A stretch of DNA of 64,000 bases from Clostridia bacterium (GTDB taxonomy: Bacteria > Bacillota > Clostridia > Oscillospirales > CAG-272), in assembly GCA_017462485.1 (NCBI GenBank), contig JAFTRA010000017.1, forward strand, positions 111,132 through 175,131, in the 5' to 3' direction. Positions 1 through 64,000 of the stretch are shown one piece after another. The number at the start of each line of letters is the position of its first letter. Position 1 is the first letter of the stretch. The notes beneath the pieces are model-generated. The model worked only from the letters and a program-made list of their open reading frames with translations, had not been told where the DNA came from and did no database searches. A program made the position numbers and the translations under genes.

Positions 1-313
1 GTCTGGTTACCACTACCTCGTCAAATTCCGAATCAAGACGGTGCTCGGGGTCGGAGTTATCGAAAGTAACCGAAACCTCCGCAAATCCCATAGGACGTCT
101 CTCGTCGGTACCGCCGAAAATAACGTCTTCCATCTTCGTTCCTCGAATATTACGGCTCGAAAGCTCACCGAGAACCCAACGCATAGCATCGGAAATGTTG
201 GACTTACCGCTTCCGTTAGGTCCGACTATAACCGTCGCTCCGCGCTCGAACGTTAAAACCGTTCTGTTCGGGAATGACTTAAAACCGTGTAACTCAAGTG
301 ATTTTAAATACAT
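1..313 (-). CDS. smc: Chromosome segregation ATPase SMC, N-terminal part (cut by window edge)
   Basis: About 104 codons of the SMC N-terminus; the rest lies beyond position 1. The protein begins [14 protein letters not shown], the usual SMC opening, and has the Walker A motif GPNGSGKSN at residues 31-39, followed by the Q-loop region (WVLGE). SMC dimers with ScpA and ScpB organise and segregate chromosomes; scpA and scpB are also in this window at 14.4-16.1 kb. The ATG at 311-313 was chosen because AGGAAAC lies directly before it. The start overlaps the end of the upstream radical SAM gene by about 20 bases, suggesting translational coupling. Identification is firm; only the length is unknown. 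Confidence 0.96.
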
Positions 314-1343
314 TTTGTTTCCTTTCTTCCGCTTTTAGAAACACGTCGTATGGAATAATCTCGTCCTTTTCAACAACCTTTAAGGTTTTGATTCCGTGCT
401 CCTGAAGAAGTCGAATTTTGTTCTTTTTATGCTGACCGATAACCCTTGAAGTATGACCCTTTGCCACGTTCAAGATTAAATCGGAATAATTTTCTTTATT
501 TGAATCGGCAAGTAGTTTTACAATCCTACCGTAATAATACTCGCTCTCAACAAGCTCCCCGATAGCGGCGTGATTCGGACCTGCATAGTACGTAGAATCG
601 CTATGCAAATTTTCAGAATCGCAAAGACCGATGCGCAAAACCTTGACACCCGCTTTTATGAAGACCTCGAAAGCCTTTGCCGAGCGCACGACAGCATCGT
701 CGAGCGTAATAGGAACGTATTTTTTGCTTTCAGTCATTTTGCAAAGCTCTGTTCCCCGAAAAACTATCGTTGGATATATTCTCGCCTCATCCGCTCCCAC
801 GGACAAAATAAATTCCGCCGTTGCTACCTCATCATCAATGCTTGCTCCGGGAAGTCCTATCATCATCTGACCGCCAAGCTTAAAATCGTGCGACTTTATT
901 TTGAGGCAAGCCTCACGGGCAGAATCAAAGCCGTGCCCTCGTCTTGATGCCAAAAGAACCTTATCGGATACGCTCTGTATCCCAAGCTCAACGGTAGTGA
1001 CACCGTAGTGCTTAAGTATATCCAGAATCTCGTCGTTTATATAATCGGGACGGGTTGAGCATCTGATTGATGAAATTCTGCCTTGAATTAAATAGCTGTT
1101 TGCTATTTTTAAAAGATTTTCCATCAAATTTATGTCAATTCCCGTAAACGAGCCGCCAAAGAATGCTATTTCAGCATCGGTATCGGAATCAATAGTAGAA
1201 AGCGACGATTCGATAATAGGAATAACGCTTTCTGCTGAAAACTCATTCACTCCCGATATTATTCTTTGATTGCAGAAAACGCAATCGTTCGGGCAGCCTA
1301 AATGCGGAATAAATACCGGTATATTAACGTGCCTTGTCTTCAT
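294..1343 (-). CDS. Radical SAM protein of the Elp3/YhcC-like group
   Basis: A 349-residue protein with the radical SAM cluster motif CPNDCVFC (Cys17, Cys21, Cys24), followed by FFGGSFTGI and a [12 protein letters not shown] segment typical of the barrel. Proteins of this group open S-adenosylmethionine at a 4Fe-4S cluster; the substrate of this branch is not established. In Clostridia it commonly sits between rnc and smc, as here. A longer frame runs upstream into rnc, but the ATG at 1341-1343, just after the rnc stop codon, restores normal spacing and begins the conserved [11 protein letters not shown] segment. Co-transcribed with rnc and smc. Confidence 0.85.
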
Positions 1344-1353
1344 CGCTACCGCC

Positions 1354-2070
1354 CTACGTTTTAAAGCCGAAAAGCTCAAGAGCGCGCTTTGCCGCCTGCA
1401 TTTCCGCATCCTTTTTATTGAATGCGCTGCCCTTGCCAACGACGTTGTTGTTAACCTTGGCTATAACCGTAAATTCCTTTTTATGCTCGGGTCCCTTCTC
1501 GGCAATAACCTCATACTCTAAAACAGCTGAGCCGTCCTTTTCAACGAACTGCTGGAGCATCGTTTTGTAATCGGGAGTGCCGACCTGAGAAACGTTTGCG
1601 AATTCATCGGAAAACAAATTAACGATTACTTTTTTGTAATCCTCCGAGCCGCTTACCCTTTTACTGTCTATATATACGGCGGCAATAACCGCTTCAAGCG
1701 CATCCGCCAAAACCTTTGGACGTGTTCTGCAATCGGACTCCTCACCTCTGCCGAGGTGAACATAATCACCGAGCTTTATTTTTCTTGCGATACCGGCAAG
1801 AGTCTTTTCGCATACGAGATGCTGACGTATTCTCGTCAGCTTTCCCTCATCGAGCGACTTATAATTATCGTAAAGATACTCGGAAATAACCATTTCCAAG
1901 ATTGCGTCACCAAGGAACTCAAGTCTCTCGTTGGAAGGAATTGAAAGTCCACGGCTTTTATATTCGTTTGAATAGGAGGAGTGAGTAAGCGCATTTTCTA
2001 TATATTCGGTATTAGAAAATTTATATCCTATAACCTCTGTAAGCGATTCAAAGCTTTTACCTATCGCCAT
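1354..2070 (-). CDS. rnc: Ribonuclease III
   Basis: A 238-residue RNase III, which cuts double-stranded RNA such as rRNA precursors. The signature NERLEFLGDAIL is at residues 47-58 and the second acidic catalytic segment DALEAVIAAVYID follows; the C-terminal third (about 163-236) is a double-stranded-RNA-binding domain ending in KKDAEMQAAKRALELF. Length is normal for the family. It lies 25 bases after plsX. The acyl carrier protein gene acpP that usually separates plsX from rnc in Bacillota is missing here. Confidence 0.97.
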   Translation of the reverse strand: MAIGKSFESLTEVIGYKFSNTEYIENALTHSSYSNEYKSRGLSIPSNERLEFLGDAILEMVISEYLYDNYKSLDEGKLTRIRQHLVCEKTLAGIARKIKLGDYVHLGRGEESDCRTRPKVLADALEAVIAAVYIDSKRVSGSEDYKKVIVNLFSDEFANVSQVGTPDYKTMLQQFVEKDGSAVLEYEVIAEKGPEHKKEFTVIAKVNNNVVGKGSAFNKKDAEMQAAKRALELFGFKT

Positions 2071-2095
2071 TATTCTCCTCCTTCTCTTTTTCTTT

Positions 2096-3133
2096 TTACG
2101 TCTGGTCGTAAAGCTTCTCTACGTCTGCAAGAAGCTTCTTATCGTCATAATCAAGCGCAAAGCTTGCGATATCATCGTTTATACCCGTATTTACAAAGAA
2201 TATAGCCTGACGCACAGCATTCTTTATCGCCTTCGCATCTGAAGAGCCGTGAGCTTTAATTACGGGCTTTGATATACCGAGCAGCGGCGCTCCGCCGTGC
2301 TCAGATGAGTCAAACTGAGTTTTAAGGTCCTTGATTTTCGCCTTCATAGTCAAGGTGGAAGCCATCGTTACAACGTTTGTACGAAGCACGTCCTTGAGAG
2401 TTCCCATAAGAAATTTACCCATACCCTCTACCGATTTCAAGAAGATATTTCCGGTATATCCGTCGCAAACGAGAACGTCGCAGGTATCAAACGGAACCGT
2501 TTTTGCCTCAACGTTTCCAACGAAGTTAAGTCCGCTTTCGGAAAGCATCTGATATGACTCAATCTGCAAAGCGTTACCCTTGTTGTATTCTGTTCCGTTA
2601 TTAAGCTGTCCGATTCGTGGACGCTCTACGTTGTATATCTTTTCCATATACTTCGCGCCCATAAAAGCGAACTGAACGATATTATCCGACGTAACGTTAA
2701 GGTTTGCGCCGGAGTCCATAAGTAATACGGGGCAAGTGAGGGGCAAAATCGAAGCAATCGCCGCTCTGTTTATACCCATAATTCTCTTAACTATAAGAGT
2801 TGCTCCCGTTATCAAAGCGCCTGTATTTCCCGCGCTTACAAAAGCGTCAGCTTCGCCTGCGGCAAGCATTTTAAGTCCGATGCTCATAGAGGATTCACGT
2901 TTTTCGCGAACTACGGCAAGCGCGCGGTCTTCCATATTTATAACGTCGGGAGCGTGACGGATAGTTATACTTCCAAGCTGCAATTCATTCTGAACAACAA
3001 CGTCGGAAATAACGTTTTCGTCACCTACGACTATTATTTCATGCTCTTTATATTCATTAGATGCTTCAATAGCGCCCTTTATAAGCTCAAGTGGTGCATT
3101 ATCACCGCTCATTACGTCAACTATGATTTTCAT
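2096..3133 (-). CDS. plsX: Phosphate acyltransferase PlsX
   Basis: A 345-residue PlsX, which makes acyl-phosphate from acyl-ACP for phospholipid synthesis (the PlsX/PlsY route). It starts [14 protein letters not shown] and contains the family blocks [16 protein letters not shown] and [16 protein letters not shown]. Its start overlaps the trmFO stop codon by four bases (ATGA), so the two are probably translated together. The common neighbours rpmF and acpP are absent on either side. Confidence 0.96.
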
Positions 3134-4473
3134 ATATTATTGAAGTCCAGAAAGCTTTGGCTTATAATTTCGAGCGAGCGCTCTGCATAAGCTTCATTTC
3201 TGCACTTTTTTCCTCCTTTAATTTTTTTATCAAACGGAGCTATTATACCAAAATTCGCATTCATAGGCTGGAAATGAGAAGAAACGCCGCCTTCGGAAAC
3301 GTATGCCGCAAGCGCTCCGATTTCAGTCTCCCTCGGGAAGACGATAGACTCCTTTAAAAGAGCCAAACGAGCCGCGTTTATTCCGGCTACGAATCCCGAC
3401 GAGGTGGATTCAACGTACCCCTCAACGCCAGTCATCTGACCTGCGAAGAACAAATTAGGGTATTCCCTCATCGCATAAGTACGGGTAAGCTTACCCGGAG
3501 AATTTATATACGTATTTCTATGCATAACTCCGTATCTGAAAAACTCTGCGTTTTCAAGTCCGGGAATCATTCTGAAAACACGCTTTTGCTCACCAAACGT
3601 GAGGTGAGTTTGAAATCCTACGATATTATACATCGTACCCTCACGGTTTTCACGTCTTAACTGCACTGTGGCAAAAGCATCTTCACCCGTTTTTGGTACA
3701 GGAAGTCCAACAGGCTTCATAGGACCGAATCTCAAGGTGTCATAACCTCTCGACGCCATAACCTCAACGGGCATACAGCCCTCGAATACCGTAAGGTCCT
3801 CTTGAAGCTCACTGTCAAACTGCTTAAGAGGAGCGGTTTCTGCCGTTACGAGCGCTTTATAAAAAGCGTCGTATTCCTCTTTTGTCATAGGGCAATTCAA
3901 ATAATCCTCGGGGTCACCCTTACCGTATCTTGAAGCATAAAACGCTTTCGTCATATCAACCGTCGAGAAGTCAACGATAGGAGCTGCCGCATCAAAGAAG
4001 TGAAGCTCGCCGCCACCCGTTATTTCACTGACTGCTTTTGCCATTGACTCTGACGTTAAGGGACCGGTTGCCACAACGGTAATTACGTCTTTATCTATAC
4101 TTGTAACTTCCTCTTCGTGAACGGTTATAAGAGGATTGCTTTTGATTTTTTCAGTAACGTAACTGCTGAAATCTTCTCTGTTAACGGCAAGGGCGCTTCC
4201 CGCGGGAACTTCGTTTGCGTATGCCGCTTCCATTATAAGCGAGCCCATTTTTGAAAGCTCTTCCTTTAAAAGTCCCACAGCGTTATTCAGCTGATTTGAG
4301 CGTAAGGAATTAGAGCAGACGAGCTCGGCAAAATTGTTACTGTGGTGCGCAGGCGTATGCTTTTTGGGCTTCATCTCATAAAGGTCTACGGCAACACCCA
4401 TTTTCGCAATTTGCCATGCAGCTTCAGAGCCGGCAAGACCCGCGCCTATTACAACTACTTTTTTATCAGTCAT
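3130..4473 (-). CDS. trmFO: Methylenetetrahydrofolate-tRNA-(uracil-5-)-methyltransferase TrmFO
   Basis: A 447-residue flavoprotein that methylates uridine 54 in tRNA (ribothymidine of the T loop) using methylenetetrahydrofolate. The N-terminal FAD-binding motif [10 protein letters not shown] follows the first beta strand, and the family sequences [20 protein letters not shown] and [12 protein letters not shown] are present. The ATG at 4471-4473 was preferred over a TTG one codon earlier; it overlaps the topA stop by one base (TGATG), pointing to coupled translation. The dprA-topA-trmFO order is typical of Bacillota. Confidence 0.96.
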
Positions 4474-6740
4474 CAATCTTCGTCCATCATTTCTTCATCC
4501 CGACGGTATTCGCATCCGCGCGCCTTGCAAATTACAGCGCCGCGAGTCTTGCGGTAATAAAGCATCTCTCCGCAATCGGGACATTTTTCATTAAGGGGTC
4601 TATCCCACGTGGAGAAATCGCATTCGGGATAGTTATTGCAGCTATAAAACAGAACCTTTTCCTTGGCGTGCTTTCCTATAATACTTCCGCCGCAACGTGG
4701 GCACTCGACTCCTATATCAACAACCTTTTGCTTGGTGAATTTACAGGACGGATAGTTCTTGCACGCAAAGAAGGTTCCGTATCTTCCGTGACGCACAACC
4801 ATATCACCGCCGCAAAGCTCACATTTGAAATCAGCAACCTCAAGTGTCTGCTCCTTGGGCTTCACGGGATTTCCCTCTTTATCAACAGCGATAGTGCTGC
4901 GGCAGGATGGATAATCCGGGCATGCAAGGAATCTTCCGAATCTGCCTGTTTTATATATCATTTTTTTACCGCACTTGGGGCAATCGTAATTGCTTTCCTC
5001 TGCGGGTACCTTCAAGAGAGTTTTTTCACGGTTGTTTTTACTTGCATTTTCAAGCTCTACCGCAAAATTCTCATAGAAACCGCCTATCAGTTTCTCAATC
5101 GTTGTATTTCCGTTTTCTATATCGTCAAGATTGGATTCCATTCCCGCCGTAAACTCGTAGTCAACGATTTCGGGGAAAAATTCCTTCATAAAATCGGTAG
5201 TGATTTCGCCAAGCTTAGTTCCAACCAAATGCTTACCCTCGCGTCTTACGTAGTCGCGTGAGATTATTATGGATATTATCGGTGCATAGGTCGAAGGTCT
5301 GCCTATTCCGTTCTCCTCTAGGAACTTTATCAAGGAAGCCTCGGTATATCTTGCCGGGGGTTCGGTATAGTGCTGCTTCTTGACAATTTCACCGATAGCG
5401 AGCTTTTCTCCCTCCGAAACGGTGGGAAGCTTCGACATATCAAGCTCGTCGTCCTCGGCAGAATCATCGTCGGAATAATCGTAAAGAACCATATATCCCT
5501 GCGATTTTACAGTCTGGCCGCCGGTCTTGAATATATGTGAGGAATTTTCTATTTCAACTGTAACGGTATCTATAACCGCCACTTCCATCTGGCTTGCTAT
5601 AAATCTTTCCCAAATAAGCTTATAAAGCTTGTATTGGTCGAGGGAAAGCATTTTTCTCAGTTTTTTAGGCGTGAATTCAACGTTAGACGGTCTTATCGCC
5701 TCGTGAGCGTCCTGCGCGTTGCTCTTGCTCTTGTAAGAACGGATTTCCTCGGGGAGATATTCTCCGCCGAAGCTCTTCTCGATATACTCTCTTGCGTGCA
5801 GAGTGGCGGTTTCCGAGATTCTCGTAGAGTCCGTACGCATATAGGTTATAAGACCCTGAACACCACCGAACTCGTGACCGATATTAAGACCGTCGTAAAG
5901 CTCTTGAGCAATCTTCATCGTCTTATGAGACTGGAATCCAAGCTTCTTTGAAGCCTCCTGCTGAAGAGTCGAGGTAGTAAAGGGTGGAGCCGGAAGCTTT
6001 TGCTTTTCAATATGCTTTACCGAAGCTACCTTGAATTGACCGTTGGATACGAGCTTTTCTATTTCTGCGGCATCCTTCTCCGATTCAAGCTTAACTTTAC
6101 CGTTTTTATTACCAAAGTAATGAGCGTTAATTACCTCACCGTTGCTTTGCACAAGAGCGGCATCGACAGTCCAATACTCCTTAGGAACAAACTGCGAAAT
6201 CTCTTTTTCTCTTTCGGTGATTATTCTCGCTGCAACCGACTGAACTCTTCCGCCCGAAAGACCGCTTCCGACGTTCTTCCAAAGAACCTCGCTCAAATTA
6301 AATCCAACGAGCCTGTCAAGAATTCTTCTGGCCTGCTGCGAATTTACAAGGTCCATATTTATGCATCTCGGAGCTTTTATCGCTTCCTTTACAACGCTCT
6401 TTGTGATTTCGTTAAAGGTAACTCGGCACGCCTTGCTTTCGGGAATACCCAGCTCATTCGCTATATGCCACGCAATCGCCTCTCCCTCGCGGTCAGGGTC
6501 GGTTGCGATAAATATTTTGTTTGCCGATTTGGCTTCTTTTTTTAGTTCTTTTATAACATCGCCCTTGCCTCTTATGTTGATATAATGAGGCTTAAAATTA
6601 TTTTCAACATCTATTCCGAGGCTGCTTTTCGGCAAGTCTCTTATATGACCCTTTGAAGCTATAACCTTATAGTTAGAGCCTAAATAGCCTTTCACTGTAT
6701 TTGCTTTTGCGGGTGATTCCAAAATAACTAAATTTGCCAT
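4473..6740 (-). CDS. topA: DNA topoisomerase I
   Basis: A 755-residue type IA topoisomerase that relaxes negative supercoils. The Toprim domain starts [20 protein letters not shown] and has the acidic [15 protein letters not shown] motif; the catalytic tyrosine lies in [11 protein letters not shown] near residue 300. The C-terminus carries four four-cysteine zinc ribbons (CPKC, CELC, CPRC and CPDC types), a usual arrangement in Clostridia. It lies 31 bases after dprA and overlaps trmFO by one base. Confidence 0.97.
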
Positions 6741-6771
6741 ATATTAAGCGGACAAGCCGCTCCTTTCATTT

Positions 6772-8052
6772 TTAATTGCGCTTAACCTTTTCTCCGGGAA
6801 GCATAGTTACGAATCTTCCCATTTCAAGCTTAAGTAATGCTTTCATAACAAAGGGCATTTTATACCCTAAATCCGTCAGTGATTCTATCGAGCACGCTTC
6901 ACCTTGCGGAATACTTTTATAAAGCTCGACAGTATCCTTATCAAAATTCATATTTTCTATTGAAATTTCGGGAATTACTGTCTCGTTCGGAATGTTTTTT
7001 TCCGAAGAATTATCAGACTCCTGATTTTCGGTATTCTCGTTTTTCGCGCGTTTTTTGTGTGAATAAGAAGAAAAGATATTATCTCCTTGAGCCACGCAAG
7101 AAACTTCAAGCTCAAGAAATACGTCGCTCATTCGTACGTCGAGCTTTTCTTTCAGCTTGAACGGATTTATCTTTCCGGTATATACGAATTCAAGGTCAGA
7201 AATTATATCGTCGGGAGTCGTAATAAGCTTCGCTCCGTTCTTGATTAAAAGATTGGTTACTTCGCTGTTCTTATTATCAACGTTGCCCGGTAAGGCATAT
7301 ACGGTCTTACCGAATTTTTTGGCGTATCTTGCGGTTATTATAGCTCCGCTACGCTCTCTTCCCTCGATAACCACCGTTGATGAGGATATTCCCGCAATCA
7401 GTCTGTTTCTCGTTGGGAAGTTGTATCTCGCAGGCCGTGTTCCCGGCGCATACTCCGTCATAACGCAGCCGTTTTTGACGATTTCTCTGGCAAGCCTTTT
7501 ATGCTGCTCGGGATAGCAAACGTCAATACCGCTTCCAAGAAAGGCGACGTTTACTCCGCCTGCCGAAATTGAGCCCGCGTGAGAAACACCGTCTATGCCG
7601 ATAGCCATACCCGAGACTATTACCGCACCGGCGGTAGCAAGGTCATGACCTATGATAAAAGCATTTTTCCTGCCGTAGTCGGTAAGTCTTCTCGTTCCTA
7701 CCATAGCTACTAGGCACTCGCTGTTAAAATCGGGAAGTACACCTCTGTAATAAAGCAAAACGGGAGGCGTATTTATTTCTCTTAATGAGTTTGGAAACTC
7801 ACTGTCGGAATATTTAAGAATTCCAACGTTCTTTTTCTCGCAAAAGCTATATATATCCTCTGCTCTTTTGAGATTTTTGTCAAGCAAGGCGGGAAGATCC
7901 TTGGATTTTTCTCCAACGCATCTTTTTATATCAAATTCGTCTGCCGCAAATATAGCCTCTGCGGTTTCAAACCTTTCTATAAGCTTGCGAAATGTTTCTT
8001 TCCCGGGCGTAACCGAGAGAGAAAGCCACAGCCAATAAATATTATCCTTCAT
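6772..8052 (-). CDS. dprA: DNA-processing protein DprA/Smf
   Basis: A 426-residue DprA, which loads RecA on single-stranded DNA taken up during transformation. The Rossmann-like core has VGTRRLTDYGRK, SGMAIGIDGVSHAGSI, GSGIDVCYP and NFPTRNRLIAG. A polar Ser/Asn/Glu linker (about residues 325-365) leads to a small C-terminal winged-helix-like domain. The ATG at 8050-8052 follows GAGGGTG; the longer frame would run into the methylase gene. Presence of dprA alone does not show that the host is naturally competent. Confidence 0.93.
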   Translation of the reverse strand: MKDNIYWLWLSLSVTPGKETFRKLIERFETAEAIFAADEFDIKRCVGEKSKDLPALLDKNLKRAEDIYSFCEKKNVGILKYSDSEFPNSLREINTPPVLLYYRGVLPDFNSECLVAMVGTRRLTDYGRKNAFIIGHDLATAGAVIVSGMAIGIDGVSHAGSISAGGVNVAFLGSGIDVCYPEQHKRLAREIVKNGCVMTEYAPGTRPARYNFPTRNRLIAGISSSTVVIEGRERSGAIITARYAKKFGKTVYALPGNVDNKNSEVTNLLIKNGAKLITTPDDIISDLEFVYTGKINPFKLKEKLDVRMSDVFLELEVSCVAQGDNIFSSYSHKKRAKNENTENQESDNSSEKNIPNETVIPEISIENMNFDKDTVELYKSIPQGEACSIESLTDLGYKMPFVMKALLKLEMGRFVTMLPGEKVKRN

Positions 8053-8062
8053 AAAACACCCT

Positions 8063-8899
8063 CTAGATGATTTTGCTTTGTTCCCACATAAAGATTGCCG
8101 CGGCAACCGATGCGTTAAGCGATTCGGTTTTTGAAGAGATGGGAATATATATTCCGCCGTCCGACGCTTCCGAAATATCCCTCGGAACGCCGTGTCCCTC
8201 GTTGCCTATAATAACAGCGTCCCACTTGGTAATATTTATCTCACCAAGCGGCTTTGCCGTCTCGGAAAGCTCAGCGGAATAAACGCGTCTGCCATTTGAG
8301 CGCATAGCTTCGATGTATTTTTTCAAATCCGAAACTCTTGTCACTTTAACGCGAAAAAGACTTCCCATTGCTCCCCTGACCGTTTTGGGATTATATATAT
8401 CCGCGCAGTCGCTGCTCAGAACAATGTGCTCAACTCCGAAAGCAACGGCGCTTCTTATAGCAGAGCCGAGATTTCCCGGATCTCTGACAGAGCATAATAC
8501 GATGGACCTGCCACACGCATTTTTTGAAAACTCTTCCTTATATATTATATCCATTTGACGGAAAAAGTCAAGATGTTTTATTACACTTATTACGCCTTGG
8601 GGCGCATTTTCGGTAGAAATTTTCGAAAAAACACCGTCTGCTACTACCTGAACCTCCGAGTCATCGCCTTTTCCATCTCGCACGAGCTCCTTAAGCTTTG
8701 GTAAAATTCTATCGGCTTTCGCTTCATTTACGAAAATTTTTGCAACCGGAAGACCCGCAGAAAGCGCCTCGTACGTCAGCTTCTCGCCCTCGGCAAGAAA
8801 CATTTTTTCACAATCTCTTCCCTTTTTGTCTTTAAGCGAAGCCGCCCATTTAACCGTCGCATTATTTCTGCTGGTTATTATTTCATCTATAAATTTCAC
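8063..8899 (-). CDS. SpoU-family RNA 2'-O-methyltransferase
   Basis: A 278-residue SPOUT methyltransferase of the TrmH/SpoU type that likely methylates a ribose in 23S rRNA or tRNA; the exact target cannot be told. The three motifs are visible: GNLGSAIRSAVAFGV, IIGNEGHGVPRDISEASDG and ISSKTESLNASVAAAIFMWE. An N-terminal substrate-binding domain (ITSRNNATVKWAASLKDKKG) is typical of the rRNA enzymes. A GTG at 8897-8899 was chosen as start because GGAGGG stands seven bases before it and homology begins there. It follows rplT, as in many Clostridia. Confidence 0.88.
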   Translation of the reverse strand: MKFIDEIITSRNNATVKWAASLKDKKGRDCEKMFLAEGEKLTYEALSAGLPVAKIFVNEAKADRILPKLKELVRDGKGDDSEVQVVADGVFSKISTENAPQGVISVIKHLDFFRQMDIIYKEEFSKNACGRSIVLCSVRDPGNLGSAIRSAVAFGVEHIVLSSDCADIYNPKTVRGAMGSLFRVKVTRVSDLKKYIEAMRSNGRRVYSAELSETAKPLGEINITKWDAVIIGNEGHGVPRDISEASDGGIYIPISSKTESLNASVAAAIFMWEQSKII

Positions 8900-8960
8900 G
8901 TTTCCCTCCAAGATAAAAATCCCGGTCGGCCACAAACGACACAACCGGGAATTTATGCTA

Positions 8961-9314
8961 TTAAAGAGCTGCCTTAGCCTTCTCGCAAATTGCAGCGAAT
9001 GCTTCCTTATCGGAAACTGCGATTTCAGCGAGCATCTTACGGTTGAGGTCGATACCTGCAACCTTAAGACCGTGCATAAGTGTGGAATAATTCATACCGC
9101 AAACCTTAGCCTGCGCGGAAATTCTTGTAATCCAAAGAGAACGGAAGTCTCTCTTCTTCATCTTACGGCCTGCGAAAGCATAGTTACCGCTCTTGAGAAC
9201 GGCCTGCTTAGCCATCTTGAAATGCTTGGACTTTGCACCCCAGTAACCCTTGGCTGCCTTGAGGATGCTCTTTCTTCTCTTGCGCGTCATCATCGCGCCC
9301 TTAATTCTTGCCAT
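8961..9314 (-). CDS. rplT: 50S ribosomal protein L20
   Basis: A 117-residue L20, an early-assembly 23S rRNA binder and, in Bacillota, the repressor of its own operon. The sequence [28 protein letters not shown] and the block [16 protein letters not shown] are canonical. Third gene of infC-rpmI-rplT; the leader at 10,135-10,282 probably supplies its regulatory binding site. Confidence 0.98.
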
Positions 9315-9350
9315 TTTATATGTTCCTCCAAATTTTCTTCGATTGCCTTA

Positions 9351-9545
9351 TCACTTATTGATAAGAGTTCTGTAAGTGGGTGCGAAGCTCTCGCTGAGTA
9401 TAGCGCCCTTACGAAGGCCTCTCTTACGCTTAGCAGTCTTGAGACCGAGCTTATGACGATGATTGTTATGAGACATCTTTACCTTGCCGCTACCTGTGAG
9501 AGAAAATCTCTTGGAAGATGCCTTATGTGTTTTGATCTTTCCCAT
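9351..9545 (-). CDS. rpmI: 50S ribosomal protein L35
   Basis: A 64-residue basic protein starting MGKIKTHKASSKRFSLTGSGKVKM, the L35 pattern. It sits between infC and rplT in the universal operon order. Ribosome site AAGGAGAT lies just upstream. Confidence 0.97.
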   Translation of the reverse strand: MGKIKTHKASSKRFSLTGSGKVKMSHNNHRHKLGLKTAKRKRGLRKGAILSESFAPTYRTLINK

Positions 9546-9590
9546 TTTAATATCTCCTTTTCGTTGGGTAATACCCTTTTATTAACTTAA

Positions 9591-10130
9591 TTACTTCTTT
9601 TCGGGTTTTGCCGGAGCTAAAACAATAGACATAAATCTACCGTCAAGCACGGGCTTCTTCTCGGCAACGCCTACTCCTTTAAGCGCTTCCTCGAATTTAG
9701 CTATGACTTCTCTACCAAGCTCCATATGAGACATTTCTCTTCCTCTAAAGCGAACAACAGCCTTTACCTTGTTGCCCTCACCGAGAAACTTTTTAGCCTG
9801 GTTAACTCTGGTATCCAAATCGTGCTGCTCAATACGGCAGGAAAGCTGAACTTCCTTAACCTTAACGATTACCTGCTTCTTTTTGGCTTCCTTCTCTCTC
9901 TTGTCACGCTCAAAGCAGAACTTTCCGTAATCAATAGCTCTGCATACGGGGGGAGCTGCGTTGGGAGCGATAAGCACGAGATCTACGCCGTTATTTTCAG
10001 CATAGGCAAGCGCATCAGCAATTTTCATAATACCAACCTGCTCGTTTGCAGGACCGAGTACTCTGACCTCGGGATACTTTATCTCCTCGTTAATAGGGAG
10101 ATTCTTTTCGTCTTTGGTGCTAATAGCCAT
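9591..10130 (-). CDS. infC: Translation initiation factor IF-3
   Basis: A 179-residue IF-3, which keeps 30S subunits free and checks start-codon pairing. N-domain: INEEIKYPEVRVLGPANEQVGIM; C-domain: KVKEVQLSCRIEQHDLDTRVNQAKKFL and VRFRGREMSH. The ATG at 10,128-10,130 follows CGGAGGTAT; an in-frame start farther up would add unrelated residues from the leader. First gene of the operon. Confidence 0.97.
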   Translation of the reverse strand: MAISTKDEKNLPINEEIKYPEVRVLGPANEQVGIMKIADALAYAENNGVDLVLIAPNAAPPVCRAIDYGKFCFERDKREKEAKKKQVIVKVKEVQLSCRIEQHDLDTRVNQAKKFLGEGNKVKAVVRFRGREMSHMELGREVIAKFEEALKGVGVAEKKPVLDGRFMSIVLAPAKPEKK

Positions 10131-10134
10131 ATAC

Positions 10135-10282
10135 CTCCGAAAAAATAAAAAATGCATACAGAAATCTCCGTACGCACACAAACAAAGCTCAGACTGCGAG
10201 CTTTTTAAGTATTAACCATACGCACTCATGTGGTAAGGTGAGAACGGAAATTCTGCTTTATTTTTGTTAGCATTTCGCTACG
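10135..10282 (-). promoter_or_regulatory. Probable L20-type autoregulatory leader of infC-rpmI-rplT
   Basis: About 150 bases of leader separate the promoter from infC. Read leftward it holds CTCACCTTAC and GGTTAATAC-like segments that resemble the L20-binding mimic of 23S rRNA found before infC in Bacillota. It then has a stem (AAAGCTC/GAGCTTT, about 10,184-10,203) followed by a T-rich stretch, which could act as an attenuator. Assignment rests on position and partial motif recall, not on a covariance-model search. Confidence 0.55.
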
Positions 10283-10288
10283 TGCGTT

Positions 10289-10317
10289 ATTATACCACCA
10301 TTTTCGCTGTTTGTCAA
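10289..10317 (-). promoter_or_regulatory. Consensus promoter of the infC-rpmI-rplT operon
   Basis: Read leftward: TTGACA (10,312-10,317), 17 bases, TATAAT (10,289-10,294). Both hexamers match the vegetative sigma consensus exactly. It lies just outside the leader and is the only clear promoter seen for the long leftward run down to smc. Confidence 0.85.
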
Positions 10318-10412
10318 TAGCTTTTTTGAATTTTTTTGAAATTCGACTTTTTTTATTGCTTTTTCTCTGTTTTTAACCATTTTAACGAAATAAAATTGTT
10401 GAATATTCCATC

Positions 10413-10441
10413 TTTACATTTCGTGAGGCTTGTTGTATAAT
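10413..10441 (+). promoter_or_regulatory. Promoter of the unassigned RNA before lon
   Basis: TTTACA (10,413-10,418), 17 bases, TATAAT (10,436-10,441), on the plus strand. No start codon with a ribosome site follows closely; instead a hairpin-rich stretch ends in a terminator-like structure about 130 bases on. Confidence 0.7.
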
Positions 10442-10446
10442 GTTAT

Positions 10447-10580
10447 ACGGTAATAAGCGGTACTCGAAGACGCGCCAACCTTATGACGCATACTCATCGG
10501 CATTGTACCGTACTCACGCAAGGATAGCATAAAAGCCTGTTCGCAAAGTCAGCGGATAGGTTTTTCTTTTTTCTTTACTT
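10447..10580 (+). ncRNA. Candidate structured small RNA or lon leader, family not recognised
   Basis: The stretch after the promoter contains paired segments: TACGGTA near the start and, further on, CGGTAC, both of which can pair with the same GTACCGTA around 10,507-10,514, so they are alternatives. It ends in a stem AAAAGCCT/AGGTTTTT (about 10,528-10,565) with an inner GTTCGC/GCGGAT helix, followed by a T-rich run: a rho-independent terminator shape. It does not match tRNA, tmRNA, SRP RNA, RNase P RNA or the common riboswitch cores that I can recall. It could be an independent small RNA or a terminating leader of lon. Confidence 0.5.
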
Positions 10581-10704
10581 ACACTTCATATTTTAAATTT
10601 TATTTTAAAACTTTGTAAAAAGTATAGATTTTTATTTTTTTGTGTGTTATAATATAATGAATTTATATTGTTAAAATCAGCTTATATTGAAAAAAGGAAT
10701 AAAT

Positions 10705-13035
10705 ATGTCAGATAACATTCAGGAAAATTCCGAGGTCAGACTCCCCTTAATTCCATTAAGAGGAATAGTTGCTTTCCCCGGTGTTCAGTTAAATATAGAA
10801 ATAGTGAGACCTACCTCGCTTAAAGCGTTCACGGCAGCCGCTACTATGCACGATATGAACGTTTTACTCGTTACGCAGAAGGATATCTCGCAGGAATCCC
10901 CCGCTTATGAGGATTTATACGTCACGGGCGTGCTTGCGAAGATTCGTCACGTTGTAAAAAACACTCAAAACAATCTTTCGGTTGTCTTCGAGGGTATTTC
11001 CAGAGCTGCGCTAAAGAGCGTGGATGACGATGAGGGCTTCCTCAGCGGAACCGCTTTCATTCGAAAGGAACTAACCGCCCCGTGCACGCCGCATATAGAA
11101 ATGCTTATGCGCGAGGTAAAAAACGCGCTGGTTAACCTTGCCGAGATGCACCCGACGTTCACCGATGATATGCGACTTAGCGCAGAAGCCATCACCAACC
11201 CGGGAAAATTTGCTGATTTTGTCGCATCCTCGGCGGTTATTGAATATAGCAATAAGCAAGAGATTCTCAATTTCGTAAATCACAAATTGAGACTTGAAAA
11301 GCTTCTCGTAGTTCTTGAAGAGGAGCGTATGCTTCTCCAGTGTGAGCATGATATACAGATTCAGGTTCGCGAGAAGATTGACCGAAATCAAAAGGATTAT
11401 TTCTTGAGAGAACAGGTCAAGGCTATTCAGGCGGAGCTTGGTGAGGACGATGACGACGAAATAAGTGAGTACGAGGAAAAGATTCACGCAAAGAATCTGA
11501 GCGACGAGGTCAGAGAAAAGCTTCTCAAAGAGCTTTCAAAGCTTTCGAAAACACCATTTGGCGCGGCTGAAAGCACCGTTTTGCGTTCATATCTTGATAC
11601 CTGCCTCGAATTTCCCTTCGGTGTTAAGACTGAATCCGAGGCTACGGTTGAGAGCGCAAGAAGAATTCTTAACGAGGACCACGACGGTCTTGATAAGGTA
11701 AAGGAGCGCATACTTGAATTCGTTGCAATAAAGCAGTTCTCAAAAGACGTAAAGAATCAGATTATATGCCTCGTCGGCCCTCCCGGCGTCGGTAAAACCT
11801 CCGTTGCCGCATCAATAGCCCGCGCGCTCGGCAGAAAATACGCAAGAGTTTCTCTTGGCGGTATGCACGACGAGGCTGAAATCAGAGGTCACCGAAAGAC
11901 CTACGTCGGCGCTATGCCCGGCAGAATAGTTTCCGCAATAATAAACGCAAAGGCAGAGAACCCCGTTATAGTTCTCGATGAAATAGATAAGCTCGCCAAC
12001 GATTTCAGAGGTGATCCCACGTCTGCTTTGCTTGAGGTGCTTGATCCCGAGCAGAACAAGCTGTTCAGAGACAACTTTATGGAAATTCCTATTGACCTTT
12101 CGGACTGCCTCTTTATCGCTACCGCTAACAGCTATGACAGAATTCCCGCTCCCCTGCTCGACCGTATGGAAATCATCGAGCTTTCGACCTACACGGATAC
12201 CGAAAAGCTTGCGATAGCAAAGAACCACCTCGTTCCGAAGCAGCTAAAGAGAAACGGAATTGCTAAAAAGTATTTCAAAATCAAGGATGACGCCATACTC
12301 AAGCTCATCAAGGAATACACAAGAGAGTCGGGCGTTCGAAATCTTGAGCGTGAAATAGCCTCTTTAATAAGAAAGGCGGCCAAGCGTATCGCAGAGGGCG
12401 AAGCGAAATACATCACCGTTACAGTAAAGAATCTCCAATCCTTCCTCGGAAAAGCTAAGGTTCTTCCCGAAAAGCTTGAGTCGTCCGACCCAGTAGGAGT
12501 TGTTAACGGACTTGCGTACACTCAAAGCGGCGGAGATTTACTCAAGGTAGAGGTTGCCGTTATGGAAGGCACGGGAAAAATAGAGCTTACGGGCTCGCTC
12601 GGTGACGTTATGAAGGAGTCGGCTAAAATCGCTCATTCTTATGTGCGCACCGTTACCGAAAAATACGGAATTTCATCTACATTCTACAAGGATTCCGATA
12701 TTCATATCCATTTCCCCGAGGGCGCTATTCCCAAGGACGGTCCCTCCGCAGGTGTTACTATGGTCACGGCAATAATAAGCGCGCTTGGAAACATTCCCGT
12801 AAAGAGAACAGTCGCGATGACCGGTGAGGTTACTCTCCGAGGTAAAGTCCTCCCAATCGGTGGACTCAAGGAAAAGACGCTTGCCGCCTACCGTTCGGGT
12901 ATAAGTACTGTTCTTTTACCTTCCGCCAATATGAAGGACCTTGATGAAATTGATACGGAAGCAAAGGAGCATTTAACCTTCATTCCCTGCGAAACCGTTT
13001 CCGACGTGCTTTCCGCAGCTCTCGTAAAATTATAA
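10705..13035 (+). CDS. lon: ATP-dependent protease LonA
   Basis: A 776-residue cytosolic LonA that unfolds and degrades damaged and regulatory proteins. Order: N-terminal substrate domain ([15 protein letters not shown]), AAA+ ATPase with Walker A GPPGVGKT near residue 358 and Walker [10 protein letters not shown], then the protease domain with the catalytic serine in [10 protein letters not shown] (about residue 681) and lysine in PIGGLKEK. The ATG at 10,705 was preferred over the upstream TTG because AGGAATAAAT precedes it. It heads a rightward group with ysxC 18 bases downstream, a common Bacillota pairing. Confidence 0.97.
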
Positions 13036-13053
13036 TTAAACGGACTTATAAGT

Positions 13054-13659
13054 ATGAAATTTAACGTCAATAATTCGAGTATATGTATGACTGTCGGAAA
13101 TCAAAAGCAATTTCCGAGAGATCCGAAGCCCGAAATAGCCTTATCCGGCAGATCAAACGTCGGCAAAAGCTCGCTTATCAATACTCTTCTCGGAAGAAAA
13201 TCGCTTGCCAGAGTCTCCTCCGCACCCGGTAAAACAATTACGATAAATTATTACGGCGTTGACGGAAAATTCTATCTTGTCGATCTTCCGGGATACGGAT
13301 ACGCAAAGCGTTCTGCCGAATCAAAGAAATCCTGGAGCTCGCTTACGGAGGACTATTTCCTTAAAAACCCCTCGAGCGACGCAATAAAGCTCGTAATTCA
13401 GCTTATCGATATAAGAACAGGTCCTACCGATGACGACATTATGATGATAAACTTTATGATTGATTGCGATATTCCGTTTATCATCGTCACGACCAAGACC
13501 GATAAGCTCTCGAAAACGCAGCTTGAAAACGCTCTTGACGAAATCCGCGCGAGCTATTTCGAGGGAACGAATATAGAAATCATTCCTTTCTCCTCTGTTA
13601 CTAGAGCAGGTAAGGAAACCTTATGGAGTAAAATTACGGAAGTATTAAACAAAAAATAA
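13054..13659 (+). CDS. ysxC: Ribosome biogenesis GTPase YsxC/EngB
   Basis: A 201-residue GTPase needed for late 50S assembly. G1 is GRSNVGKSS, G3 is DLPGYGYAKRS and G4 is TKTDK, all in family spacing. Placed directly behind lon as in Bacillus subtilis. The next gene starts two bases after its stop. Confidence 0.95.
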   Translation: MKFNVNNSSICMTVGNQKQFPRDPKPEIALSGRSNVGKSSLINTLLGRKSLARVSSAPGKTITINYYGVDGKFYLVDLPGYGYAKRSAESKKSWSSLTEDYFLKNPSSDAIKLVIQLIDIRTGPTDDDIMMINFMIDCDIPFIIVTTKTDKLSKTQLENALDEIRASYFEGTNIEIIPFSSVTRAGKETLWSKITEVLNKK

Positions 13660-13660
13660 T

Positions 13661-14410
13661 ATGATTAATTCAAGCACGATAATTTATTACGTTATATCCG
13701 CGTTCGCAGTCCTCATAACGCTTACCGTTCACGAATACTGCCACGGATATACCGCTTATAAGCTTGGAGACCCAACAGCAAAAAGTCTTGGCAGATTAAC
13801 TCTGAATCCCATAAAGCACATTGACCCAATCGGCGCTCTTTGCATGGTGTTCTTCCATTTCGGTTGGGCAAAGCCCGTACCGATAAATGCAAGGTATTTT
13901 AAGAAACCGAAAAGAGATTTTGCGTTAGTTGCGCTCGCAGGACCGCTTTCAAACTTAATTATGTCTGTTTTCTCAGCTTTGGTTTATCTTATTATTTATT
14001 CGTCGCTTAAGGACTTTAAGTTTGCCAGTGAATTTCTCTTGACCTTCACGCAAAACATTCTCAATTTCTTTTACCTGTTTCACCTTGTAAACATAGGTAT
14101 AGCAATATTCAATTTAATTCCCATTCCCCCTCTTGACGGCTCGAGAATACTCAACGTTATTTTGCCTGAAAGAGTATATTTTGGAATTATGAAATACGAA
14201 AGAACTATCTATTTCGCTATGCTCGGCTGGCTCTTACTCGGAGACTACGTGGTCTCGTTCCTGCTTTCCGTGCCTCTAATTGCGGCAAGCCCCGTCCTTT
14301 CGTCTCTCGTAAGAATATTCTCTCTTTCCGAAATTCTGGGTTATGCAATCGACGGAATCTCTTCCTTAATATTTAAATTATGGCAACTGATTCCCTTTCT
14401 AAATATCTGA
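13661..14410 (+). CDS. Site-2-type (M50) membrane metallopeptidase
   Basis: A 249-residue multi-pass membrane protein with the zinc motif HEYCH (residues 24-28) inside the first helix and the third ligand region IPIPPLDGSRIL. This is the short M50 group lacking a PDZ domain. Such proteases cleave membrane-embedded substrates; the substrate here is unknown. In Clostridia it regularly stands before scpA-scpB, as it does here. Confidence 0.88.
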   Translation: MINSSTIIYYVISAFAVLITLTVHEYCHGYTAYKLGDPTAKSLGRLTLNPIKHIDPIGALCMVFFHFGWAKPVPINARYFKKPKRDFALVALAGPLSNLIMSVFSALVYLIIYSSLKDFKFASEFLLTFTQNILNFFYLFHLVNIGIAIFNLIPIPPLDGSRILNVILPERVYFGIMKYERTIYFAMLGWLLLGDYVVSFLLSVPLIAASPVLSSLVRIFSLSEILGYAIDGISSLIFKLWQLIPFLNI

Positions 14411-14428
14411 TATGGAGATATAACAACG

Positions 14429-15265
14429 ATGTCTGAACAGTTAACGTATAGGCTGGATCAATTTGAAGGTCCGCTTGACCTTTTATTAACTCTCATAAGC
14501 AAAAACAAGGTTAGTATTACCGATATCCCGATTGCTATGATATGCGATCAGTATATGGAATACATCGAAGAAGCGCAAAGAATGGACCTTGAAATTGCAA
14601 GCGAGTTCATAGTAATGGCAAGCGAGCTTATGCTTATAAAAAGCAAAATGATTCTTCCTCACGAGGAAGGCACGGAAAACGACCCGCGCCGTGAAATCGC
14701 CAATGCGCTCCTGCTTTATCAGCAGGCAAAGCTTGCGGTTACAAAGCTTCGTCCTCTTTACGATGAATATTCCTCAAGATACGTTAAAGGTACAGATGAC
14801 GTTCCCCCCGAAAAGGGCTTACCTCTCGACCTTGACCCCAATCTTATGATTAAGGCTCTCAACTCGATTTTGAGAAGAATGAGAATTGCGGAAGCCGAAA
14901 GAAAGCCCACCGACCTCGTAAATCCGCTCATAAAGCGAAAGGTCGTATCGGTCGAAGAGAAGATAGAGGAAATATGCGCGCTTCTCGAGGAACGTGAGGA
15001 AGCGTCGCTCTTCTTCCTATTAAAAGATGCAACCTCGAGAGCTGAGCTCGTGGCAAGATTTATGGGTGTGCTTGAGCTTATTAAAATTCACAGAATAATG
15101 ATAACCACGGTGCATTTCGTAGAAGACGTTGCGGAATACGACGCAGAGGGGCTTGAAATCAAATTCAAGCTCAACCCCGATTACGTTCCCGTAGTCGGCG
15201 CAGAAAGCGAATTTGACGCTCTTCCAGAAGACAATACAGAAAAGGACGAAAACGAAAATGAGTGA
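14429..15265 (+). CDS. scpA: Segregation and condensation protein ScpA
   Basis: A 278-residue kleisin that bridges SMC heads. It has the N-terminal signature YRLDQFEGPLDLLLTLI and an acidic, charged middle; the C-terminus ends in a Glu/Asp/Asn-rich tail. Preceded by GGAGAT. It overlaps scpB by eight bases (ATG inside the last codons), indicating coupled translation and complex assembly. Confidence 0.95.
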   Translation: MSEQLTYRLDQFEGPLDLLLTLISKNKVSITDIPIAMICDQYMEYIEEAQRMDLEIASEFIVMASELMLIKSKMILPHEEGTENDPRREIANALLLYQQAKLAVTKLRPLYDEYSSRYVKGTDDVPPEKGLPLDLDPNLMIKALNSILRRMRIAEAERKPTDLVNPLIKRKVVSVEEKIEEICALLEEREEASLFFLLKDATSRAELVARFMGVLELIKIHRIMITTVHFVEDVAEYDAEGLEIKFKLNPDYVPVVGAESEFDALPEDNTEKDENENE

Positions 15266-16058
15266 AGTTGAAGTAAAACAAAATGAAAGAGAAGAAGTTA
15301 CCGAGCCCGAGAGAGTCGTAGTATTCGAAGAGGGACTTGAGGCTGTACTCTTTGCGGCGGGTCACCCCGTTTCTTATGCGACGCTTGCGCGCGTTTTCGA
15401 TATGACTCCCTCAAAGGTAAAAGATAAAATATTCGAATACGCTATAAAATATAACGATCCTAAGGCATTTCCCCGAGGAGTAATGCTTTTGACTTACGCT
15501 GAATCCTGCCAGCTCTGCACCAAGGAAAATTATCTTCACGAAATCAGAGACGCTCTCGGCATAAGAAAAAGCGGCTCGCTTTCGACCGCCGCTATGGAAA
15601 CCTTGGCTGTCGTTGCCTATAACCAGCCCGTAACGAGAGTATTCGTTGATACTATAAGAAAGGTTGACTCATCTTACGCTATGAACAGCCTTATTGACAG
15701 AGGTCTTATCGAGTGCGTAGGAAGACTTGACGTTCCCGGCAGACCTATGCAGTACGGAACGACATCAGACTTCTTGCGTTGCTTCGGTCTTAAATCGATA
15801 GAAGAGCTTCCTTCCGCCTCCGAGGAGCTTATCAATATGTTTGAGAAGACTCGTGAAAAAGAAGACTCCGAAATACAGGCTGATGAGAATCAAATTTCTA
15901 TTGAAGACCTTGAAACTCAAAATTCCGAAGAAAACACAGAGCAGAATTCCGAAGAAGCAACAACCGAAGTTGAAACTACTTCCGAAGAATCCTCCGAGGA
16001 AAACAACATAGCTGACGACGAACCGTCTGCCGAGGATGATATAATCGACGTTGATTAA
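15258..16058 (+). CDS. scpB: Segregation and condensation protein ScpB
   Basis: A 266-residue ScpB with two winged-helix domains (EGLEAVLFAAGHPVSYATLARVF; LSTAAMETLAVVAYNQPVTR) that binds ScpA. After about residue 195 comes a long acidic tail rich in Glu, Ser, Asn and Thr, longer than the usual short tail and probably disordered. The ATG at 15,258 lies inside the end of scpA behind AAAGGA; the frame extends farther upstream but without homology. Confidence 0.94.
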   Translation: MSEVEVKQNEREEVTEPERVVVFEEGLEAVLFAAGHPVSYATLARVFDMTPSKVKDKIFEYAIKYNDPKAFPRGVMLLTYAESCQLCTKENYLHEIRDALGIRKSGSLSTAAMETLAVVAYNQPVTRVFVDTIRKVDSSYAMNSLIDRGLIECVGRLDVPGRPMQYGTTSDFLRCFGLKSIEELPSASEELINMFEKTREKEDSEIQADENQISIEDLETQNSEENTEQNSEEATTEVETTSEESSEENNIADDEPSAEDDIIDVD

Positions 16059-16126
16059 TCTATAACGAAAAAACGGATATACGCTAAAAGTTACTCTTTT
16101 TGCGCACCCTACCAACAAGGAGAATT

Positions 16127-16669
16127 ATGGCATTAGCGCTTATATATTTATTTGCGTCTTTGCTTATCTTTCTTATATTAACAGAGGTAATTACCGTTCG
16201 TATCGTTCGCGGTGATGAAAGCTTTTTTGACGTAAACCTTACGCTTTTTGCTATAAGGCTTACACCGATAAAAAACAACGATACTAAAAAAAGTAAAAAG
16301 AAATCCAAGAAAAGCAATATCCGCTCCGCCCTTATACTGGAGATACTGCGAAAAAGTAAAATCGTGGTACGAGAGTTTAAGCTGACAATTCCCGAAAAGG
16401 ACCCTGCGAATAATGCTTTCAGAGGCGGTGTTTACACGTCAGTCCTCTCCTCTATTATCGCATACGCCGAAGAAAACGTCGCTTTTTTTCATGCTGACAA
16501 TATAATAATTGATTATTCTGCGCATAATGAATTAAAAACCACGTTAGATGCTGATATAACCGTGCGCCTTTCAAGCGTAATCGGTTGCGTCTTTGTTTTC
16601 TTATTTGAAAGTGTGGTAAATAAACTCAAACAAAAAAGAGGTAGTTATGGCAGAAAGCAAAATGAGTGA
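16127..16669 (+). CDS. ytfI: DUF2953 membrane protein, YtfI-like
   Basis: A 180-residue protein with one N-terminal membrane helix (ALALIYLFASLLIFLILT), a lysine-rich stretch (KKSKKKSKKSN) and a hydrophobic segment near the end (VIGCVFVFLFESVV). Similarity to DUF2953 is judged from this layout and from the next gene being ytfJ, as in Bacillus subtilis. Function is not established; the pair is associated with sporulation. Start chosen after AAGGAGAATT. Confidence 0.7.
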   Translation: MALALIYLFASLLIFLILTEVITVRIVRGDESFFDVNLTLFAIRLTPIKNNDTKKSKKKSKKSNIRSALILEILRKSKIVVREFKLTIPEKDPANNAFRGGVYTSVLSSIIAYAEENVAFFHADNIIIDYSAHNELKTTLDADITVRLSSVIGCVFVFLFESVVNKLKQKRGSYGRKQNE

Positions 16670-17030
16670 TATGATACGCGCCTCACTTGACGGCATCAAG
16701 GATTTTACCGACGTTGATACCGTTTTCGGCAAAGCGATTACGACTCCCGGCGGTGTAACCGTCATACCCGTATCAAAAATTTCCGTCGGATTTGCTACCG
16801 GCGGACTTGATTTTCAATCAAAAAGACCTATTTCGCCAACAAATTTCGGTGGCGGCAGCGGAACAGGAGTTTCGATAGCGCCCGTTGCGTTTTTGACCGT
16901 CGGCAGAAACGGCGAAATCAATTTAATACAAATTTCATCATCGGAAAAAGGCACGTTCGATAAAGCGTTCGACCTTATAGAAAACTCTCCCGCCATACTT
17001 GAGAAGATAAAAAACACCTTCTCTTCCTGA
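16647..17030 (+). CDS. ytfJ: GerW/YtfJ family sporulation protein
   Basis: A 127-residue protein with the GerW core FGKAITTPGGVTVIPVSKISVGFATGG and the glycine-rich GGGSGTGVSIAPVAFL segment. In Bacillus subtilis GerW is a spore protein required for germination in some nutrients; here it supports a spore-forming ancestry. It overlaps ytfI by 23 bases. Confidence 0.92.
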   Translation: MAESKMSDMIRASLDGIKDFTDVDTVFGKAITTPGGVTVIPVSKISVGFATGGLDFQSKRPISPTNFGGGSGTGVSIAPVAFLTVGRNGEINLIQISSSEKGTFDKAFDLIENSPAILEKIKNTFSS

Positions 17031-17096
17031 TTTTACTTCTCTTTTTCAGAATATCATATTCCTTTCTCCATAAACTACAAAAAAAGGAGATTGCAT

Positions 17097-18212
17097 ATGA
17101 AAAATCCAAAAGAACGTATTGTCATATTGGCTCTGTTTCTTATACTTATATTTGTTTTCTACGCAACCGTTATTTTTTCCGCCACTGACTTTTCACTCAG
17201 CGCAAAGGCAGCGGTTTTGTACGAGCCCGTTACCGATAATTTTCTCTATACAAAAAACGCAAACGTTCGTTTGCCTATGGCCAGCACTACAAAAATAATG
17301 ACGGCGCTCGTGGCTCTTGAGGAGTCTGATTTAAACGAAGAAATACGGGTTGCCGACGAGGCTATCGGAATCGAGGGCTCTTCCCTATATCTGAAGCGCG
17401 GTGAAATTCTTTCTATGAAGGAGCTCCTTTACGGTCTTATGCTTCGGAGCGCAAACGATGCCGCCGCAGCAATAGCGTATGCGGTTTCTGGCGGAATTGA
17501 CGAGTTTGCGGATAAAATGAACGAAAAGGCACGAAGCCTCGGGCTTACCGATACTCATTTTACAAATCCCCACGGACTTGATGACGAAGAGCATTATACA
17601 ACCGCAAGAGAGCTTGCGCTCATATCCGCGGCGGCTCTTAAAAACCAAACGTTTAAGGAAATCGTTTCCTCAAAAAAGACTACGATAACCAACAAAGACG
17701 GTGAAGCGCGCCTCGTTGTTAATCACAACAAGCTCTTAAATCTTTACGACGGTGCCATAGGCGTAAAAACAGGCTTTACAAAGCGTTGCGGACGGTGCCT
17801 TGTCGGTGCAGCGGAAAAAGACGGACTCACGTTCATTACGGTTACTATAAACGCGCCTGACGATTGGCGTGACCATATGACGCTTTTTGACTACGGATAT
17901 TCTCTTCTCGAAATGCGTCACTTGGCAAGAGTGGGAGAATTCCGATACGATATTCCAGTTCTTGATTCGATTTCGGAATTTGTTACGGTAAAGAATACCG
18001 AAAGCCTTGATATTATAATGCAAAAAGAAGCCGGAGAGGTAAAAGCAAACGTAAAGCTCTCAAGATACCTCGCGGCGCCAATAAATGAAAACGATATACT
18101 CGGCAAGGTGATATTCACTATCGACGGAAAATATCTTGGAGAGGTCGATTTAGTAGCCGAAACGGGCGCAAAAAGTTCAAAAAACAAGGGATTGTTTTCA
18201 ATATTCAAATAA
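17097..18212 (+). CDS. dacF: D-alanyl-D-alanine carboxypeptidase, DacF type
   Basis: A 371-residue secreted penicillin-binding protein that trims the terminal D-Ala of peptidoglycan side chains. An N-terminal hydrophobic helix (IVILALFLILIFVFYATVIF) directs export. Catalytic motifs: MASTTKIMTAL (SxxK), RSANDAAAA (SxN) and GVKTGFT (KTG). The C-terminal beta domain (EFVTVKNTESLDI onward) is present. ATG at 17,097 follows AAAGGAGATTGCAT. Position after ytfJ is typical of Clostridia, where dacF is often tied to sporulation. Confidence 0.93.
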   Translation: MKNPKERIVILALFLILIFVFYATVIFSATDFSLSAKAAVLYEPVTDNFLYTKNANVRLPMASTTKIMTALVALEESDLNEEIRVADEAIGIEGSSLYLKRGEILSMKELLYGLMLRSANDAAAAIAYAVSGGIDEFADKMNEKARSLGLTDTHFTNPHGLDDEEHYTTARELALISAAALKNQTFKEIVSSKKTTITNKDGEARLVVNHNKLLNLYDGAIGVKTGFTKRCGRCLVGAAEKDGLTFITVTINAPDDWRDHMTLFDYGYSLLEMRHLARVGEFRYDIPVLDSISEFVTVKNTESLDIIMQKEAGEVKANVKLSRYLAAPINENDILGKVIFTIDGKYLGEVDLVAETGAKSSKNKGLFSIFK

Positions 18213-18246
18213 TTTTATTATAACATCGCTTTTACAAGGAAAGACT

Positions 18247-18984
18247 ATGGAAAAAATCAGACTTCAAAAATTTATTGCCGACTCTGGACTTATGTCAAGA
18301 CGGGCGGCAGAGGAAGAAATAAAAAACGGAAATATATCGGTTAACGGTCACGTTGCCACACCCGGAACAAAGATTGATCCGAAGCAGGATACGGTAAGCT
18401 TCAGAGGTAAAAAAATTCAGGTAAGACGTAAGGAATACACTTACATTATGATGAATAAGCCCCGCGGCTACCTTTCCAGCACCTCTGATGACAGAGGCAG
18501 AAAATGCGTTACCGATCTTTTAGACGGAGTTTCGGAGCGTGTTTATCCCGTTGGCAGACTTGACCTTATTTCCGAGGGTATGCTTCTTCTCACCGATGAC
18601 GGAGAGCTGAAAAACAAGCTTACGCATCCGAGCCATTCTCTTCCAAAAATATATAGAGTTAAGGTAGGCGGTCAGGTTTCTGAGGACCAAATTGATATCC
18701 TAACTTCCCCTTTGGTTATCGACGGATATGAAATAAAGCCCGTTGAGGTAAGAATCAACAGCACCGACGACAGCGGAACGGTTTTAAAAATGACGCTTCT
18801 TGAGGGAAGAAACAGACAGATACGTAAAATGTGCGAAGAAGCGGGACTTACAGTTCGACGCCTTTCCAGAGTTTCAATCGGTAGCTTAAAGCTTGACGGA
18901 CTTGCCGTGGGAAAATGGCGTTACCTCACCGACGAGGAAGTTGAATATTTAAAAAAGGCAACGAGGAAGAAAAATAATGTTTAA
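18247..18984 (+). CDS. rluB: 23S rRNA pseudouridine synthase, RluB family
   Basis: A 245-residue enzyme with an N-terminal S4 RNA-binding domain (RLQKFIADSGLMSRRAAEEEI) and the RsuA/RluB catalytic motif VGRLDLISEGMLLLTDDGEL, in which Asp is the catalytic base. It ends with a lysine/arginine tail. It likely converts a uridine of 23S rRNA to pseudouridine. Overlaps the next gene by eight bases. Confidence 0.92.
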   Translation: MEKIRLQKFIADSGLMSRRAAEEEIKNGNISVNGHVATPGTKIDPKQDTVSFRGKKIQVRRKEYTYIMMNKPRGYLSSTSDDRGRKCVTDLLDGVSERVYPVGRLDLISEGMLLLTDDGELKNKLTHPSHSLPKIYRVKVGGQVSEDQIDILTSPLVIDGYEIKPVEVRINSTDDSGTVLKMTLLEGRNRQIRKMCEEAGLTVRRLSRVSIGSLKLDGLAVGKWRYLTDEEVEYLKKATRKKNNV

Positions 18985-19369
18985 AATTACTCCTGTTCAA
19001 GACAGAGAGCTTGCGAAAGCTTATCTTGACGCTTGCTCTGCCGTACTGTTAGAGGATACCTTTATTTACGCTATGACAGATTGCGAAAGCGGAAATATAA
19101 TGGGTATTTCGCAGTTTGAAATTATGGGCGACTGCGGTTACATATACGATATAAAGGAAGCCGACGGACTTTCCGACTTCGAGGCTATGTTTATTTTAGG
19201 CAGGCAAACTATGAATTTCATAAACTCCTGCGGAATGGATATTTGCAGAGCTTCAAAGGAAGCTGCCGATGAATCACTCATTAAAGCAATAGGATTTAAG
19301 CTTAACGGCAACAGCTACGAGTGCAATACCGAGGGGATGTTTGACGGAAGTCACTGCAGCGGGCACTAA
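18977..19369 (+). CDS. Small protein with acetyltransferase-like (GNAT) pattern
   Basis: A 130-residue protein not recognised as a named family. The run IMGISQFEIMGDCGYIYDI, then an acidic loop, a helix (FEAMFILGRQTMNFINSCGMDI) and a closing IKAIGFK resemble the fold order of GNAT acetyltransferases, but the pyrophosphate loop is not clear. It ends with a Cys/His tail (HCSGH). Last gene of the rightward lon group, overlapping rluB, so it is probably made with it. Confidence 0.5.
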   Translation: MFKITPVQDRELAKAYLDACSAVLLEDTFIYAMTDCESGNIMGISQFEIMGDCGYIYDIKEADGLSDFEAMFILGRQTMNFINSCGMDICRASKEAADESLIKAIGFKLNGNSYECNTEGMFDGSHCSGH

Positions 19370-19429
19370 AGGGCTGTCTCATTTAGATGTAATCGAATAA
19401 AAATAGTGCTCACTCATTTGGGCATAACA

Positions 19430-19473
19430 AAAAAACGGTAGAAGTACAACATTTTGTGCCTCTACCGTTTTTA
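19430..19473. terminator. Bidirectional terminator between the rluB group and tgt
   Basis: The arms AAAAACGGTAGA and TCTACCGTTTTT flank a short loop. A-run on the left and T-run on the right allow termination from either side, fitting the convergent genes. Confidence 0.8.
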
Positions 19474-19527
19474 TTTGAGCTATAATAGCAATTTAAGTTT
19501 GTTTTTTCTATGTTTGTTATGGTTTAA

Positions 19528-20670
19528 TCAGTCAACGCATCTTTCGTTGAGCTTGAATCTGTATTCACGGTAAAATTTTTCGTATCTGCCCTCGTCTAAA
19601 GCATCACGTATCTTTTGCATAAGGTCATTATAGAAATAGAGGTTATGCAATACTGCAAGTCGCATTCCAAGCGCTTCCTTTGCCTTGAAAAGATGACGTA
19701 TATAGGAGCGTGAATAATGCTTGCAGGCAGGACAGTCGCAGCTCTTCGAAATCGGTCTTTCATCGGCGAAATACTGCTCGTTGTTTATGTTTATCTTTCC
19801 TTCCCAAGTAAAAAGATTACCGTGCCTTGCGTTTCTTGAGGGCATTACGCAATCAAAGAAATCAACGCCCCTGTAAACAGCCTCGACGATATTCTGAGGT
19901 GTTCCTACGCCCATAAGATATCTCGGCTTATCGGTAGGCATATAAGGCTCGACCGTCTCAATTATATCGTACATTGTTTCAGCGTCCTCACCTACCGCAA
20001 GTCCTCCGATAGCATAACCGTCGCAGTCAATTTCGGATATTGCCTTCATATTGCGGATGCGCAAATCCTTATACGTACCGCCCTGATTTATGCCGAAAAG
20101 CATCTGGTTTGGATTTACAGTTCCCTCTGCCGCGTTCAATTTATCAAGCTCGGCACGGCAGCGTTTTAACCAGCGCACAGTTCTTTCCTCGGATGCCTTA
20201 ACGTAAGGGTAAGGCGCAGGGTTTTCTACGCACTCGTCAAACGCCATAGCTATCGTTGAGCCAAGATGAGACTGAATGCGCATCGACTCCTCGGGCCCCA
20301 TAAAGATTCTCTTACCGTCAACGTGAGAGTTAAACTGAACTCCCTGCTCAGTGATTTTGCGAAGCTTCGCAAGTGAAAACACCTGGAAGCCTCCCGAATC
20401 GGTAAGAATCGGTCTGTCCCAATTGAAGAACTTATGAAGTCCTCCCATTCTGTATATCAAATCATCGGTAGGACGAACGTGTAAATGGTAAGTATTTGAA
20501 AGCTCAACCTGGCACTTTACGTCCTTAAGGTCCATAGTTGAAATACCGCCCTTTATAGCGGCTGACGTTCCAACGTTCATAAAAACAGGCGTTTCAATCG
20601 TGCCGTGAACAGTTTCAAATCTTGCTCGTCTTGCCTTTCCTTCGGTTTTCAAAAGTGTAAATTTACCCAT
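19528..20670 (-). CDS. tgt: Queuine tRNA-ribosyltransferase (tRNA-guanine transglycosylase)
   Basis: A 380-residue Tgt that swaps guanine 34 for a queuosine precursor in tRNAs with GUN anticodons. Substrate-pocket motif LTDSGGFQVFSL, nucleophile region FDCVMPSRNARHG and zinc site CDCPACKHYSRSYIRHL are all present. Length is normal. Preceded by mutL ten bases upstream. The usual companions queA, ruvAB and yajC are not next to it in this window. Confidence 0.97.
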   Translation of the reverse strand: MGKFTLLKTEGKARRARFETVHGTIETPVFMNVGTSAAIKGGISTMDLKDVKCQVELSNTYHLHVRPTDDLIYRMGGLHKFFNWDRPILTDSGGFQVFSLAKLRKITEQGVQFNSHVDGKRIFMGPEESMRIQSHLGSTIAMAFDECVENPAPYPYVKASEERTVRWLKRCRAELDKLNAAEGTVNPNQMLFGINQGGTYKDLRIRNMKAISEIDCDGYAIGGLAVGEDAETMYDIIETVEPYMPTDKPRYLMGVGTPQNIVEAVYRGVDFFDCVMPSRNARHGNLFTWEGKININNEQYFADERPISKSCDCPACKHYSRSYIRHLFKAKEALGMRLAVLHNLYFYNDLMQKIRDALDEGRYEKFYREYRFKLNERCVD

Positions 20671-20680
20671 TTAATGCTCC

Positions 20681-22699
20681 TTATTTTATACGCTCGAACT
20701 GTCTGTCAAGCTCACTCTTTTTGAGCTTGTATGCAATGGGTCTGCCGTGAGGACATACCGTTATATCCGGAAGCTCGAGAACCTTCATCACGAGCCATTC
20801 AACAATGGCACCGTCATATACTCTTCCGCCCTTTATAGCCGCCTTGCAGGCAACCGAGTAAAGCGCCTTTTCACGACGAAGCTCCTCCGTATTTTCGGGC
20901 GTTCCCTTACCTTCGGCAATATCGCCGAGCATTTCTACAAATAAGCCCTCTGCGTCTGACGGAGAAACAGAGCTTGGAATAGCCGTAAGATTTACCGACC
21001 TACCATTCTGTGAGAATTCAAATCCAACGCTTCTGAAATCAGATTCAAACTCCTTTGCGTAAGAGACCTCGTCGAGTGTTAAAAGCACGGTTATAGGAAG
21101 CAGTAAAGCTTGCGAAGAAACATAACCGTCGTTCTTTCTGCCTCGGTTTAAATCCTCGAATATAATTCTTTCGTGTGCTGCGTGCTTATCTATAATTAAA
21201 AGCTCGCCCTTGTGTTCAACTATTATGTAGCAATCAAAAGCCTCGCCTATAATCTTATATTCGGCTAAAGCTTTAGTTTCCGTGGGAGCAATTTGAGGAC
21301 TCTTTGGTGAGATGTTTTCTTTAGGCTTAACGTCTTTGTAACGTGCAAGCAAATCCACCGATTCCTTTGGCGTCATAGCCTCATATGCGGCACCCGTATA
21401 ACCGTTATTTTCCGACGTGGCTCTTGTCTGAACACTGTTTAGGTAAACCGGCTTGTCAATGTCAATTTCCTTACCTTTGCCGGAGCTTTCTTTATACTGT
21501 GACTTGTGCGTTTCGTCGTATCCCGCGCCAAACGACGAGGGTGTATATTTAGGGATATACTTGAGGTCGGGAGCTTTATCCGCTGCCTGATCCCCTACCT
21601 TTATGGCGGAGAGTGAAAGTTGCTCGCTTCTCTCACGCTCGATAGGAACAAACGCCGAAGCGGGATTATAATCGTTTCTCTTTGCGCCAAGCGTCATTTC
21701 GGGACGGTACTCGCTTTCCTCAAGCGCACTTTTTACAGAATAATACACCGCCTCAAAAACACGTCTTTCGTCGGAGAATTTAACCTCAAGCTTTGCTGGG
21801 TGAACGTTAACGTCAACGATACCGGGATTCATTTCAATGAAGAGCGCACATACGGGGAAATGCTCCGTTGCTATATAAGAGGTGTATGCCTTTTCAAGCG
21901 CCGCCTGCGCCGTAAGACTTTTCACGTATCTGCCGTTTATAAAAACGTTTTCAAGATTGCGGTTTTTCCTTACGTTATCACTTCTGCCAATGTATCCCGA
22001 AACCTTGATTCCGTCCGCTACGCCCTCAACCTTTATAAGCTTATTTGTAAATTCTCTTCCGAAAATCGAGCGAATCGTATTTATAAGCTTTGAGTCACCG
22101 GGGGTTTTGAACCTCTCTTCACCGTCAACGAGTAGCTGAATAGATATGTCGGGGCGTGAAAGCGCAACCTTTTCCACAAGAGCCGCAACATTCATAGCCT
22201 CGGTTGAATCCTTTTTCAAAAATTTTCTTCTTGCGGGAACGTTGAAGAACAAATTCTCCACTACGACCGTAGTGCCGTCAGATGCACCTACCTCACTTAT
22301 ATCAAGCACCTTGCCGCCCTCGGCAGTAAGCATATATCCGACGGACGCTTCCTTGGTTTTCGTTATAATGGTTACCTCGGATACCGAACTGATAGCCGCA
22401 AGTGCCTCGCCTCTAAAACCAAGCGTCATAATGCTTGAAAGGTCGTCCTTCTCGCGTATCTTACTTGTAGCATGGCGCTTCAAGGATACGGGCAAGTCCT
22501 CTTTGTCTATGCCGCAACCGTTATCCGTAACTCTTATAAGAGCAACTCCGCCGCGTTTGATTTCGGCTACTATTTCGGTTGCCCCCGCATCTATCGAGTT
22601 TTCTATCAATTCCTTGAGAACGGATGAAGGTCTTTCAACCACCTCGCCCGCCGCAATAAGATTTGCTATCTCAAAGCTTAATACATTTATTTTTCCCAT
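20681..22699 (-). CDS. mutL: DNA mismatch repair protein MutL
   Basis: A 672-residue MutL. The GHKL ATPase N-terminus has IAAGEVVERPSSVLKELIENSIDAGA and the GFRGEALAAISSV lid. A long variable linker (about residues 335-470) follows. The C-terminal dimerisation/nuclease domain holds DKHAAHERI, a Lys variant of the usual DQHA(x)2E endonuclease motif, and CPHGRP near the end. It works with MutS, encoded directly upstream. Confidence 0.96.
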   Translation of the reverse strand: MGKINVLSFEIANLIAAGEVVERPSSVLKELIENSIDAGATEIVAEIKRGGVALIRVTDNGCGIDKEDLPVSLKRHATSKIREKDDLSSIMTLGFRGEALAAISSVSEVTIITKTKEASVGYMLTAEGGKVLDISEVGASDGTTVVVENLFFNVPARRKFLKKDSTEAMNVAALVEKVALSRPDISIQLLVDGEERFKTPGDSKLINTIRSIFGREFTNKLIKVEGVADGIKVSGYIGRSDNVRKNRNLENVFINGRYVKSLTAQAALEKAYTSYIATEHFPVCALFIEMNPGIVDVNVHPAKLEVKFSDERRVFEAVYYSVKSALEESEYRPEMTLGAKRNDYNPASAFVPIERERSEQLSLSAIKVGDQAADKAPDLKYIPKYTPSSFGAGYDETHKSQYKESSGKGKEIDIDKPVYLNSVQTRATSENNGYTGAAYEAMTPKESVDLLARYKDVKPKENISPKSPQIAPTETKALAEYKIIGEAFDCYIIVEHKGELLIIDKHAAHERIIFEDLNRGRKNDGYVSSQALLLPITVLLTLDEVSYAKEFESDFRSVGFEFSQNGRSVNLTAIPSSVSPSDAEGLFVEMLGDIAEGKGTPENTEELRREKALYSVACKAAIKGGRVYDGAIVEWLVMKVLELPDITVCPHGRPIAYKLKKSELDRQFERIK

Positions 22700-22748
22700 A
22701 AAATCTCCAAATTTCAGTATAAATACGGAATATTACGAAGTTTTTCAG

Positions 22749-25373
22749 TTAATCAGAAAGTGTCTTTTTGAGCTCAAAGAGCAAATTTATAGCCTCAATA
22801 GGAGTCATTGTATTTATGTCTGCCTGTCTGATTCTGTCGGCAGCCTCACTCTCCTTTGAGGAAACTATTCCCGAGAACAAATCAAAGGTATCGTCCTTTT
22901 TGACTTCCTTTCCCGGATTATTGCCCTTATTTCCCTGTTCTATATCCGCTAGAATCTCCTTGGCACGCTTAACTACCTCGGTGGGAACTCCCGCAAGCTT
23001 CGCAACCTCTATACCGTAAGAGTCATCGGTTCCGCCTCTTACGATTTTTCTTAGGAAGGTTACAGAGTCGCCTCTCTTCTTTGCCGCAACGTTGTAATTA
23101 ACTATTCCTGGCAATTCGTCTTCCATAGAAATTAGCTCGTGATAGTGCGTCGCAAAGAGAGTCTTTGCTCCTATTTTCTTCGAGTGAGTATATTCAACGA
23201 CTGCCCTTGCTATCGACATACCGTCATACGTGCTCGTTCCTCTTCCGACCTCGTCGTATATAACCAACGAGCGCTTAGTTGCGCTTTTAAGTATTGCGGC
23301 AACCTCGGTCATTTCAAGCATAAACGTAGATTGACCGGATGCCAAGTCGTCCGACGCTCCTACTCTTGTAAATACCTTATCTACAATACCGATTCTCGCT
23401 TCCTTTGCGGGAACGAAGGAGCCGATTTGCGCCATAATCGTTATGATGGCAACCTGTCTCATATATGTTGATTTACCTGCCATATTAGGACCTGTTATCA
23501 TCATAACTCTGTCGGTATCCGTATTAAGAGTAGTATCGTTAGGTACAAAATAGCTGTCGGTAACGAATTTTTCTACCACGGGGTGTCTTCCGTCCTTTAT
23601 AACTATATCGGTGCTTAAATCAACCTCGGGGCATACGTATCCGTTCTTGCTTGCAACGTAAGCAAACGAATTGTAAACGTCAAGCTCGGCTATAAGCGCA
23701 GCACTCGTACGGATACGCTCTGCATTTTTCGCAACGGTTTCTCTTATCTTAGTGAAAAGCTCAAATTCAAGGATTACAATCTTTTCCTCTGCGCCGAGAA
23801 TTGTCGCTTCCATTTCCTTTAGCTCCTGCGTTATATATCTTTCGCAGTTAGTAAGAGTCTGCTTTCTTATATATCTGTCGGGAACCTCAGAAATAAAGGA
23901 TTTCGAAACCTCTATGTAATAACCGAAAACCTTGTTATACGCAACCTTGAGCGTCTTGATTCCGGTTTCTTCCTTTTCTCTTTGCTCAATTGAGCGCATT
24001 ATTTCTTCGCCGTTATCTCTTATCGTTCTGTAATAATCTATATCAGCGTCGAAGCCGTCTTTTATCATTCCGCCCTCACGAACGGTGAAGGGCGGCGTAT
24101 CAACGATAGCATCACCGAGAAGTCCCGCTATATCATCGAGAGTATCAAGAGTATTCGAAATTTCCTTAAGCGAATCGCTCTTAAAATCCTTTATAATCTC
24201 CTTAAGCTCCGGAAGAACGACGATGCTCTGATATATCGCTCTTAAATCCTTTGCGTTCGCAGAGCCGTAAACTGCCTTTGCCGTTAGTCTTTCAATATCG
24301 AGAACGTTTGAAAACAGTTCGGCTAAATCCTCTGATACGAGTCGGTTTTTGAAAAGCTCCCTTACGGCAGACTGACGTCTCGTTATAGCCGCTTGATTGA
24401 TAAGAGGCTTGATTATCCACGAGCGAAGCAATCTTGCGCCCATAGCAGTTTTCGTCTTATCGAGAACCCAAAGCAGCGAGCCGCGCTTTTCCTTATTTCT
24501 CATAGACTCGGTAAGCTCGAGGTTGCGCCTGGTATTCATATCTATATCAAGATATTTACCTTTTGTATAGACGTTTATCTCTCTTACGAACGCAACGTCG
24601 CTCATCTGCGTTTCTTTTATGTATCCAAGAAGCGCTCCGACAGACATTACCATCTCGGGAGACGAAAGCTTATCATACTCCGAGTAAAAGGATTTCTTTA
24701 CAGCTTCCTTTGCTTTATCATAATCGAAAAGCCGCTTTATGCCGGGCTCTATCAGGGCGTCAGTCCTTTCACGGAGAAACGCAATAATATCCTTGCACTC
24801 GGATTCGTTGAGGTTCAGCACGACCTCAGAGGGCTGATAAGAGGAAAGCTCGTTATAAAGGGTTGCCTTTTCACTATCGGGAATCTCGGTGGCAAACACC
24901 TCTCCCGTAGAGATATCAACAAAAGCTACCGATATCATTCCGTTACCCATGCATATTGATGCAAGGAAATTGTTTTTGCTTTCGTTAAGGAGCGTATTAT
25001 CGGTTATTGTTCCGGGGGTTACAACTCTCGTAACGTCACGCTTTACAAGTCCCGTAGCCGCCTTAGGATCTTCAACCTGCTCGCATATAGCAACCTTGAA
25101 GCCTCGGTCAACGAGTCTTCCTACGTACTGGTCTGCCTTATGGAAAGGAACGCCGCACATAGCCGCGCGCTTACCGTCGCCGCAATCCCTTGCGGTAAGA
25201 GTCAGCTCCAGCTCCTTTGACGCAACCAATGCGTCCTCAAAGAAGCACTCGTAAAAATCTCCGAGTCTATACATAAGAATATAGTCGTCGTAATCCGCTT
25301 TAACGTCAAGATATTGCTTCATCATCGGAGTTACAGTTTGGAGTTCACTCCGATTATTTAAAACTTCTGCCAT
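22749..25373 (-). CDS. mutS: DNA mismatch repair protein MutS
   Basis: An 874-residue MutS that detects mispairs. The mismatch-probing motif is in GDFYECFFEDA (Phe-Tyr-Glu), the ATPase Walker A is GPNMAGKSTYMRQ and Walker B SLVIYDEVGRGTSTYDG. The ATG at 25,371-25,373 behind GAGGTATGCC was chosen over a GTG five codons earlier. mutL follows after 49 bases, so the two repair partners are probably co-expressed. Confidence 0.97.
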   Translation of the reverse strand: MAEVLNNRSELQTVTPMMKQYLDVKADYDDYILMYRLGDFYECFFEDALVASKELELTLTARDCGDGKRAAMCGVPFHKADQYVGRLVDRGFKVAICEQVEDPKAATGLVKRDVTRVVTPGTITDNTLLNESKNNFLASICMGNGMISVAFVDISTGEVFATEIPDSEKATLYNELSSYQPSEVVLNLNESECKDIIAFLRERTDALIEPGIKRLFDYDKAKEAVKKSFYSEYDKLSSPEMVMSVGALLGYIKETQMSDVAFVREINVYTKGKYLDIDMNTRRNLELTESMRNKEKRGSLLWVLDKTKTAMGARLLRSWIIKPLINQAAITRRQSAVRELFKNRLVSEDLAELFSNVLDIERLTAKAVYGSANAKDLRAIYQSIVVLPELKEIIKDFKSDSLKEISNTLDTLDDIAGLLGDAIVDTPPFTVREGGMIKDGFDADIDYYRTIRDNGEEIMRSIEQREKEETGIKTLKVAYNKVFGYYIEVSKSFISEVPDRYIRKQTLTNCERYITQELKEMEATILGAEEKIVILEFELFTKIRETVAKNAERIRTSAALIAELDVYNSFAYVASKNGYVCPEVDLSTDIVIKDGRHPVVEKFVTDSYFVPNDTTLNTDTDRVMMITGPNMAGKSTYMRQVAIITIMAQIGSFVPAKEARIGIVDKVFTRVGASDDLASGQSTFMLEMTEVAAILKSATKRSLVIYDEVGRGTSTYDGMSIARAVVEYTHSKKIGAKTLFATHYHELISMEDELPGIVNYNVAAKKRGDSVTFLRKIVRGGTDDSYGIEVAKLAGVPTEVVKRAKEILADIEQGNKGNNPGKEVKKDDTFDLFSGIVSSKESEAADRIRQADINTMTPIEAINLLFELKKTLSD

Positions 25374-25409
25374 TTTGGCATACCTCACTTCGTAAAGTAA
25401 AAATTAAAC

Positions 25410-25811
25410 TCAGTGGCTTCCGCAGCCGCCGCAGGTGGAGCAATCGTGAGTGCAAGTCACTGGACGCTCGCCCGTAATGCAGAATTTGATTTCGTTATTA
25501 ACCTCTGCCATGAGGTCGTTCATAGCCTTTTGCGCATTAGCAAACGCAACGTAAGTCTCGTTTGCGCAGATAACTGCCGAAAGCTCTTCCATTCTCGCTC
25601 TTATATCGGCAATAGCCTTCTCGTCCATCTCGTCGGTGTTCTTCGAAAACTCTTCGCCAAGAAGCATTCTGTCCGCTTCGTATTCGCTCATTTTTGCCTG
25701 AAGCTCGGCGTTCTTTTCATATGCTGCCTTTGCGGCTTCAAGATTTTTAATTTCCTCGCTCTTCGCAATCTCGTCACCAAGAGCGTGTGCAAGCTCGATA
25801 ATTCTCGTCAT
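25410..25811 (-). CDS. YlbF/YmcA family regulator with C-terminal cysteine cluster
   Basis: A 133-residue, mostly helical protein of the YlbF/YmcA (DUF964) type: LAHALGDEIAKSEEIKNLEAAKAAYEKN and later FANAQKAMNDLMAEVNNEI. In Bacillus subtilis the related Ric complex carries iron-sulfur clusters and affects RNA processing. Here the C-terminus ends CTHDCSTCGGCGSH, five cysteines in eleven residues, a possible metal or cluster site. It lies between miaB and mutS on the same strand, a common clostridial order. Confidence 0.8.
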   Translation of the reverse strand: MTRIIELAHALGDEIAKSEEIKNLEAAKAAYEKNAELQAKMSEYEADRMLLGEEFSKNTDEMDEKAIADIRARMEELSAVICANETYVAFANAQKAMNDLMAEVNNEIKFCITGERPVTCTHDCSTCGGCGSH

Positions 25812-25834
25812 TTTATTTTCTCCCTTAATTTTAA

Positions 25835-27217
25835 TTATATTTCTTTTGCAAGCAGGCAGGAAACGCTCGCTTGCTCGATTTCAACGTAAATAAATTCACC
25901 TATATGATTTTCCTTTGATTTGAAGTGAACGAGCTTGTTCGTACCCGTCCTTGCATTGTAAATCTCCTCGCCGTCCCTCTCTGATACCGACTCAACGAGA
26001 ACTCTCTCACGCCGTCCGACCGCTAATCCGTTCATTTCGTAGGAAATAACGTCCTGAGTATCCAAAAGGCGCTTCATACGGGCAGACTTCGTAGCTTCGT
26101 CAAGCGTATCGGTCATTTTTGCGGCAACCGTTCCGTCTCTTTTCGAGTAGATAAAGCTATATACCATATCAAACCGTACGTCCTCAAGTATCTTCATGGT
26201 ATCCAGAAAATCGGCGTCGGTCTCCCCCGGGAAGCCTATAATAACGTCGGTTGATAAGGCAATATCAGGAATTTCTTTCCTAAGCTTTTTTGCTACCTCA
26301 AGATATCGTTTACTGTCATAGGTACGGTTCATATCCTTAAGCACAGAGTCGCTTCCCGATTGTAGCGGCAGATGAAAATACGGTGCAATCTTACCTTTAT
26401 ATTTCTTCATAACCGCTATAAGCTCGTCGGAGGTATCTTTCGGGTGGCTCGTCATAAACCTTATTATAAAATCTCCGTCTATAAGGGCTATTTTTTCAAG
26501 AAGCTGTGGAAAATCTACGTCCGACTTATAAGAGTTGACGTTCTGCCCAAGAAGCGTTATTTCCTTAACTCCGTCTGAAACGAGAGCGCGGCACTCTTCA
26601 AGTACAGTCAAAGATGCTCTGCTTCTTTCACGGCCTCTTACGTACGGTACGATACAGTATGAGCAAAAATTATTGCACCCATACATAATAGAAACCCACG
26701 CCTTGAATTTACCGTCGCGCTTTACGGGAGCGCCCTCTACTATATCCCCCTTATCCTCACCGAGAATAAAGGAGCGCTTATTTTCTTCTACGTATTTAAG
26801 CGTAAGCTCGGGAAGCTTATGAAGCATATTAGGTTCAATCGTGAAGCTCACGTAATGAAAATCGGTTTTAAGCTTTTGGGCTACGGCAGGCTCTGCCGCC
26901 ATACACCCGATAACTCCGACTATAAGCTCGGGGTTCTTTTTCTTTACCGCTCTGAAATTTCCGAGCATTGAAAGGGCTTTCATTTCAGCGTGGGCGCGTA
27001 TTGCGCAGGTGTTAACCAAAATTAAGTCGCACTCCCGAAAGTCGTCGCAAATCGTATATCCCATATCCGAGAGAATTCCTCTCGCCTTTTCACTGTCCGC
27101 CTCATTCTGCTGACAGCCAAAGGTCATAACGTGCGCCTTGAGATTGTGGGGTGAGGTGTAGGCGCGAACACGCTCCACCGCACGCACATATTCTGTATTT
27201 TTAATATCAAGAATCAT
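25835..27217 (-). CDS. miaB: tRNA-2-methylthio-N6-isopentenyladenosine synthase MiaB
   Basis: A 460-residue methylthiotransferase that adds a methylthio group at A37 of tRNA. N-terminal cluster cysteines: TFGCQQNEADSE, NTCAIRAHAE and GVIGCMAAEPAVA; radical SAM motif YGCNNFCSYCIVPYVRGRERSR; a C-terminal TRAM domain follows. The first motif distinguishes MiaB from MtaB/RimO. Next to a YlbF-family gene. Confidence 0.94.
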   Translation of the reverse strand: MILDIKNTEYVRAVERVRAYTSPHNLKAHVMTFGCQQNEADSEKARGILSDMGYTICDDFRECDLILVNTCAIRAHAEMKALSMLGNFRAVKKKNPELIVGVIGCMAAEPAVAQKLKTDFHYVSFTIEPNMLHKLPELTLKYVEENKRSFILGEDKGDIVEGAPVKRDGKFKAWVSIMYGCNNFCSYCIVPYVRGRERSRASLTVLEECRALVSDGVKEITLLGQNVNSYKSDVDFPQLLEKIALIDGDFIIRFMTSHPKDTSDELIAVMKKYKGKIAPYFHLPLQSGSDSVLKDMNRTYDSKRYLEVAKKLRKEIPDIALSTDVIIGFPGETDADFLDTMKILEDVRFDMVYSFIYSKRDGTVAAKMTDTLDEATKSARMKRLLDTQDVISYEMNGLAVGRRERVLVESVSERDGEEIYNARTGTNKLVHFKSKENHIGEFIYVEIEQASVSCLLAKEI

Positions 27218-27319
27218 ATTTTTAAACTTTAACTTTTTATTTTTTCTTTTGCAGCTGTCCGTGACGAAAATACTTTATCTTTCGCATTCCGTCCTCGTCA
27301 GAAGCTTGCGTTTTTAGAA

Positions 27320-29197
27320 TTAAGCGTTATTTACAGATAATTTTACCCTCTCGGCAATTTTTTCTGCCGAAAGTCCGAGATACTCGTAAATATCGCATTT
27401 GTGAGGCGGAATCGCAAAATTGCCGTCTATAGCCAGAATTTCGGTTTTCGTGCTTACGTCAAGCCCGAGCTTCATTCGAAGAAGATTCTCGGTTATCATA
27501 GCGTAACCGCCGTTAAGGATACCCTCTTCAACGAAGAGCACGTATTTTGCGCCCGATACGAGTTCCTTTACCTTTGCGGAGGACTCCTCGTAGGGCTTGA
27601 GCTTTTCTACCAGAACGATTCCCGACTCTACCCCGTCTGCCTTAAGAATTCTTTTCGCTTCTATAACTGAGGAAGTAATATTTCCGTATGTTACAAATAT
27701 AATTTCGGGCTTATTGTTTACATCAAAATCGGCTATAACGCCTATCTTCGAATAGTTACCGTCGGAATAGAAGGTCTGTCTAATCAAGGGCTTCTCCGAG
27801 CTGTTAGCGTATCTTATGGCAACGGGAGAATCGACATCTGCCGAGCGTCGCATAGCTTCAATAAGAGAGCCGTAGGTAACGGGAGCGTATATCGACACGT
27901 TTGGGATATGCGAAAGGAATGAAACGTCGAAAATACCGTGATGCGTAGCGCCGTCTCTCACCGCAAGACCTGCCCTGTCAATCACCATTCTTACGGGCAA
28001 ATTCTGCAACGCTATATCGTGAACGATATTATCGTATCCGCGCTGCAAAAACGTCGAATAAATAGCGGCATACGGCTTAAGCCCTGCGGCTGCAAGTCCT
28101 GCCGAGAACGTCAGCGCGTGCTCCTCGGCTATTCCAACGTCAAAATATCTTTCGGGGTATCTTTTACCAAAGGAATCAAGTCCCGTGCCGATACCCATAG
28201 CGGCGGTAATGGCAACTATATCTCTGTCATTCTCCGCGAGGCTTATAAGCTCATCCGCGAATACACTGTGAAGAGTCTTATCCAAGCTCTCTTTCGGCTG
28301 AACGCTATGAAAGCTGTCAGGTGATTTCTCTGCAGGCTCGTATCCCTTTCCCTTTTTGGTAAATGCGTGAATTACCACGCATCTGTCAAGACTCTTTGCT
28401 TCCTTTAGCGCCTTTTCAATCGAAGAATACGAGTTTCCGTTTACGGGGCCCATATAGTAAAGTCCAAGGTCTTCGAAATAGTTTTGAGGATAGATTATAT
28501 TTTTGATTGCTCGCTTTGTTAGGGACAAGAATTTTTGTATAGGCTTTCCAACAAGTGGAATATGACGAAGCACCGAATTGGTTCCGCTCTTCCATTTCCT
28601 GTATCCCTTTGAAATACGCACCTTTGCAAGATAAGAGGCAAACGCACCCTTATTCTTGGATATGGACATTCTGTTTTCATTAATTATTATAATGAGCCTC
28701 AGGTTCTTTTTGCAGTTGTTAAGCGCCTCGTGCACCATGCCGCCGGTATAAGCGCCGTCACCTATGACCGCAACCGTATAAGCGTCGCTTCCCGAAAGAG
28801 CGTCAGCCTCAGCAAAGCCGAGAGCTGCTGAAATAGAGGTCGAGCTATGACCTGCTCCGAACGGGTCGTGCTTGCTTTCGCTTCTGTTAGTAAATCCAGA
28901 AAGCCCACCGGGCTCGCGCAGATTCGCAAAATCGTCTTTTCTACCCGTAATGATTTTATGCACGTACGCCTGATGACCGACGTCGAAAATCAAGTGATCC
29001 TTCGGAGAGTCAAAAACTCTGTGAAGCGCTACGGTCAGCTCGGTTACGCCGAGATTTGACGCAAGGTGACCGCCGTGACTCGCAGCATTCTCTATAAGAA
29101 ACTCTCTCATCTCGGTAAGGAGCGCGGGAATATCCGCTTCCGGCACACTCTTTATATCGTTCGGTGAATTTATGGAGTTTAAATACTTATATTCCAT
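27320..29197 (-). CDS. dxs: 1-deoxy-D-xylulose-5-phosphate synthase
   Basis: A 625-residue thiamine-diphosphate enzyme making DXP from pyruvate and glyceraldehyde-3-phosphate, the entry to the MEP isoprenoid pathway. ThDP motif AVIGDGAYTGGMVHEALNN, then the transketolase pyrimidine domain with IAEEHALTFSAGLAAAG and the C-terminal domain with VLFVEEGILNGGY. The usual neighbours ispA and xseAB are absent here. Confidence 0.95.
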   Translation of the reverse strand: MEYKYLNSINSPNDIKSVPEADIPALLTEMREFLIENAASHGGHLASNLGVTELTVALHRVFDSPKDHLIFDVGHQAYVHKIITGRKDDFANLREPGGLSGFTNRSESKHDPFGAGHSSTSISAALGFAEADALSGSDAYTVAVIGDGAYTGGMVHEALNNCKKNLRLIIIINENRMSISKNKGAFASYLAKVRISKGYRKWKSGTNSVLRHIPLVGKPIQKFLSLTKRAIKNIIYPQNYFEDLGLYYMGPVNGNSYSSIEKALKEAKSLDRCVVIHAFTKKGKGYEPAEKSPDSFHSVQPKESLDKTLHSVFADELISLAENDRDIVAITAAMGIGTGLDSFGKRYPERYFDVGIAEEHALTFSAGLAAAGLKPYAAIYSTFLQRGYDNIVHDIALQNLPVRMVIDRAGLAVRDGATHHGIFDVSFLSHIPNVSIYAPVTYGSLIEAMRRSADVDSPVAIRYANSSEKPLIRQTFYSDGNYSKIGVIADFDVNNKPEIIFVTYGNITSSVIEAKRILKADGVESGIVLVEKLKPYEESSAKVKELVSGAKYVLFVEEGILNGGYAMITENLLRMKLGLDVSTKTEILAIDGNFAIPPHKCDIYEYLGLSAEKIAERVKLSVNNA

Positions 29198-29247
29198 TTT
29201 ATATCCTTTTGGGACTCTCGTCCCGTTACGTTTTATTTTCTTCGGAA

Positions 29248-30060
29248 TTACTTATTTGACGTAGGCGGTTTTCCAAACACCTTCATATACGCGCGGTAAA
29301 ATGCCGAATAATCTCCAAATCCAACCTTATAGGCTGCTCCCGACGCGGTTTCGCCCGATTCTATAAGCTGCTTTGCATATACTACTCGCTTCTGCGTTAT
29401 GTATGCGTGAATTGAAACGCCGCTGTATCTCTTAAACGCTCGGCAAAGGTAATATTTACTGACGAAGAAGCGCTTAGCTATTACGTCAAGAGAGATATCT
29501 CTCTCAAGATACTCGTTTATATACTTAATGACTCTTGCTCCAAGCTCGCCGTCGTCGTGCGCTATCTTTTGATTTCCTGCAAATGAAAGCAGAGTTACAA
29601 GCTCGGATAAAAGAAGCTTGAAGTAGGATTCCTTATCCTCCTCCGAAAGCTGCTCTGCTCCCTCGAATCTGTCAAAAAGCGAAACTATCGTTTGCGATAT
29701 AGAGTCGGGAGAATAAAAGCTTCCGCTATCCTCTGCCGATTCGTCTGCCAGGCGTTTAATGGTTTCCTTAACCTCTCTAACAACCGATGCGTCCGTAAAA
29801 TGCAAAACGTATCTTTCGTATTCGATTCCCGTTTCTACCTCAACGCAGTGGTATTCAAATGGCTTTATCAAAACGAGAGTTCTTGGCTTAAGCTCAAATT
29901 CAGCGCCCTCGATAAGATATCTGCCGCGTCCTTCGGCAACGAACAGTATTTCAAACGTATCGTGACAATGGCGAGTATTCAAATTTTCGTTAGCGTTTGC
30001 GGCGCTTTTTGAGTGAGAAAACGAAAAATTTGATGAACTCAATTTTATGCTTTTGCCCAT
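29248..30060 (-). CDS. AraC family regulator with cupin-like sensor
   Basis: A 270-residue regulator. The N-terminal half has a cupin-type pattern (RHCHDTFEILFVAEGRGRYLIEG), which binds small ligands in this family. The C-terminal pair of helix-turn-helices is visible in LDVIAKRFFVSKYYLCRAFKRYSG and ASGAAYKVGFGDYSAFYRAYMKVFG. It is divergent to the sugar oxidoreductase operon starting at 30,230 and probably controls it; the inducer is unknown. Confidence 0.88.
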   Translation of the reverse strand: MGKSIKLSSSNFSFSHSKSAANANENLNTRHCHDTFEILFVAEGRGRYLIEGAEFELKPRTLVLIKPFEYHCVEVETGIEYERYVLHFTDASVVREVKETIKRLADESAEDSGSFYSPDSISQTIVSLFDRFEGAEQLSEEDKESYFKLLLSELVTLLSFAGNQKIAHDDGELGARVIKYINEYLERDISLDVIAKRFFVSKYYLCRAFKRYSGVSIHAYITQKRVVYAKQLIESGETASGAAYKVGFGDYSAFYRAYMKVFGKPPTSNK

Positions 30061-30166
30061 ACCTTACCTCCGACTCTACAAAATTATCCAAGATATATTG
30101 TAACACAAGCGAGCAATTTTTGCAATAGTTTTTGCAACAGTTACAATAAATATTTCTTATTCTATA

Positions 30167-30195
30167 TTGAAAAATTCGTCAGCCTATGTTAAAAT
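30167..30195 (+). promoter_or_regulatory. Promoter of the sugar isomerase/dehydrogenase operon
   Basis: TTGAAA (30,167-30,172), 17 bases, TAAAAT (30,190-30,195). Lies 35 bases before the first gene, whose ribosome site is AAAGGAGAA. Upstream, TTGCAATAGTTTTTGCAACAG (30,120-30,140) holds two TTGCAA-type half-sites that could bind the divergent AraC protein. Confidence 0.75.
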
Positions 30196-30229
30196 TGATG
30201 TGTGAAAACATTTTTAAAGGAGAAAAGTT

Positions 30230-30982
30230 ATGAAACTTGGCGCACAATTTTACACACTTCGTGAGAAAAACAAGACTCCCGAAGGACTTTACAATTCATT
30301 TAAAGAAATGAAGAAAATCGGTTACCAGGTTGCTCAGATGTCTGCAATTTGCGAGATTGAGCCTGAAAGACTCAAGGCTTTCTCTGACGAGTTCGAGCTT
30401 CCCATCACCTGCACGCACTCTCCCTATGACCGTATCGTTAACGACACCGACGCTCTTATAAAAGAGCATAAGATCTACGGCTGCCCCGTTATAGGTCTTG
30501 GTATGATGCCCAAGGAATACCGTGACACTCTTGAAGGTGCTCGCGCATTTATGGATGCTATCCGTGAGCCTCTTAAGAGAATAAACGACGCGGGACTCAG
30601 ATTCGCGTATCACAACCACGCGATTGAGTTTGTTGACCTCGGCGGAGTTTGCTCCTACGACCTTATGATTGAAGAGCTTCCTACCCTTAACTTCATTCTT
30701 GATACGTATTGGTTCAAGTATGCGGACAGAAGCTACCTTGATTACATAAAGCTCCTCGGTAATGAGAGACTTACAAACGTTCACTTCAAGGATATGAAGA
30801 CCGAGCCTAAGGGCGATATATGTCCCTGCGGTGAGGGTACTATCGACTTTGCTCCCGTAGTAAAGCTTTGCGACGAATTAAAGATTCCCTACGCTCTCGT
30901 TGAGCAGGATAACGCTCCCAAGCTTGGCGACGAATACGAGCAGATGGCAACGAGCTTCAACAATCTTAAGCATCTCTTCTGA
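30230..30982 (+). CDS. TIM-barrel sugar isomerase/epimerase-like protein (first of two)
   Basis: A 250-residue protein of the xylose isomerase-like TIM-barrel group (AP endonuclease 2 family). Metal-binding pattern is recognisable: FAYHNHAIEF, LNFILDTYWF, TNVHFKDMK and ALVEQDNAP, supplying Glu, Asp, His and Glu ligands. Such proteins isomerise or epimerise sugars, keto-inositols or 3-keto-glycosides. First gene of a five-gene operon with two Gfo/Idh/MocA dehydrogenases, so it likely works on an oxidised sugar. No sequence feature fixes the substrate. Confidence 0.85.
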   Translation: MKLGAQFYTLREKNKTPEGLYNSFKEMKKIGYQVAQMSAICEIEPERLKAFSDEFELPITCTHSPYDRIVNDTDALIKEHKIYGCPVIGLGMMPKEYRDTLEGARAFMDAIREPLKRINDAGLRFAYHNHAIEFVDLGGVCSYDLMIEELPTLNFILDTYWFKYADRSYLDYIKLLGNERLTNVHFKDMKTEPKGDICPCGEGTIDFAPVVKLCDELKIPYALVEQDNAPKLGDEYEQMATSFNNLKHLF

Positions 30983-31018
30983 ATATCTTGATAATTTTTA
31001 CTGAAAGGAATTATAGAT

Positions 31019-31900
31019 ATGGCACAGTTTGTATTTTCCGCTTTTGCAGATGAAGCGGGCAATTCACTTGACGAGCAGATTAAAGCGCTCGTTGAAAACG
31101 GTATTCGTTATATCGAACCCCGTAACATTGACGGTAAATGCATTATAGACTTTACCGACGATGAGCTTATCGCAATCAAAAACCGCCTAGCAGAAAACGG
31201 AATCAAGGTCGGCTCTGTTGGATCACCTATCGGTAAGTACGACATAAACGACGATTTCGACGCTTATCTTCCTAAGGTTAAGCGTACTATCGAGGTTGCA
31301 AAGCTTCTTGGTACGAAGTACGTAAGAATGTTCAGCTTCTTCGTTAAACAGGATGAGCTTAAGCTTCACAGAGACGAGGTTATCAGAAGACTTCGTGAAA
31401 TGGTTAAGCTTGCAGAGGCTGAGGGTGTTGTTTTCTGCCACGAAAACGAATCGAGAATTTACGGTCAGATGCCCGCTGAGGTTCGTGACGTTCTCGAATC
31501 CGTTCCCGGTCTTGGCGGTATATTCGACGCCGCTAACTATAGAATGAACGGCGCAGATACCATGGAGGGTATCGATGCAACTCTCGTTAACTTCAAGTAT
31601 ATGCACATTAAAGACGCTATTTACGCTGAAAAAACGATAGTTCCCGCAGGAGAGGGCGAAGGCAGAATCGGTGAGATTATAGACATCGTTAACGATAAAA
31701 TCGACGGTGAGGTATATCTTACTCTCGAGCCCCATCTTCACGCATTCCTCGCGTATAAGAACATAGACAAACACGAGCTTAAGGGTAAACACAACTTCAG
31801 TTCCGGCAGAGAGGCGTTTGACTTCGCTGTTCACGCTCTCGAGGAGCTTCTTACAAAACACGGTTACGGAAAGGATGAAAACGGAGTATGGAAAAAGTAA
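31019..31900 (+). CDS. TIM-barrel sugar isomerase/epimerase-like protein (second of two)
   Basis: A 293-residue TIM-barrel protein of the same superfamily but a different branch. Metal ligands are suggested by FCHENESRIYG, GIFDAANYRM, KYMHIKDAI and VYLTLEPHLH. It starts MAQFVFSAFADEAG, a pattern common in Clostridia next to Gfo/Idh enzymes. It overlaps the following dehydrogenase gene by 13 bases, so the two proteins are probably made in equal amounts and act in sequence. Confidence 0.85.
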   Translation: MAQFVFSAFADEAGNSLDEQIKALVENGIRYIEPRNIDGKCIIDFTDDELIAIKNRLAENGIKVGSVGSPIGKYDINDDFDAYLPKVKRTIEVAKLLGTKYVRMFSFFVKQDELKLHRDEVIRRLREMVKLAEAEGVVFCHENESRIYGQMPAEVRDVLESVPGLGGIFDAANYRMNGADTMEGIDATLVNFKYMHIKDAIYAEKTIVPAGEGEGRIGEIIDIVNDKIDGEVYLTLEPHLHAFLAYKNIDKHELKGKHNFSSGREAFDFAVHALEELLTKHGYGKDENGVWKK

Positions 31901-33039
31901 GATTTGGTATAGTTGGCGGCGGTAACATGGGTACAGGTCACGCTGACAAGTTTCTTAAAGGTAAGATTGAAAACGGTGTTTTGACCGCAATTTGCGATAT
32001 CAACCCCAAGAAGTTTGACTTCTTCAAGGAAAGATTCGGCGATAATATTAAGTATTTCAACACCGCGGAGGAAATGTTCAAGTCGGGCGAGTGCGACGTT
32101 GTTATGATATGCACACCTCACTACATTCACCCCGACCTTGCTATTCTTGCTCTTGACAATAATCTCAACTGCATCGTTGAGAAGCCCGCAGGCGTTTACA
32201 CACTCCAGGTAAAAAAGATGCTTGAGAGAGCTGAAAAGTCGGATAAGATTCTCGGAATTATGTTTAACCAGAGAACTAACCCCGCATTCAAGAAGATGCG
32301 TGAGATGGTACATAACGGCAGCATCGGCGAAATCAAGAGAACTAACTGGATTATTACCGACTGGTACAGAACCCAGCAGTACTACGATAGCGGTGACTGG
32401 AGAGCAACCTGGAAAGGTGAGGGCGGCGGCGTTCTCTACAACCAGGCTCCTCATCAGCTCGACCTCTTCCAGTGGATTGTTGGTATGATGCCCACGAAGG
32501 TTCACGCATTCTGTCATTACGGTAAATGGCACGATATCGAGGTTGAGGACGACGTTACCTGCTACGTTGAATACCCCAACGGAGCAACCGGTGTGTTCAT
32601 CACCACTACTGCTGACGCTCCCGGCACTAACCGCTTTGAGATAACAGGTACCAAGGGTACTCTTATCTTCGAGAACAACAAGCTTTACTACAAGGAGCTT
32701 GAAGTTGACGAGCGCGTATGGTGCAAGACCTGCGCAGAAGGCTTTAAGAAGCCTGCTTGCAAGCCCATGGTTGAGGTTGAGCTTGAGGGCGAGAACTCCC
32801 AGCACGTAGGTATTATGAATAATATAGCAAACGCTATTCTCGGTCTTGAAGACGTTTACGCTCCTGCAAAGGACGGTATCCACGGCGTTCATCTTGCTAA
32901 CGCTATGCACCTCTCCTCTTGGCTCGGCGAGACCGTTACTCTTCCCATCAACGACGAACTCTTCTACGAAGAGCTTAAGAAGCGTATCGCTATTTCCAAG
33001 CCTCACAAGGTTGTTGAAAAGGTAGAAGCTCAGGGCTAA
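31888..33039 (+). CDS. Gfo/Idh/MocA family oxidoreductase (first of two)
   Basis: A 383-residue NAD(P)-dependent sugar or inositol dehydrogenase. Rossmann motif GIVGGGNMGTGHADKF at the N-terminus, catalytic EKPAGVY near residue 94, and WKGEGGGVLYNQAPHQLDL in the C-terminal domain. Family members oxidise a sugar hydroxyl, often at C3. Start overlaps the isomerase gene. Confidence 0.92.
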   Translation: MEKVRFGIVGGGNMGTGHADKFLKGKIENGVLTAICDINPKKFDFFKERFGDNIKYFNTAEEMFKSGECDVVMICTPHYIHPDLAILALDNNLNCIVEKPAGVYTLQVKKMLERAEKSDKILGIMFNQRTNPAFKKMREMVHNGSIGEIKRTNWIITDWYRTQQYYDSGDWRATWKGEGGGVLYNQAPHQLDLFQWIVGMMPTKVHAFCHYGKWHDIEVEDDVTCYVEYPNGATGVFITTTADAPGTNRFEITGTKGTLIFENNKLYYKELEVDERVWCKTCAEGFKKPACKPMVEVELEGENSQHVGIMNNIANAILGLEDVYAPAKDGIHGVHLANAMHLSSWLGETVTLPINDELFYEELKKRIAISKPHKVVEKVEAQG

Positions 33040-33060
33040 TTATCTATTTAATTTGACAAA

Positions 33061-33093
33061 ACAGAGTGCTTTGCTAAAGCGCAGGCACTCTGT
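33061..33093 (+). other. Intercistronic hairpin between the two dehydrogenase genes
   Basis: Perfect nine-base arms ACAGAGTGC and GCACTCTGT around a 15-base loop lie between the two Gfo/Idh genes. No T-run follows on the plus strand, so it is unlikely to be a full terminator; it may protect or divide the operon mRNA. Confidence 0.6.
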
Positions 33094-33110
33094 AAAAACA
33101 GGTAACTATT

Positions 33111-34115
33111 ATGGAAAAAATATATAACGTAGCTCTCGTAGGCTGCGGTACTATTGCGCCTAACCACCTGAGAGCGCTTTTGGCGATTCCCTACGTTAAG
33201 ATTGTTGCTCTGTGCGACAAAAATCGCGAAAAGGCAGAAAAAAGAAAGGCAGAATTTTCGCTCGAAGCGAATATTTATGATGACTTTCTGACAATGCTTA
33301 ACTCAGAAGCTCTCGATTCCGTTCATATCGCCACCCCTCATTATCTTCATGCGTCTATGACTGTCGCAGCGCTTGAGAGAAATATCAACGTATTCCTTGA
33401 GAAGCCTGCCTGCATAAGCACTGAGGAGCTTATCGTAATGATGGAAGCGGAGAAAAAGAGCTCCGCAAAGCTTTGCGTATGCTTCCAGAACAGATTCAAC
33501 CCCGCTACCGTTATCGCAAAGAAAATTGCGGAAGAGGACGGCGGCATAAAATCCGCATTCGGAAGCGTTTTCTGGTACAGAAACGAGAAATACTATACCG
33601 AGAGCGGCTGGCGCGGAAAATACGCTACAGAGGGCGGCGGAGTTATGATAAACCAGGCAATTCATACGATTGACCTGCTTTGCTACTACCTCGGCACTCC
33701 TAAATCCGTTACGGCTACTATCGCAAATCACCACCTTAAAGATATAATTGAGGTTGAGGATTCTTGCGAGGGTCTTATAAGATTTGATAACGGAAAGACG
33801 GCTAACTTCTACGCAACGACCTCATTTGACGGAAGAGACGCTACTCTTCTCTATCTTGTGACCGAAAAGAAGCGCAGAATTCAGATTCAGTACTCTGCGG
33901 TTTACGTAGACGGTGAGAAGGTTGACGATCCCTCCTTGGTTGCGGACTACGTTGGTAAGGAATGCTACGGTAACGGACATACTTATCTTATCGCAAAATA
34001 CTACGAGGCACTCAAGGATTCTAAAGAGATGCCGGTTACTCTCGACTCTGCTCAATACGCTTTAAGAATTCTTCTTGCGGCGTATAAGTCAAATGATAAA
34101 GAAACAGAAATTTAA
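33111..34115 (+). CDS. Gfo/Idh/MocA family oxidoreductase (second of two)
   Basis: A 334-residue dehydrogenase with VALVGCGTIAPNHLRAL (Rossmann), FLEKPACIS (catalytic Lys region) and YATEGGGVMINQAIHTIDL. It is paralogous to the previous gene (for example the shared WYR...YY...W segment before the GGG motif). Two such enzymes in one operon are usual where a sugar is oxidised and later reduced again. Followed by an SDR 19 bases on. Confidence 0.92.
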   Translation: MEKIYNVALVGCGTIAPNHLRALLAIPYVKIVALCDKNREKAEKRKAEFSLEANIYDDFLTMLNSEALDSVHIATPHYLHASMTVAALERNINVFLEKPACISTEELIVMMEAEKKSSAKLCVCFQNRFNPATVIAKKIAEEDGGIKSAFGSVFWYRNEKYYTESGWRGKYATEGGGVMINQAIHTIDLLCYYLGTPKSVTATIANHHLKDIIEVEDSCEGLIRFDNGKTANFYATTSFDGRDATLLYLVTEKKRRIQIQYSAVYVDGEKVDDPSLVADYVGKECYGNGHTYLIAKYYEALKDSKEMPVTLDSAQYALRILLAAYKSNDKETEI

Positions 34116-34134
34116 TTTTAAGGATGGAATAAAT

Positions 34135-34989
34135 ATGAAATTACCCTTTAACGTTGACCTCACGGGTAAGGTTGCTGTCGTTACGGGAGCGGGCGGAATT
34201 CTCTGCTCCGACTTCTCGAGAGCTATTGCGCAGTGTGGCGCGGCAGTTGCCCTTCTTGACATCAATTATGACGCTGCTGAAGCAGTAGCAAAGGAAATTC
34301 GTGATAACGGCGGAAAGGCTATCGCAGTAAAAACGAACTGCCTTGATAAAGCCAGCATTGAAGAGGCAAAGGCTGTTGTTGACAAGGAGCTTGGCGTTTG
34401 CGACATACTTATCAACGGCGCAGGCGGAAACAATGGCAGAGCAACAACCGCTAACGAATATTTCGATGCTGCTACGCTTGAAAATCCCGACGTTCAGGAC
34501 TTCTTCGACCTTAGTCCCGACGGAATTAAGTTCGTATTCGACCTTAACGTAACAGCTGCTTTCATCACTACCCAGGTATTCGCTCTTGATATGGCGAAGC
34601 GCGGAAAGGGCGGAAATATCATTAATATTTCCTCTATGAACGCTTACCGTCCTTTGACGAAGATTCCTGCATACAGCGCAGCGAAATCGGCAGTTTCCAA
34701 CTTCACCCAGTGGCTTGCAGTTCACTTTGCAAACGCAGGAATCAGAGCTAACGCTATAGCTCCCGGATTCTTCGTTACAAATCAGAACCGCTCACTCCTA
34801 TTCACCGAGGACGGAACTCCCACAGCAAGAACCGAAAAGATTCTCCGCGGTACTCCTATGAATCGCTTTGGCGAGAGCGACGAGTTACTTGGCGGACTTC
34901 TCTTCCTTCTTTGCGAAGAGGCATCCGGCTTTATCACCGGTACCGTTCTTCCCATTGACGGCGGCTTCTCCGCTTACTCGGGTGTTTAA
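34135..34989 (+). CDS. Short-chain dehydrogenase, fructuronate/mannonate reductase-like
   Basis: A 284-residue SDR. Cofactor motif VVTGAGGILCSDFSRAIA, NNAG-equivalent LINGAGGNNG, catalytic Ser in IINISSMNAY and YxxxK in YSAAK. The overall pattern, including the GGNN insert and the DVQDFFDLSPDG segment, resembles SDRs annotated as D-mannonate oxidoreductase (fructuronate reductase). ATG at 34,135 after AGGATGGA; the frame extends upstream without homology. Last gene of the operon. Specificity is inferred, not shown. Confidence 0.8.
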   Translation: MKLPFNVDLTGKVAVVTGAGGILCSDFSRAIAQCGAAVALLDINYDAAEAVAKEIRDNGGKAIAVKTNCLDKASIEEAKAVVDKELGVCDILINGAGGNNGRATTANEYFDAATLENPDVQDFFDLSPDGIKFVFDLNVTAAFITTQVFALDMAKRGKGGNIINISSMNAYRPLTKIPAYSAAKSAVSNFTQWLAVHFANAGIRANAIAPGFFVTNQNRSLLFTEDGTPTARTEKILRGTPMNRFGESDELLGGLLFLLCEEASGFITGTVLPIDGGFSAYSGV

Positions 34990-34997
34990 TTAAAAAC

Positions 34998-35057
34998 AAA
35001 AAGTCCCAAGACTGCAAAATCAAGAAAATTAATCTTGATGCTGTCTTGGGGCTTTTT
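34998..35057. terminator. Bidirectional terminator after the sugar operon
   Basis: Arms AAAAGTCCCAAGAC and GTCTTGGGGCTTTTTT enclose a roughly 30-base loop with its own ATCAAGA/TCTTGAT stem. It separates two convergent genes. Confidence 0.85.
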
Positions 35058-35614
35058 TATATCTCCGTATTGTTTGTTTCCGATAAATCCTTGCGCTTTC
35101 TTATCAGTCCTATAAGTCCCGAAGTGAAAGCAACCGATTCAAAGATGCTTCCTCCTATGGAGCCGGCAAACACGTTGTATGTAAACACTAGCGGACAGGT
35201 AACCAAAATACTTTTTCGGATATTTTGTGACGATTTGAATGACATACAGTAGGTATTTCCACATAGTCCGAGAAGTATAAACACCGAGTACCATGCCTCC
35301 CACGTTATAGCGCACATAACCGCTTGAAGAACAACAAAGAAAACAGGAATAACCTTACTGTCAATCCCCTTTTTAACACGTCGGTTATAAGCGAAATTTC
35401 TTATTACAGCCACGATATTCATAGCCATGCCCGAATATGCGCCAAGAAGCAGATAGTGAATACTAAAAATGAAGGCTACCGTACTTTGAACGAAAAGAAG
35501 ACGGCTTTGCGACTTTATCTGATATGTTATAAAACCAAGGATAATAGCTACGATGCCCAAAATCTGACCTATAAACCAAGCTATTCCATTGGCTTCAATT
35601 ATGCTCTCTATCAT
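35057..35614 (-). CDS. YgjV family inner-membrane protein
   Basis: A 185-residue protein with about six hydrophobic segments, beginning ANGIAWFIGQILGIVAIILGFITYQIKSQ, with SIHYLLLGAYSGMAMNIVAVIRN in the middle: the YgjV pattern. Function is unknown; a transport role has been suggested for the family. Shares a terminator with the sugar operon. Confidence 0.8.
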   Translation of the reverse strand: MIESIIEANGIAWFIGQILGIVAIILGFITYQIKSQSRLLFVQSTVAFIFSIHYLLLGAYSGMAMNIVAVIRNFAYNRRVKKGIDSKVIPVFFVVLQAVMCAITWEAWYSVFILLGLCGNTYCMSFKSSQNIRKSILVTCPLVFTYNVFAGSIGGSIFESVAFTSGLIGLIRKRKDLSETNNTEI

Positions 35615-35702
35615 AACCTATGTCACCTTTAAATCTTGTGCTTTGTCAAGTATATCACACGGAGATATAATTGTCAATACTTTAATAGGATTTTGTGTTA
35701 TA

Positions 35703-35906
35703 TTATTTCTCTTCTCTGCCCACGAGATAATCAAGAGTTACGCCGTAAAACTCCGCAAGCTTTATAGCTGCCCAAAGTGGAATTTCTCTTTCTCCGCGCT
35801 CGTATCTTTGATAAACAGTCAGTTGCATGTTAAGCATAGCGGCTATTTCTCGTTGAGTTTTATCATTATCCTCGCGTAAATCTCTTATTCTTCTATAAAT
35901 AAACAT
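35703..35906 (-). CDS. Small XRE-type repressor
   Basis: A 67-residue single-domain helix-turn-helix protein: IRDLREDNDKTQREIAAMLNMQLTVYQRYERGEREIPLWAAIKLAEFYGVTLDYLVG is shaped like phage Cro/C1 repressors. The ATG at 35,904-35,906 follows CAGGAGAATTGCA; a longer frame crosses the operator region and is unlikely. It is divergent from the lipoprotein gene and the two palindromes at 35,951-35,987 are good candidates for its binding sites. Confidence 0.85.
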   Translation of the reverse strand: MFIYRRIRDLREDNDKTQREIAAMLNMQLTVYQRYERGEREIPLWAAIKLAEFYGVTLDYLVGREEK

Positions 35907-35950
35907 TGCAATTCTCCTGATATTATTATGCAAAGTTATTATATAAAAAA

Positions 35951-35993
35951 ACACCTTAAGGTGTTGACATATGACACCGTTTGGTGTTATACT
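35951..35993 (+). promoter_or_regulatory. Promoter with two palindromic operators before the lipoprotein gene
   Basis: TTGACA (35,964-35,969), 18 bases, TATACT (35,988-35,993). Two inverted repeats of form ACACC-N4-GGTGT lie at 35,951-35,964 and 35,974-35,987. The first touches the -35 hexamer, the second fills the spacer exactly up to the -10 hexamer. Centre-to-centre distance is 23 bases, about two helical turns, so two dimers could bind on the same DNA face and block polymerase. The likely binder is the adjacent XRE protein. Confidence 0.8.
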
Positions 35994-36065
35994 ATACATA
36001 GAGCAATTGCATTACTTTATAATTATCCTAATACTATTATTTATATCTTTACAAAGGAGGACACA

Positions 36066-38633
36066 ATGAAAAATCAATTTAAAAAGTTTATTTTACTGTT
36101 TTTGATGCTTGTTCTTGCTTTTTCGCTTATTTCTTGCGAAGAGGCTCAGGGATTGCTTGACAAACTTCAAGGCAACGAAACGCAAGATAACGAAAACAAC
36201 GAAGTAAGCGAGGAACAAAAAATTTGGAATTTAAGCAACGTTTATGATGAAGCTCAAGCTTTAGGCTACGAAGGAACGCTTGCTGAATTCGTCGCTATGG
36301 TAAGCGGTAAAAACGGTGCCGACGGTAAAGACGGAATTGACGGCAAAGATGGTACCAATGGTAAGGACGGAATTGACGGTACGAATGGTGAAGACGGTAT
36401 AAGTATCACGGGCTCTTCAATCGATGAAAACGGACACCTGATTTTAATTCTTTCCAACGGAAAGGAACTTGATGCCGGAAAGGTTACCGCAGACACTAAC
36501 GAAGTTCCCGGTGTTTTCAAGGTTACATTTGACTTCGGTGACGGCACAGTCAAAGAGGTTTACTCTGAAAATTACAGAGTAACTCCCCCCGACATTCCTA
36601 CGAGATACGGTTACAATTTCGATGGATGGTACTACACCGAAACGTATTACAACAATGCAAAGCTTTTATGGTTGTTTGACGCATATGCCATTACAAAGGA
36701 TATGACTCTTACGGCCAATTGGACTCATATTTATTCTGATTATAATATTTGTCTTAAATCTCAATTCGACGTGTTATGCGGTGTTAGTATTGATATATAT
36801 GAGGATAGTTCTCTTCAAAATATAGTCGCAACGGGTACCACCGATACTAACGGTATATATAGCTTCAGATTGGAAAAGAATTCCACATACGTTGCGGTTA
36901 TAAATACAGATACGCTCCCCAGCGGATTTGAGCATGTTGAAAGCTATTATGAAATTTCCAAAACAGAGGAAACTACAAACATAATTATTGATTATTCGGT
37001 TGACTCCGCTCTGGAGCCGGGCTGGTGGGATGCAATCAACTATGAAGATACAGAGCTCGTCTTCCAGATGACCGAATGTACTAACAATCAGGAGCTTTCT
37101 TCGGGTTGCCACAGATACCTTGCAGGCGACAAGGAGAGCAAAAACGAGAATATTGACGATTACGTTGCTGAAAGAAATAAAAATGCTGAAAAGTACACCA
37201 AAGTAAGCGTTAAATATCAGTACTATCCAGACTTGGCAAGTAAGTACGGCTTCGCTAACGCCAGAAACGCAATCGAATCCGATATCATGATAGGTAAGGC
37301 TTCTGCTCCCGATATGTATTGCAACTTTTTGACGGATATGCTTATCTGCTCTCTTAAGGGATGCTTCGCAAACCTTTTTACAACTAAGGCAGATAACTTC
37401 TTCTACTTCAATTACACAATGTCTTACGACGATAATGATCAATATAATCCATATATGATAGATTATATGGCTTCCACCACTCTTGTTCCTCACAAAATGT
37501 ATCTTATCGTTTCGGACTACTTCATCGATATGATGAGAGCTGCTTACATAGTTCCCGTAAACGCAGAGCTCTTTAACATAGTAGCAGGTGAAGTTATAGG
37601 TCAAGACCTTAACGGTGACGGCGCGATTGACATCGAGGACTTCTTCGAGGAGGTTAAGCCTTGCGACTGCCTTAAGTGCGAGGTTGATGAGAACGGTCAG
37701 CTTGTAAACGAAAGCTGTAGGGGTAACTGGACTTATGACAGAATCGTAGATTACGCTACTGCTATCTACGAGCAGAGCACAGGCGATCCTAACGGTAAGG
37801 AAGGTGAAGACGTAACCGATACTCTCGGTTGGGCTCTTGGCGCAAACGGTCTTCCCGGAGCGGGTCTTTTGTATTCCTCATCGATAAAGTTAATAGAAAA
37901 AACATCTAATGGCGACGGTACTTACAACTACTCTTATCCCGCTGACAACCAGAGCCTTGTAAACATCGTTAACAAGATAGACTGGATGATGAAGCAGGAC
38001 GGTATTTACTGCGTAACCGCAAGTGACGCAAGAAACACTCTTAAGGAGAGCACAGTTCTTCTCGGTATTCGTCAGAAGTTCACTACCGATAGCCTTCTCT
38101 TCGGCGGTATTACTCTGCTTGGTCACCTTGAATATTCCATATATCAGGATATGAAGAATGACGAGCAGGGCGGCTTCGGTGTTGTTCCCGTTCCCGTATA
38201 TCAGCAGGGCGATGCATACCTTACTCAGATCCACACTGTTGGACGTTGCGGCGCTATCAATAATTTCTCTACTAAGTTCTCTCAGTGCTCTGCATACCTT
38301 CAGTATCAGTCCACTAACTCTACCGAGATACTTAACGAGTTCTATGACTACAACCTTGTAGCAAGCACCGCCGCAGGCGTTAAGGGTAACAAGGAAATGG
38401 TTCAGTACATTCGTCAGAACGTTCGTACGTCCTTCGATAAGCTCTACGAGGACGCTATCCAGTTTATGTACAATGATAAGATAGATGATGAAGATACCAG
38501 ATACCACGCTAGGCTTTGCCAGACCGGTTATGAATACGGAAGCTTGATCGCTACCGAATATGCAAACCAGCTCAGCTTCAAGTCCAGCTCTCTTGAGAAG
38601 CTTGAAGTGCTTTACGAAGCGTTGCCTTGTTAA
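36066..38633 (+). CDS. Large solute-binding-like lipoprotein with collagen-like and Listeria-type repeat regions
   Basis: An 855-residue secreted lipoprotein. Signal peptide with lipobox LISC (Cys near residue 24); acidic linker; collagen-like Gly-X-Y run (about residues 79-115, GADGKDGIDGKDG type); a Listeria-Bacteroides-type repeat (ending GWYYTETYY...LTANWT); a carboxypeptidase-regulatory-like beta domain (GTTDTNGIYSFRL); then about 530 residues resembling an extracellular sugar-binding protein, with an embedded calcium-loop-like DLNGDGAIDIEDF. ATG chosen behind AAAGGAGGACACA. No ABC permease genes are adjacent, so its transporter partner, if any, is elsewhere. Confidence 0.8.
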   Translation: MKNQFKKFILLFLMLVLAFSLISCEEAQGLLDKLQGNETQDNENNEVSEEQKIWNLSNVYDEAQALGYEGTLAEFVAMVSGKNGADGKDGIDGKDGTNGKDGIDGTNGEDGISITGSSIDENGHLILILSNGKELDAGKVTADTNEVPGVFKVTFDFGDGTVKEVYSENYRVTPPDIPTRYGYNFDGWYYTETYYNNAKLLWLFDAYAITKDMTLTANWTHIYSDYNICLKSQFDVLCGVSIDIYEDSSLQNIVATGTTDTNGIYSFRLEKNSTYVAVINTDTLPSGFEHVESYYEISKTEETTNIIIDYSVDSALEPGWWDAINYEDTELVFQMTECTNNQELSSGCHRYLAGDKESKNENIDDYVAERNKNAEKYTKVSVKYQYYPDLASKYGFANARNAIESDIMIGKASAPDMYCNFLTDMLICSLKGCFANLFTTKADNFFYFNYTMSYDDNDQYNPYMIDYMASTTLVPHKMYLIVSDYFIDMMRAAYIVPVNAELFNIVAGEVIGQDLNGDGAIDIEDFFEEVKPCDCLKCEVDENGQLVNESCRGNWTYDRIVDYATAIYEQSTGDPNGKEGEDVTDTLGWALGANGLPGAGLLYSSSIKLIEKTSNGDGTYNYSYPADNQSLVNIVNKIDWMMKQDGIYCVTASDARNTLKESTVLLGIRQKFTTDSLLFGGITLLGHLEYSIYQDMKNDEQGGFGVVPVPVYQQGDAYLTQIHTVGRCGAINNFSTKFSQCSAYLQYQSTNSTEILNEFYDYNLVASTAAGVKGNKEMVQYIRQNVRTSFDKLYEDAIQFMYNDKIDDEDTRYHARLCQTGYEYGSLIATEYANQLSFKSSSLEKLEVLYEALPC

Positions 38634-38653
38634 ATTTAAACGGTAAATAATAT

Positions 38654-38697
38654 TTTTGCCGACAAGTTAAAATAAATGTCGGCTAAATGTCGGCAAA
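38654..38697. repeat. Inverted repeat with GCCGACA/TGTCGGC units (copy 1)
   Basis: TTGCCGACA, a short loop and TGTCGGC-TAAA-TGTCGGCAAA. The same element, with one extra left unit, lies beside the intact GGGtGRT gene at 58,138-58,195. It is part of the long shared stretch described under repeat R1. Confidence 0.8.
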
Positions 38698-38851
38698 CAG
38701 CAAAAATATACCCCTATCGTCTAAACAACGATAGGGGTGTTTTTCTTAAAATCCCTTATAAATCAAGCCTTCGAAGCTTCCTCGATAGCAACTGCAACAG
38801 CTACTGTCATTCCAACCATGGGGTTGTTACCTGCTCCGATGAGACCCATCA
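38655..38851 (-). repeat. R1: displaced 3' end of the GGGtGRT gene with its terminator
   Basis: Positions 38,763-38,851 encode the last 29 residues of the GGGtGRT protein (MGLIGAGNNPMVGM...EEASKA, stop at 38,763). Beyond the stop the copy continues through a terminator hairpin (38,710-38,738) and the GCCGACA inverted repeat. From the hairpin to the last codons it is identical over about 75 bases to the intact gene's flank at 58,207-58,283, whereas the coding part differs at several silent sites. Similarity ends after CCCATCA. Confidence 0.92.
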
Positions 38852-38930
38852 CATCACTTTGCGCCATCGGCGCAATACATCACTATGAGCAAAGCTAATA
38901 ACATCACTGCGGCAACGCCGCAACATCACT
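38851..38930 (+). repeat. Four ACATCACT units alternating with small hairpins
   Basis: ACATCACT occurs at 38,851, 38,877, 38,901 and 38,923, spaced 26, 24 and 22 bases. Between them are hairpins such as TTGCGCC-atc-GGCGCAA and TGCGGC-aac-GCCGCA. The array starts exactly where R1 similarity stops and precedes a four-helix-bundle gene remnant. Looks like a small mobile or structured element rather than CRISPR (units too short, spacers palindromic). Confidence 0.8.
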
Positions 38931-38983
38931 CTTTGCAAACGCTCGAAATTATGGTATAATATCATTGAAAGCGAGGTGCTACT

Positions 38984-39196
38984 ATGGCTGAATCCAAACT
39001 CCGTGAATTATCAATGAACTTTTCCGTTGACATTATCAATCTTGTCAAATATCTGAAATCCAATCACGAAACGATTATTGCAAATCAAATCGGCAGAAGC
39101 GGTACGAGTATTGGCGCAAATATACACGAAGCACAGTATGCACAAGGCAAAAAGGATTTTATATCTAAGCTCGAAATTGCTCTTAAATTTACATAA
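38984..39196 (+). pseudogene. Truncated four-helix-bundle (S23-like) protein gene
   Basis: Seventy codons: LRELSMNFSVDIINLVKYL then QIGRSGTSIGANIHEAQYAQGKKDFISKLEIALK, the conserved first half of the S23/four-helix-bundle family found with 23S rRNA intervening sequences and other mobile bits. Full members have roughly 110-125 residues; here the frame ends FT-stop right after ALK, losing the last two helices. A TATAAT lies at 38,954 and GAGGTGCTACT precedes the ATG. Confidence 0.8.
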
Positions 39197-39224
39197 AAAG
39201 CACAGTCACGAGGCTTTACATTGA

Positions 39225-40637
39225 TTATTTTACAGTGACGCTATTCTCAGCGTTCGTTTTTGCCTTTCCCATTGACCTAAATGCAAAGGACAAAAGAACA
39301 AGCTGCATAGCAATCGTGAATATCCAGGATACCGGATAAACCATAAAGAGTCCGCGAATATTCTGCATAGACTCTATGTTATAGAAGAGGACCTCAACCC
39401 AGAAGATTCTGAAGAAGCAAGCGCCGATAAGCGATATTATCATAGATGATATCGAATATCCCATTCCGCGCACTGCAGAGCTAAGAACCTCCATTATACC
39501 GCAGAGAAAATAGGTTGTAAGGACTACCTTCATAATCTCAAGTGCCTCATTAACAACCACCTCTGCATCAGCCATGCTACTATCCACAAATAGATTTGCA
39601 AGCTCGCGACCGAAGAGAAGCTCTGTTTGAGTAATAATTACTCCCAAAACCACAACTTGAATCAAACAATACCATACGGATTTTTTTACTCGGTCATATT
39701 TTTTTGCACCGTAGTTCTGACCTACGAAGGTCATAGACGCCTTACTAAAGCTATTCATAGCGGTATAGCTTATTCCATCAATATTAGTAGCTATTGTCTT
39801 CGCGGAAACTGTCGTCGTCGGGAAGGTATTTACCGCGCTTGACAAAATAACGTTCGATATGCTGAAGAACGAGGACTGAATACCGGTTGGAACGCCATAC
39901 CTTAGAATCCTTGATAATACTTTCGTATCAATCCTAAGCTTTCGCAGATATAGACGGTAGTTCTCCCCTCTCTTGCACAAAAGAACGATAACCACCCATG
40001 CGGCAGACAAATATTGAGATACAATAGTTGCGATAGCAACACCTTCAACAGACATATTAAATTTAATAACGAAAACGAGATTAAGAAGAACGTTAACGAG
40101 CCCCGTAGAAGCCAGCGCAAAAAGAGGCGTCTTCGAATCACCGATCGAGCGAAGAATTGATGCGCCGAAATTATAAACCGAGCTTGCCGGTATGCCCAGA
40201 CATATTATAGTAATATAAAGAACTGCTTTATCAAGCACCTCCGGTTTGGTGTCCATAAGAATCAGCGCAGGTCTCGCAACAATAAGTCCGATAGCCATAA
40301 ACAAAAGTCCGCCGATAACCGAGAATGCCATAGATGTATGTACCGTACTCTCGACGCGCTCGTTATCCTTTGCACCGTAGCATTGGGAAAGGACTACGTT
40401 AGTTCCCGCCGCGATGCCTAAAAGAAAATTAACTATCAAATTAGTGAGTGCTCCGGTGCTTCCCACCGCCGCCAAGGCGACGTCGTCTCCCGAATATCTT
40501 CCAACGACTATGCTATCAGCCATATTATAAAAAATCTGCAGCATTCCCATAGCAATTATAGGAAGTGCAAAAAGAATTATCCTAAAAAATAGCGGTCCCT
40601 CTGTGAAATTGCGTTTCGGCTTTATACGTTCCACCAT
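39225..40637 (-). CDS. MATE family efflux transporter
   Basis: A 470-residue membrane protein with about twelve hydrophobic segments. N-terminus FRIILFALPIIAMGMLQIFYNMADSIVVGRYSG is the MATE pattern, repeated in the second half (ILRYGVPTGIQSSFFSISNVILSSAVNTF). It exports cationic or polyaromatic compounds by Na+ or H+ exchange; the substrate is unknown. ATG at 40,635-40,637 after AGGAGATGCTTTG. Lies in the first block between repeats R1 and R2. Confidence 0.92.
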   Translation of the reverse strand: MVERIKPKRNFTEGPLFFRIILFALPIIAMGMLQIFYNMADSIVVGRYSGDDVALAAVGSTGALTNLIVNFLLGIAAGTNVVLSQCYGAKDNERVESTVHTSMAFSVIGGLLFMAIGLIVARPALILMDTKPEVLDKAVLYITIICLGIPASSVYNFGASILRSIGDSKTPLFALASTGLVNVLLNLVFVIKFNMSVEGVAIATIVSQYLSAAWVVIVLLCKRGENYRLYLRKLRIDTKVLSRILRYGVPTGIQSSFFSISNVILSSAVNTFPTTTVSAKTIATNIDGISYTAMNSFSKASMTFVGQNYGAKKYDRVKKSVWYCLIQVVVLGVIITQTELLFGRELANLFVDSSMADAEVVVNEALEIMKVVLTTYFLCGIMEVLSSAVRGMGYSISSMIISLIGACFFRIFWVEVLFYNIESMQNIRGLFMVYPVSWIFTIAMQLVLLSFAFRSMGKAKTNAENSVTVK

Positions 40638-40671
40638 CAAAGCATCTCCTCTTACTTAATTCTTCCAATAA

Positions 40672-40701
40672 ATTATACACCACTTTATTTGTATTTGTCA
40701 A
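40672..40701 (-). promoter_or_regulatory. Promoter of the MATE gene
   Basis: Read leftward: TTGACA (40,696-40,701), 18 bases, TATAAT (40,672-40,677). Confidence 0.7.
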
Positions 40702-40725
40702 TTAAACAAGATAAAAATATACAAT

Positions 40726-40775
40726 AATGCTATAAAAAAAGTTTATAATGCTATAAAAAAAGTTTATAATGCTAT
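40726..40775. repeat. AT-rich 21-base tandem repeat, 2.4 copies
   Basis: The unit AATGCTATAAAAAAAGTTTAT is repeated twice without change (40,726-40,746; 40,747-40,767) and then begins a third time (AATGCTAT). It lies between the divergent MATE and glycosidase promoters and could be a regulator site or a slippage product. Confidence 0.85.
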
Positions 40776-40827
40776 TTTGCAATAGAAATTGCTATAATTT
40801 CAACGAATGCAAATAGTTTAAAACATA

Positions 40828-40856
40828 TTTACAAACTCCGAAAAATGTGATATACT
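40828..40856 (+). promoter_or_regulatory. Promoter of the cellulase-like gene
   Basis: TTTACA (40,828-40,833), 17 bases, TATACT (40,851-40,856), followed by the ribosome site AAAGGAGAAA before the ATG at 40,893. Confidence 0.7.
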
Positions 40857-40892
40857 GAACTTACGAAACAAAACCTCAAAAGGAGAAATTTT

Positions 40893-42146
40893 ATGATACG
40901 AGGAGAAAATAAAATCCCTAAGCATCTGCCTAAAAAGCTTACTATATCCTTCCCTATTTGGGGACTTTATGATACCGGTAACGGCACCTATCACGACATA
41001 GATAAAATGATGAGAGAGCACGTTGAACGTGGCTTTAACTGCATGAGAATTGATGACGGCGCAGGTCTTATGCACGACATAAACGGTAACCCGCGAGGAC
41101 CGGTTTATTTCGGCAGAGGATTTGGCGAATTCGATTTGAAAATGAGGCAAAGCGCAGCATCCGGAGATCCCGGTTTCTGCGATACGAGAAAAAGACTTAT
41201 CGAAATTTTCCGTTCCGCAAAGAAGCACGGCATGTATATAATCCTTTCGTCCTGGTACTATCTACATACCTACTGGTACGTTGACTCTGCTCTCGCAACC
41301 GAGCTTGAAGCTATAAAGCCTCACGATAGATTCCTCGCATTCGCTAAATTTTTGCATTACATTTTGCTTGAGCTTGAAAAAGAAGGCTTGGATTCGCAGA
41401 TAGCGTTTGCGGAAATTTTCAATGAAGCTGACGGACTATGCTTCATTGACGGCTACGGTCATAAAAACAAAATAAGCAGTGAGGAAATTGCTCGCTTCAG
41501 AGAAGATCACGAGAGGGCTATCGAATGGATAAAAGAACGTCATCCTCATATACTCTTTGCGTTTGACTCCTATTCGTACTATGCTGATCACGATCAGATT
41601 CCTAAAAATCTTGAAGTCTATAACTTCCATAACTACTTTATGTGGAGCGTTTATCATACATCTGTAGAGCGTGATAACACGTTGCTCGCAACCCCTCCTA
41701 TCCCTATGGAAGCCGTCAGAGCATCCACGAAGCCGGGATTCCCTGCTGCGGAAGATTGGTATCAGAGAGTATGGTTCTACAATAATATTTCAGACTTTGA
41801 GCGAGCAAACGCGCAAGCTAATGCTTACCTCGAAGAACATAAAGATGAAATACTAAAGAAACTCAAAGAAACAGTTGATCACGTTCGCTCCAACCTCGAC
41901 GGCGCACTCTCAGGACTCCCCACCGTTTCAGGTGAAGGAGTTTCATATTCCGGTAGCTATCATATGATTTTCGAGGAATATTCAGAGACGTTCTGGTCTA
42001 TAGTAAGTGAAATGATGAAGCTTTATCGCTCGCTCGGTCTTTGGGGAACGGTTGTCAGAACCTGCTGCGGTCCGGAAGACCCCGTTTGGTATTCTCATCC
42101 TGAAAAGCTTGTAGAGATGAACCGCATCTTCACATCAGAGGAATAA
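40893..42146 (+). CDS. Cellulase-like glycoside hydrolase (TIM barrel), no signal peptide
   Basis: A 417-residue clan GH-A-like protein. The acid/base Glu is suggested by FAEIFNEAD (Asn-Glu pair after strand 4) and a nucleophile candidate by VSGEGVSY. Family blocks such as FNCMRIDDGAG and YIILSSWYYLHTYW match proteins labelled cellulase-like. No export signal, so it acts inside the cell on imported oligosaccharides. Substrate not predictable. It ends just before repeat R2 and shares the terminator at 42,283-42,334. Confidence 0.75.
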   Translation: MIRGENKIPKHLPKKLTISFPIWGLYDTGNGTYHDIDKMMREHVERGFNCMRIDDGAGLMHDINGNPRGPVYFGRGFGEFDLKMRQSAASGDPGFCDTRKRLIEIFRSAKKHGMYIILSSWYYLHTYWYVDSALATELEAIKPHDRFLAFAKFLHYILLELEKEGLDSQIAFAEIFNEADGLCFIDGYGHKNKISSEEIARFREDHERAIEWIKERHPHILFAFDSYSYYADHDQIPKNLEVYNFHNYFMWSVYHTSVERDNTLLATPPIPMEAVRASTKPGFPAAEDWYQRVWFYNNISDFERANAQANAYLEEHKDEILKKLKETVDHVRSNLDGALSGLPTVSGEGVSYSGSYHMIFEEYSETFWSIVSEMMKLYRSLGLWGTVVRTCCGPEDPVWYSHPEKLVEMNRIFTSEE

Positions 42147-42282
42147 ACATTCTTTAAATACTATTTCGAGTTGCTAATATATTCGTATTTATGGAAATCT
42201 TTTATTTTTTCTACTTCTAATAATATAATTAAGAAAAAAATTATAAATGCTGCGTAGATTGCTCGCGGTAAAAAACAAAAAT

Positions 42283-42334
42283 GAGGCTGAGTCAAAAGCT
42301 TATAATTAAGCGAAAGACTCAGCCTCGTTTTTTT
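42283..42334. terminator. Terminator joined to repeat R2
   Basis: Arms GAGGCTGAGTC (42,283-42,293) and GACTCAGCCTC (42,316-42,326), then seven T. Its sequence is unlike the terminators of R1, R3 and R4. It serves the cellulase-like gene from the left and formerly the displaced gene end from the right. Confidence 0.85.
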
Positions 42335-42349
42335 AAAATCCTTTATAAA

Positions 42350-42577
42350 TCAAGCCTTTGAAGCTTCTTCAATTGCAACTGCAACGGTCATACCAACCAT
42401 GGGGTTGTTACCTGCTCCGGATAATCGACGCAGTGCGAGTCTGCAAGCCCCGCTTGTAAGCGAGCCGAGGAAGATTGCTCCACGAGCGTTGTGCGCAGCA
42501 GAACAAGGTGCGTAGCACCAAGCATCAAGCGAAGCGAAGAGGCGTGGCTCGTCGGGAGTATAAGTCCCATCATCTCT
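42350..42577 (-). repeat. R2: displaced GGGtGRT gene end interrupted by a 143-base hairpin-rich insert
   Basis: Positions 42,350-42,419 encode GAGNNPMVGMTVAVAIEEASKA-stop (two residues shorter than the intact gene in the VAVAVA run). At 42,420-42,562 a GC-rich insert full of short palindromes (for example GGTGC-gta-GCACC) breaks the gene; the gene pattern resumes with TCCCATCATCTCT at 42,565-42,577 and then stops. So two events are visible: gene-end displacement and a later insertion at the same point. Confidence 0.85.
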
Positions 42578-42930
42578 GTGCGTTAATGAGTTTTGAGACG
42601 CATTAAAATGATAAAAAGCCTTATAAAATAATCTTTTTGAGCTGTAAAATCCTTGCGCCGAACACATCACATTCAATTTTCCTGAAAACATTATATCGCG
42701 TTTTGATGTCGCCGTAAATGATGTGGTCGAAGAGTTTGCAAAAAGGTTGCAAACAAATCAACAAAAGACATTTTGAAAAATAAAAACATAATGTTGTCTT
42801 TTATAGATATATGTAGTATAATTTGAAGTGAATGATTACCTTGGATATTTATGATATATTACAGAAAAGAAGCTCCTCCAAACGTTCCATGCAGCAAAGT
42901 CAAAACCGCTCCGGTGTGTGCTCAACAAAA
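42578..42930. other. Non-coding stretch between R2 and the SIS gene
   Basis: About 350 bases with no convincing gene. A plus-strand promoter-like pair, TTGTCT and TATAAT with 17 bases between, lies near 42,793-42,822. The 72-codon frame it would feed runs antisense into the SIS gene and shows no family pattern. A 40-odd-codon open frame (ending FAKRLQTNQQKTF near 42,775) is unassigned and may be chance or decay product. Confidence 0.5.
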
Positions 42931-43524
42931 TCATTCAAAAAAATGTTTCTCAACCTCTGCGCAAAGGTAGTGGTAAACGGGCAAATGAAGCTCCTGAATC
43001 TTGTAGGTTTCGGTTTCGGGTACGCGAACGGCAACGTCGCATGTTTCTGACAGAGCACCACCGTTCTTTCCCGTCAGTGCAATCGTTCCAATCCCGATTG
43101 CTTTTGCAACCGTAGCGGCGTTCACCACATTGGCGGAATTCCCGGAGGTTGACAGCCCGATAAATACATCGTTGGGTTGGGCATAACCGTAAAGCATTTG
43201 CGCATACACCATAGAAGGTTCTACATCGTTTATGAATGCGCTCATAAAAGCTGTATGAGCGGAAAGGGATATTGCGGGTAGGGAGCCTTGTAAATGCTCT
43301 CGAATATTCTCGGGTATTTTTTTGTCGTCTACTTTTCGTTTGAGCAAAAAGCCTTTCATAAGCTCTCCGACGATGTGGTCGCAGTCAGAAGCGCTGCCGC
43401 CGTTGCCACAGAGCAACAGCTTGCCTTTTTTCTTGTAGCAATGTATCAGGGTTTCTCTTGCACGCAGTATATCATCCTTGCAAGAAAGCAATTTCGGGTA
43501 TCTCTCAAGTAGTTCGGTTAACAT
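42931..43524 (-). CDS. SIS-domain phosphosugar isomerase, GmhA-like
   Basis: A 197-residue SIS protein. CGNGGSASDCDHIVGELMKGF and GLSTSGNSANVVNAATVAKAIG are the sedoheptulose-7-phosphate isomerase (GmhA) signatures, with HAVxxE-like ending (ELHLPVYHYLCAEVEKHFF). In a block with ROK kinase and beta-mannosidase it may act on a phosphorylated hexose or heptose; heptose biosynthesis partners are absent. ATG chosen after AAGGAGAAAAAAT. Confidence 0.85.
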   Translation of the reverse strand: MLTELLERYPKLLSCKDDILRARETLIHCYKKKGKLLLCGNGGSASDCDHIVGELMKGFLLKRKVDDKKIPENIREHLQGSLPAISLSAHTAFMSAFINDVEPSMVYAQMLYGYAQPNDVFIGLSTSGNSANVVNAATVAKAIGIGTIALTGKNGGALSETCDVAVRVPETETYKIQELHLPVYHYLCAEVEKHFFE

Positions 43525-43535
43525 ATTTTTTCTCC

Positions 43536-44483
43536 TTATAAAAGTGCTGTGGCGACAGATGCATAATCTCCAATCACTTCTCCAAGCCTTGCGGCAACGA
43601 TTTGACAACAGTCGGCAGAAAAAGACAACGCTTCCTTCGCTATTTCTTTTTCCATTGCCTCACAAAAAAGTGCTTGATTTCTGGCAAAAATGCTTCCTAT
43701 GACAATTTTTTCCGGATTTAAAATATCGATAAGAAAAGATAATCCCTTCCCTAAATATTCTCCGGATATACGATAGACCTCAAGTGCCGTGGAGTCGCCT
43801 TTTGCTGCAGCATCTGCTATCGACCTCGCATTGATATCATTTACGGACATTCCCTCTTTAAAATATAGTGGATACGTGCCGTTTTCGATGCATTTTAAAG
43901 CCATAACGTAGCCGAGCTGTGCAATTCCCCCACCGCTGCAAAATCCTTCGAAGGAGCCGCGCTTGCAATATCCGGTCGGTCCGTCTTTTTCGAGGCGTAT
44001 ATGACCGATCTCGCCTGCGTTCCCGTTTGTGCCTTCGTATAATTTTCCATTCAGGATCAAGCCTGCGCCGAGACCTGTTCCGAAGGTTAAAAAAATCATA
44101 TTTTCACATCCCATACCTGCGCCGAATTTCCACTCTGCCACAGCGCATGCGTTTGCATCGTTCTGTAATTTTGTCGGGGCGTTGTAATGATTTTCAATAT
44201 ATTTAACGATTTCAATATGATCCCAGCCGGGTAGATTCGGGGGGCTCATGATGATTCCACGTGCGGAATCAAGCGGCCCTCCGCAGGAGATACCGATTTT
44301 ATCGGGAGTCTTATCGAGCAGACTGTCTGCAAGCTCGAAAAGACGGTCTAACATCTGATATGCGCCGATACCGTGATCTGTAGGTGTCGATTTCTTTTTT
44401 GAAATCTTAATCGTTTTACCGTCCCATAGAGCCGTGACAACGGCGCACTTTGTTCCGCCAATATCAAATCCAAGTATATACAT
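43536..44483 (-). CDS. ROK family sugar kinase
   Basis: A 315-residue ROK protein: ATP-binding GFDIGGTKCAVV at the N-terminus, LQNDANACAVAEWKFGAG, and GTGLGAGLILNGKLYEGTNGNAGEIGHI. The zinc-site region reads CKRGSFEGFCSGGG. No helix-turn-helix, so it is a kinase, not a repressor. It probably phosphorylates glucose, mannose or an N-acetylhexosamine released by the neighbouring GH2 enzyme. Twelve bases from the SIS gene, so same operon. Confidence 0.9.
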   Translation of the reverse strand: MYILGFDIGGTKCAVVTALWDGKTIKISKKKSTPTDHGIGAYQMLDRLFELADSLLDKTPDKIGISCGGPLDSARGIIMSPPNLPGWDHIEIVKYIENHYNAPTKLQNDANACAVAEWKFGAGMGCENMIFLTFGTGLGAGLILNGKLYEGTNGNAGEIGHIRLEKDGPTGYCKRGSFEGFCSGGGIAQLGYVMALKCIENGTYPLYFKEGMSVNDINARSIADAAAKGDSTALEVYRISGEYLGKGLSFLIDILNPEKIVIGSIFARNQALFCEAMEKEIAKEALSFSADCCQIVAARLGEVIGDYASVATALL

Positions 44484-44492
44484 AACGTCTCC

Positions 44493-46718
44493 TCACAAAT
44501 GATATTTCTTCATGACGGCCTTGTACATTTCAAGCGAAATCGGAGGATATCCGCAGAGGTAGTGGTTATATCCGCGTTTGTCGTCGATTTCCCATTCAAA
44601 TATCAAGATTTTTTGTTCGGAATAATATGTAGGCAACTTAACAACTTTAGTGCTTGTGTTAATCGCTGCTATAAAGTCACCTCTATATATTATTTCATCG
44701 GTGCAAGCATCCTTGACTGTTAAGTAACCGCGTTTTTTCTGTAAAGTATCATTACAAGCATATATTTGCAATCCCCAATTTGAGATTTCATCCGCAACAA
44801 TGACAAAGGGCGCCTGTGAACGTTTTATATAGTCGTATGCAATCTTCTTGGTGAAATAGTAATCCACCACCGCATCCGACATTTGGGGCCAGCCATCTAA
44901 CAAATTCCACCATATAATGCCCGTTTTTTCGGGGCGACCCACGCGTATGCGTTCAATAAAATATTTCTTCGCCTCGGCTTGCGAGATTTGAGATGCCAGC
45001 ACGTATTCCTCCGGATCGATCGGAACGCTTCCAAAAAGCTGACGCACCTGTTTTTCCATCAACATTACACGTTTGTCATTACCGTTCTGGTCGCTTGAAT
45101 GAAGGATCCATTCCGAATTGTTGGTGTATGGCCACACTCGGTCGGGCGTGATAAATTTTTTGATAGACTCAATTGATGGACATCCGTGATATCCAGTTTC
45201 ACTGACAAAATGAGCCTTATTGTTTTTGTAAAAATCGCTCTTGAAATAGTCGCGCGGTCCCCAGAGATGATCCTCGGGCAAGGCAAGCTCCTTGTTTTTT
45301 GAGCGGTATGCCTCGCTTGACACGTAGGGCGAGCTTGCGAGATACGGTCTGCCTATGTCGTTCTGCCATACAGCACGCGGCAATACCTCACGCGTCAGAG
45401 TGTTGTTTGACGGGTCGGCAAATGCTCTTATCACAAGGTCTATTTCGTTATCCCCCGACCATAAAATTATCGATGGATGATTTCGAAGCTTTCGTATTAC
45501 AGAGGTCGCCTCGGCTTCAAGCTGCTTTTTGTAGCTTTCCGTTTCGGGATAGATACGGCACGCCATAGCGAAATCCTGCCAGACCATAATTCCGTTTCTG
45601 TCGCAAAATTCAAAAAACGCGTGATCCTCGTATACGTTGCCTCCCCAACAGCGGAGGACGTTACAGCCTATATCTTTAACGAGAGCTAAGGATTTTTCGT
45701 AACGCTCCGCGTCACGGCAGTGGAACGCGTCGAGCGGAACCCAGTTTGAGCCCTTACACATTATCTCTACGCCGTTTATAAGGAATCTGAATTTTCCGTT
45801 TACGCCGTCCGTCATATCTGTACGCTCAAGCTCGACAGTACGTATTCCGAACGAGGATTTCTCCTCGTGTATGAGCTTGCCGTCTTTATAGATGCTTGCC
45901 GTAACGTCATATACGTTCGGTTCTCCGTAGCCGTAGGGCCACCATTTTTTCGGATTTTTAATATTGACTCCGATGCGTCCCGCTTTTTTGCCACTCACAA
46001 TGGTTCGTGTCTCAAAAAAACTATCGTCACCGCAAATTCCTCTAAAAACAAGCTCTGCGTTTTTAACGTCGTCAAACTTGCCCTGAAGCTCGTAAAGCGC
46101 CGATACGGATGTGCCGTTGTAGGCAAAGAAAAGCTGAGAAAAGTAGATTTCGTCGCGAACCTCGAGCCGAACGTCTCTCCAAATCCCCGCGGTCACAGCT
46201 CTCGGCATAATATCCCAGCCGTAGGTATGGGGCGCGCGACGAAGCGCAGTCTCGATAGTCCCGTTTTCCCACGACATCATCGAATTTACGTTATATTCGG
46301 TATCGTGAGCCGCCAATACCGACGAACTTATATGTACCGTCAGAGTGTTTTCTCCGTCGATAAGATATTTACCGACGTTAAATTCGTGAGCGATGAGCAT
46401 ATTATCGCTCTCGCCTATCTTAACCCCGTTTATAAAATATTCGGCAAGGCAGTCTACGCCCTCAAAAATGAGATAGACGTTCTCTCTCTCAAGGGGAGCG
46501 TCAAAAACGCGCTCGTAAAACCATTCGTATTCCTCATACTTTTCAGCCTCGAGTATGTTTTCTCCCATAAAAAGATCCTCGGGAAGGTATCCTGCCTTTG
46601 AGAGATCAAGCTGTACGCACCCGGGAACCTGCGCGTCGATACATATTATATTTTCTTCCTGTGAGCATTGACTTTTTCCCCTCAAGGACCAAGCTCCGTT
46701 CAATGTGATTTTTTTCAT
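44493..46718 (-). CDS. GH2 family glycosidase, beta-mannosidase-like
   Basis: A 741-residue GH2 enzyme without signal peptide. Sugar-binding jelly roll (about 1-190), Ig-like domain, then a TIM barrel with acid/base Glu425 (LWSGDNEID) and nucleophile Glu507 (FVSETGYHG). The WYERVF, NWVPLDAF and LRCWGGNVYE blocks are typical of beta-mannosidases. Acts on imported manno-oligosaccharides, feeding the ROK kinase and SIS isomerase downstream. Somewhat shorter than typical family members. Confidence 0.9.
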   Translation of the reverse strand: MKKITLNGAWSLRGKSQCSQEENIICIDAQVPGCVQLDLSKAGYLPEDLFMGENILEAEKYEEYEWFYERVFDAPLERENVYLIFEGVDCLAEYFINGVKIGESDNMLIAHEFNVGKYLIDGENTLTVHISSSVLAAHDTEYNVNSMMSWENGTIETALRRAPHTYGWDIMPRAVTAGIWRDVRLEVRDEIYFSQLFFAYNGTSVSALYELQGKFDDVKNAELVFRGICGDDSFFETRTIVSGKKAGRIGVNIKNPKKWWPYGYGEPNVYDVTASIYKDGKLIHEEKSSFGIRTVELERTDMTDGVNGKFRFLINGVEIMCKGSNWVPLDAFHCRDAERYEKSLALVKDIGCNVLRCWGGNVYEDHAFFEFCDRNGIMVWQDFAMACRIYPETESYKKQLEAEATSVIRKLRNHPSIILWSGDNEIDLVIRAFADPSNNTLTREVLPRAVWQNDIGRPYLASSPYVSSEAYRSKNKELALPEDHLWGPRDYFKSDFYKNNKAHFVSETGYHGCPSIESIKKFITPDRVWPYTNNSEWILHSSDQNGNDKRVMLMEKQVRQLFGSVPIDPEEYVLASQISQAEAKKYFIERIRVGRPEKTGIIWWNLLDGWPQMSDAVVDYYFTKKIAYDYIKRSQAPFVIVADEISNWGLQIYACNDTLQKKRGYLTVKDACTDEIIYRGDFIAAINTSTKVVKLPTYYSEQKILIFEWEIDDKRGYNHYLCGYPPISLEMYKAVMKKYHL

Positions 46719-46817
46719 TTTGCCCCCTCTTTTGCCGTTTTTCTTTCATTATACATACATCATTTTTGAAACACAAGCAAAATCCCCAAAAAAATCAACG
46801 TTTTTTTATGATTTCTA

Positions 46818-46846
46818 TTTACAAAAACAAAAATACCATGTATAAT
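46818..46846 (+). promoter_or_regulatory. Promoter of the AraC gene at 46.9 kb
   Basis: TTTACA (46,818-46,823), 17 bases, TATAAT (46,841-46,846). On the opposite strand TATAAT at about 46,750 probably serves the beta-mannosidase operon. Confidence 0.75.
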
Positions 46847-46875
46847 GATCATGAATTTGTATGAGGAGTAATGAG

Positions 46876-47691
46876 ATGTATAAAATAGAAAAAAGTGAAA
46901 GACGTCGTCTTCCAAACGGTCGTAGCCTTACGGTGGAAAAGCATACGGTGGTAGGAGGGCATCCTTTGCATTGGCACAGCTATTTTGAAATAGAGATCAT
47001 TTTGTCGGGTTCCGGAAAATATATTATCAACGATATAGAATACGATATTTCGGTAAACGACGCTTTTTTCCTGAATCCTACAGATTTTCATTATCTGGAT
47101 GTGTATGAGACAACAGAGCTTATCAATATTTCTTTTGATAACAACATACTTGACGATAAGGATATGACGCTTCTTGTCTCTGAAACGTATAAGAGAGCAT
47201 ATATGCTTAACTGTGCAGACCGTGATAGACTTCTTAATGCCGCCGGAATACTACTTCATGAATATGAAATATCAGGGGATTGTCAAAAACAGATTTTGCA
47301 GTACGTTGTCAAATGCCTTTTGAGAAAGAACGTGATCTCCACGAAGATCATAAGCGATAGCGAGCATAACAACGGTATAAAGAAAGCTATTCTCTATTTG
47401 GAAATGCATTTTATGGAAAAAATAACCCTTGCCGATGTTGCCGCGGCGGCAGGATATCATCCAACGTATTTCAGCGAATTATTCGCAAGGGTTACGGGAG
47501 AAACTTATATTGATATGCTGACAAGACTTCGCTTGGGTCATGCTAAAAGTATGCTCGCAAACGATTTTTCAGTCTCGTATGCTTGTTTCCAATCAGGCTT
47601 TGGCTCGTTGTCCAACTTCCTTGAGGTGTTTAAAAGGAGCTGTAAAATGACTCCAAGCGAATACAGGAAAAACGCGCTCAAAACGCGATGA
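46876..47691 (+). CDS. AraC family regulator next to the mannosidase operon
   Basis: A 271-residue AraC protein: cupin-like N-terminus (GGHPLHWHSYFEIEIILSGSGKYIINDIEY) and double helix-turn-helix (TLADVAAAAGYHPTYFSELFARVTG; YACFQSGFGSLSNFLEVFKRSC). Divergent from the beta-mannosidase-ROK-SIS operon and likely its activator. The ATG at 46,876 is better placed (GAGGAG eight bases before it) than the in-frame ATG at 46,861. Confidence 0.88.
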   Translation: MYKIEKSERRRLPNGRSLTVEKHTVVGGHPLHWHSYFEIEIILSGSGKYIINDIEYDISVNDAFFLNPTDFHYLDVYETTELINISFDNNILDDKDMTLLVSETYKRAYMLNCADRDRLLNAAGILLHEYEISGDCQKQILQYVVKCLLRKNVISTKIISDSEHNNGIKKAILYLEMHFMEKITLADVAAAAGYHPTYFSELFARVTGETYIDMLTRLRLGHAKSMLANDFSVSYACFQSGFGSLSNFLEVFKRSCKMTPSEYRKNALKTR

Positions 47692-47704
47692 AGGGATCGT
47701 GTCC

Positions 47705-47809
47705 TATCGTTCCTTCTCGCAGATTTCTCTGTCTGCAATACTCTAAATACTTGTTGCAGCCCTCCTCAAAAGTAAGCAATGTTCCTCTCGCCATTTTAAG
47801 CTTTTTCAT
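47705..47809 (-). pseudogene. N-terminal remnant of a tyrosine recombinase/integrase
   Basis: Starting at the ATG at 47,807-47,809, behind AAAGGGATG, about 35 codons read MKKLKMARGTLLTFEEGCNKYLEYCRQRNLREGTI. This is the opening of the SAM-like core-binding domain of phage-type/Xer-type integrases (hydrophobic-helix, YLEYC, RNLREGTI). The frame then runs into unrelated sequence that abuts the end of the AraC gene, so the catalytic domain is gone. It is 40 bases beyond the terminator of repeat R3 and on the same strand, the place an integrase gene would occupy next to its attachment site. Confidence 0.72.
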
Positions 47810-47840
47810 CGCAAAAATCATCCCTTTATGTAAAAAAATA

Positions 47841-47890
47841 TTGGACACATCACCGTGCAAAAACACGTAAATGATGTGTCCAACTTTTTT
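47841..47890. terminator. Terminator of repeat R3
   Basis: Arms TTGGACACATCA (47,841-47,852) and TGATGTGTCCAA (47,872-47,883), with T-runs on both sides. The arms are nearly the same as those at 51,771-51,813 beside R4, but the loops differ. Confidence 0.85.
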
Positions 47891-47972
47891 ATTGTTCAAT
47901 TTTCAGCGATTTGATTTTCACAAATCCTCGATTAAGCCCTGCAAATCTCAAAAAACCTTAAAAATCAAGGAA

Positions 47973-48035
47973 TTACTTGCTCGCTTCCTCTATGGCAACG
48001 GCAACCGCAACAGTCATACCAACCATGGGGTTGTT
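47973..48035 (-). repeat. R3: displaced 3' end of a GGGtGRT gene (EASK allele)
   Basis: Encodes NNPMVGMTVAVAVAIEEASK-stop. Unlike the intact gene it ends in Lys without the final Ala, and the DNA differs at silent sites. Similarity ends abruptly after GGGGTTGTT. With its terminator it forms one unit that differs in sequence from R1 and R2. Confidence 0.88.
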
Positions 48036-48092
48036 CCAGGTGCCAGTCAATTACAAAATTTAAACGCATCAGAGATATATAATTTTTATAAG

Positions 48093-48860
48093 CTATTTTG
48101 TTTTATTTATATATTCTTTCGGCGTAATGCCCATGATGGATTTAAAATTACGGTTAAAGCTTCTCGTTGAACCGAATCCGCACAGCATCGAGATTTCTGT
48201 TATAGTATTTTCTCCCTTATCAAGAAGAGCGCAAGAGCGATGTATTCTATGACTATTTATGATGGAGGGAAACGGGAGCTTATAGAGTTTATTCACAATA
48301 CCGGATATATAGCGATAATTATAGCCAAGCGAATGGGAGATTTCCTTTAGCGTTAATGGCTCCGCATAGTGATCGCTTATATACTGCATGATTTTTACCG
48401 TAACGTCTCCATCGTCCGATATAAGATGCGGTGCGGGCTCGCCCTCGCAGTAAATTGCCACTAAATCATATAGTATCGAACGCATCCGCAGCGGATTATT
48501 CTTATTCTTTAAAAGCATTGCGCGCGTGTCCGGATTATTTAAACGTATTATTGGCGAAAACGGACATTTCTTAACTATTTGTTTTAGCTCGGGAATCACG
48601 TCAGACGAAAAAAGCAGTGTCCAGCTTTTGCTGTGTTCCGGTGTAGTATAGCGGTGCGGTTGATTTGAGAGTATAAGAACTCCTTCCCCCTTGCATAACT
48701 TATAATCAAATCCGTTTATCTCGGCTATTAAACACCCCTCTTCCACAAAGATAAATTCATAGTTTTTATGTATGTGCAGAGGGAAATTGAAATCCGTGTG
48801 CATATGAGGCAGGATCAATATAAAACCGTTATTCGTCGATGGATGATTTTCGCAAAACAT
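48093..48860 (-). CDS. AraC family regulator divergent from the GH39-like pair
   Basis: A 255-residue AraC protein with cupin-like sensor (HTDFNFPLHIHKNYEFIFVEEGCLIAEI) and C-terminal helix-turn-helices (LTLKEISHSLGYNYRYISGIVNKLY; ITEISMLCGFGSTRSFNRNFKSIMG). ATG at 48,858-48,860 after GAGGTTTTAAT. Divergent from two GH39-like genes, which it probably activates when their substrate is present. Confidence 0.87.
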   Translation of the reverse strand: MFCENHPSTNNGFILILPHMHTDFNFPLHIHKNYEFIFVEEGCLIAEINGFDYKLCKGEGVLILSNQPHRYTTPEHSKSWTLLFSSDVIPELKQIVKKCPFSPIIRLNNPDTRAMLLKNKNNPLRMRSILYDLVAIYCEGEPAPHLISDDGDVTVKIMQYISDHYAEPLTLKEISHSLGYNYRYISGIVNKLYKLPFPSIINSHRIHRSCALLDKGENTITEISMLCGFGSTRSFNRNFKSIMGITPKEYINKTK

Positions 48861-48912
48861 ATTAAAACCTCTATATTTTAGCATCGGTCAAAAAGTGAAC
48901 TTTTGTCTTGAT

Positions 48913-48941
48913 ATTATACATCTTTTTTCTTTCAATTTCAA
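48913..48941 (-). promoter_or_regulatory. Promoter of the AraC gene at 48.9 kb
   Basis: Read leftward: TTGAAA (48,936-48,941), 17 bases, TATAAT (48,913-48,918). Confidence 0.65.
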
Positions 48942-49094
48942 GTATTTTGATGTAAAATTAAACAGGAAGTTTAAGTAATACAAAATTCACTGTAAATATC
49001 AATCTTGCAGAACTCACAAATCCGAAGCTCGACTCCGTTGAATGCTAAAATGAGTCAAAAAACATCTTTTAAAAAAATAAAAGGAAGATTTTTT

Positions 49095-50405
49095 ATGAAG
49101 ATCAATGTTAATTTAGATAAAAGGGTTGGTAAGATCAAGGATATGAACGCCACAGGTCAGGCTCCTCTCACCGGCGGTATAGGAAAGGAGCAATACGGCT
49201 ATTTCCACTGTCTTTCTGACGTATGCGTTCCCTACGTAAGACTTCACGACGTCGGCGGTGCGTTTGGAAGAAACTGCTTTGTGGATATTCCAAACATATT
49301 CCGCAACTTTGATGCGGACGAAAATGATCCTTATAATTACGATTTTGCATTTACCGATTACTATATTGCTCAACTTGAAGCAAACGGACTCAAGGCTTAT
49401 TATCGCCTTGGAATTACAATCGAAAACCACGCCGAAATTAAATCTTACTGTACAGCTCCCCCCAAGGATTACGATAAATGGGCAAGAATATGCGAGCATA
49501 TAATAGCTCACTATAACGAGGGATGGGCAGACGGATTTCACTACGGAATTGAGTATTGGGAAATATGGAACGAAAGTGATGACCTAAACAGACCCGATCG
49601 CGTATCTCAGATGTGGTCGGGAAGTGCCGAGGATTATTATCGCCTCTATGACGTAACTTCGAAGTATCTTAAGAAGAAATTCCCAAATATAAAAATAGGC
49701 GGATATGCCGCTTCGGGATTTTATGCAATAACCGAGCCCAAGGAAATCCTCGACAAATGCCCCTTCCATAATAACCTCGTGGACTATTTCTACGGCTTTA
49801 TGGAATATATAAAAAGCCACAATTCGCCGATAGACTTCTTCTCCTGGCATAGCTATTCCTGCCCGAAGGAGCTTATACAGCAGGCATTTTGGGTAAGAGA
49901 GCAGCTTGAAAAATACGGCTACGGCAAAATCGAAAGCCATATAAACGAATGGAATCCCAAACCCCATTTAAGAGGAACCGGCAAGCACTCTGCCGATATA
50001 GCCGCGATAATGCTTGGTTGCCAGAACGCACCCGTCGATATGCTTATGATCTACGACGCGAGAATGGACGGAACGACCTACGACGCGTTTTCGATTCCAT
50101 CAACAACCGGAAAGATTTTATCTCACGGATATTATGCTTTTGCTGCATTCTCTGCTCTTTATAAGCTCGGACAACAGATCGAGCTTACACTTGATACCGA
50201 GGACGTTTACGCAGTCTGCGCAAGCAACGGCGAGCAAAATGCGATTATGATATCAAACGTTTCGGGAAAAGCTCAAGTTCTTGAAATTGAAGGCGTTGAT
50301 TTAAGCAAAGCCAGATGGTCGGCTATAGATAATCAAAGGCTTCTTTCGTGGTCTCCCGCAGTTAAGGAGATTGAAAACAATCAGGTGTTGCTGATTGAGT
50401 GGTAA
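49095..50405 (+). CDS. GH39-like glycoside hydrolase (first of a tandem pair)
   Basis: A 436-residue protein, no signal peptide. Clan GH-A pattern: YWEIWNESDD with acid/base Glu160, HSYSC region, and nucleophile candidate in SHINEWNPK. A small C-terminal beta domain ends ...SWSPAVKEIENNQVLLIEW. GH39 enzymes are beta-xylosidases, iduronidases and related; the target here is probably a plant oligosaccharide. ATG at 49,095 after AAAGGAAGA. A paralogue follows 46 bases downstream. Confidence 0.82.
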   Translation: MKINVNLDKRVGKIKDMNATGQAPLTGGIGKEQYGYFHCLSDVCVPYVRLHDVGGAFGRNCFVDIPNIFRNFDADENDPYNYDFAFTDYYIAQLEANGLKAYYRLGITIENHAEIKSYCTAPPKDYDKWARICEHIIAHYNEGWADGFHYGIEYWEIWNESDDLNRPDRVSQMWSGSAEDYYRLYDVTSKYLKKKFPNIKIGGYAASGFYAITEPKEILDKCPFHNNLVDYFYGFMEYIKSHNSPIDFFSWHSYSCPKELIQQAFWVREQLEKYGYGKIESHINEWNPKPHLRGTGKHSADIAAIMLGCQNAPVDMLMIYDARMDGTTYDAFSIPSTTGKILSHGYYAFAAFSALYKLGQQIELTLDTEDVYAVCASNGEQNAIMISNVSGKAQVLEIEGVDLSKARWSAIDNQRLLSWSPAVKEIENNQVLLIEW

Positions 50406-50451
50406 AAAACATCGATACAAGTATTTAAATAAACAACAAGGAGAAGAAAAG

Positions 50452-51726
50452 ATGGCTAACATTCAAATCAATTTGAATAACCAAGTAAAAAAAATAAAGC
50501 CGATGCATGCAGGTGGACAACCGCCCGTGACGTCGGATGCGAGTGATCGATATTTCCACTATATGACCGAGGCGGGCATCCCGTATTCTCGTCTGCACGA
50601 CGTTGGCGGCGCGTTTGGGCAAGGAAAGTACGTGGACATTCCCAACATCTTCCGCGATTTCGATGCGGATGTGAACGATCCCGCAAGCTATGATTTTACC
50701 TTTACAGATCTGCTTCTTGAGCAACTTGATAAAGCGAAAGTAGAGCCATATTACCGCCTTGGCGTAACTATAGAAAATGCTGCAAAGGTCAAGAGCTATT
50801 GGGTATCTCCTCCCGAGAATTACGATAAGTGGGCAAGCATCTGCGAGCATATTGTACGCCATTACACAAAGGGCTGGGCAAACGGATATCACTATAAAAT
50901 AACCTATTGGGAGATTTGGGGCGAGCCCGATAATCCTCCTTATCTTTGGACCGGTACACCTGAGGATTATTACCGCCTTTATGAAAAGACCGCAAAGCTC
51001 ATAAAGGCTTCTCACCCTGAGGTTAAGGTGGGCGGATATGGCTCGACGGGATTTTACGGGTGCAATAAGTCTGAAGCCGAACGCAGACCGATGGAAAATC
51101 ACCGTATAAAATTTTTCCGTGATTTTATGAAGTACGTAAAGGAGCACAAAGTTCCCATAGATTTCTTCTCCTGGCACAGTTATGCGGAAACCTACGCAAC
51201 GATAGGATACGATAACTGGCTTCACAAGGAGCTTATATCACTCGGATATGAAGGACTCGAAACTCACCTTAACGAATGGGATCCTTATGCGGAAAAACTT
51301 GGAACGGGTCATCATTCGGCAGAAATCGCTGCAATGATGATTGCTATGCAAAACGGCCACCCCGTCGTATGCTGCATCTACGATATGCGTACGGCAAACG
51401 CGCCATACTGCCCTCTGTTCAATCCTATCACGCACAAGCCGATCCACGGGTACTACTCTATGGTCGCCTTCAACACGCTATATCGACTCGGTACGCAGGT
51501 GGAGTCGGTATGCGATACGGATGCGCTTTACACGCTCGTTGCCTCGGACGGTGAGAGCCACGCGATGCTGATCTCTAATCTTACGGGGAAGAAGCAGGAG
51601 CTGAATATTACGGGTGTTGACCTTTCGTGCGCACGCTATCACGTGATCGATCAGGAAAGATTGCTTTCGTGGTCGCCTGCGGTGAAGGAGATTGAAAACA
51701 ATCAGGTGTTCCTGATCGAGTGGTGA
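50452..51726 (+). CDS. GH39-like glycoside hydrolase (second of the pair), altered acid/base site
   Basis: A 424-residue paralogue of the preceding gene, alike from end to end (for example RLHDVGGAFG, VDIPNIFR-FDAD, YYRLG-TIEN and the last 17 residues). The acid/base block reads YWEIWGEPDN: Glu158 is kept but the almost invariant Asn before it is Gly. The nucleophile block HLNEWDPY is intact. The last third uses more G/C in third positions than the first. Start behind AAGGAGAAGAAAAG. Confidence 0.82.
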   Translation: MANIQINLNNQVKKIKPMHAGGQPPVTSDASDRYFHYMTEAGIPYSRLHDVGGAFGQGKYVDIPNIFRDFDADVNDPASYDFTFTDLLLEQLDKAKVEPYYRLGVTIENAAKVKSYWVSPPENYDKWASICEHIVRHYTKGWANGYHYKITYWEIWGEPDNPPYLWTGTPEDYYRLYEKTAKLIKASHPEVKVGGYGSTGFYGCNKSEAERRPMENHRIKFFRDFMKYVKEHKVPIDFFSWHSYAETYATIGYDNWLHKELISLGYEGLETHLNEWDPYAEKLGTGHHSAEIAAMMIAMQNGHPVVCCIYDMRTANAPYCPLFNPITHKPIHGYYSMVAFNTLYRLGTQVESVCDTDALYTLVASDGESHAMLISNLTGKKQELNITGVDLSCARYHVIDQERLLSWSPAVKEIENNQVFLIEW

Positions 51727-51770
51727 TACGTGAGAATTACCTGCATTTCGATTAAAATGATATAAAAACA

Positions 51771-51820
51771 TCGGACACATCACAGGAGCAAAACTCCAAA
51801 ATGATGTGTCCAACTTTTTT
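51771..51820. terminator. Terminator of repeat R4
   Basis: Arms TCGGACACATCA (51,771-51,782) and TGATGTGTCCAA (51,802-51,813) then a T-run. Same stem as R3's terminator, different loop. It also ends the GH39-like transcript from the left. Confidence 0.85.
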
Positions 51821-51899
51821 ATTTGTGAATTCAGCTAAAGATCTTTTTCAATGATTTCTTGAAATCAAGAAAGTCTCAAAAAGCCTTATAAATCAAGAA

Positions 51900-51992
51900 T
51901 TACTTGCTTGCCTCTTCGATAGCTACTGCAACCGCAACAGTCATACCAACCATGGGGTTGTTACCTGCTCCGATGAGACCCATCATCTCTAC
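51900..51992 (-). repeat. R4: displaced 3' end of a GGGtGRT gene (EASK allele)
   Basis: Encodes EMMGLIGAGNNPMVGMTVAVAVAIEEASK-stop, the longest of the four displaced ends. Like R3 it lacks the final Ala. Similarity to the intact gene ends after CATCTCTAC, three bases before a perfect hairpin AAAAGTGCC-tgc-GGCACTTTT at 51,995-52,015. Confidence 0.9.
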
Positions 51993-52219
51993 ATAAAAGT
52001 GCCTGCGGCACTTTTCGGGGTGATGAAAAAGCCAGTGTTTTCAACTAAAAATAGGATGTATTCCATGAGCGAACTACATCATGTTGATGTGTTCTTAGAC
52101 ACATTATAGATCAAATTCAAAGAAAAATCAAGTATCTTTTAACATCTTTTTAAGAACTTTTATTCAAATCATAGTGACGTGTCTTTGTTTTGTAATTTTT
52201 AAGTGATATTACAGTCTTT
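51993..52219. other. Non-coding stretch after R4
   Basis: About 225 bases. The hairpin at 51,995-52,015 starts it; a looser pair (CATCATGTTGATG near 52,077) and AT-rich DNA follow. No gene recognised. Confidence 0.6.
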
Positions 52220-53173
52220 TTATTTCAATTCGTCAATACGCCTTGAAAATGCTTTTCCTATTTTTGCGGTCACATCAAGCACAAGGAGGCACATTTCTTT
52301 GCTAAAAGCATATCCCCTGTCGTTTGATCTAAAGGTTTCAAAGGAGATAACACCTTCAAATTCAATCTTTTTTAGTGATTCACAAAACTCGTTCCAATTA
52401 ATGGTTCCTGTAAGAGGCATTATATGTGCATCGCTAATCCCTTCGTTGTCATGTACATGAAGCACCTTAAGCCTTTTTCCAAGAGTTACTATATTTTCTG
52501 CTGGTCCCTTTTTGACAAGATTTGCATGCCCCGTGTCGTAACAGCATCCAAAAACCTCTTTTCCTGCTATTGCGTTAAGTTTGTCAACAAGATTGGCGGA
52601 ATATTCGGGAAAACTGAATTCATTAGTAGCATATTCATTGATTCCATCCGACCTTTTTCTCCACACAAAACTGTTTTCAAGGCAAACCGTAACCTTGTTT
52701 TTGCAAGCAAGAAGCTCCGGAATAAAAGCAGAATAAAATTTAAGATTAAGCTCCTCTATATCTTTTGAAGTAACCGAGATATCTCCCCACTCACGCTGTA
52801 TTACGTGAACCACGAGATTTGGGATACCCACGTAATCGCAATATTCAATATTTCTTTTTATGATCCTTATCATATATTCAAACGACTCGGGATACCGAAA
52901 AACATAACTTGGAAATGGGGCATGTGCCTGGAAGATTTCGAGACCATTTTTTCTTATATATGCCAGCTCCTCAGCGTAGTATTCGATTACTTCGTCCAAA
53001 GGCTTTTCAAAAATACTTGTGCCATTAAAGGTTCCATTGATAAGATCGGAGTATTTTACCGCGTGGTCAAGATTCCAGTCTATAGCGTCAAAACCCGCAG
53101 CTTTTATTGCAGCATAACCGCTTTCAAAGCCAAGTCGATCTACCGTGTTACCTGTTTGCATACCAATTCTCAT
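52220..53173 (-). CDS. TIM-barrel sugar phosphate isomerase/epimerase-like protein
   Basis: A 317-residue xylose isomerase-like TIM-barrel protein starting MRIGMQTGNTVDRLGFESGYAAIKAAGFD. Metal ligands are suggested by VCLENSF, GCCYDTGHANL, VLHVHDNEG and VISFETF. It is the last gene of a leftward operon with GH127-like, SIS and glycerol-1-phosphate dehydrogenase genes, so it likely handles the released pentose or a derivative. Confidence 0.82.
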   Translation of the reverse strand: MRIGMQTGNTVDRLGFESGYAAIKAAGFDAIDWNLDHAVKYSDLINGTFNGTSIFEKPLDEVIEYYAEELAYIRKNGLEIFQAHAPFPSYVFRYPESFEYMIRIIKRNIEYCDYVGIPNLVVHVIQREWGDISVTSKDIEELNLKFYSAFIPELLACKNKVTVCLENSFVWRKRSDGINEYATNEFSFPEYSANLVDKLNAIAGKEVFGCCYDTGHANLVKKGPAENIVTLGKRLKVLHVHDNEGISDAHIMPLTGTINWNEFCESLKKIEFEGVISFETFRSNDRGYAFSKEMCLLVLDVTAKIGKAFSRRIDELK

Positions 53174-53210
53174 AATACGAATTCTCCTTTTTTTATTTAT
53201 TTACATAGCT

Positions 53211-55142
53211 TTATTTTGTTGGCAACCATGCTGCAATCGTGCTTTTCCAATCTTTTCCTGCAGAAGCATAATCAATAAGTCTGAAGTGTTCTGAGCCTTC
53301 TCCGCAAAATCGAAGGCACAGTATGCACTCGTTGAATTCTTCTTCTGTAAAAACCAAAGACCCGTTTTTCTTTTCAAAATTAAATACCGAATCTGCGGAT
53401 TTTCCGAGACGCGAGTCTGCAGCAAGTACGATGGGCCCTCTTGTTAAAGCAATGTAATCGTCATACTCAGGCTTATGATACACTGTTTGCGCATTAGCAA
53501 AATGCCAGCCTTTTCCGGAACCGGTCATATCTGTATATATCACGTCTTCATCCCAACTTTGCGGATAATGTATACAAAGCTGCATATCGAAAGAGATACA
53601 GATTTCGGTTTTGCCATACCATTCTCCGTAAAATACAGCGAAGCCATCCTCCAAATACTGCTTCATCTCCGAATTTATCACCGCATTTACAGACCAAGCA
53701 GGAACTCTCACCTTGAATTCAAAAGCTTGCGGTTTTTCGGTGCTTACAGTAATTTTAATGTTTCCATGCTTAGGATAATCACCTTGCACGTCTACTACTA
53801 CCCTTCCGCCATTTATATTTACCTCACTACTCCCATTCTCGAAGAAAGACAAAATAATACCACCGTCATAACGCAGAAGTCTGTGCGATGCATAAATGCC
53901 AAGCCCCACAGAACCGATACAAGCGCAACAGCCATAATAGCTTCCGTCTGAAAGCACCTGATTTCCGCCAACGCCAATACCGCGTACTCCGGGGGTTAGC
54001 GGACTATAGCTGTCAAAGGGCATAAACGTATCCTTCAATATATTAAGGATCGGGTTATTGCGGAATTTATAACGCATCCATCCGCTTTCGCTATGCTCTG
54101 TATTCAAAGCACCGAGGTAGGCATTATAGAAACTGATTTCGATAGCATCTGCAAATTTCGGATCACCTGTCAATCTATAAAGCGAAGCACAATATTTCAT
54201 CCACGTAACTGTTACGCAGGTTTCCTGCTCACGCTCACCGCGCTGAGCTGTTTGCCGTACTGAAGTATGATCCAACAGCTCGTGTGTGCAACCAAGCGAT
54301 CCAATAATGCTAACGTCGGAAGCCAAAATCGCATAACCGTAATTGACGGCAGCCGTTTTATATTTTTCGATTCCGGTCACTTGGTAATAAGCAATCAATC
54401 CCTCAAAGCACGAAGTCAGCTCATATGCTTTTGAAATTCCATACTGATACGGTAACAACTTATTTTCATACGCCAATTCAAAAACATTTACCCGATCTGC
54501 ACCGCCGCATTTTACTATGTAATCGGCAAAATTCAAAAATCGTAATTCTCTCGTTTGTCGATATAGCCAAACAACAGGTTCAAGCAACGAGGATGAATTG
54601 ATGCCAAACCAGCTTGATGAGCAGCTTGTAATATCAAGCTTCCCTTCACCGATTCGGTCAATAATATAATCTGTATGCTTGATCAAATAAACAAGAATCT
54701 CATTCTTTAATTTTTCGGAATGACAGATATCGTAAAAATAGAGCATTCCGAGTAACACATACTTTCGGCACCAAAGATCCCACCCTTGAAACTCTTTTTC
54801 TCTTTCGTACGTCGACACCCGTCCATCTGCTTCCGCTACGGTAAGCATATCCTTGACGGTACTTTCGAGAACTGCGTACAGCTTTGGGTTTCTCGTGTAT
54901 GAATACACCGAAGCTGCCCCTCGCATCATCTTGCCCCAATATTCGCCGCGCCAGGCTAATGTTTGAGCGTCCGGCTGTTCTCTGAACTGGTCAACAAATT
55001 TTTTCCAAAGTGCTTCGTCTAATAGCTGTTCTCTTTCTATAAATTCAACCGCATTATAAAAAGCCCCCTCGATATTATGGTTGACATCTATCACCTTCAA
55101 CAATTCGTTTGAATCATTTTTTTCTATAAACTCCATAATCAT
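53211..55142 (-). CDS. GH127-like beta-L-arabinofuranosidase (DUF1680)
   Basis: A 643-residue (alpha/alpha)6-barrel-type protein without signal peptide. The metal/catalytic residues of GH127 are all in place: Glu307 and Cys309 in EQETCVTVTW, Cys405 and Cys406 in YYGCCACIG. In characterised enzymes these bind zinc and one Cys is the nucleophile. C-terminal beta domains contain FKVRVPAWS and LTRGPIVLA. It should release L-arabinofuranose from imported oligosaccharides. Start behind AAAAGGAGTTT. Confidence 0.85.
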   Translation of the reverse strand: MIMEFIEKNDSNELLKVIDVNHNIEGAFYNAVEFIEREQLLDEALWKKFVDQFREQPDAQTLAWRGEYWGKMMRGAASVYSYTRNPKLYAVLESTVKDMLTVAEADGRVSTYEREKEFQGWDLWCRKYVLLGMLYFYDICHSEKLKNEILVYLIKHTDYIIDRIGEGKLDITSCSSSWFGINSSSLLEPVVWLYRQTRELRFLNFADYIVKCGGADRVNVFELAYENKLLPYQYGISKAYELTSCFEGLIAYYQVTGIEKYKTAAVNYGYAILASDVSIIGSLGCTHELLDHTSVRQTAQRGEREQETCVTVTWMKYCASLYRLTGDPKFADAIEISFYNAYLGALNTEHSESGWMRYKFRNNPILNILKDTFMPFDSYSPLTPGVRGIGVGGNQVLSDGSYYGCCACIGSVGLGIYASHRLLRYDGGIILSFFENGSSEVNINGGRVVVDVQGDYPKHGNIKITVSTEKPQAFEFKVRVPAWSVNAVINSEMKQYLEDGFAVFYGEWYGKTEICISFDMQLCIHYPQSWDEDVIYTDMTGSGKGWHFANAQTVYHKPEYDDYIALTRGPIVLAADSRLGKSADSVFNFEKKNGSLVFTEEEFNECILCLRFCGEGSEHFRLIDYASAGKDWKSTIAAWLPTK

Positions 55143-55169
55143 AAACTCCTTTTATATCATTTATACTTA

Positions 55170-55685
55170 TTATTCCAGGTTCGCATGACGCGCGCGCATT
55201 TTATCGTCATCCTCTCCAAGTGCTGATACCGTTGCATCGCAAAACAACAGCACCGCCTGCTCAAAAAGCGTTCCCATAATAGTGGATGCTGATACGCTGT
55301 CTTTAGTCGGTGCCGGTAAAACGACAACCGAATCCGACCGTGATGCGAGCGCAGAATCAGCAGATGCCGTAAGAGCGTAGACCGTTGCCCCTTGCTCCTT
55401 TGCTGTTTCTGCATATCTGAGCACGCTCGGCGTTTTTCCGGAGGCGGATGCAAGAATCAAAAGATCGTGTTTTTGGATTGCAGGTGTAACCGTTTCTCCA
55501 ACAACATATACCGTACGTCCGGCTTGAGCCAAACGCATAGCGAACGCACGAAGCATTAATCCGGAGCGTCCTGCACCGTACAAAAAAATTCGTTCGTGGC
55601 TGTTGAGAGCTTGCATGGCTTCTTTTACGGAAGCCTCGGGTATTTCCTCAAAAATTACCTTCAGTGCATTAAAGTCGTATGTCAT
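55170..55685 (-). CDS. SIS-domain isomerase, 6-phospho-3-hexuloisomerase (HxlB)-like
   Basis: A 171-residue single-SIS protein: RIFLYGAGRSGLMLRAFAMRLAQAG and DLLILASASGKTPSVLRYAETAKEQGA match HxlB-type isomerases of the ribulose monophosphate route. The partner HxlA (hexulose-6-phosphate synthase) is not adjacent, so here it may isomerise another keto-sugar phosphate. Lies 15 bases after the glycerol-1-phosphate dehydrogenase gene. Confidence 0.85.
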   Translation of the reverse strand: MTYDFNALKVIFEEIPEASVKEAMQALNSHERIFLYGAGRSGLMLRAFAMRLAQAGRTVYVVGETVTPAIQKHDLLILASASGKTPSVLRYAETAKEQGATVYALTASADSALASRSDSVVVLPAPTKDSVSASTIMGTLFEQAVLLFCDATVSALGEDDDKMRARHANLE

Positions 55686-55700
55686 ATTACCTCCCGCGCG

Positions 55701-56990
55701 TCAAAGCTGTTGGAAATTAACTGCTTTGGACTTTCCGGAAAACATCGCATAGTAGAGCCAAAGCACGCTGTAACGGTTTTTCAAATCCTTTCCGTAGAAC
55801 ATCGCATCGCAAATTTTTTTCTCGCCGTATGTTTCAATACATTCAGAAAAATGAAGTCCTGCCGCCTCCATCATACGATTACATTCGAGCGCAGAAGGAC
55901 ACTCGGAAAGAATTGCTTTGATCTCTGCCCACTTCTCACGATAAATAGGCTTTAGATCTTCACGATAGCTGCCAGCCTCTTCTTGAAGCTTTTCGACTTC
56001 ATCTGCTACAAATGCATAAATGTGCTTCCATGCCTGCATACGACTATCAGCAGCTTCTTCGCAAAAATCGTTTTCTTCCGATTTGAGAATTTGCTCTCGC
56101 ATAAATGCTGTCAGTATTGTAGTGTAGGCTACGTCGGTTCCATGCGTAAGATGCTTTTGATGATTAATCAATCCTACTATCTCAAAGAAATGCGACAGAT
56201 GATGCTCGCTTCCCGATCCCGGACGTGTTGTTTCAGCCAAAGTAAGCGTCACACCAATCAGTACCAGCGCGCGCATCAGGTTTTCAATTGCTTTGGGTTC
56301 GCGAGCTACGATCCTAGTAACAGAATCTCGAATATCCTCTGTTGTTTGGAGTACTATATCATAAATATTCCGGCACAAATGCTCGCCGCGGATCAGGTGT
56401 GACAATTTCCAATCGTTAAGTGAGCTATATTTGCCGATGATATCACCATATCCCGAACGTATCATACTCATAGGAGCATTTTTTAAAATATTAACGTCAC
56501 CAATGATAACATCGGGTGCATGCGTGGTATGCGTAACCTTCATACCGCCAAGAATCAACGCTGCCCCCGAAGAAGCATAGCCGTCCATCGAAGGCGCGGT
56601 TGCAATAATGCCGCTTTTGATACCGTGATTAAATGACACATACTTGCAAAGATCATTAATTACACCGGAGCCGATACCGAGAATAAAATCGACATCGCAA
56701 TTCAAATGTGTTTCTATTTCAGCAATCGCCGCTTCGTCAGGAACAAGCGGTTCGGTTGTTTCAAATAAGCATACAGCCCTCAGCTTGCTTCCGAGCAAGC
56801 TTTCAACGTGTTCACCGCATATAGTATAAGTATTACCGTCAGCGACAAGAAGAACGCTTTTATAATATTCAACTGCATAGGTAAGCTTATCCAGTACTCC
56901 TTCACCAATTTCAAGCGTGCTAATATCGCAACGATGTGTACGCCCGCATTTACAAACAATGTCGTGATTTAACAGATTTCTAACGTTCAT
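55701..56990 (-). CDS. araM: sn-Glycerol-1-phosphate dehydrogenase, AraM-like
   Basis: A 429-residue iron-alcohol-dehydrogenase-fold enzyme. NAD site GIGSGVINDLCKYVS, substrate block TAPSMDGYASSGAAL, metal ligands Asp in GYGDIIGK and His in SGSEHHLSHF and THGTDVAY. Reduces dihydroxyacetone phosphate to glycerol-1-phosphate. In Bacillus subtilis AraM lies in the arabinose operon; the GH127-like gene here gives the same arabinose context. ATG at 56,988-56,990 after AAAGGAGC. First gene of the operon. Confidence 0.85.
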   Translation of the reverse strand: MNVRNLLNHDIVCKCGRTHRCDISTLEIGEGVLDKLTYAVEYYKSVLLVADGNTYTICGEHVESLLGSKLRAVCLFETTEPLVPDEAAIAEIETHLNCDVDFILGIGSGVINDLCKYVSFNHGIKSGIIATAPSMDGYASSGAALILGGMKVTHTTHAPDVIIGDVNILKNAPMSMIRSGYGDIIGKYSSLNDWKLSHLIRGEHLCRNIYDIVLQTTEDIRDSVTRIVAREPKAIENLMRALVLIGVTLTLAETTRPGSGSEHHLSHFFEIVGLINHQKHLTHGTDVAYTTILTAFMREQILKSEENDFCEEAADSRMQAWKHIYAFVADEVEKLQEEAGSYREDLKPIYREKWAEIKAILSECPSALECNRMMEAAGLHFSECIETYGEKKICDAMFYGKDLKNRYSVLWLYYAMFSGKSKAVNFQQL

Positions 56991-57018
56991 AAGAAGCTCC
57001 TTTGACTTTAATGCTTGT

Positions 57019-57047
57019 ATTTTATCAAATTGATTGACTTTTGTCAA
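57019..57047 (-). promoter_or_regulatory. Promoter of the araM-SIS-GH127-isomerase operon
   Basis: Read leftward: TTGACA (57,042-57,047), 17 bases, TAAAAT (57,019-57,024). Confidence 0.75.
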
Positions 57048-57062
57048 CAACAGATAAAACTA

Positions 57063-57118
57063 TTGACATTCAATCATAAACGAGCTATAATTAAAGCATA
57101 ATCAATCATAATTAATCA
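57063..57118 (+). promoter_or_regulatory. Promoter of the DeoR gene with repeated TCAATCATAA boxes
   Basis: TTGACA (57,063-57,068), 17 bases, TATAAT (57,086-57,091). TCAATCATAA occurs inside the spacer (from about 57,070) and again downstream of the -10 (from about 57,104), with ATCAA boxes nearby including on the operon side. Direct repeats of this kind are usual DeoR-family operators, so self-repression and control of the divergent operon are likely. Confidence 0.65.
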
Positions 57119-57132
57119 AGGAGTCTAAATCA

Positions 57133-57825
57133 ATGCTGCAGTTACAACGCCAACAAGATATTATGGATATCTTAAAAAAGAAAAAGGAGCAAACCGTCAA
57201 AGAGCTCTGCGCCGCTCTCTATTGCAGTCCTGCGACTATCCGCCGTGATCTTTGCAGCTTAGAAAAGCAAGGACTTCTCAGACGGAGTTTTGGCGGTGCC
57301 GTTCTCAATGAGAGCTTTTTCGATCAACAACCTCTACTTATTAGAGCTGTAAAAAACATTGCCGAAAAACAGCGTATTTGCGCCAAGGCAGCTAAACTGA
57401 TTTGCCCCGGACAAACGATTTTCATAGATTCATCCTCAACGACGTATTTTTTGGCACCGTATTTGCGCGATATTCCCGAATTAACCGTTGTAACAAACAA
57501 TCCGTATTTGAATGTCGTTCTCTCACAGATGAAAGTAAACAACTATTGCACCGGTGGAAAAATGCTGACCAGCTCAATCGCGCTTGTCGGAAGCGAAGCA
57601 GAACGATTCATACGCGGAATCCATGCGGATGCATTCTTCTTTTCTGCGCGAGGCATTTGCAATGGACAGATATTTGATTCATCAAAGAATGAACGCGATA
57701 TCAAAATCACAATGCTGGAGCATTCGGACAAACATTATTTCCTATGCGATTCTACCAAGCTTGAGCAATCTTATCCATACAAAATTGCCGATCAATCATT
57801 AATAGATGAAACGATTACCGAATGA
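57133..57825 (+). CDS. DeoR family sugar-responsive repressor
   Basis: A 230-residue DeoR protein: helix-turn-helix QRQQDIMDILKKKKEQTVKELCAALYCSPATIRRDLCSLEKQGLLRRSFGG and a sugar-phosphate-sensing domain (IFIDSSSTTYFLAPYL, YFLCDSTKL). Divergent from the arabinose-type operon, with which it shares a short regulatory region. Inducer probably a phosphorylated sugar from that operon. Confidence 0.92.
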   Translation: MLQLQRQQDIMDILKKKKEQTVKELCAALYCSPATIRRDLCSLEKQGLLRRSFGGAVLNESFFDQQPLLIRAVKNIAEKQRICAKAAKLICPGQTIFIDSSSTTYFLAPYLRDIPELTVVTNNPYLNVVLSQMKVNNYCTGGKMLTSSIALVGSEAERFIRGIHADAFFFSARGICNGQIFDSSKNERDIKITMLEHSDKHYFLCDSTKLEQSYPYKIADQSLIDETITE

Positions 57826-58137
57826 TTTTAGGTTTATATTTTCTGCGCTTTCTTTTGTTATAATTAAAGCTTATTTTTCAATTAAATCTTTAATCACAAA
57901 ATTAGCAATCAAAGTCGATTAGATTAAAAGTAATTGAATATCAAATCTGATTTTTGCTCTCATCGTTACCTCTTATCTATTCTTTTACTCTTTATATCTA
58001 CAAGAGTGTGATGTGGAATTTAAAAAATATTGAGCAACTTTGTCGACTCGTAGCGCTCATACAACGACACTGCCGTCAAAGGCTCTCTATGCTTCATATT
58101 AAGGTTTAAAAATAGTGATAAATGACAAATAATAATT
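57826..58137. other. Non-coding stretch left of the GGGtGRT gene
   Basis: About 310 AT-rich bases. The only coding hint is a 25-codon leftward frame (58,020-58,097, MKHREPLTAVSLYERY...) vaguely like the start of a serine recombinase; too short to call. A TATAATTAAAGC promoter-like box lies near 57,859. Confidence 0.4.
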
Positions 58138-58195
58138 TTTGCCGACATTTTCTTTGCCGACAAGTAAAAATAAATGTCGGCAAAATGTCGGCAAA
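58138..58195. repeat. Long inverted repeat with TTGCCGACA/TGTCGGCAA units
   Basis: Left side TTTGCCGACATTTT-ctt-TGCCGACA, 12-base loop, right side TGTCGGCAAAATGTCGGCAAA: two nested pairs that can form a long stem with a small bulge. A shorter version lies at 38,654-38,697 in R1. It may be a recombination site, transcript end or mobile repeat. Confidence 0.85.
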
Positions 58196-58197
58196 CA

Positions 58198-58240
58198 GCA
58201 AAAAATATACCCCTATCGTCTAAACAACGATAGGGGTGTT
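58198..58240 (-). terminator. Terminator of the GGGtGRT gene
   Basis: ACCCCTATCGT (58,209-58,219) and AACGATAGGGGT (58,226-58,237), followed leftward by a T-rich tail. Identical to the hairpin in R1. Confidence 0.88.
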
Positions 58241-58261
58241 TTTCTTAAAATCCCTTATAAA

Positions 58262-59263
58262 TCAAGCCTTCGAAGCTTCCTCAATGGCAACTGCTACAGC
58301 AACAGTCATACCAACCATGGGGTTGTTACCTGCGCCGATGAGACCCATCATCTCTACGTGAGCGGGAACGGAGGAAGAGCCTGCGAACTGCGCGTCGCCG
58401 TGCATTCTACCCATAGTATCGGTCATACCGTAGGAAGCGGGGCCTGCTGCCATGTTATCGGGGTGAAGAGTACGGCCGGTACCGCCACCGGATGCAACCG
58501 AGAAGTACTTCTTGCCGTTCTCGTTACACCACTTCTTGTAGGTTCCTGCAACGGGGTGCTGGAATCTTGTGGGGTTGGTGGAGTTACCGGTAATGGAAAC
58601 GCCAACGTTCTCAAGACGCATGATTGCAACGCCTTCCGGAACACTGTCAGATCCGTAGCATCTAACCTTTGCTCTATCACCGTTAGAGTAAGCGATTTCT
58701 TTTACGATCTTAACCTCTTCGGTATAAGGATCAAACTCTGTCTGAACGTAGGTGAAGCCGTTGATACGGGAAATAATCATAGCGGCATCCTTACCAAGAC
58801 CGTTAAGGATAACGCGAAGGGGCTTTGTTCTTACCTTGTTTGCGTTAAGAGCAATCTTAATCGCGCCCTCTGCAGCAGCGAAGGACTCGTGACCTGCAAG
58901 GAAGCAGAAGCACTCGGTGGACTCGGAAAGAAGCATTGAGCCGAGGTTACCATGTCCAAGACCAACCTGACGGTTCTCTGCAACAGAGCCGGGAATGCAG
59001 AACGACTGAAGTCCGATACCGATAGCAGCAGCAGCGTCAGCAGCCTTGGTACAACCTTTCTTAATTGCGATTGCAGCGCCTACGGTGTAAGCCCATTTAG
59101 CATTCTCAAATGCGATAGGCTGGGTTTCTTCAACTATTTTATAGGGGTCGATGCCCTTTGCATCGCATATAGCCTTGCACTCGTCGATAGAGGAAATGCC
59201 ATATTCTTTAAGCGCGGCAAGAATTTTTGCCTCGCGTCTTTCATAACCTTCAAAATGTGCCAT
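58262..59263 (-). CDS. GGGtGRT family protein, intact copy and source of repeats R1-R4
   Basis: A 333-residue protein with the naming motif SVASGGGTGRTLHPDN and other conserved blocks (FCIPGS, ECFCFLAGHESFAAAEGAIK, ENVGVSITGNSTNP, GLIGAGNNPMVGMTV). Function is unknown; the family is almost always beside a NifU-like scaffold gene, as here, 16 bases away, so a role around an iron-sulfur or metal centre is plausible. Strong ribosome site AAGGAGGAAATATAA. The C-terminal AGNNPMVGM coding region is the point at which all four displaced copies begin. Confidence 0.9.
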   Translation of the reverse strand: MAHFEGYERREAKILAALKEYGISSIDECKAICDAKGIDPYKIVEETQPIAFENAKWAYTVGAAIAIKKGCTKAADAAAAIGIGLQSFCIPGSVAENRQVGLGHGNLGSMLLSESTECFCFLAGHESFAAAEGAIKIALNANKVRTKPLRVILNGLGKDAAMIISRINGFTYVQTEFDPYTEEVKIVKEIAYSNGDRAKVRCYGSDSVPEGVAIMRLENVGVSITGNSTNPTRFQHPVAGTYKKWCNENGKKYFSVASGGGTGRTLHPDNMAAGPASYGMTDTMGRMHGDAQFAGSSSVPAHVEMMGLIGAGNNPMVGMTVAVAVAIEEASKA

Positions 59264-59279
59264 TTATATTTCCTCCTTC

Positions 59280-59996
59280 TTATTCCTTACGGGGATCAAT
59301 GTACTTAACAGCGTCAGCGAATCTGCCGTATGTACCCTTGGACTTCTCATATGCCTCGTTGGGAGTCATACCCTTCTTGATGAAGTCGGTCATCTTACCA
59401 AGAGATACGAACTCGTATCCGATAACCTGATCGTCAGCATCAAGAGCCATTCTTGTGCAATAGCCCTCGGTCATTTCAAGGTATCTTACGCCCTTTGCTT
59501 TGGTACCGTACATAGTACCAACCATCGAACGCTCGCCCTTACCAAGATCTTCCATACCTGCGCCGATTACGAGACCGCCCTCGGAGAAAGCAGACTGCGA
59601 ACGACCGTAAACTATCTGAAGGAAGAGCTCACGCATAGCAGTGTTGATAGCGTCACATACAAGGTCAGTATTGAGAGCCTCAAGAATAGTCTTACCGGGG
59701 AGAATTTCTGCTGCCATAGCTGCAGAGTGAGTCATACCCGAGCATCCGATAGTCTCAACAAGAGCTTCCTCGATAATACCGTTCTTAACGTTAAGAGAAA
59801 GCTTGCATGCGCCCTGCTGGGGTGCGCACCAGCCCACACCGTGAGTGTAAGCCGAGATGTCCGAAATTTCTTTTGCCTGAACCCATTTGCCCTCTTCGGG
59901 AATAGGAGCGGGACCGTGGTTAGGACCTTTTGCGACGGTACACATTTTAGCTACTTCAGAGCTCATTGCGTACTCGCAGGAAAAATTCTTATCCAT
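59280..59996 (-). CDS. NifU-like iron-sulfur scaffold protein, GGGtGRT partner
   Basis: A 238-residue protein with an IscU/NifU N-domain pattern: KLSLNVKNGIIEEALVETIGCSGMTHSAAMAAEILPGKTILEALNTDLVCDAI. Cysteines at positions in CEYAMSSEVAKMC, GWCAPQQGACKL, GCSG and DLVCD could hold a cluster. The C-terminal part (VIGAGMEDLGKGERSMVGTMYGTKAKGVRYLEM) is specific to this GGGtGRT-linked branch. Not linked to sufBCD or nifS here, so a general assembly role is doubtful. Confidence 0.8.
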   Translation of the reverse strand: MDKNFSCEYAMSSEVAKMCTVAKGPNHGPAPIPEEGKWVQAKEISDISAYTHGVGWCAPQQGACKLSLNVKNGIIEEALVETIGCSGMTHSAAMAAEILPGKTILEALNTDLVCDAINTAMRELFLQIVYGRSQSAFSEGGLVIGAGMEDLGKGERSMVGTMYGTKAKGVRYLEMTEGYCTRMALDADDQVIGYEFVSLGKMTDFIKKGMTPNEAYEKSKGTYGRFADAVKYIDPRKE

Positions 59997-60023
59997 TATT
60001 TTTATCTCCTTATTTTAAATTAT

Positions 60024-60647
60024 TCAAAGTATTTTTTCGATTGCTTCCGCATAAATCTTTCCTATAAATTTAGCTCCGTTTTCGTTGGGATGAACACCGT
60101 CATTCGAATAATAGAGCTTCATAGGTGCAGTTTTTATAGCTTCTTCAAAATGCTTATCAAGCGGAACGTAAACATCGGCAAACTCATCTGCCAAGCGTCT
60201 GACTATTTCAAGAACTCTCTTCAAATCGTCACGCATTGCTTCCTTATCGTCGCAATCAAGAAGATATGGTGAAAGCATCATGATTTTAGCATTTGTATTT
60301 TTCTTGAGAGATGTAAGTATTGCGCGGTAATTAGTCTCTATCTGCTCATCGTTCGTAGAGATTTTATTAGCACCGTAACGATGCCATATGTCGTTGATTC
60401 CAATTAATATGGAAATTACATCAGGTTGAAATGCAATAGCATCAGGATAAAGTCTGTCAAAAAGCTGAGAAGTTCTATTTCCCGATATTCCAAAATTGAT
60501 AAACTCAAAATCGATATCTTTATGATTTTCAGCTATCAACTCTGCAGCATACTTAGGATACCCACCACCAAGATGATGATAATTTCTTTTATCTCTTCCA
60601 GCGTCGGTTATACTATCACCTTGAAATAGTATTTTGATGCTCATCAT
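60024..60647 (-). CDS. SGNH/GDSL hydrolase
   Basis: A 207-residue esterase-type protein with all four SGNH blocks: FQGDSITDAGR (Ser), FGISGNRT (Gly), IGINDIWHRYG (Asn) and SNDGVHPNENG (Asp/His). No signal peptide, so cytoplasmic; such enzymes often deacetylate sugars. It overlaps the pduL stop codon (ATGA), indicating coupled translation. Confidence 0.9.
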   Translation of the reverse strand: MMSIKILFQGDSITDAGRDKRNYHHLGGGYPKYAAELIAENHKDIDFEFINFGISGNRTSQLFDRLYPDAIAFQPDVISILIGINDIWHRYGANKISTNDEQIETNYRAILTSLKKNTNAKIMMLSPYLLDCDDKEAMRDDLKRVLEIVRRLADEFADVYVPLDKHFEEAIKTAPMKLYYSNDGVHPNENGAKFIGKIYAEAIEKIL

Positions 60648-61216
60648 TTTACAATTTCGCCGTAAACCTGACCAAATGCGCAGGAAGCGTTTGCTTCGTC
60701 GGTGTCAATGTGCATAGCGGGAGCAAACTTATCGCTAACGCGAATAACTACGTCACCAAATACGGTGGTACGCTCGGATACGATCTTTACGGATACGATT
60801 TCCTTATCTGCTACGCCGAATTCGCTTGCAGCTTCGGGAGTAAGGTGAATATGACGCTTTGCAGCGATAACGCCCTCGGTAAGCTCATACTCGTTGCCGT
60901 TCTCGGGGTTAACAAGCTTGCAACCGGGAGTGCCTGCGGTATCTCCGCTCTCGCGAATGGGGGCGCTGACTCCGATTGTACGCGCATCGGTAAGAGAAAG
61001 CTCTACCTGGCTTGCTCCGCGCTCAGGACCAAGTATAGAAGCCTTAAGCTTGCCCTTGGGACCAACAACCTCAAGTTTTTCAGCGCATGCGAACTGACCG
61101 GGCTGACTCAAATCTTTCTTCTTTGTGAGTTCATATCCCTTGCCGAAGAGAGCTTCTACTGCTTCTCTTGAAAGATGGATATGTCTTGCAGATGTTTCTA
61201 CCAAAACCTGTGCCAT
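60644..61216 (-). CDS. pduL: Phosphate propanoyltransferase, PduL type
   Basis: A 190-residue PduL with the two histidine motifs, SARHIHLSREAVEALFG and AKRHIHLTPEAASEFG, that bind zinc. It swaps CoA and phosphate on acetyl or propanoyl groups. There is no microcompartment-shell gene nearby and no N-terminal encapsulation peptide, so it probably serves as the cell's phosphotransacetylase. First gene of the four-gene leftward operon. Confidence 0.92.
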   Translation of the reverse strand: MAQVLVETSARHIHLSREAVEALFGKGYELTKKKDLSQPGQFACAEKLEVVGPKGKLKASILGPERGASQVELSLTDARTIGVSAPIRESGDTAGTPGCKLVNPENGNEYELTEGVIAAKRHIHLTPEAASEFGVADKEIVSVKIVSERTTVFGDVVIRVSDKFAPAMHIDTDEANASCAFGQVYGEIVK

Positions 61217-61266
61217 TTTTCTTTTCTCCTTTTATTTAGCGGAAAAGTCCGCAATAATACGACTAC

Positions 61267-61295
61267 ATTATAACACATTGTTATAAAAAAATCAA
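61267..61295 (-). promoter_or_regulatory. Promoter of the pduL-GDSL-NifU-GGGtGRT operon
   Basis: Read leftward: TTGATT (61,290-61,295), 17 bases, TATAAT (61,267-61,272). About 50 bases before pduL. Confidence 0.7.
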
Positions 61296-61355
61296 TGTAT
61301 AATTCGAAAGATTATGATAAAAACTAAAATAAAATATTATGGAGAAACGTATTTT

Positions 61356-62033
61356 ATGGAAAACAACGAAAGAATCCGTGAAAATAATCTTGAAAATCTT
61401 GAGGATTCAGGCATAATGCCTCTTGAAAACTCATCGGGAAACTATTACTGCCTTTCGATCATAGGACAGATTGAGGGACATTACGTTTTGGACAGCAACC
61501 AAAAAGCAACGAAATACGATCACGTCATTCCCCTGCTTGTTGCACTTGAGGAGAGTGAAAAGGTTGACGGAATCATTATACTTATAAACACGATGGGCGG
61601 AGACGTTGAGGCAGGACTTGCTATTGCCGAGGTGATTGCGAGCCTAAGGAAGCCTACCGTTTCTATAGTGCTTGGTGGCGGCCACTCAATTGGAGTGCCT
61701 CTTGCGGTAAGCGCTGATAAGTCTTTTATAGTTCCCAGCGCTACAATGACAATACACCCCGTCAGAACAACCGGTCTTGTTCTAGGTGTTGAGCAATCCT
61801 TCGATTATTTGAATAAAATGCAAGACAGAATCATTAAATTTATTGTTGACCATTCGAACGTAAAGGAAGAGCATTTTAGAGAAATAATTTCAAGAACAGA
61901 CGTTCTCGTTAACGATATTGGCTCTATTCTTAACGGCAAAGAGGCAAAGGAGTGCGGACTTATTGACGAGGTTGGCGGAGTTAGCGACGCGCTGGACTAC
62001 CTTAAAAGCCGAAAAAATTCGACAGAAAAATAG
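61356..62033 (+). CDS. tepA: ClpP-like serine protease, TepA/YmfB type
   Basis: A 225-residue protein of the ClpP/crotonase fold: DGIIILINTMGGDVEAGLAIAEVI, nucleophile Ser in LGGGHSIGVPLA, and MTIHPVRTTG carrying the likely catalytic His. In Bacillus subtilis the homologue is called translocation-enhancing protein; its substrate is unclear. Polar N-terminal extension (NNERIRENNLENLED). ATG at 61,356 after ATGGAGAAACG. Confidence 0.85.
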   Translation: MENNERIRENNLENLEDSGIMPLENSSGNYYCLSIIGQIEGHYVLDSNQKATKYDHVIPLLVALEESEKVDGIIILINTMGGDVEAGLAIAEVIASLRKPTVSIVLGGGHSIGVPLAVSADKSFIVPSATMTIHPVRTTGLVLGVEQSFDYLNKMQDRIIKFIVDHSNVKEEHFREIISRTDVLVNDIGSILNGKEAKECGLIDEVGGVSDALDYLKSRKNSTEK

Positions 62034-62112
62034 ATTTTTTGCATCTTTGCTCTTGAAAGTTTTTTTATTTATGCTAAAATATAAGTAAAACGTTTACTAT
62101 GGAGGTAATCTT

Positions 62113-62976
62113 ATGGCTTTATTTGGCTTTTTAAAGAAAAAAAAGGATGTAAAGGGCAAGAATGACACTGCGAAGGCAGAAAAATTAGCAAAAGCCCCCG
62201 AATCAGATAAAAAGGAGGTTGTGCAAGCAAAAACACAAGCTCCCCAGGTTGAAGAAAAGAAAGCGGTTGCACAAAAAGTGCCTGAAACCAAGCCTCTGAA
62301 GGCTGAAGAAAAGAAGCCTGCTGACGTAAAAGCTCCCGAAGCCAAGACGCCCAAGGCAGAGGAAAAGAAGGCGGCTGCTCCAAAATCGACGGAAAATAAT
62401 CCCCAGGAAAGCAAAACCGCCGCAAAGTCTGCAGCTAAAAAATCAGAAACTAAAAAGACCGAGGCTAAAGCAACCGAGCCCACACCCGCAAAGAAAGCGG
62501 AAAACGCTCCTATCGAAAAGGCAATAGAAGCAACGCCCGAGGAAGAAGTCAAGTCTTCTGACAAATCGCTCGCATATACGGGAAGATTTGAGATAAACAA
62601 GTCTAAAGACGGAAAGAAATTCTTCTTCAACCTTTATGCTTCAAACAAGGTTGGAATTGCAACCTCGCAAATGTACTCTACTGCTCAAAGCGCTCTCAAC
62701 GGAGTGAAAAGCGTTATAGCGAACGCTCCAAAAGCTCCCATTGAAGACCAATCGCTGAAAAACTATGAAACTCTTCCCTATCCCAAGTGGGAAATTTACG
62801 TGGACAATGGCGGGAAATATCGTTTCCGTCTAAATGCTTCAAACGGCAACTGCGTATGCCATTCGCAAGGTTATACCACGAAAAATGCCTGCAAAAACGG
62901 AATTGACAGTATTATTCGCAGCTCTAAGAACGCGGAAATTGATAGAACGTACATAGCTAAAAAGGACGAAGAATAA
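62113..62976 (+). CDS. Lys/Ala/Glu/Pro-rich protein with two DUF1508 (YegP-like) domains
   Basis: A 287-residue protein. Residues 1-155 are low-complexity (AEEKK, KAEEKKA, ETKPLKAEEKK repeats), histone-like in composition and probably disordered. Two DUF1508 domains follow: YTGRFEINKSKDGKKFFFNLYASN (about 156-205) and WEIYVDNGGKYRFRLNASNG (about 220-275). YegP-type domains are of unknown function. Good ribosome site ATGGAGGTAATCTT. Confidence 0.75.
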   Translation: MALFGFLKKKKDVKGKNDTAKAEKLAKAPESDKKEVVQAKTQAPQVEEKKAVAQKVPETKPLKAEEKKPADVKAPEAKTPKAEEKKAAAPKSTENNPQESKTAAKSAAKKSETKKTEAKATEPTPAKKAENAPIEKAIEATPEEEVKSSDKSLAYTGRFEINKSKDGKKFFFNLYASNKVGIATSQMYSTAQSALNGVKSVIANAPKAPIEDQSLKNYETLPYPKWEIYVDNGGKYRFRLNASNGNCVCHSQGYTTKNACKNGIDSIIRSSKNAEIDRTYIAKKDEE

Positions 62977-63038
62977 ATAATATTTATCTCAATCAAAACG
63001 ATTAAGTAAAAAAACAAAAACTTATTTAGGAATGACCT

Positions 63039-63512
63039 ATGAAGAAAATATTTTCAATTTTATTATTCGTTATGATTACATTCTCTTTTTGCTCTTGTGC
63101 CAAAGTAGAAAATTACGAATTTTTACATAATTCCGACGAGATAAAAGAGATAGAATTGGTAATGGTAACGGAAAATCCTATAGAAGAAATAGGTGACGAA
63201 ATCGTTGTTTTTGAAACAGCAACTCTTGCGAAAATCACTGATATAGATATGTTTCTTGCGGATTTTTCCACATTAACCTGCATCAGAATGAAGCTCGCCC
63301 CCGCGGTAGGAATCCTCGCCGGATATAACGCAATAAAACTTACCTATTCAAACGGAGATATTGAATTTATCGGCGCACTTGGACAGGTTTATTTGATAGA
63401 TGGCGTATATATTGCGGGTGAGTCGGATTTGTGCTTCTCGGATGATGATCTAAATCGATTAATCGCTGCTTACGTTGCCCACGAATCCAAGCAAACAAAC
63501 CTGGATTTTTAA
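63039..63512 (+). CDS. Small putative lipoprotein
   Basis: A 157-residue protein with signal peptide KKIFSILLFVMITFSFCSCAK and a lipobox (FCSC or SFC-type; Cys at 18 or 20). The mature part alternates beta-prone segments (EIELVMVTENP, AIKLTYSNGDIEFIGALGQVYLIDGVYI). Family not recognised. It stands alone, ahead of the terminator at 63.6 kb. Confidence 0.65.
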   Translation: MKKIFSILLFVMITFSFCSCAKVENYEFLHNSDEIKEIELVMVTENPIEEIGDEIVVFETATLAKITDIDMFLADFSTLTCIRMKLAPAVGILAGYNAIKLTYSNGDIEFIGALGQVYLIDGVYIAGESDLCFSDDDLNRLIAAYVAHESKQTNLDF

Positions 63513-63592
63513 TCTTAAAGCCGATATTTGCCAACAAATATTTGCATTTCACTCTAATTTTAGCTCTTTATAAGTAAGAATATACGAAACAC

Positions 63593-63655
63593 AAAAAAGC
63601 GATAACTTGCCGAGGTATCTATCCTATTTGGCTGTATTATCGCTTTTTTATTTAG
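63593..63655. terminator. Bidirectional terminator between the lipoprotein gene and the rRNA operon
   Basis: Arms AAAAAGCGATAA and TTATCGCTTTTTT around a roughly 30-base loop. Confidence 0.85.
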
Positions 63656-63697
63656 TTTTATTTTATGAAATACACAAGTTTTTTATTGCATAAAAAC

Positions 63698-63725
63698 AAA
63701 AAAGGCTTCCTTACTAGGAAACCCA
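63698..63725 (-). terminator. Terminator after the 23S rRNA gene
   Basis: Read leftward: GGTTTCCT-AGT-AAGGAAGCC then a T-run. It ends the rRNA transcript about 150 bases after the 23S gene. Two further hairpins lie in the trailer (CAAGGTTTGAACCTTG and CTCACTTCGGTGAG-like). Confidence 0.8.
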
Positions 63726-63874
63726 CAATATACAAGCTCTCACCGAAGTGAGTATTTAAAACCAAGGTTTGAACCTTGATGTGAACAAAATGTTCATTGA
63801 AAACCGAATAAACTATTTTAGAAACAAAAGCTCAATCTTTCATGTGCTGAACTGCTTGTTTGCAAAATAGCAGT

Positions 63875-64000
63875 TCAAGCCCTCGGTCAATTAGTATCGG
63901 TCAACTGAATACATTACTGCACTTACATCTCCGACCTATCAATCTCGTAGTCTACGAGCGACCTTACTCATTTAAAATGATGGGATATCTCATCTTGAGG
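63875..64000 (-). rRNA. 3' end of 23S ribosomal RNA (rest outside window)
   Basis: Read leftward, GACTACGAGATTGATAGGTC, GGAGATGTAAGTGCAGTAAT, and the end CTAATTGACCGAGGGCTTGA match the universally conserved 23S 3' end of Bacillota. The terminus near 63,875 is placed by homology and by the adjoining processing stem GAACTGCT/AGCAGTTC (63,850-63,877). No 5S rRNA gene is seen in the roughly 150 bases before the terminator. Confidence 0.92.

Follow-up and report, generated by a model that had tools for sequence, protein, structure and literature searches.

Sequence comparison leads us to conclude that a family of integrative units very probably uses the 3' end of the GGGtGRT gene for attachment, and that the accessory region behind this gene in a Clostridia bacterium is, with high confidence, a stack of four such units that now lacks an intact gene for the recombinase here called int-A.

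The window, by which we mean the whole 64,000-nucleotide stretch that was analysed, contains the target gene as an intact open reading frame on the minus strand (58,262–59,263; PF14057, 8.1e-192), directly downstream of a NifU-like gene (59,280–59,996, minus strand; PF01592, 21.7 bits, slightly under the Pfam cut-off of 22). The putative attachment segment of the target comprises codon 303 through the stop (58,262–58,357, minus strand). The original prediction was that this gene end recurs four times, always on the minus strand, and the intact gene and all four copies could be located; the displaced ends are confirmed. Aligning the five copies, as had been proposed, gives, for an ungapped comparison with the GGGtGRT gene from codon 303 to the last codon, 78/93 identities for the first displaced end (51,900–51,992, core at 51,940), 66/93 for the second (47,973–48,037, core at 48,013), 55/93 for the third (42,350–42,419, core at 42,387) and 81/93 for the fourth and outermost (38,763–38,851, core at 38,806), all on the minus strand. 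The codon at which a copy begins differs among the copies, that at 48.0 kb beginning only at the core. The 42.4-kb copy is without two codons and is interrupted by ca 140 bp of hairpin-rich DNA, its upstream part lying at 42,561–42,577. With up to two mismatches allowed, the 23-base core has five matches in the whole genome, all within this array, and the reversed control pattern has none.

The copies delimit four units. Unit A (51,993–58,152) contains a DeoR regulator, an Fe-ADH that we take to be AraM-like, a SIS protein, a GH127 and a TIM-barrel isomerase-like protein; unit B (48,038–51,899) an AraC regulator and two GH39-like genes; unit C (42,593–47,972) an int-A remnant, an AraC regulator, a GH2, a ROK kinase and a SIS protein; and unit D (38,852–42,349) a cellulase-like protein, a MATE transporter and a 23S_rRNA_IVP remnant. 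A regulator or promoter of its own had been expected for every block; a regulator is present in three of the four, while none was recognised in the 38.8–42.4 kb block with the MATE and cellulase-like genes. No structural phage genes were found in the 14 main ORFs scanned of the four units. The description of the region as an accessory glycan region fits the sugar genes of the window, but is too narrow for the site as a whole, as units in other genomes also carry genes matching defence profiles (DitAB, AbiL-like, TIR), toxin-antitoxin-like pairs and polysaccharide genes, the small units having one to a few cargo genes.

That the copies lie at block edges is borne out by conserved element ends. 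A single terminator shared by all copies, also part of the original prediction, is not what is seen; instead, three different sequence types follow the stop. The first is found at 58.2 and 38.7 kb (D8, 96%) and comprises the TGTCGGC-type left end at 58,153–58,204 and its second copy at the outermost edge (38,655–38,706), both on the minus strand and 96% identical; it is also present behind the GGGtGRT gene in G172. The second is found at 51.8 and 47.8 kb (D7, 80%), and the third at 42.3 kb. On the other side, the element right end at 42,420–42,750 (minus strand) recurs in other genomes (90% identity to G309 across 314 bp); unit C carries both conserved ends. Of the right ends at 27 displaced copies, 15 group together by similarity, with 75 between-genome links compared to 21, 19, 6 and 3 at control offsets, and the non-coding element ends are conserved across genera. 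Since the left end of unit A differs in type from those of units B and C, unit A may be moved by another recombinase than theirs.

We now turn our attention to other genomes, where the site can be seen both occupied and empty. The core has matches in 164 of the 295 family genomes, and two or more in 33 by a hand count; of the extra matches, the one in G256 at least seems spurious. Among the matches listed, all 23 contigs with two or more cores have them on one strand, as do all 6 such contigs in a further set. In G090, an int-A gene is enclosed by exact repeats of 98 bp at a distance of 9,216 bp, while in G346, from a related genus, the intact gene is joined directly to the flank that in G090 follows the displaced copy (81% over 1,610 bp). 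The comparison with relatives that had been suggested has thus yielded an empty site to set against an occupied one. It is important to point out that this pair concerns the G090 element; for the units of the window, what is seen is a shared outer flank with other content, G319 from the same genus having the same gene and outer flank and different content between them. Direct repeats (attL/attR) at both edges are accordingly represented by the exact 98 bp in G090 and by the five copies in the window; as attL and attR of G090 do not differ anywhere in the 98 bp, the crossover may lie at any point within them.

These observations bear on the option that the gene end was duplicated or converted locally and the blocks were inserted by ordinary homologous recombination. 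The gene end is indeed repeated, and recombination between the repeats could swap blocks, but the exact limits of the 98-bp repeats with a recombinase gene inside, the conservation of the non-coding ends and the empty site in a relative make this explanation very improbable. Dating of the insertions by decay of the copies was also considered and rejected, since outward divergence is inconsistent across arrays: in G093 and G089 adjacent copies diverge more outward, G096 hardly has this trend, and it is not strict in the window, where the outermost copy is closer to the GGGtGRT gene than the inner ones, so that copy age there is not simply readable from decay.

The recombinase int-A is a small Xer-like tyrosine recombinase of about 315 residues without a recognised arm-binding domain. 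R155, K180, H246, R249, H272 and Y281, presumably its active-site residues, are invariant in an alignment of 12 chosen sequences (12/12). Among 21 close relatives that a scan of species genomes brought up, 17 begin 182–292 bp behind a GGGtGRT core; two of the other four lie 1.1 and 2.2 kb from a core, one is cut by a contig end and one is without a core in the stretch fetched. None of the 16 distant relatives adjoins a GGGtGRT core. In the window genome there is no int-A match at E <= 1e-60, and at this threshold 8 of the 295 family genomes have one; the match in G152 (43%) has no core adjoining. Behind the 48.0-kb copy, a remnant of the int-A N-terminus was seen at about 47,703–47,809 (minus strand) that is absent from the original prediction; it agrees with the intact protein of G093 at 32 of the first 35 residues. 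Phage and plasmid records gave only relatives below 60% identity, and a protein scan of IMG/VR only weak ones; since a core-pattern scan of IMG/VR found int-A genes in L127 and L129 (67% and 76% identical) that the protein scan had missed, such scans, the one of species genomes included, are not exhaustive. One IMG/VR record opens with the GGGtGRT gene and int-A, and as it has a single core its far edge is not visible. A 455-residue protein of some int-A units was considered as a marker of the site and rejected, since 4 of the 295 genomes contain it and two of these, G027 and G147, have it on a contig other than that of the core, beside proteins that by eye resemble other integrases.

Int-A is not the only integrase at the site. 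Integrases of 407, 367 and 386 residues adjoin the core in G172 (L044), in the IMG/VR record L128 and in MT836118 (L138), respectively; all are at most 26% identical to int-A. Two integrase groups unrelated to it are present at the site. In an IMG/VR record, tail genes adjoin the core. One could therefore consider the gene end to be a convenient target used by several unrelated integrases of phages, ICEs and islands, with none dominant. The association of close int-A relatives with the site and the likeness of the majority of right ends speak against this, and we consider it unlikely as an account of the whole, while it does account for some units, perhaps the TGTCGGC-type ones.

The insertion model put forward originally is supported by the empty site, by int-A beside the gene end and by the conserved unit ends. 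In this mechanism, int-A would recombine the gene end with a matching segment on the incoming unit, the segment beginning at codon 303, ending shortly after the stop and measuring 98 bp in the freshest case. The unit would supply an equivalent gene end, the old one ending up displaced at the unit's far edge; the restored end would again be a target, and units would stack, the newest presumably closest to the gene. There are units with int-A, and prophage-like records also occur at the site; units without int-A would be moved in trans by int-A from another unit. No unoccupied attP was seen. With int-A matches in only 8 of the 295 genomes, an alternative to movement in trans is that units lost int-A once they had been inserted.

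This alternative is part of another scenario, namely ordinary tandem accretion of ICE/IME-derived elements and decayed CIMEs, in which recombinase-less units are immobile deletion products carried along. The graded lengths of the int-A matches (37 residues in the window, 100 in G209 and 186 in G012) are in line with it, as are the tandem CIMEs of 1.2–13 kb at the 3' ends of fda, rpsI, rpmG and rplL described in the text available of PMC7563491. However, 30 of 38 units measured from repeat to repeat have no int-A match and 8 have one, in a survey that searched for int-A and thus judges CIME-type losses on int-A alone. Five of the units without it have repeats as good (85–89/93) as those with a match, which are mostly 80–93/93, the window's 52 apart. 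Furthermore, a 1.45-kb unit without int-A is common to two genera as a discrete block: between G007 and G156 it is 98–100% identical inside, the gene in front is 86–94% identical, and past the displaced copy the match is limited to a stretch of 73 bp. Neither Pfam nor PHROGs names a relaxase in the subset of element proteins scanned. We regard the accretion scenario as possible but rather doubtful. Somewhat better placed, though still tentative, is the proposal that the site is an independently arisen, integron-like chromosomal cassette platform, in which the dock of an Xer-like recombinase would be the coding 3' end of a core gene, cassettes of ca 1–4 kb (defence, toxin-antitoxin, single glycoside hydrolases, channels) would be docked in trans by two end sequences alone, and the stack would form a gene pool exchangeable across genera of gut Clostridia.

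Several known systems resemble the GGGtGRT site in part. The tRNA and tmRNA genes named in the original prediction are known targets but not the sole ones, since the available text of PMC7563491 gives the 3' ends of fda, rpsI and rpmG, and guaA at its 3' or 5' end, and reports tandem build-up at protein-gene targets. In Streptococcus salivarius, it describes composite ICE/IME/CIME islands in tandem at the 3' ends of rpmG, rpsI, fda and rplL, which share with the present site a tyrosine-recombinase target at a protein-gene 3' end, tandem accretion and cargo-bearing CIMEs of 1.2–13 kb. As far as that text goes, the GGGtGRT site differs in its target gene, in the lack of a recognised arm-binding domain in int-A, in that no conjugation genes were named in the element proteins scanned, in that most measured units are without the recombinase, and in having up to four displaced copies per array compared to two or three elements per island. 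The dusA-associated integrases, according to the abstract of PMC4482086, are also one family tied to one protein-coding gene, with variable cargo in prophages and islands; they use the 5' end of dusA, whereas the 3' end is used here, and that abstract has no stacks of small units. Integrons and CALINs, as presented in the available parts of PMC11389934 and PMC8138268, likewise combine a simple two-domain recombinase and a fixed platform with small, mostly recombinase-less units stacked in one orientation. However, int-A is far under the integron-integrase cut-off (TIGR02249, 54 bits vs 265), the platform is the end of a core gene, and the repeated site is gene-end sequence and not attC. Tycheposons are modular cargo islands at one site and in this respect like the GGGtGRT arrays, but they use tRNA genes. 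They are named as phage satellites in the part of PMC11389934 available.

The original prediction knew of no account of GGGtGRT as a target, and none was found either in the portions of the literature covered by our search. Tandem accretion and the use of protein-gene 3' ends have precedents elsewhere, so what is new here is the target gene, the recombinase and the integron-like build-up. Within a family of gut bacteria, genes for sugar use, defence and toxin-antitoxin functions keep gathering at one chromosomal spot. The last codons of GGGtGRT offer an easy sequence signpost to exchangeable accessory genes in gut Clostridia that have not been cultured, and the units behind this gene could be a source of new systems for defence and sugar use. 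If small recombinase-less units are docked in trans, this would be another natural cassette system beside integrons, and possibly a tool for site-specific insertion in Clostridia that leaves the core gene intact.

Finally, the left ends of the second type contain a hairpin, GACACATCAT..TGATGTGTC at 47,844–47,880 and one of the same type at 51,774–51,810, both on the minus strand. Among 72 hairpin matches, 44 have no core within 400 bp upstream, though in a few of the 44 a decayed gene end can be made out by eye. Assignment as an attC site was rejected: compared to the motif order of attC, the GTT..AAC order is opposite, the stem letters vary, and many of the hairpins are located behind ordinary gene ends. 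A viral origin was rejected as well, the strict form having 0 matches in the IMG/VR scan. In the inner stem, pairing is kept while the letters vary, and each of the 37 distinct inner sequences folds better than its own shuffles do on average when the arms are kept fixed. Judged from these features, the conserved hairpins are most likely terminators with a fixed outer stem.

The GGGtGRT gene (PF14057; 58,262-59,263, minus strand) is preceded by a NifU-like gene in the window, and its last 20-31 codons are repeated four times downstream on the same strand as the gene, with cores, that is, a 23-base pattern in the gene's 3' end, at 51,940, 48,013, 42,387 and 38,806. In the whole 2.23-Mb genome the pattern occurs at five places, namely the gene and these four copies, and the reversed pattern, used as a control, has no match. 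This confirms the four displaced same-strand gene ends of the original prediction. The units between successive cores measure, from the gene outward, 6,365 bp (A; DeoR, Fe-ADH, SIS, GH127 and TIM-barrel genes), 3,927 bp (B; AraC and two GH39-like genes), 5,626 bp (C; AraC, GH2, ROK and SIS genes) and 3,581 bp (D; cellulase-like and MATE genes). The 3' ends of the two GH39-like genes are 84% identical (50,325-50,403 vs 51,646-51,724), pointing to a tandem duplication within this unit.

Immediately behind the copy at 48.0 kb is what remains of a tyrosine-recombinase gene, namely its start (ca 47,703-47,809), in which 32 of the initial 35 residues agree with the intact gene of genome G093. Intact relatives of this small Xer-like enzyme, called int-A, are found in G093, G183, G096 (two), G318, G090 and G133, each immediately after the gene end or one of its displaced copies. 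When one genome of each species was scanned, 37 loci encoding int-A relatives came up. Among the 21 close ones (68-100% identity), 17 begin 182-292 bp behind the core start; L092 and L104 are 2.2 and 1.1 kb from a core, L106 is cut by a contig end, and L110, an inner int-A remnant in G209, has no core within the fetched stretch. With up to four mismatches allowed, the core is absent beside all 16 distant relatives (21-30% identity). Eight of the 21 loci were judged to be contigs already in the family-genome set (G093, G183, G096 (two), G012, G209, G225 and G133), so the two sets overlap. All 21 records are MAGs titled Oscillospiraceae or Clostridia; those titles that name a source give sheep, goat, roe deer or water deer gut.

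Profile searches recognise core-binding and catalytic domains in int-A, and no arm-binding domain. XerA, XerC-like and XerD are nearest among solved structures and NCBIfam models, with int-A scoring below every curated cut-off of these models and far under that for integron integrases. Simple recombinases of this kind are described as a minority of phage and ICE integrases (PMC8138268).

We now turn to the site itself, for which the original prediction of blocks inserted behind the gene is supported by an empty and an occupied example in G346 and G090; these and G347 belong to a genus other than the window's. The G090 element of 9,216 bp encodes int-A, a serine recombinase, a SprT-like protein and a WYL protein. 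It lies between two gene-end copies that agree at all 98 positions of a segment running from codon 303 to three or four bases beyond the stop codon, and the outer copy is followed by a chromosomal flank with dnaJ. In G346 the intact gene joins that flank directly (81% over 1,610 bp, as far as the fetched sequence extends). In a three-way alignment, the left flank matches the empty site as far as the repeat, and the right flank matches it again slightly beyond the repeat. G347 has an insert of ca 1.1 kb at the same place, with a displaced piece that by eye is only ca 22 bp. Within the window's own genus, G319 has the outer flank (window 31.0-35.0 kb) at 14.7 kb from the gene vs 23.3 kb in the window, with different content between, and in G172 the flank after the displaced copy resembles that of the window in having miaB-like and mutS-like genes.

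Most of the units measured have no match to int-A. In 38 repeat-to-repeat units of 0.9-21.5 kb, drawn from genomes chosen for having two or more cores, a search for int-A alone found an intact or partial match in 8 and none in 30; the longest may be composites of several units with decayed inner copies. At the right end, that is, the edge beside the displaced copy, one similarity group takes 15 of 27 displaced copies; two of these fifteen are ends that overlap each other at a single place in G032, and L050 is linked through only 22 bp. The group mixes units with and without int-A and includes window unit C. Right-end links between genomes number 75, vs 21 when the control is offset by 1.5 kb, 19 at 2.5 kb, 6 at 3.5 kb and 3 at 5 kb, and we think that the two nearer controls partly hit the gene and other ends, because many units are 1-2.5 kb long. 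Units of 1,451 bp in G007 and 1,450 bp in G156, from different genera, are 98-100% identical over ca 1.1 kb of interior, with edges ca 93% and the GGGtGRT gene in front 86-94% identical; beyond the displaced copy the sole matching stretch is 73 bp (81%). This sharing is the best evidence of a unit without int-A moving as a unit.

The comparisons show that int-A is tied to a position beside this gene end, that the repeats can be exact, that one site is empty, that units have ends in common and that one unit occurs in two genera. We infer that the gene-end segment would be recombined by int-A, each insertion leaving the gene intact and one new displaced copy, and that cassettes without int-A would use an enzyme supplied by another unit. 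The window's stack, without an intact int-A, is probably idle unless one arrives. PMC7563491 already describes insertion at protein-gene 3' ends, tandem accretion and CIMEs, and PMC4482086 an integrase family devoted to one gene. The original prediction knew of no account of GGGtGRT as a target, and none was found in a literature search reaching few subscription papers. As far as our searches go, the new elements are this target, a simple recombinase as the agent, and an array mostly of small units without int-A.

Other integrases also occur beside the core, namely one of 407 residues in G172, which matches an arm-binding domain weakly, and a group whose members have 367-386 residues (L128 and L138, 42.5% identical mutually); both types have at most 26% identity to int-A. 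A 32-kb IMG/VR record holds two int-A genes at two tandem cores, one adjoined by phage tail genes. A second record opens with the NifU-like and GGGtGRT genes, after which comes an int-A of 46% identity; a single core was detected in this record. At L069, L064/L065 and L127, int-A is accompanied by a serine recombinase and by a 447-464-aa protein that belongs to no known family, usually together with a ca 155-aa protein. In G147 (L172) the pair lies at a different site, where it occurs with a different integrase-like protein, and in G027 (L171) the 450-aa protein, alone of the set, is beside an integrase-like protein. These are perhaps elements with exchangeable integrases.

Behind the gene end there is an inverted repeat, GGACACATCAT..ATGATGTGTCC (window 47,844-47,880 and 51,774-51,810), whose outer arms are nearly fixed in 46 sequences and whose inner stem changes in sequence yet still pairs. 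Largely through this hairpin, 52 of 71 cores fall into one left-end similarity group. By hand count there are 60 distinct sites in 19 of the 27 chosen genomes, 56 of them on the GGGtGRT contig; G098:C77, G183:C8 and G007:C6 have many. Of 72 matches, with four records read on both strands, only 28 have a core in the 400 bp upstream, so the hairpin marks the region more than the attachment site. It often stands behind ordinary genes and has the look of a terminator.

The proposed accessory glycan region holds for the sugar genes of the window units, but cargo elsewhere is broader. It includes a single TIR protein (PF13676), and a 19.4-kb unit in G183 matches DitA (3.8e-201), DitB (2e-96), AbiLi (5.4e-81) and AbiLii (3.2e-17). 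There are also pairs that we take to be toxin-antitoxin-like (HicAB-like, HigBA-like, barnase/barstar-like), and the glycan genes are therefore one of several cargo classes. Further cargo includes what are presumably a MscS-like channel and GH28-like and GH3-like genes, as well as ProBAC-like genes in G012. Five G319 proteins from the corresponding region have no PADLOC match.

Finally, some smaller features were seen near the gene ends. In three genomes (window 42,421-42,577; L054; L066) the displaced gene end is interrupted at one and the same position by similar hairpin-rich inserts of ca 140-170 bp. A 23S_rRNA_IVP (four-helix bundle; PF05635) gene or remnant is close to gene ends in the window (38,987-39,193, plus strand, adjoined by a GTGATGT hairpin array) and L044 and, by eye, in L042 and L075. 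G245, a MAG, has two GGGtGRT genes on two contigs (L070 and L071, one cut by the contig end), possibly from mixed strains. Immediately outside the window's outermost copy is a large lipoprotein-like ORF (35,928-38,633) that contains a List_Bact repeat (PF09479) and matches collagen weakly, under the cut-off.
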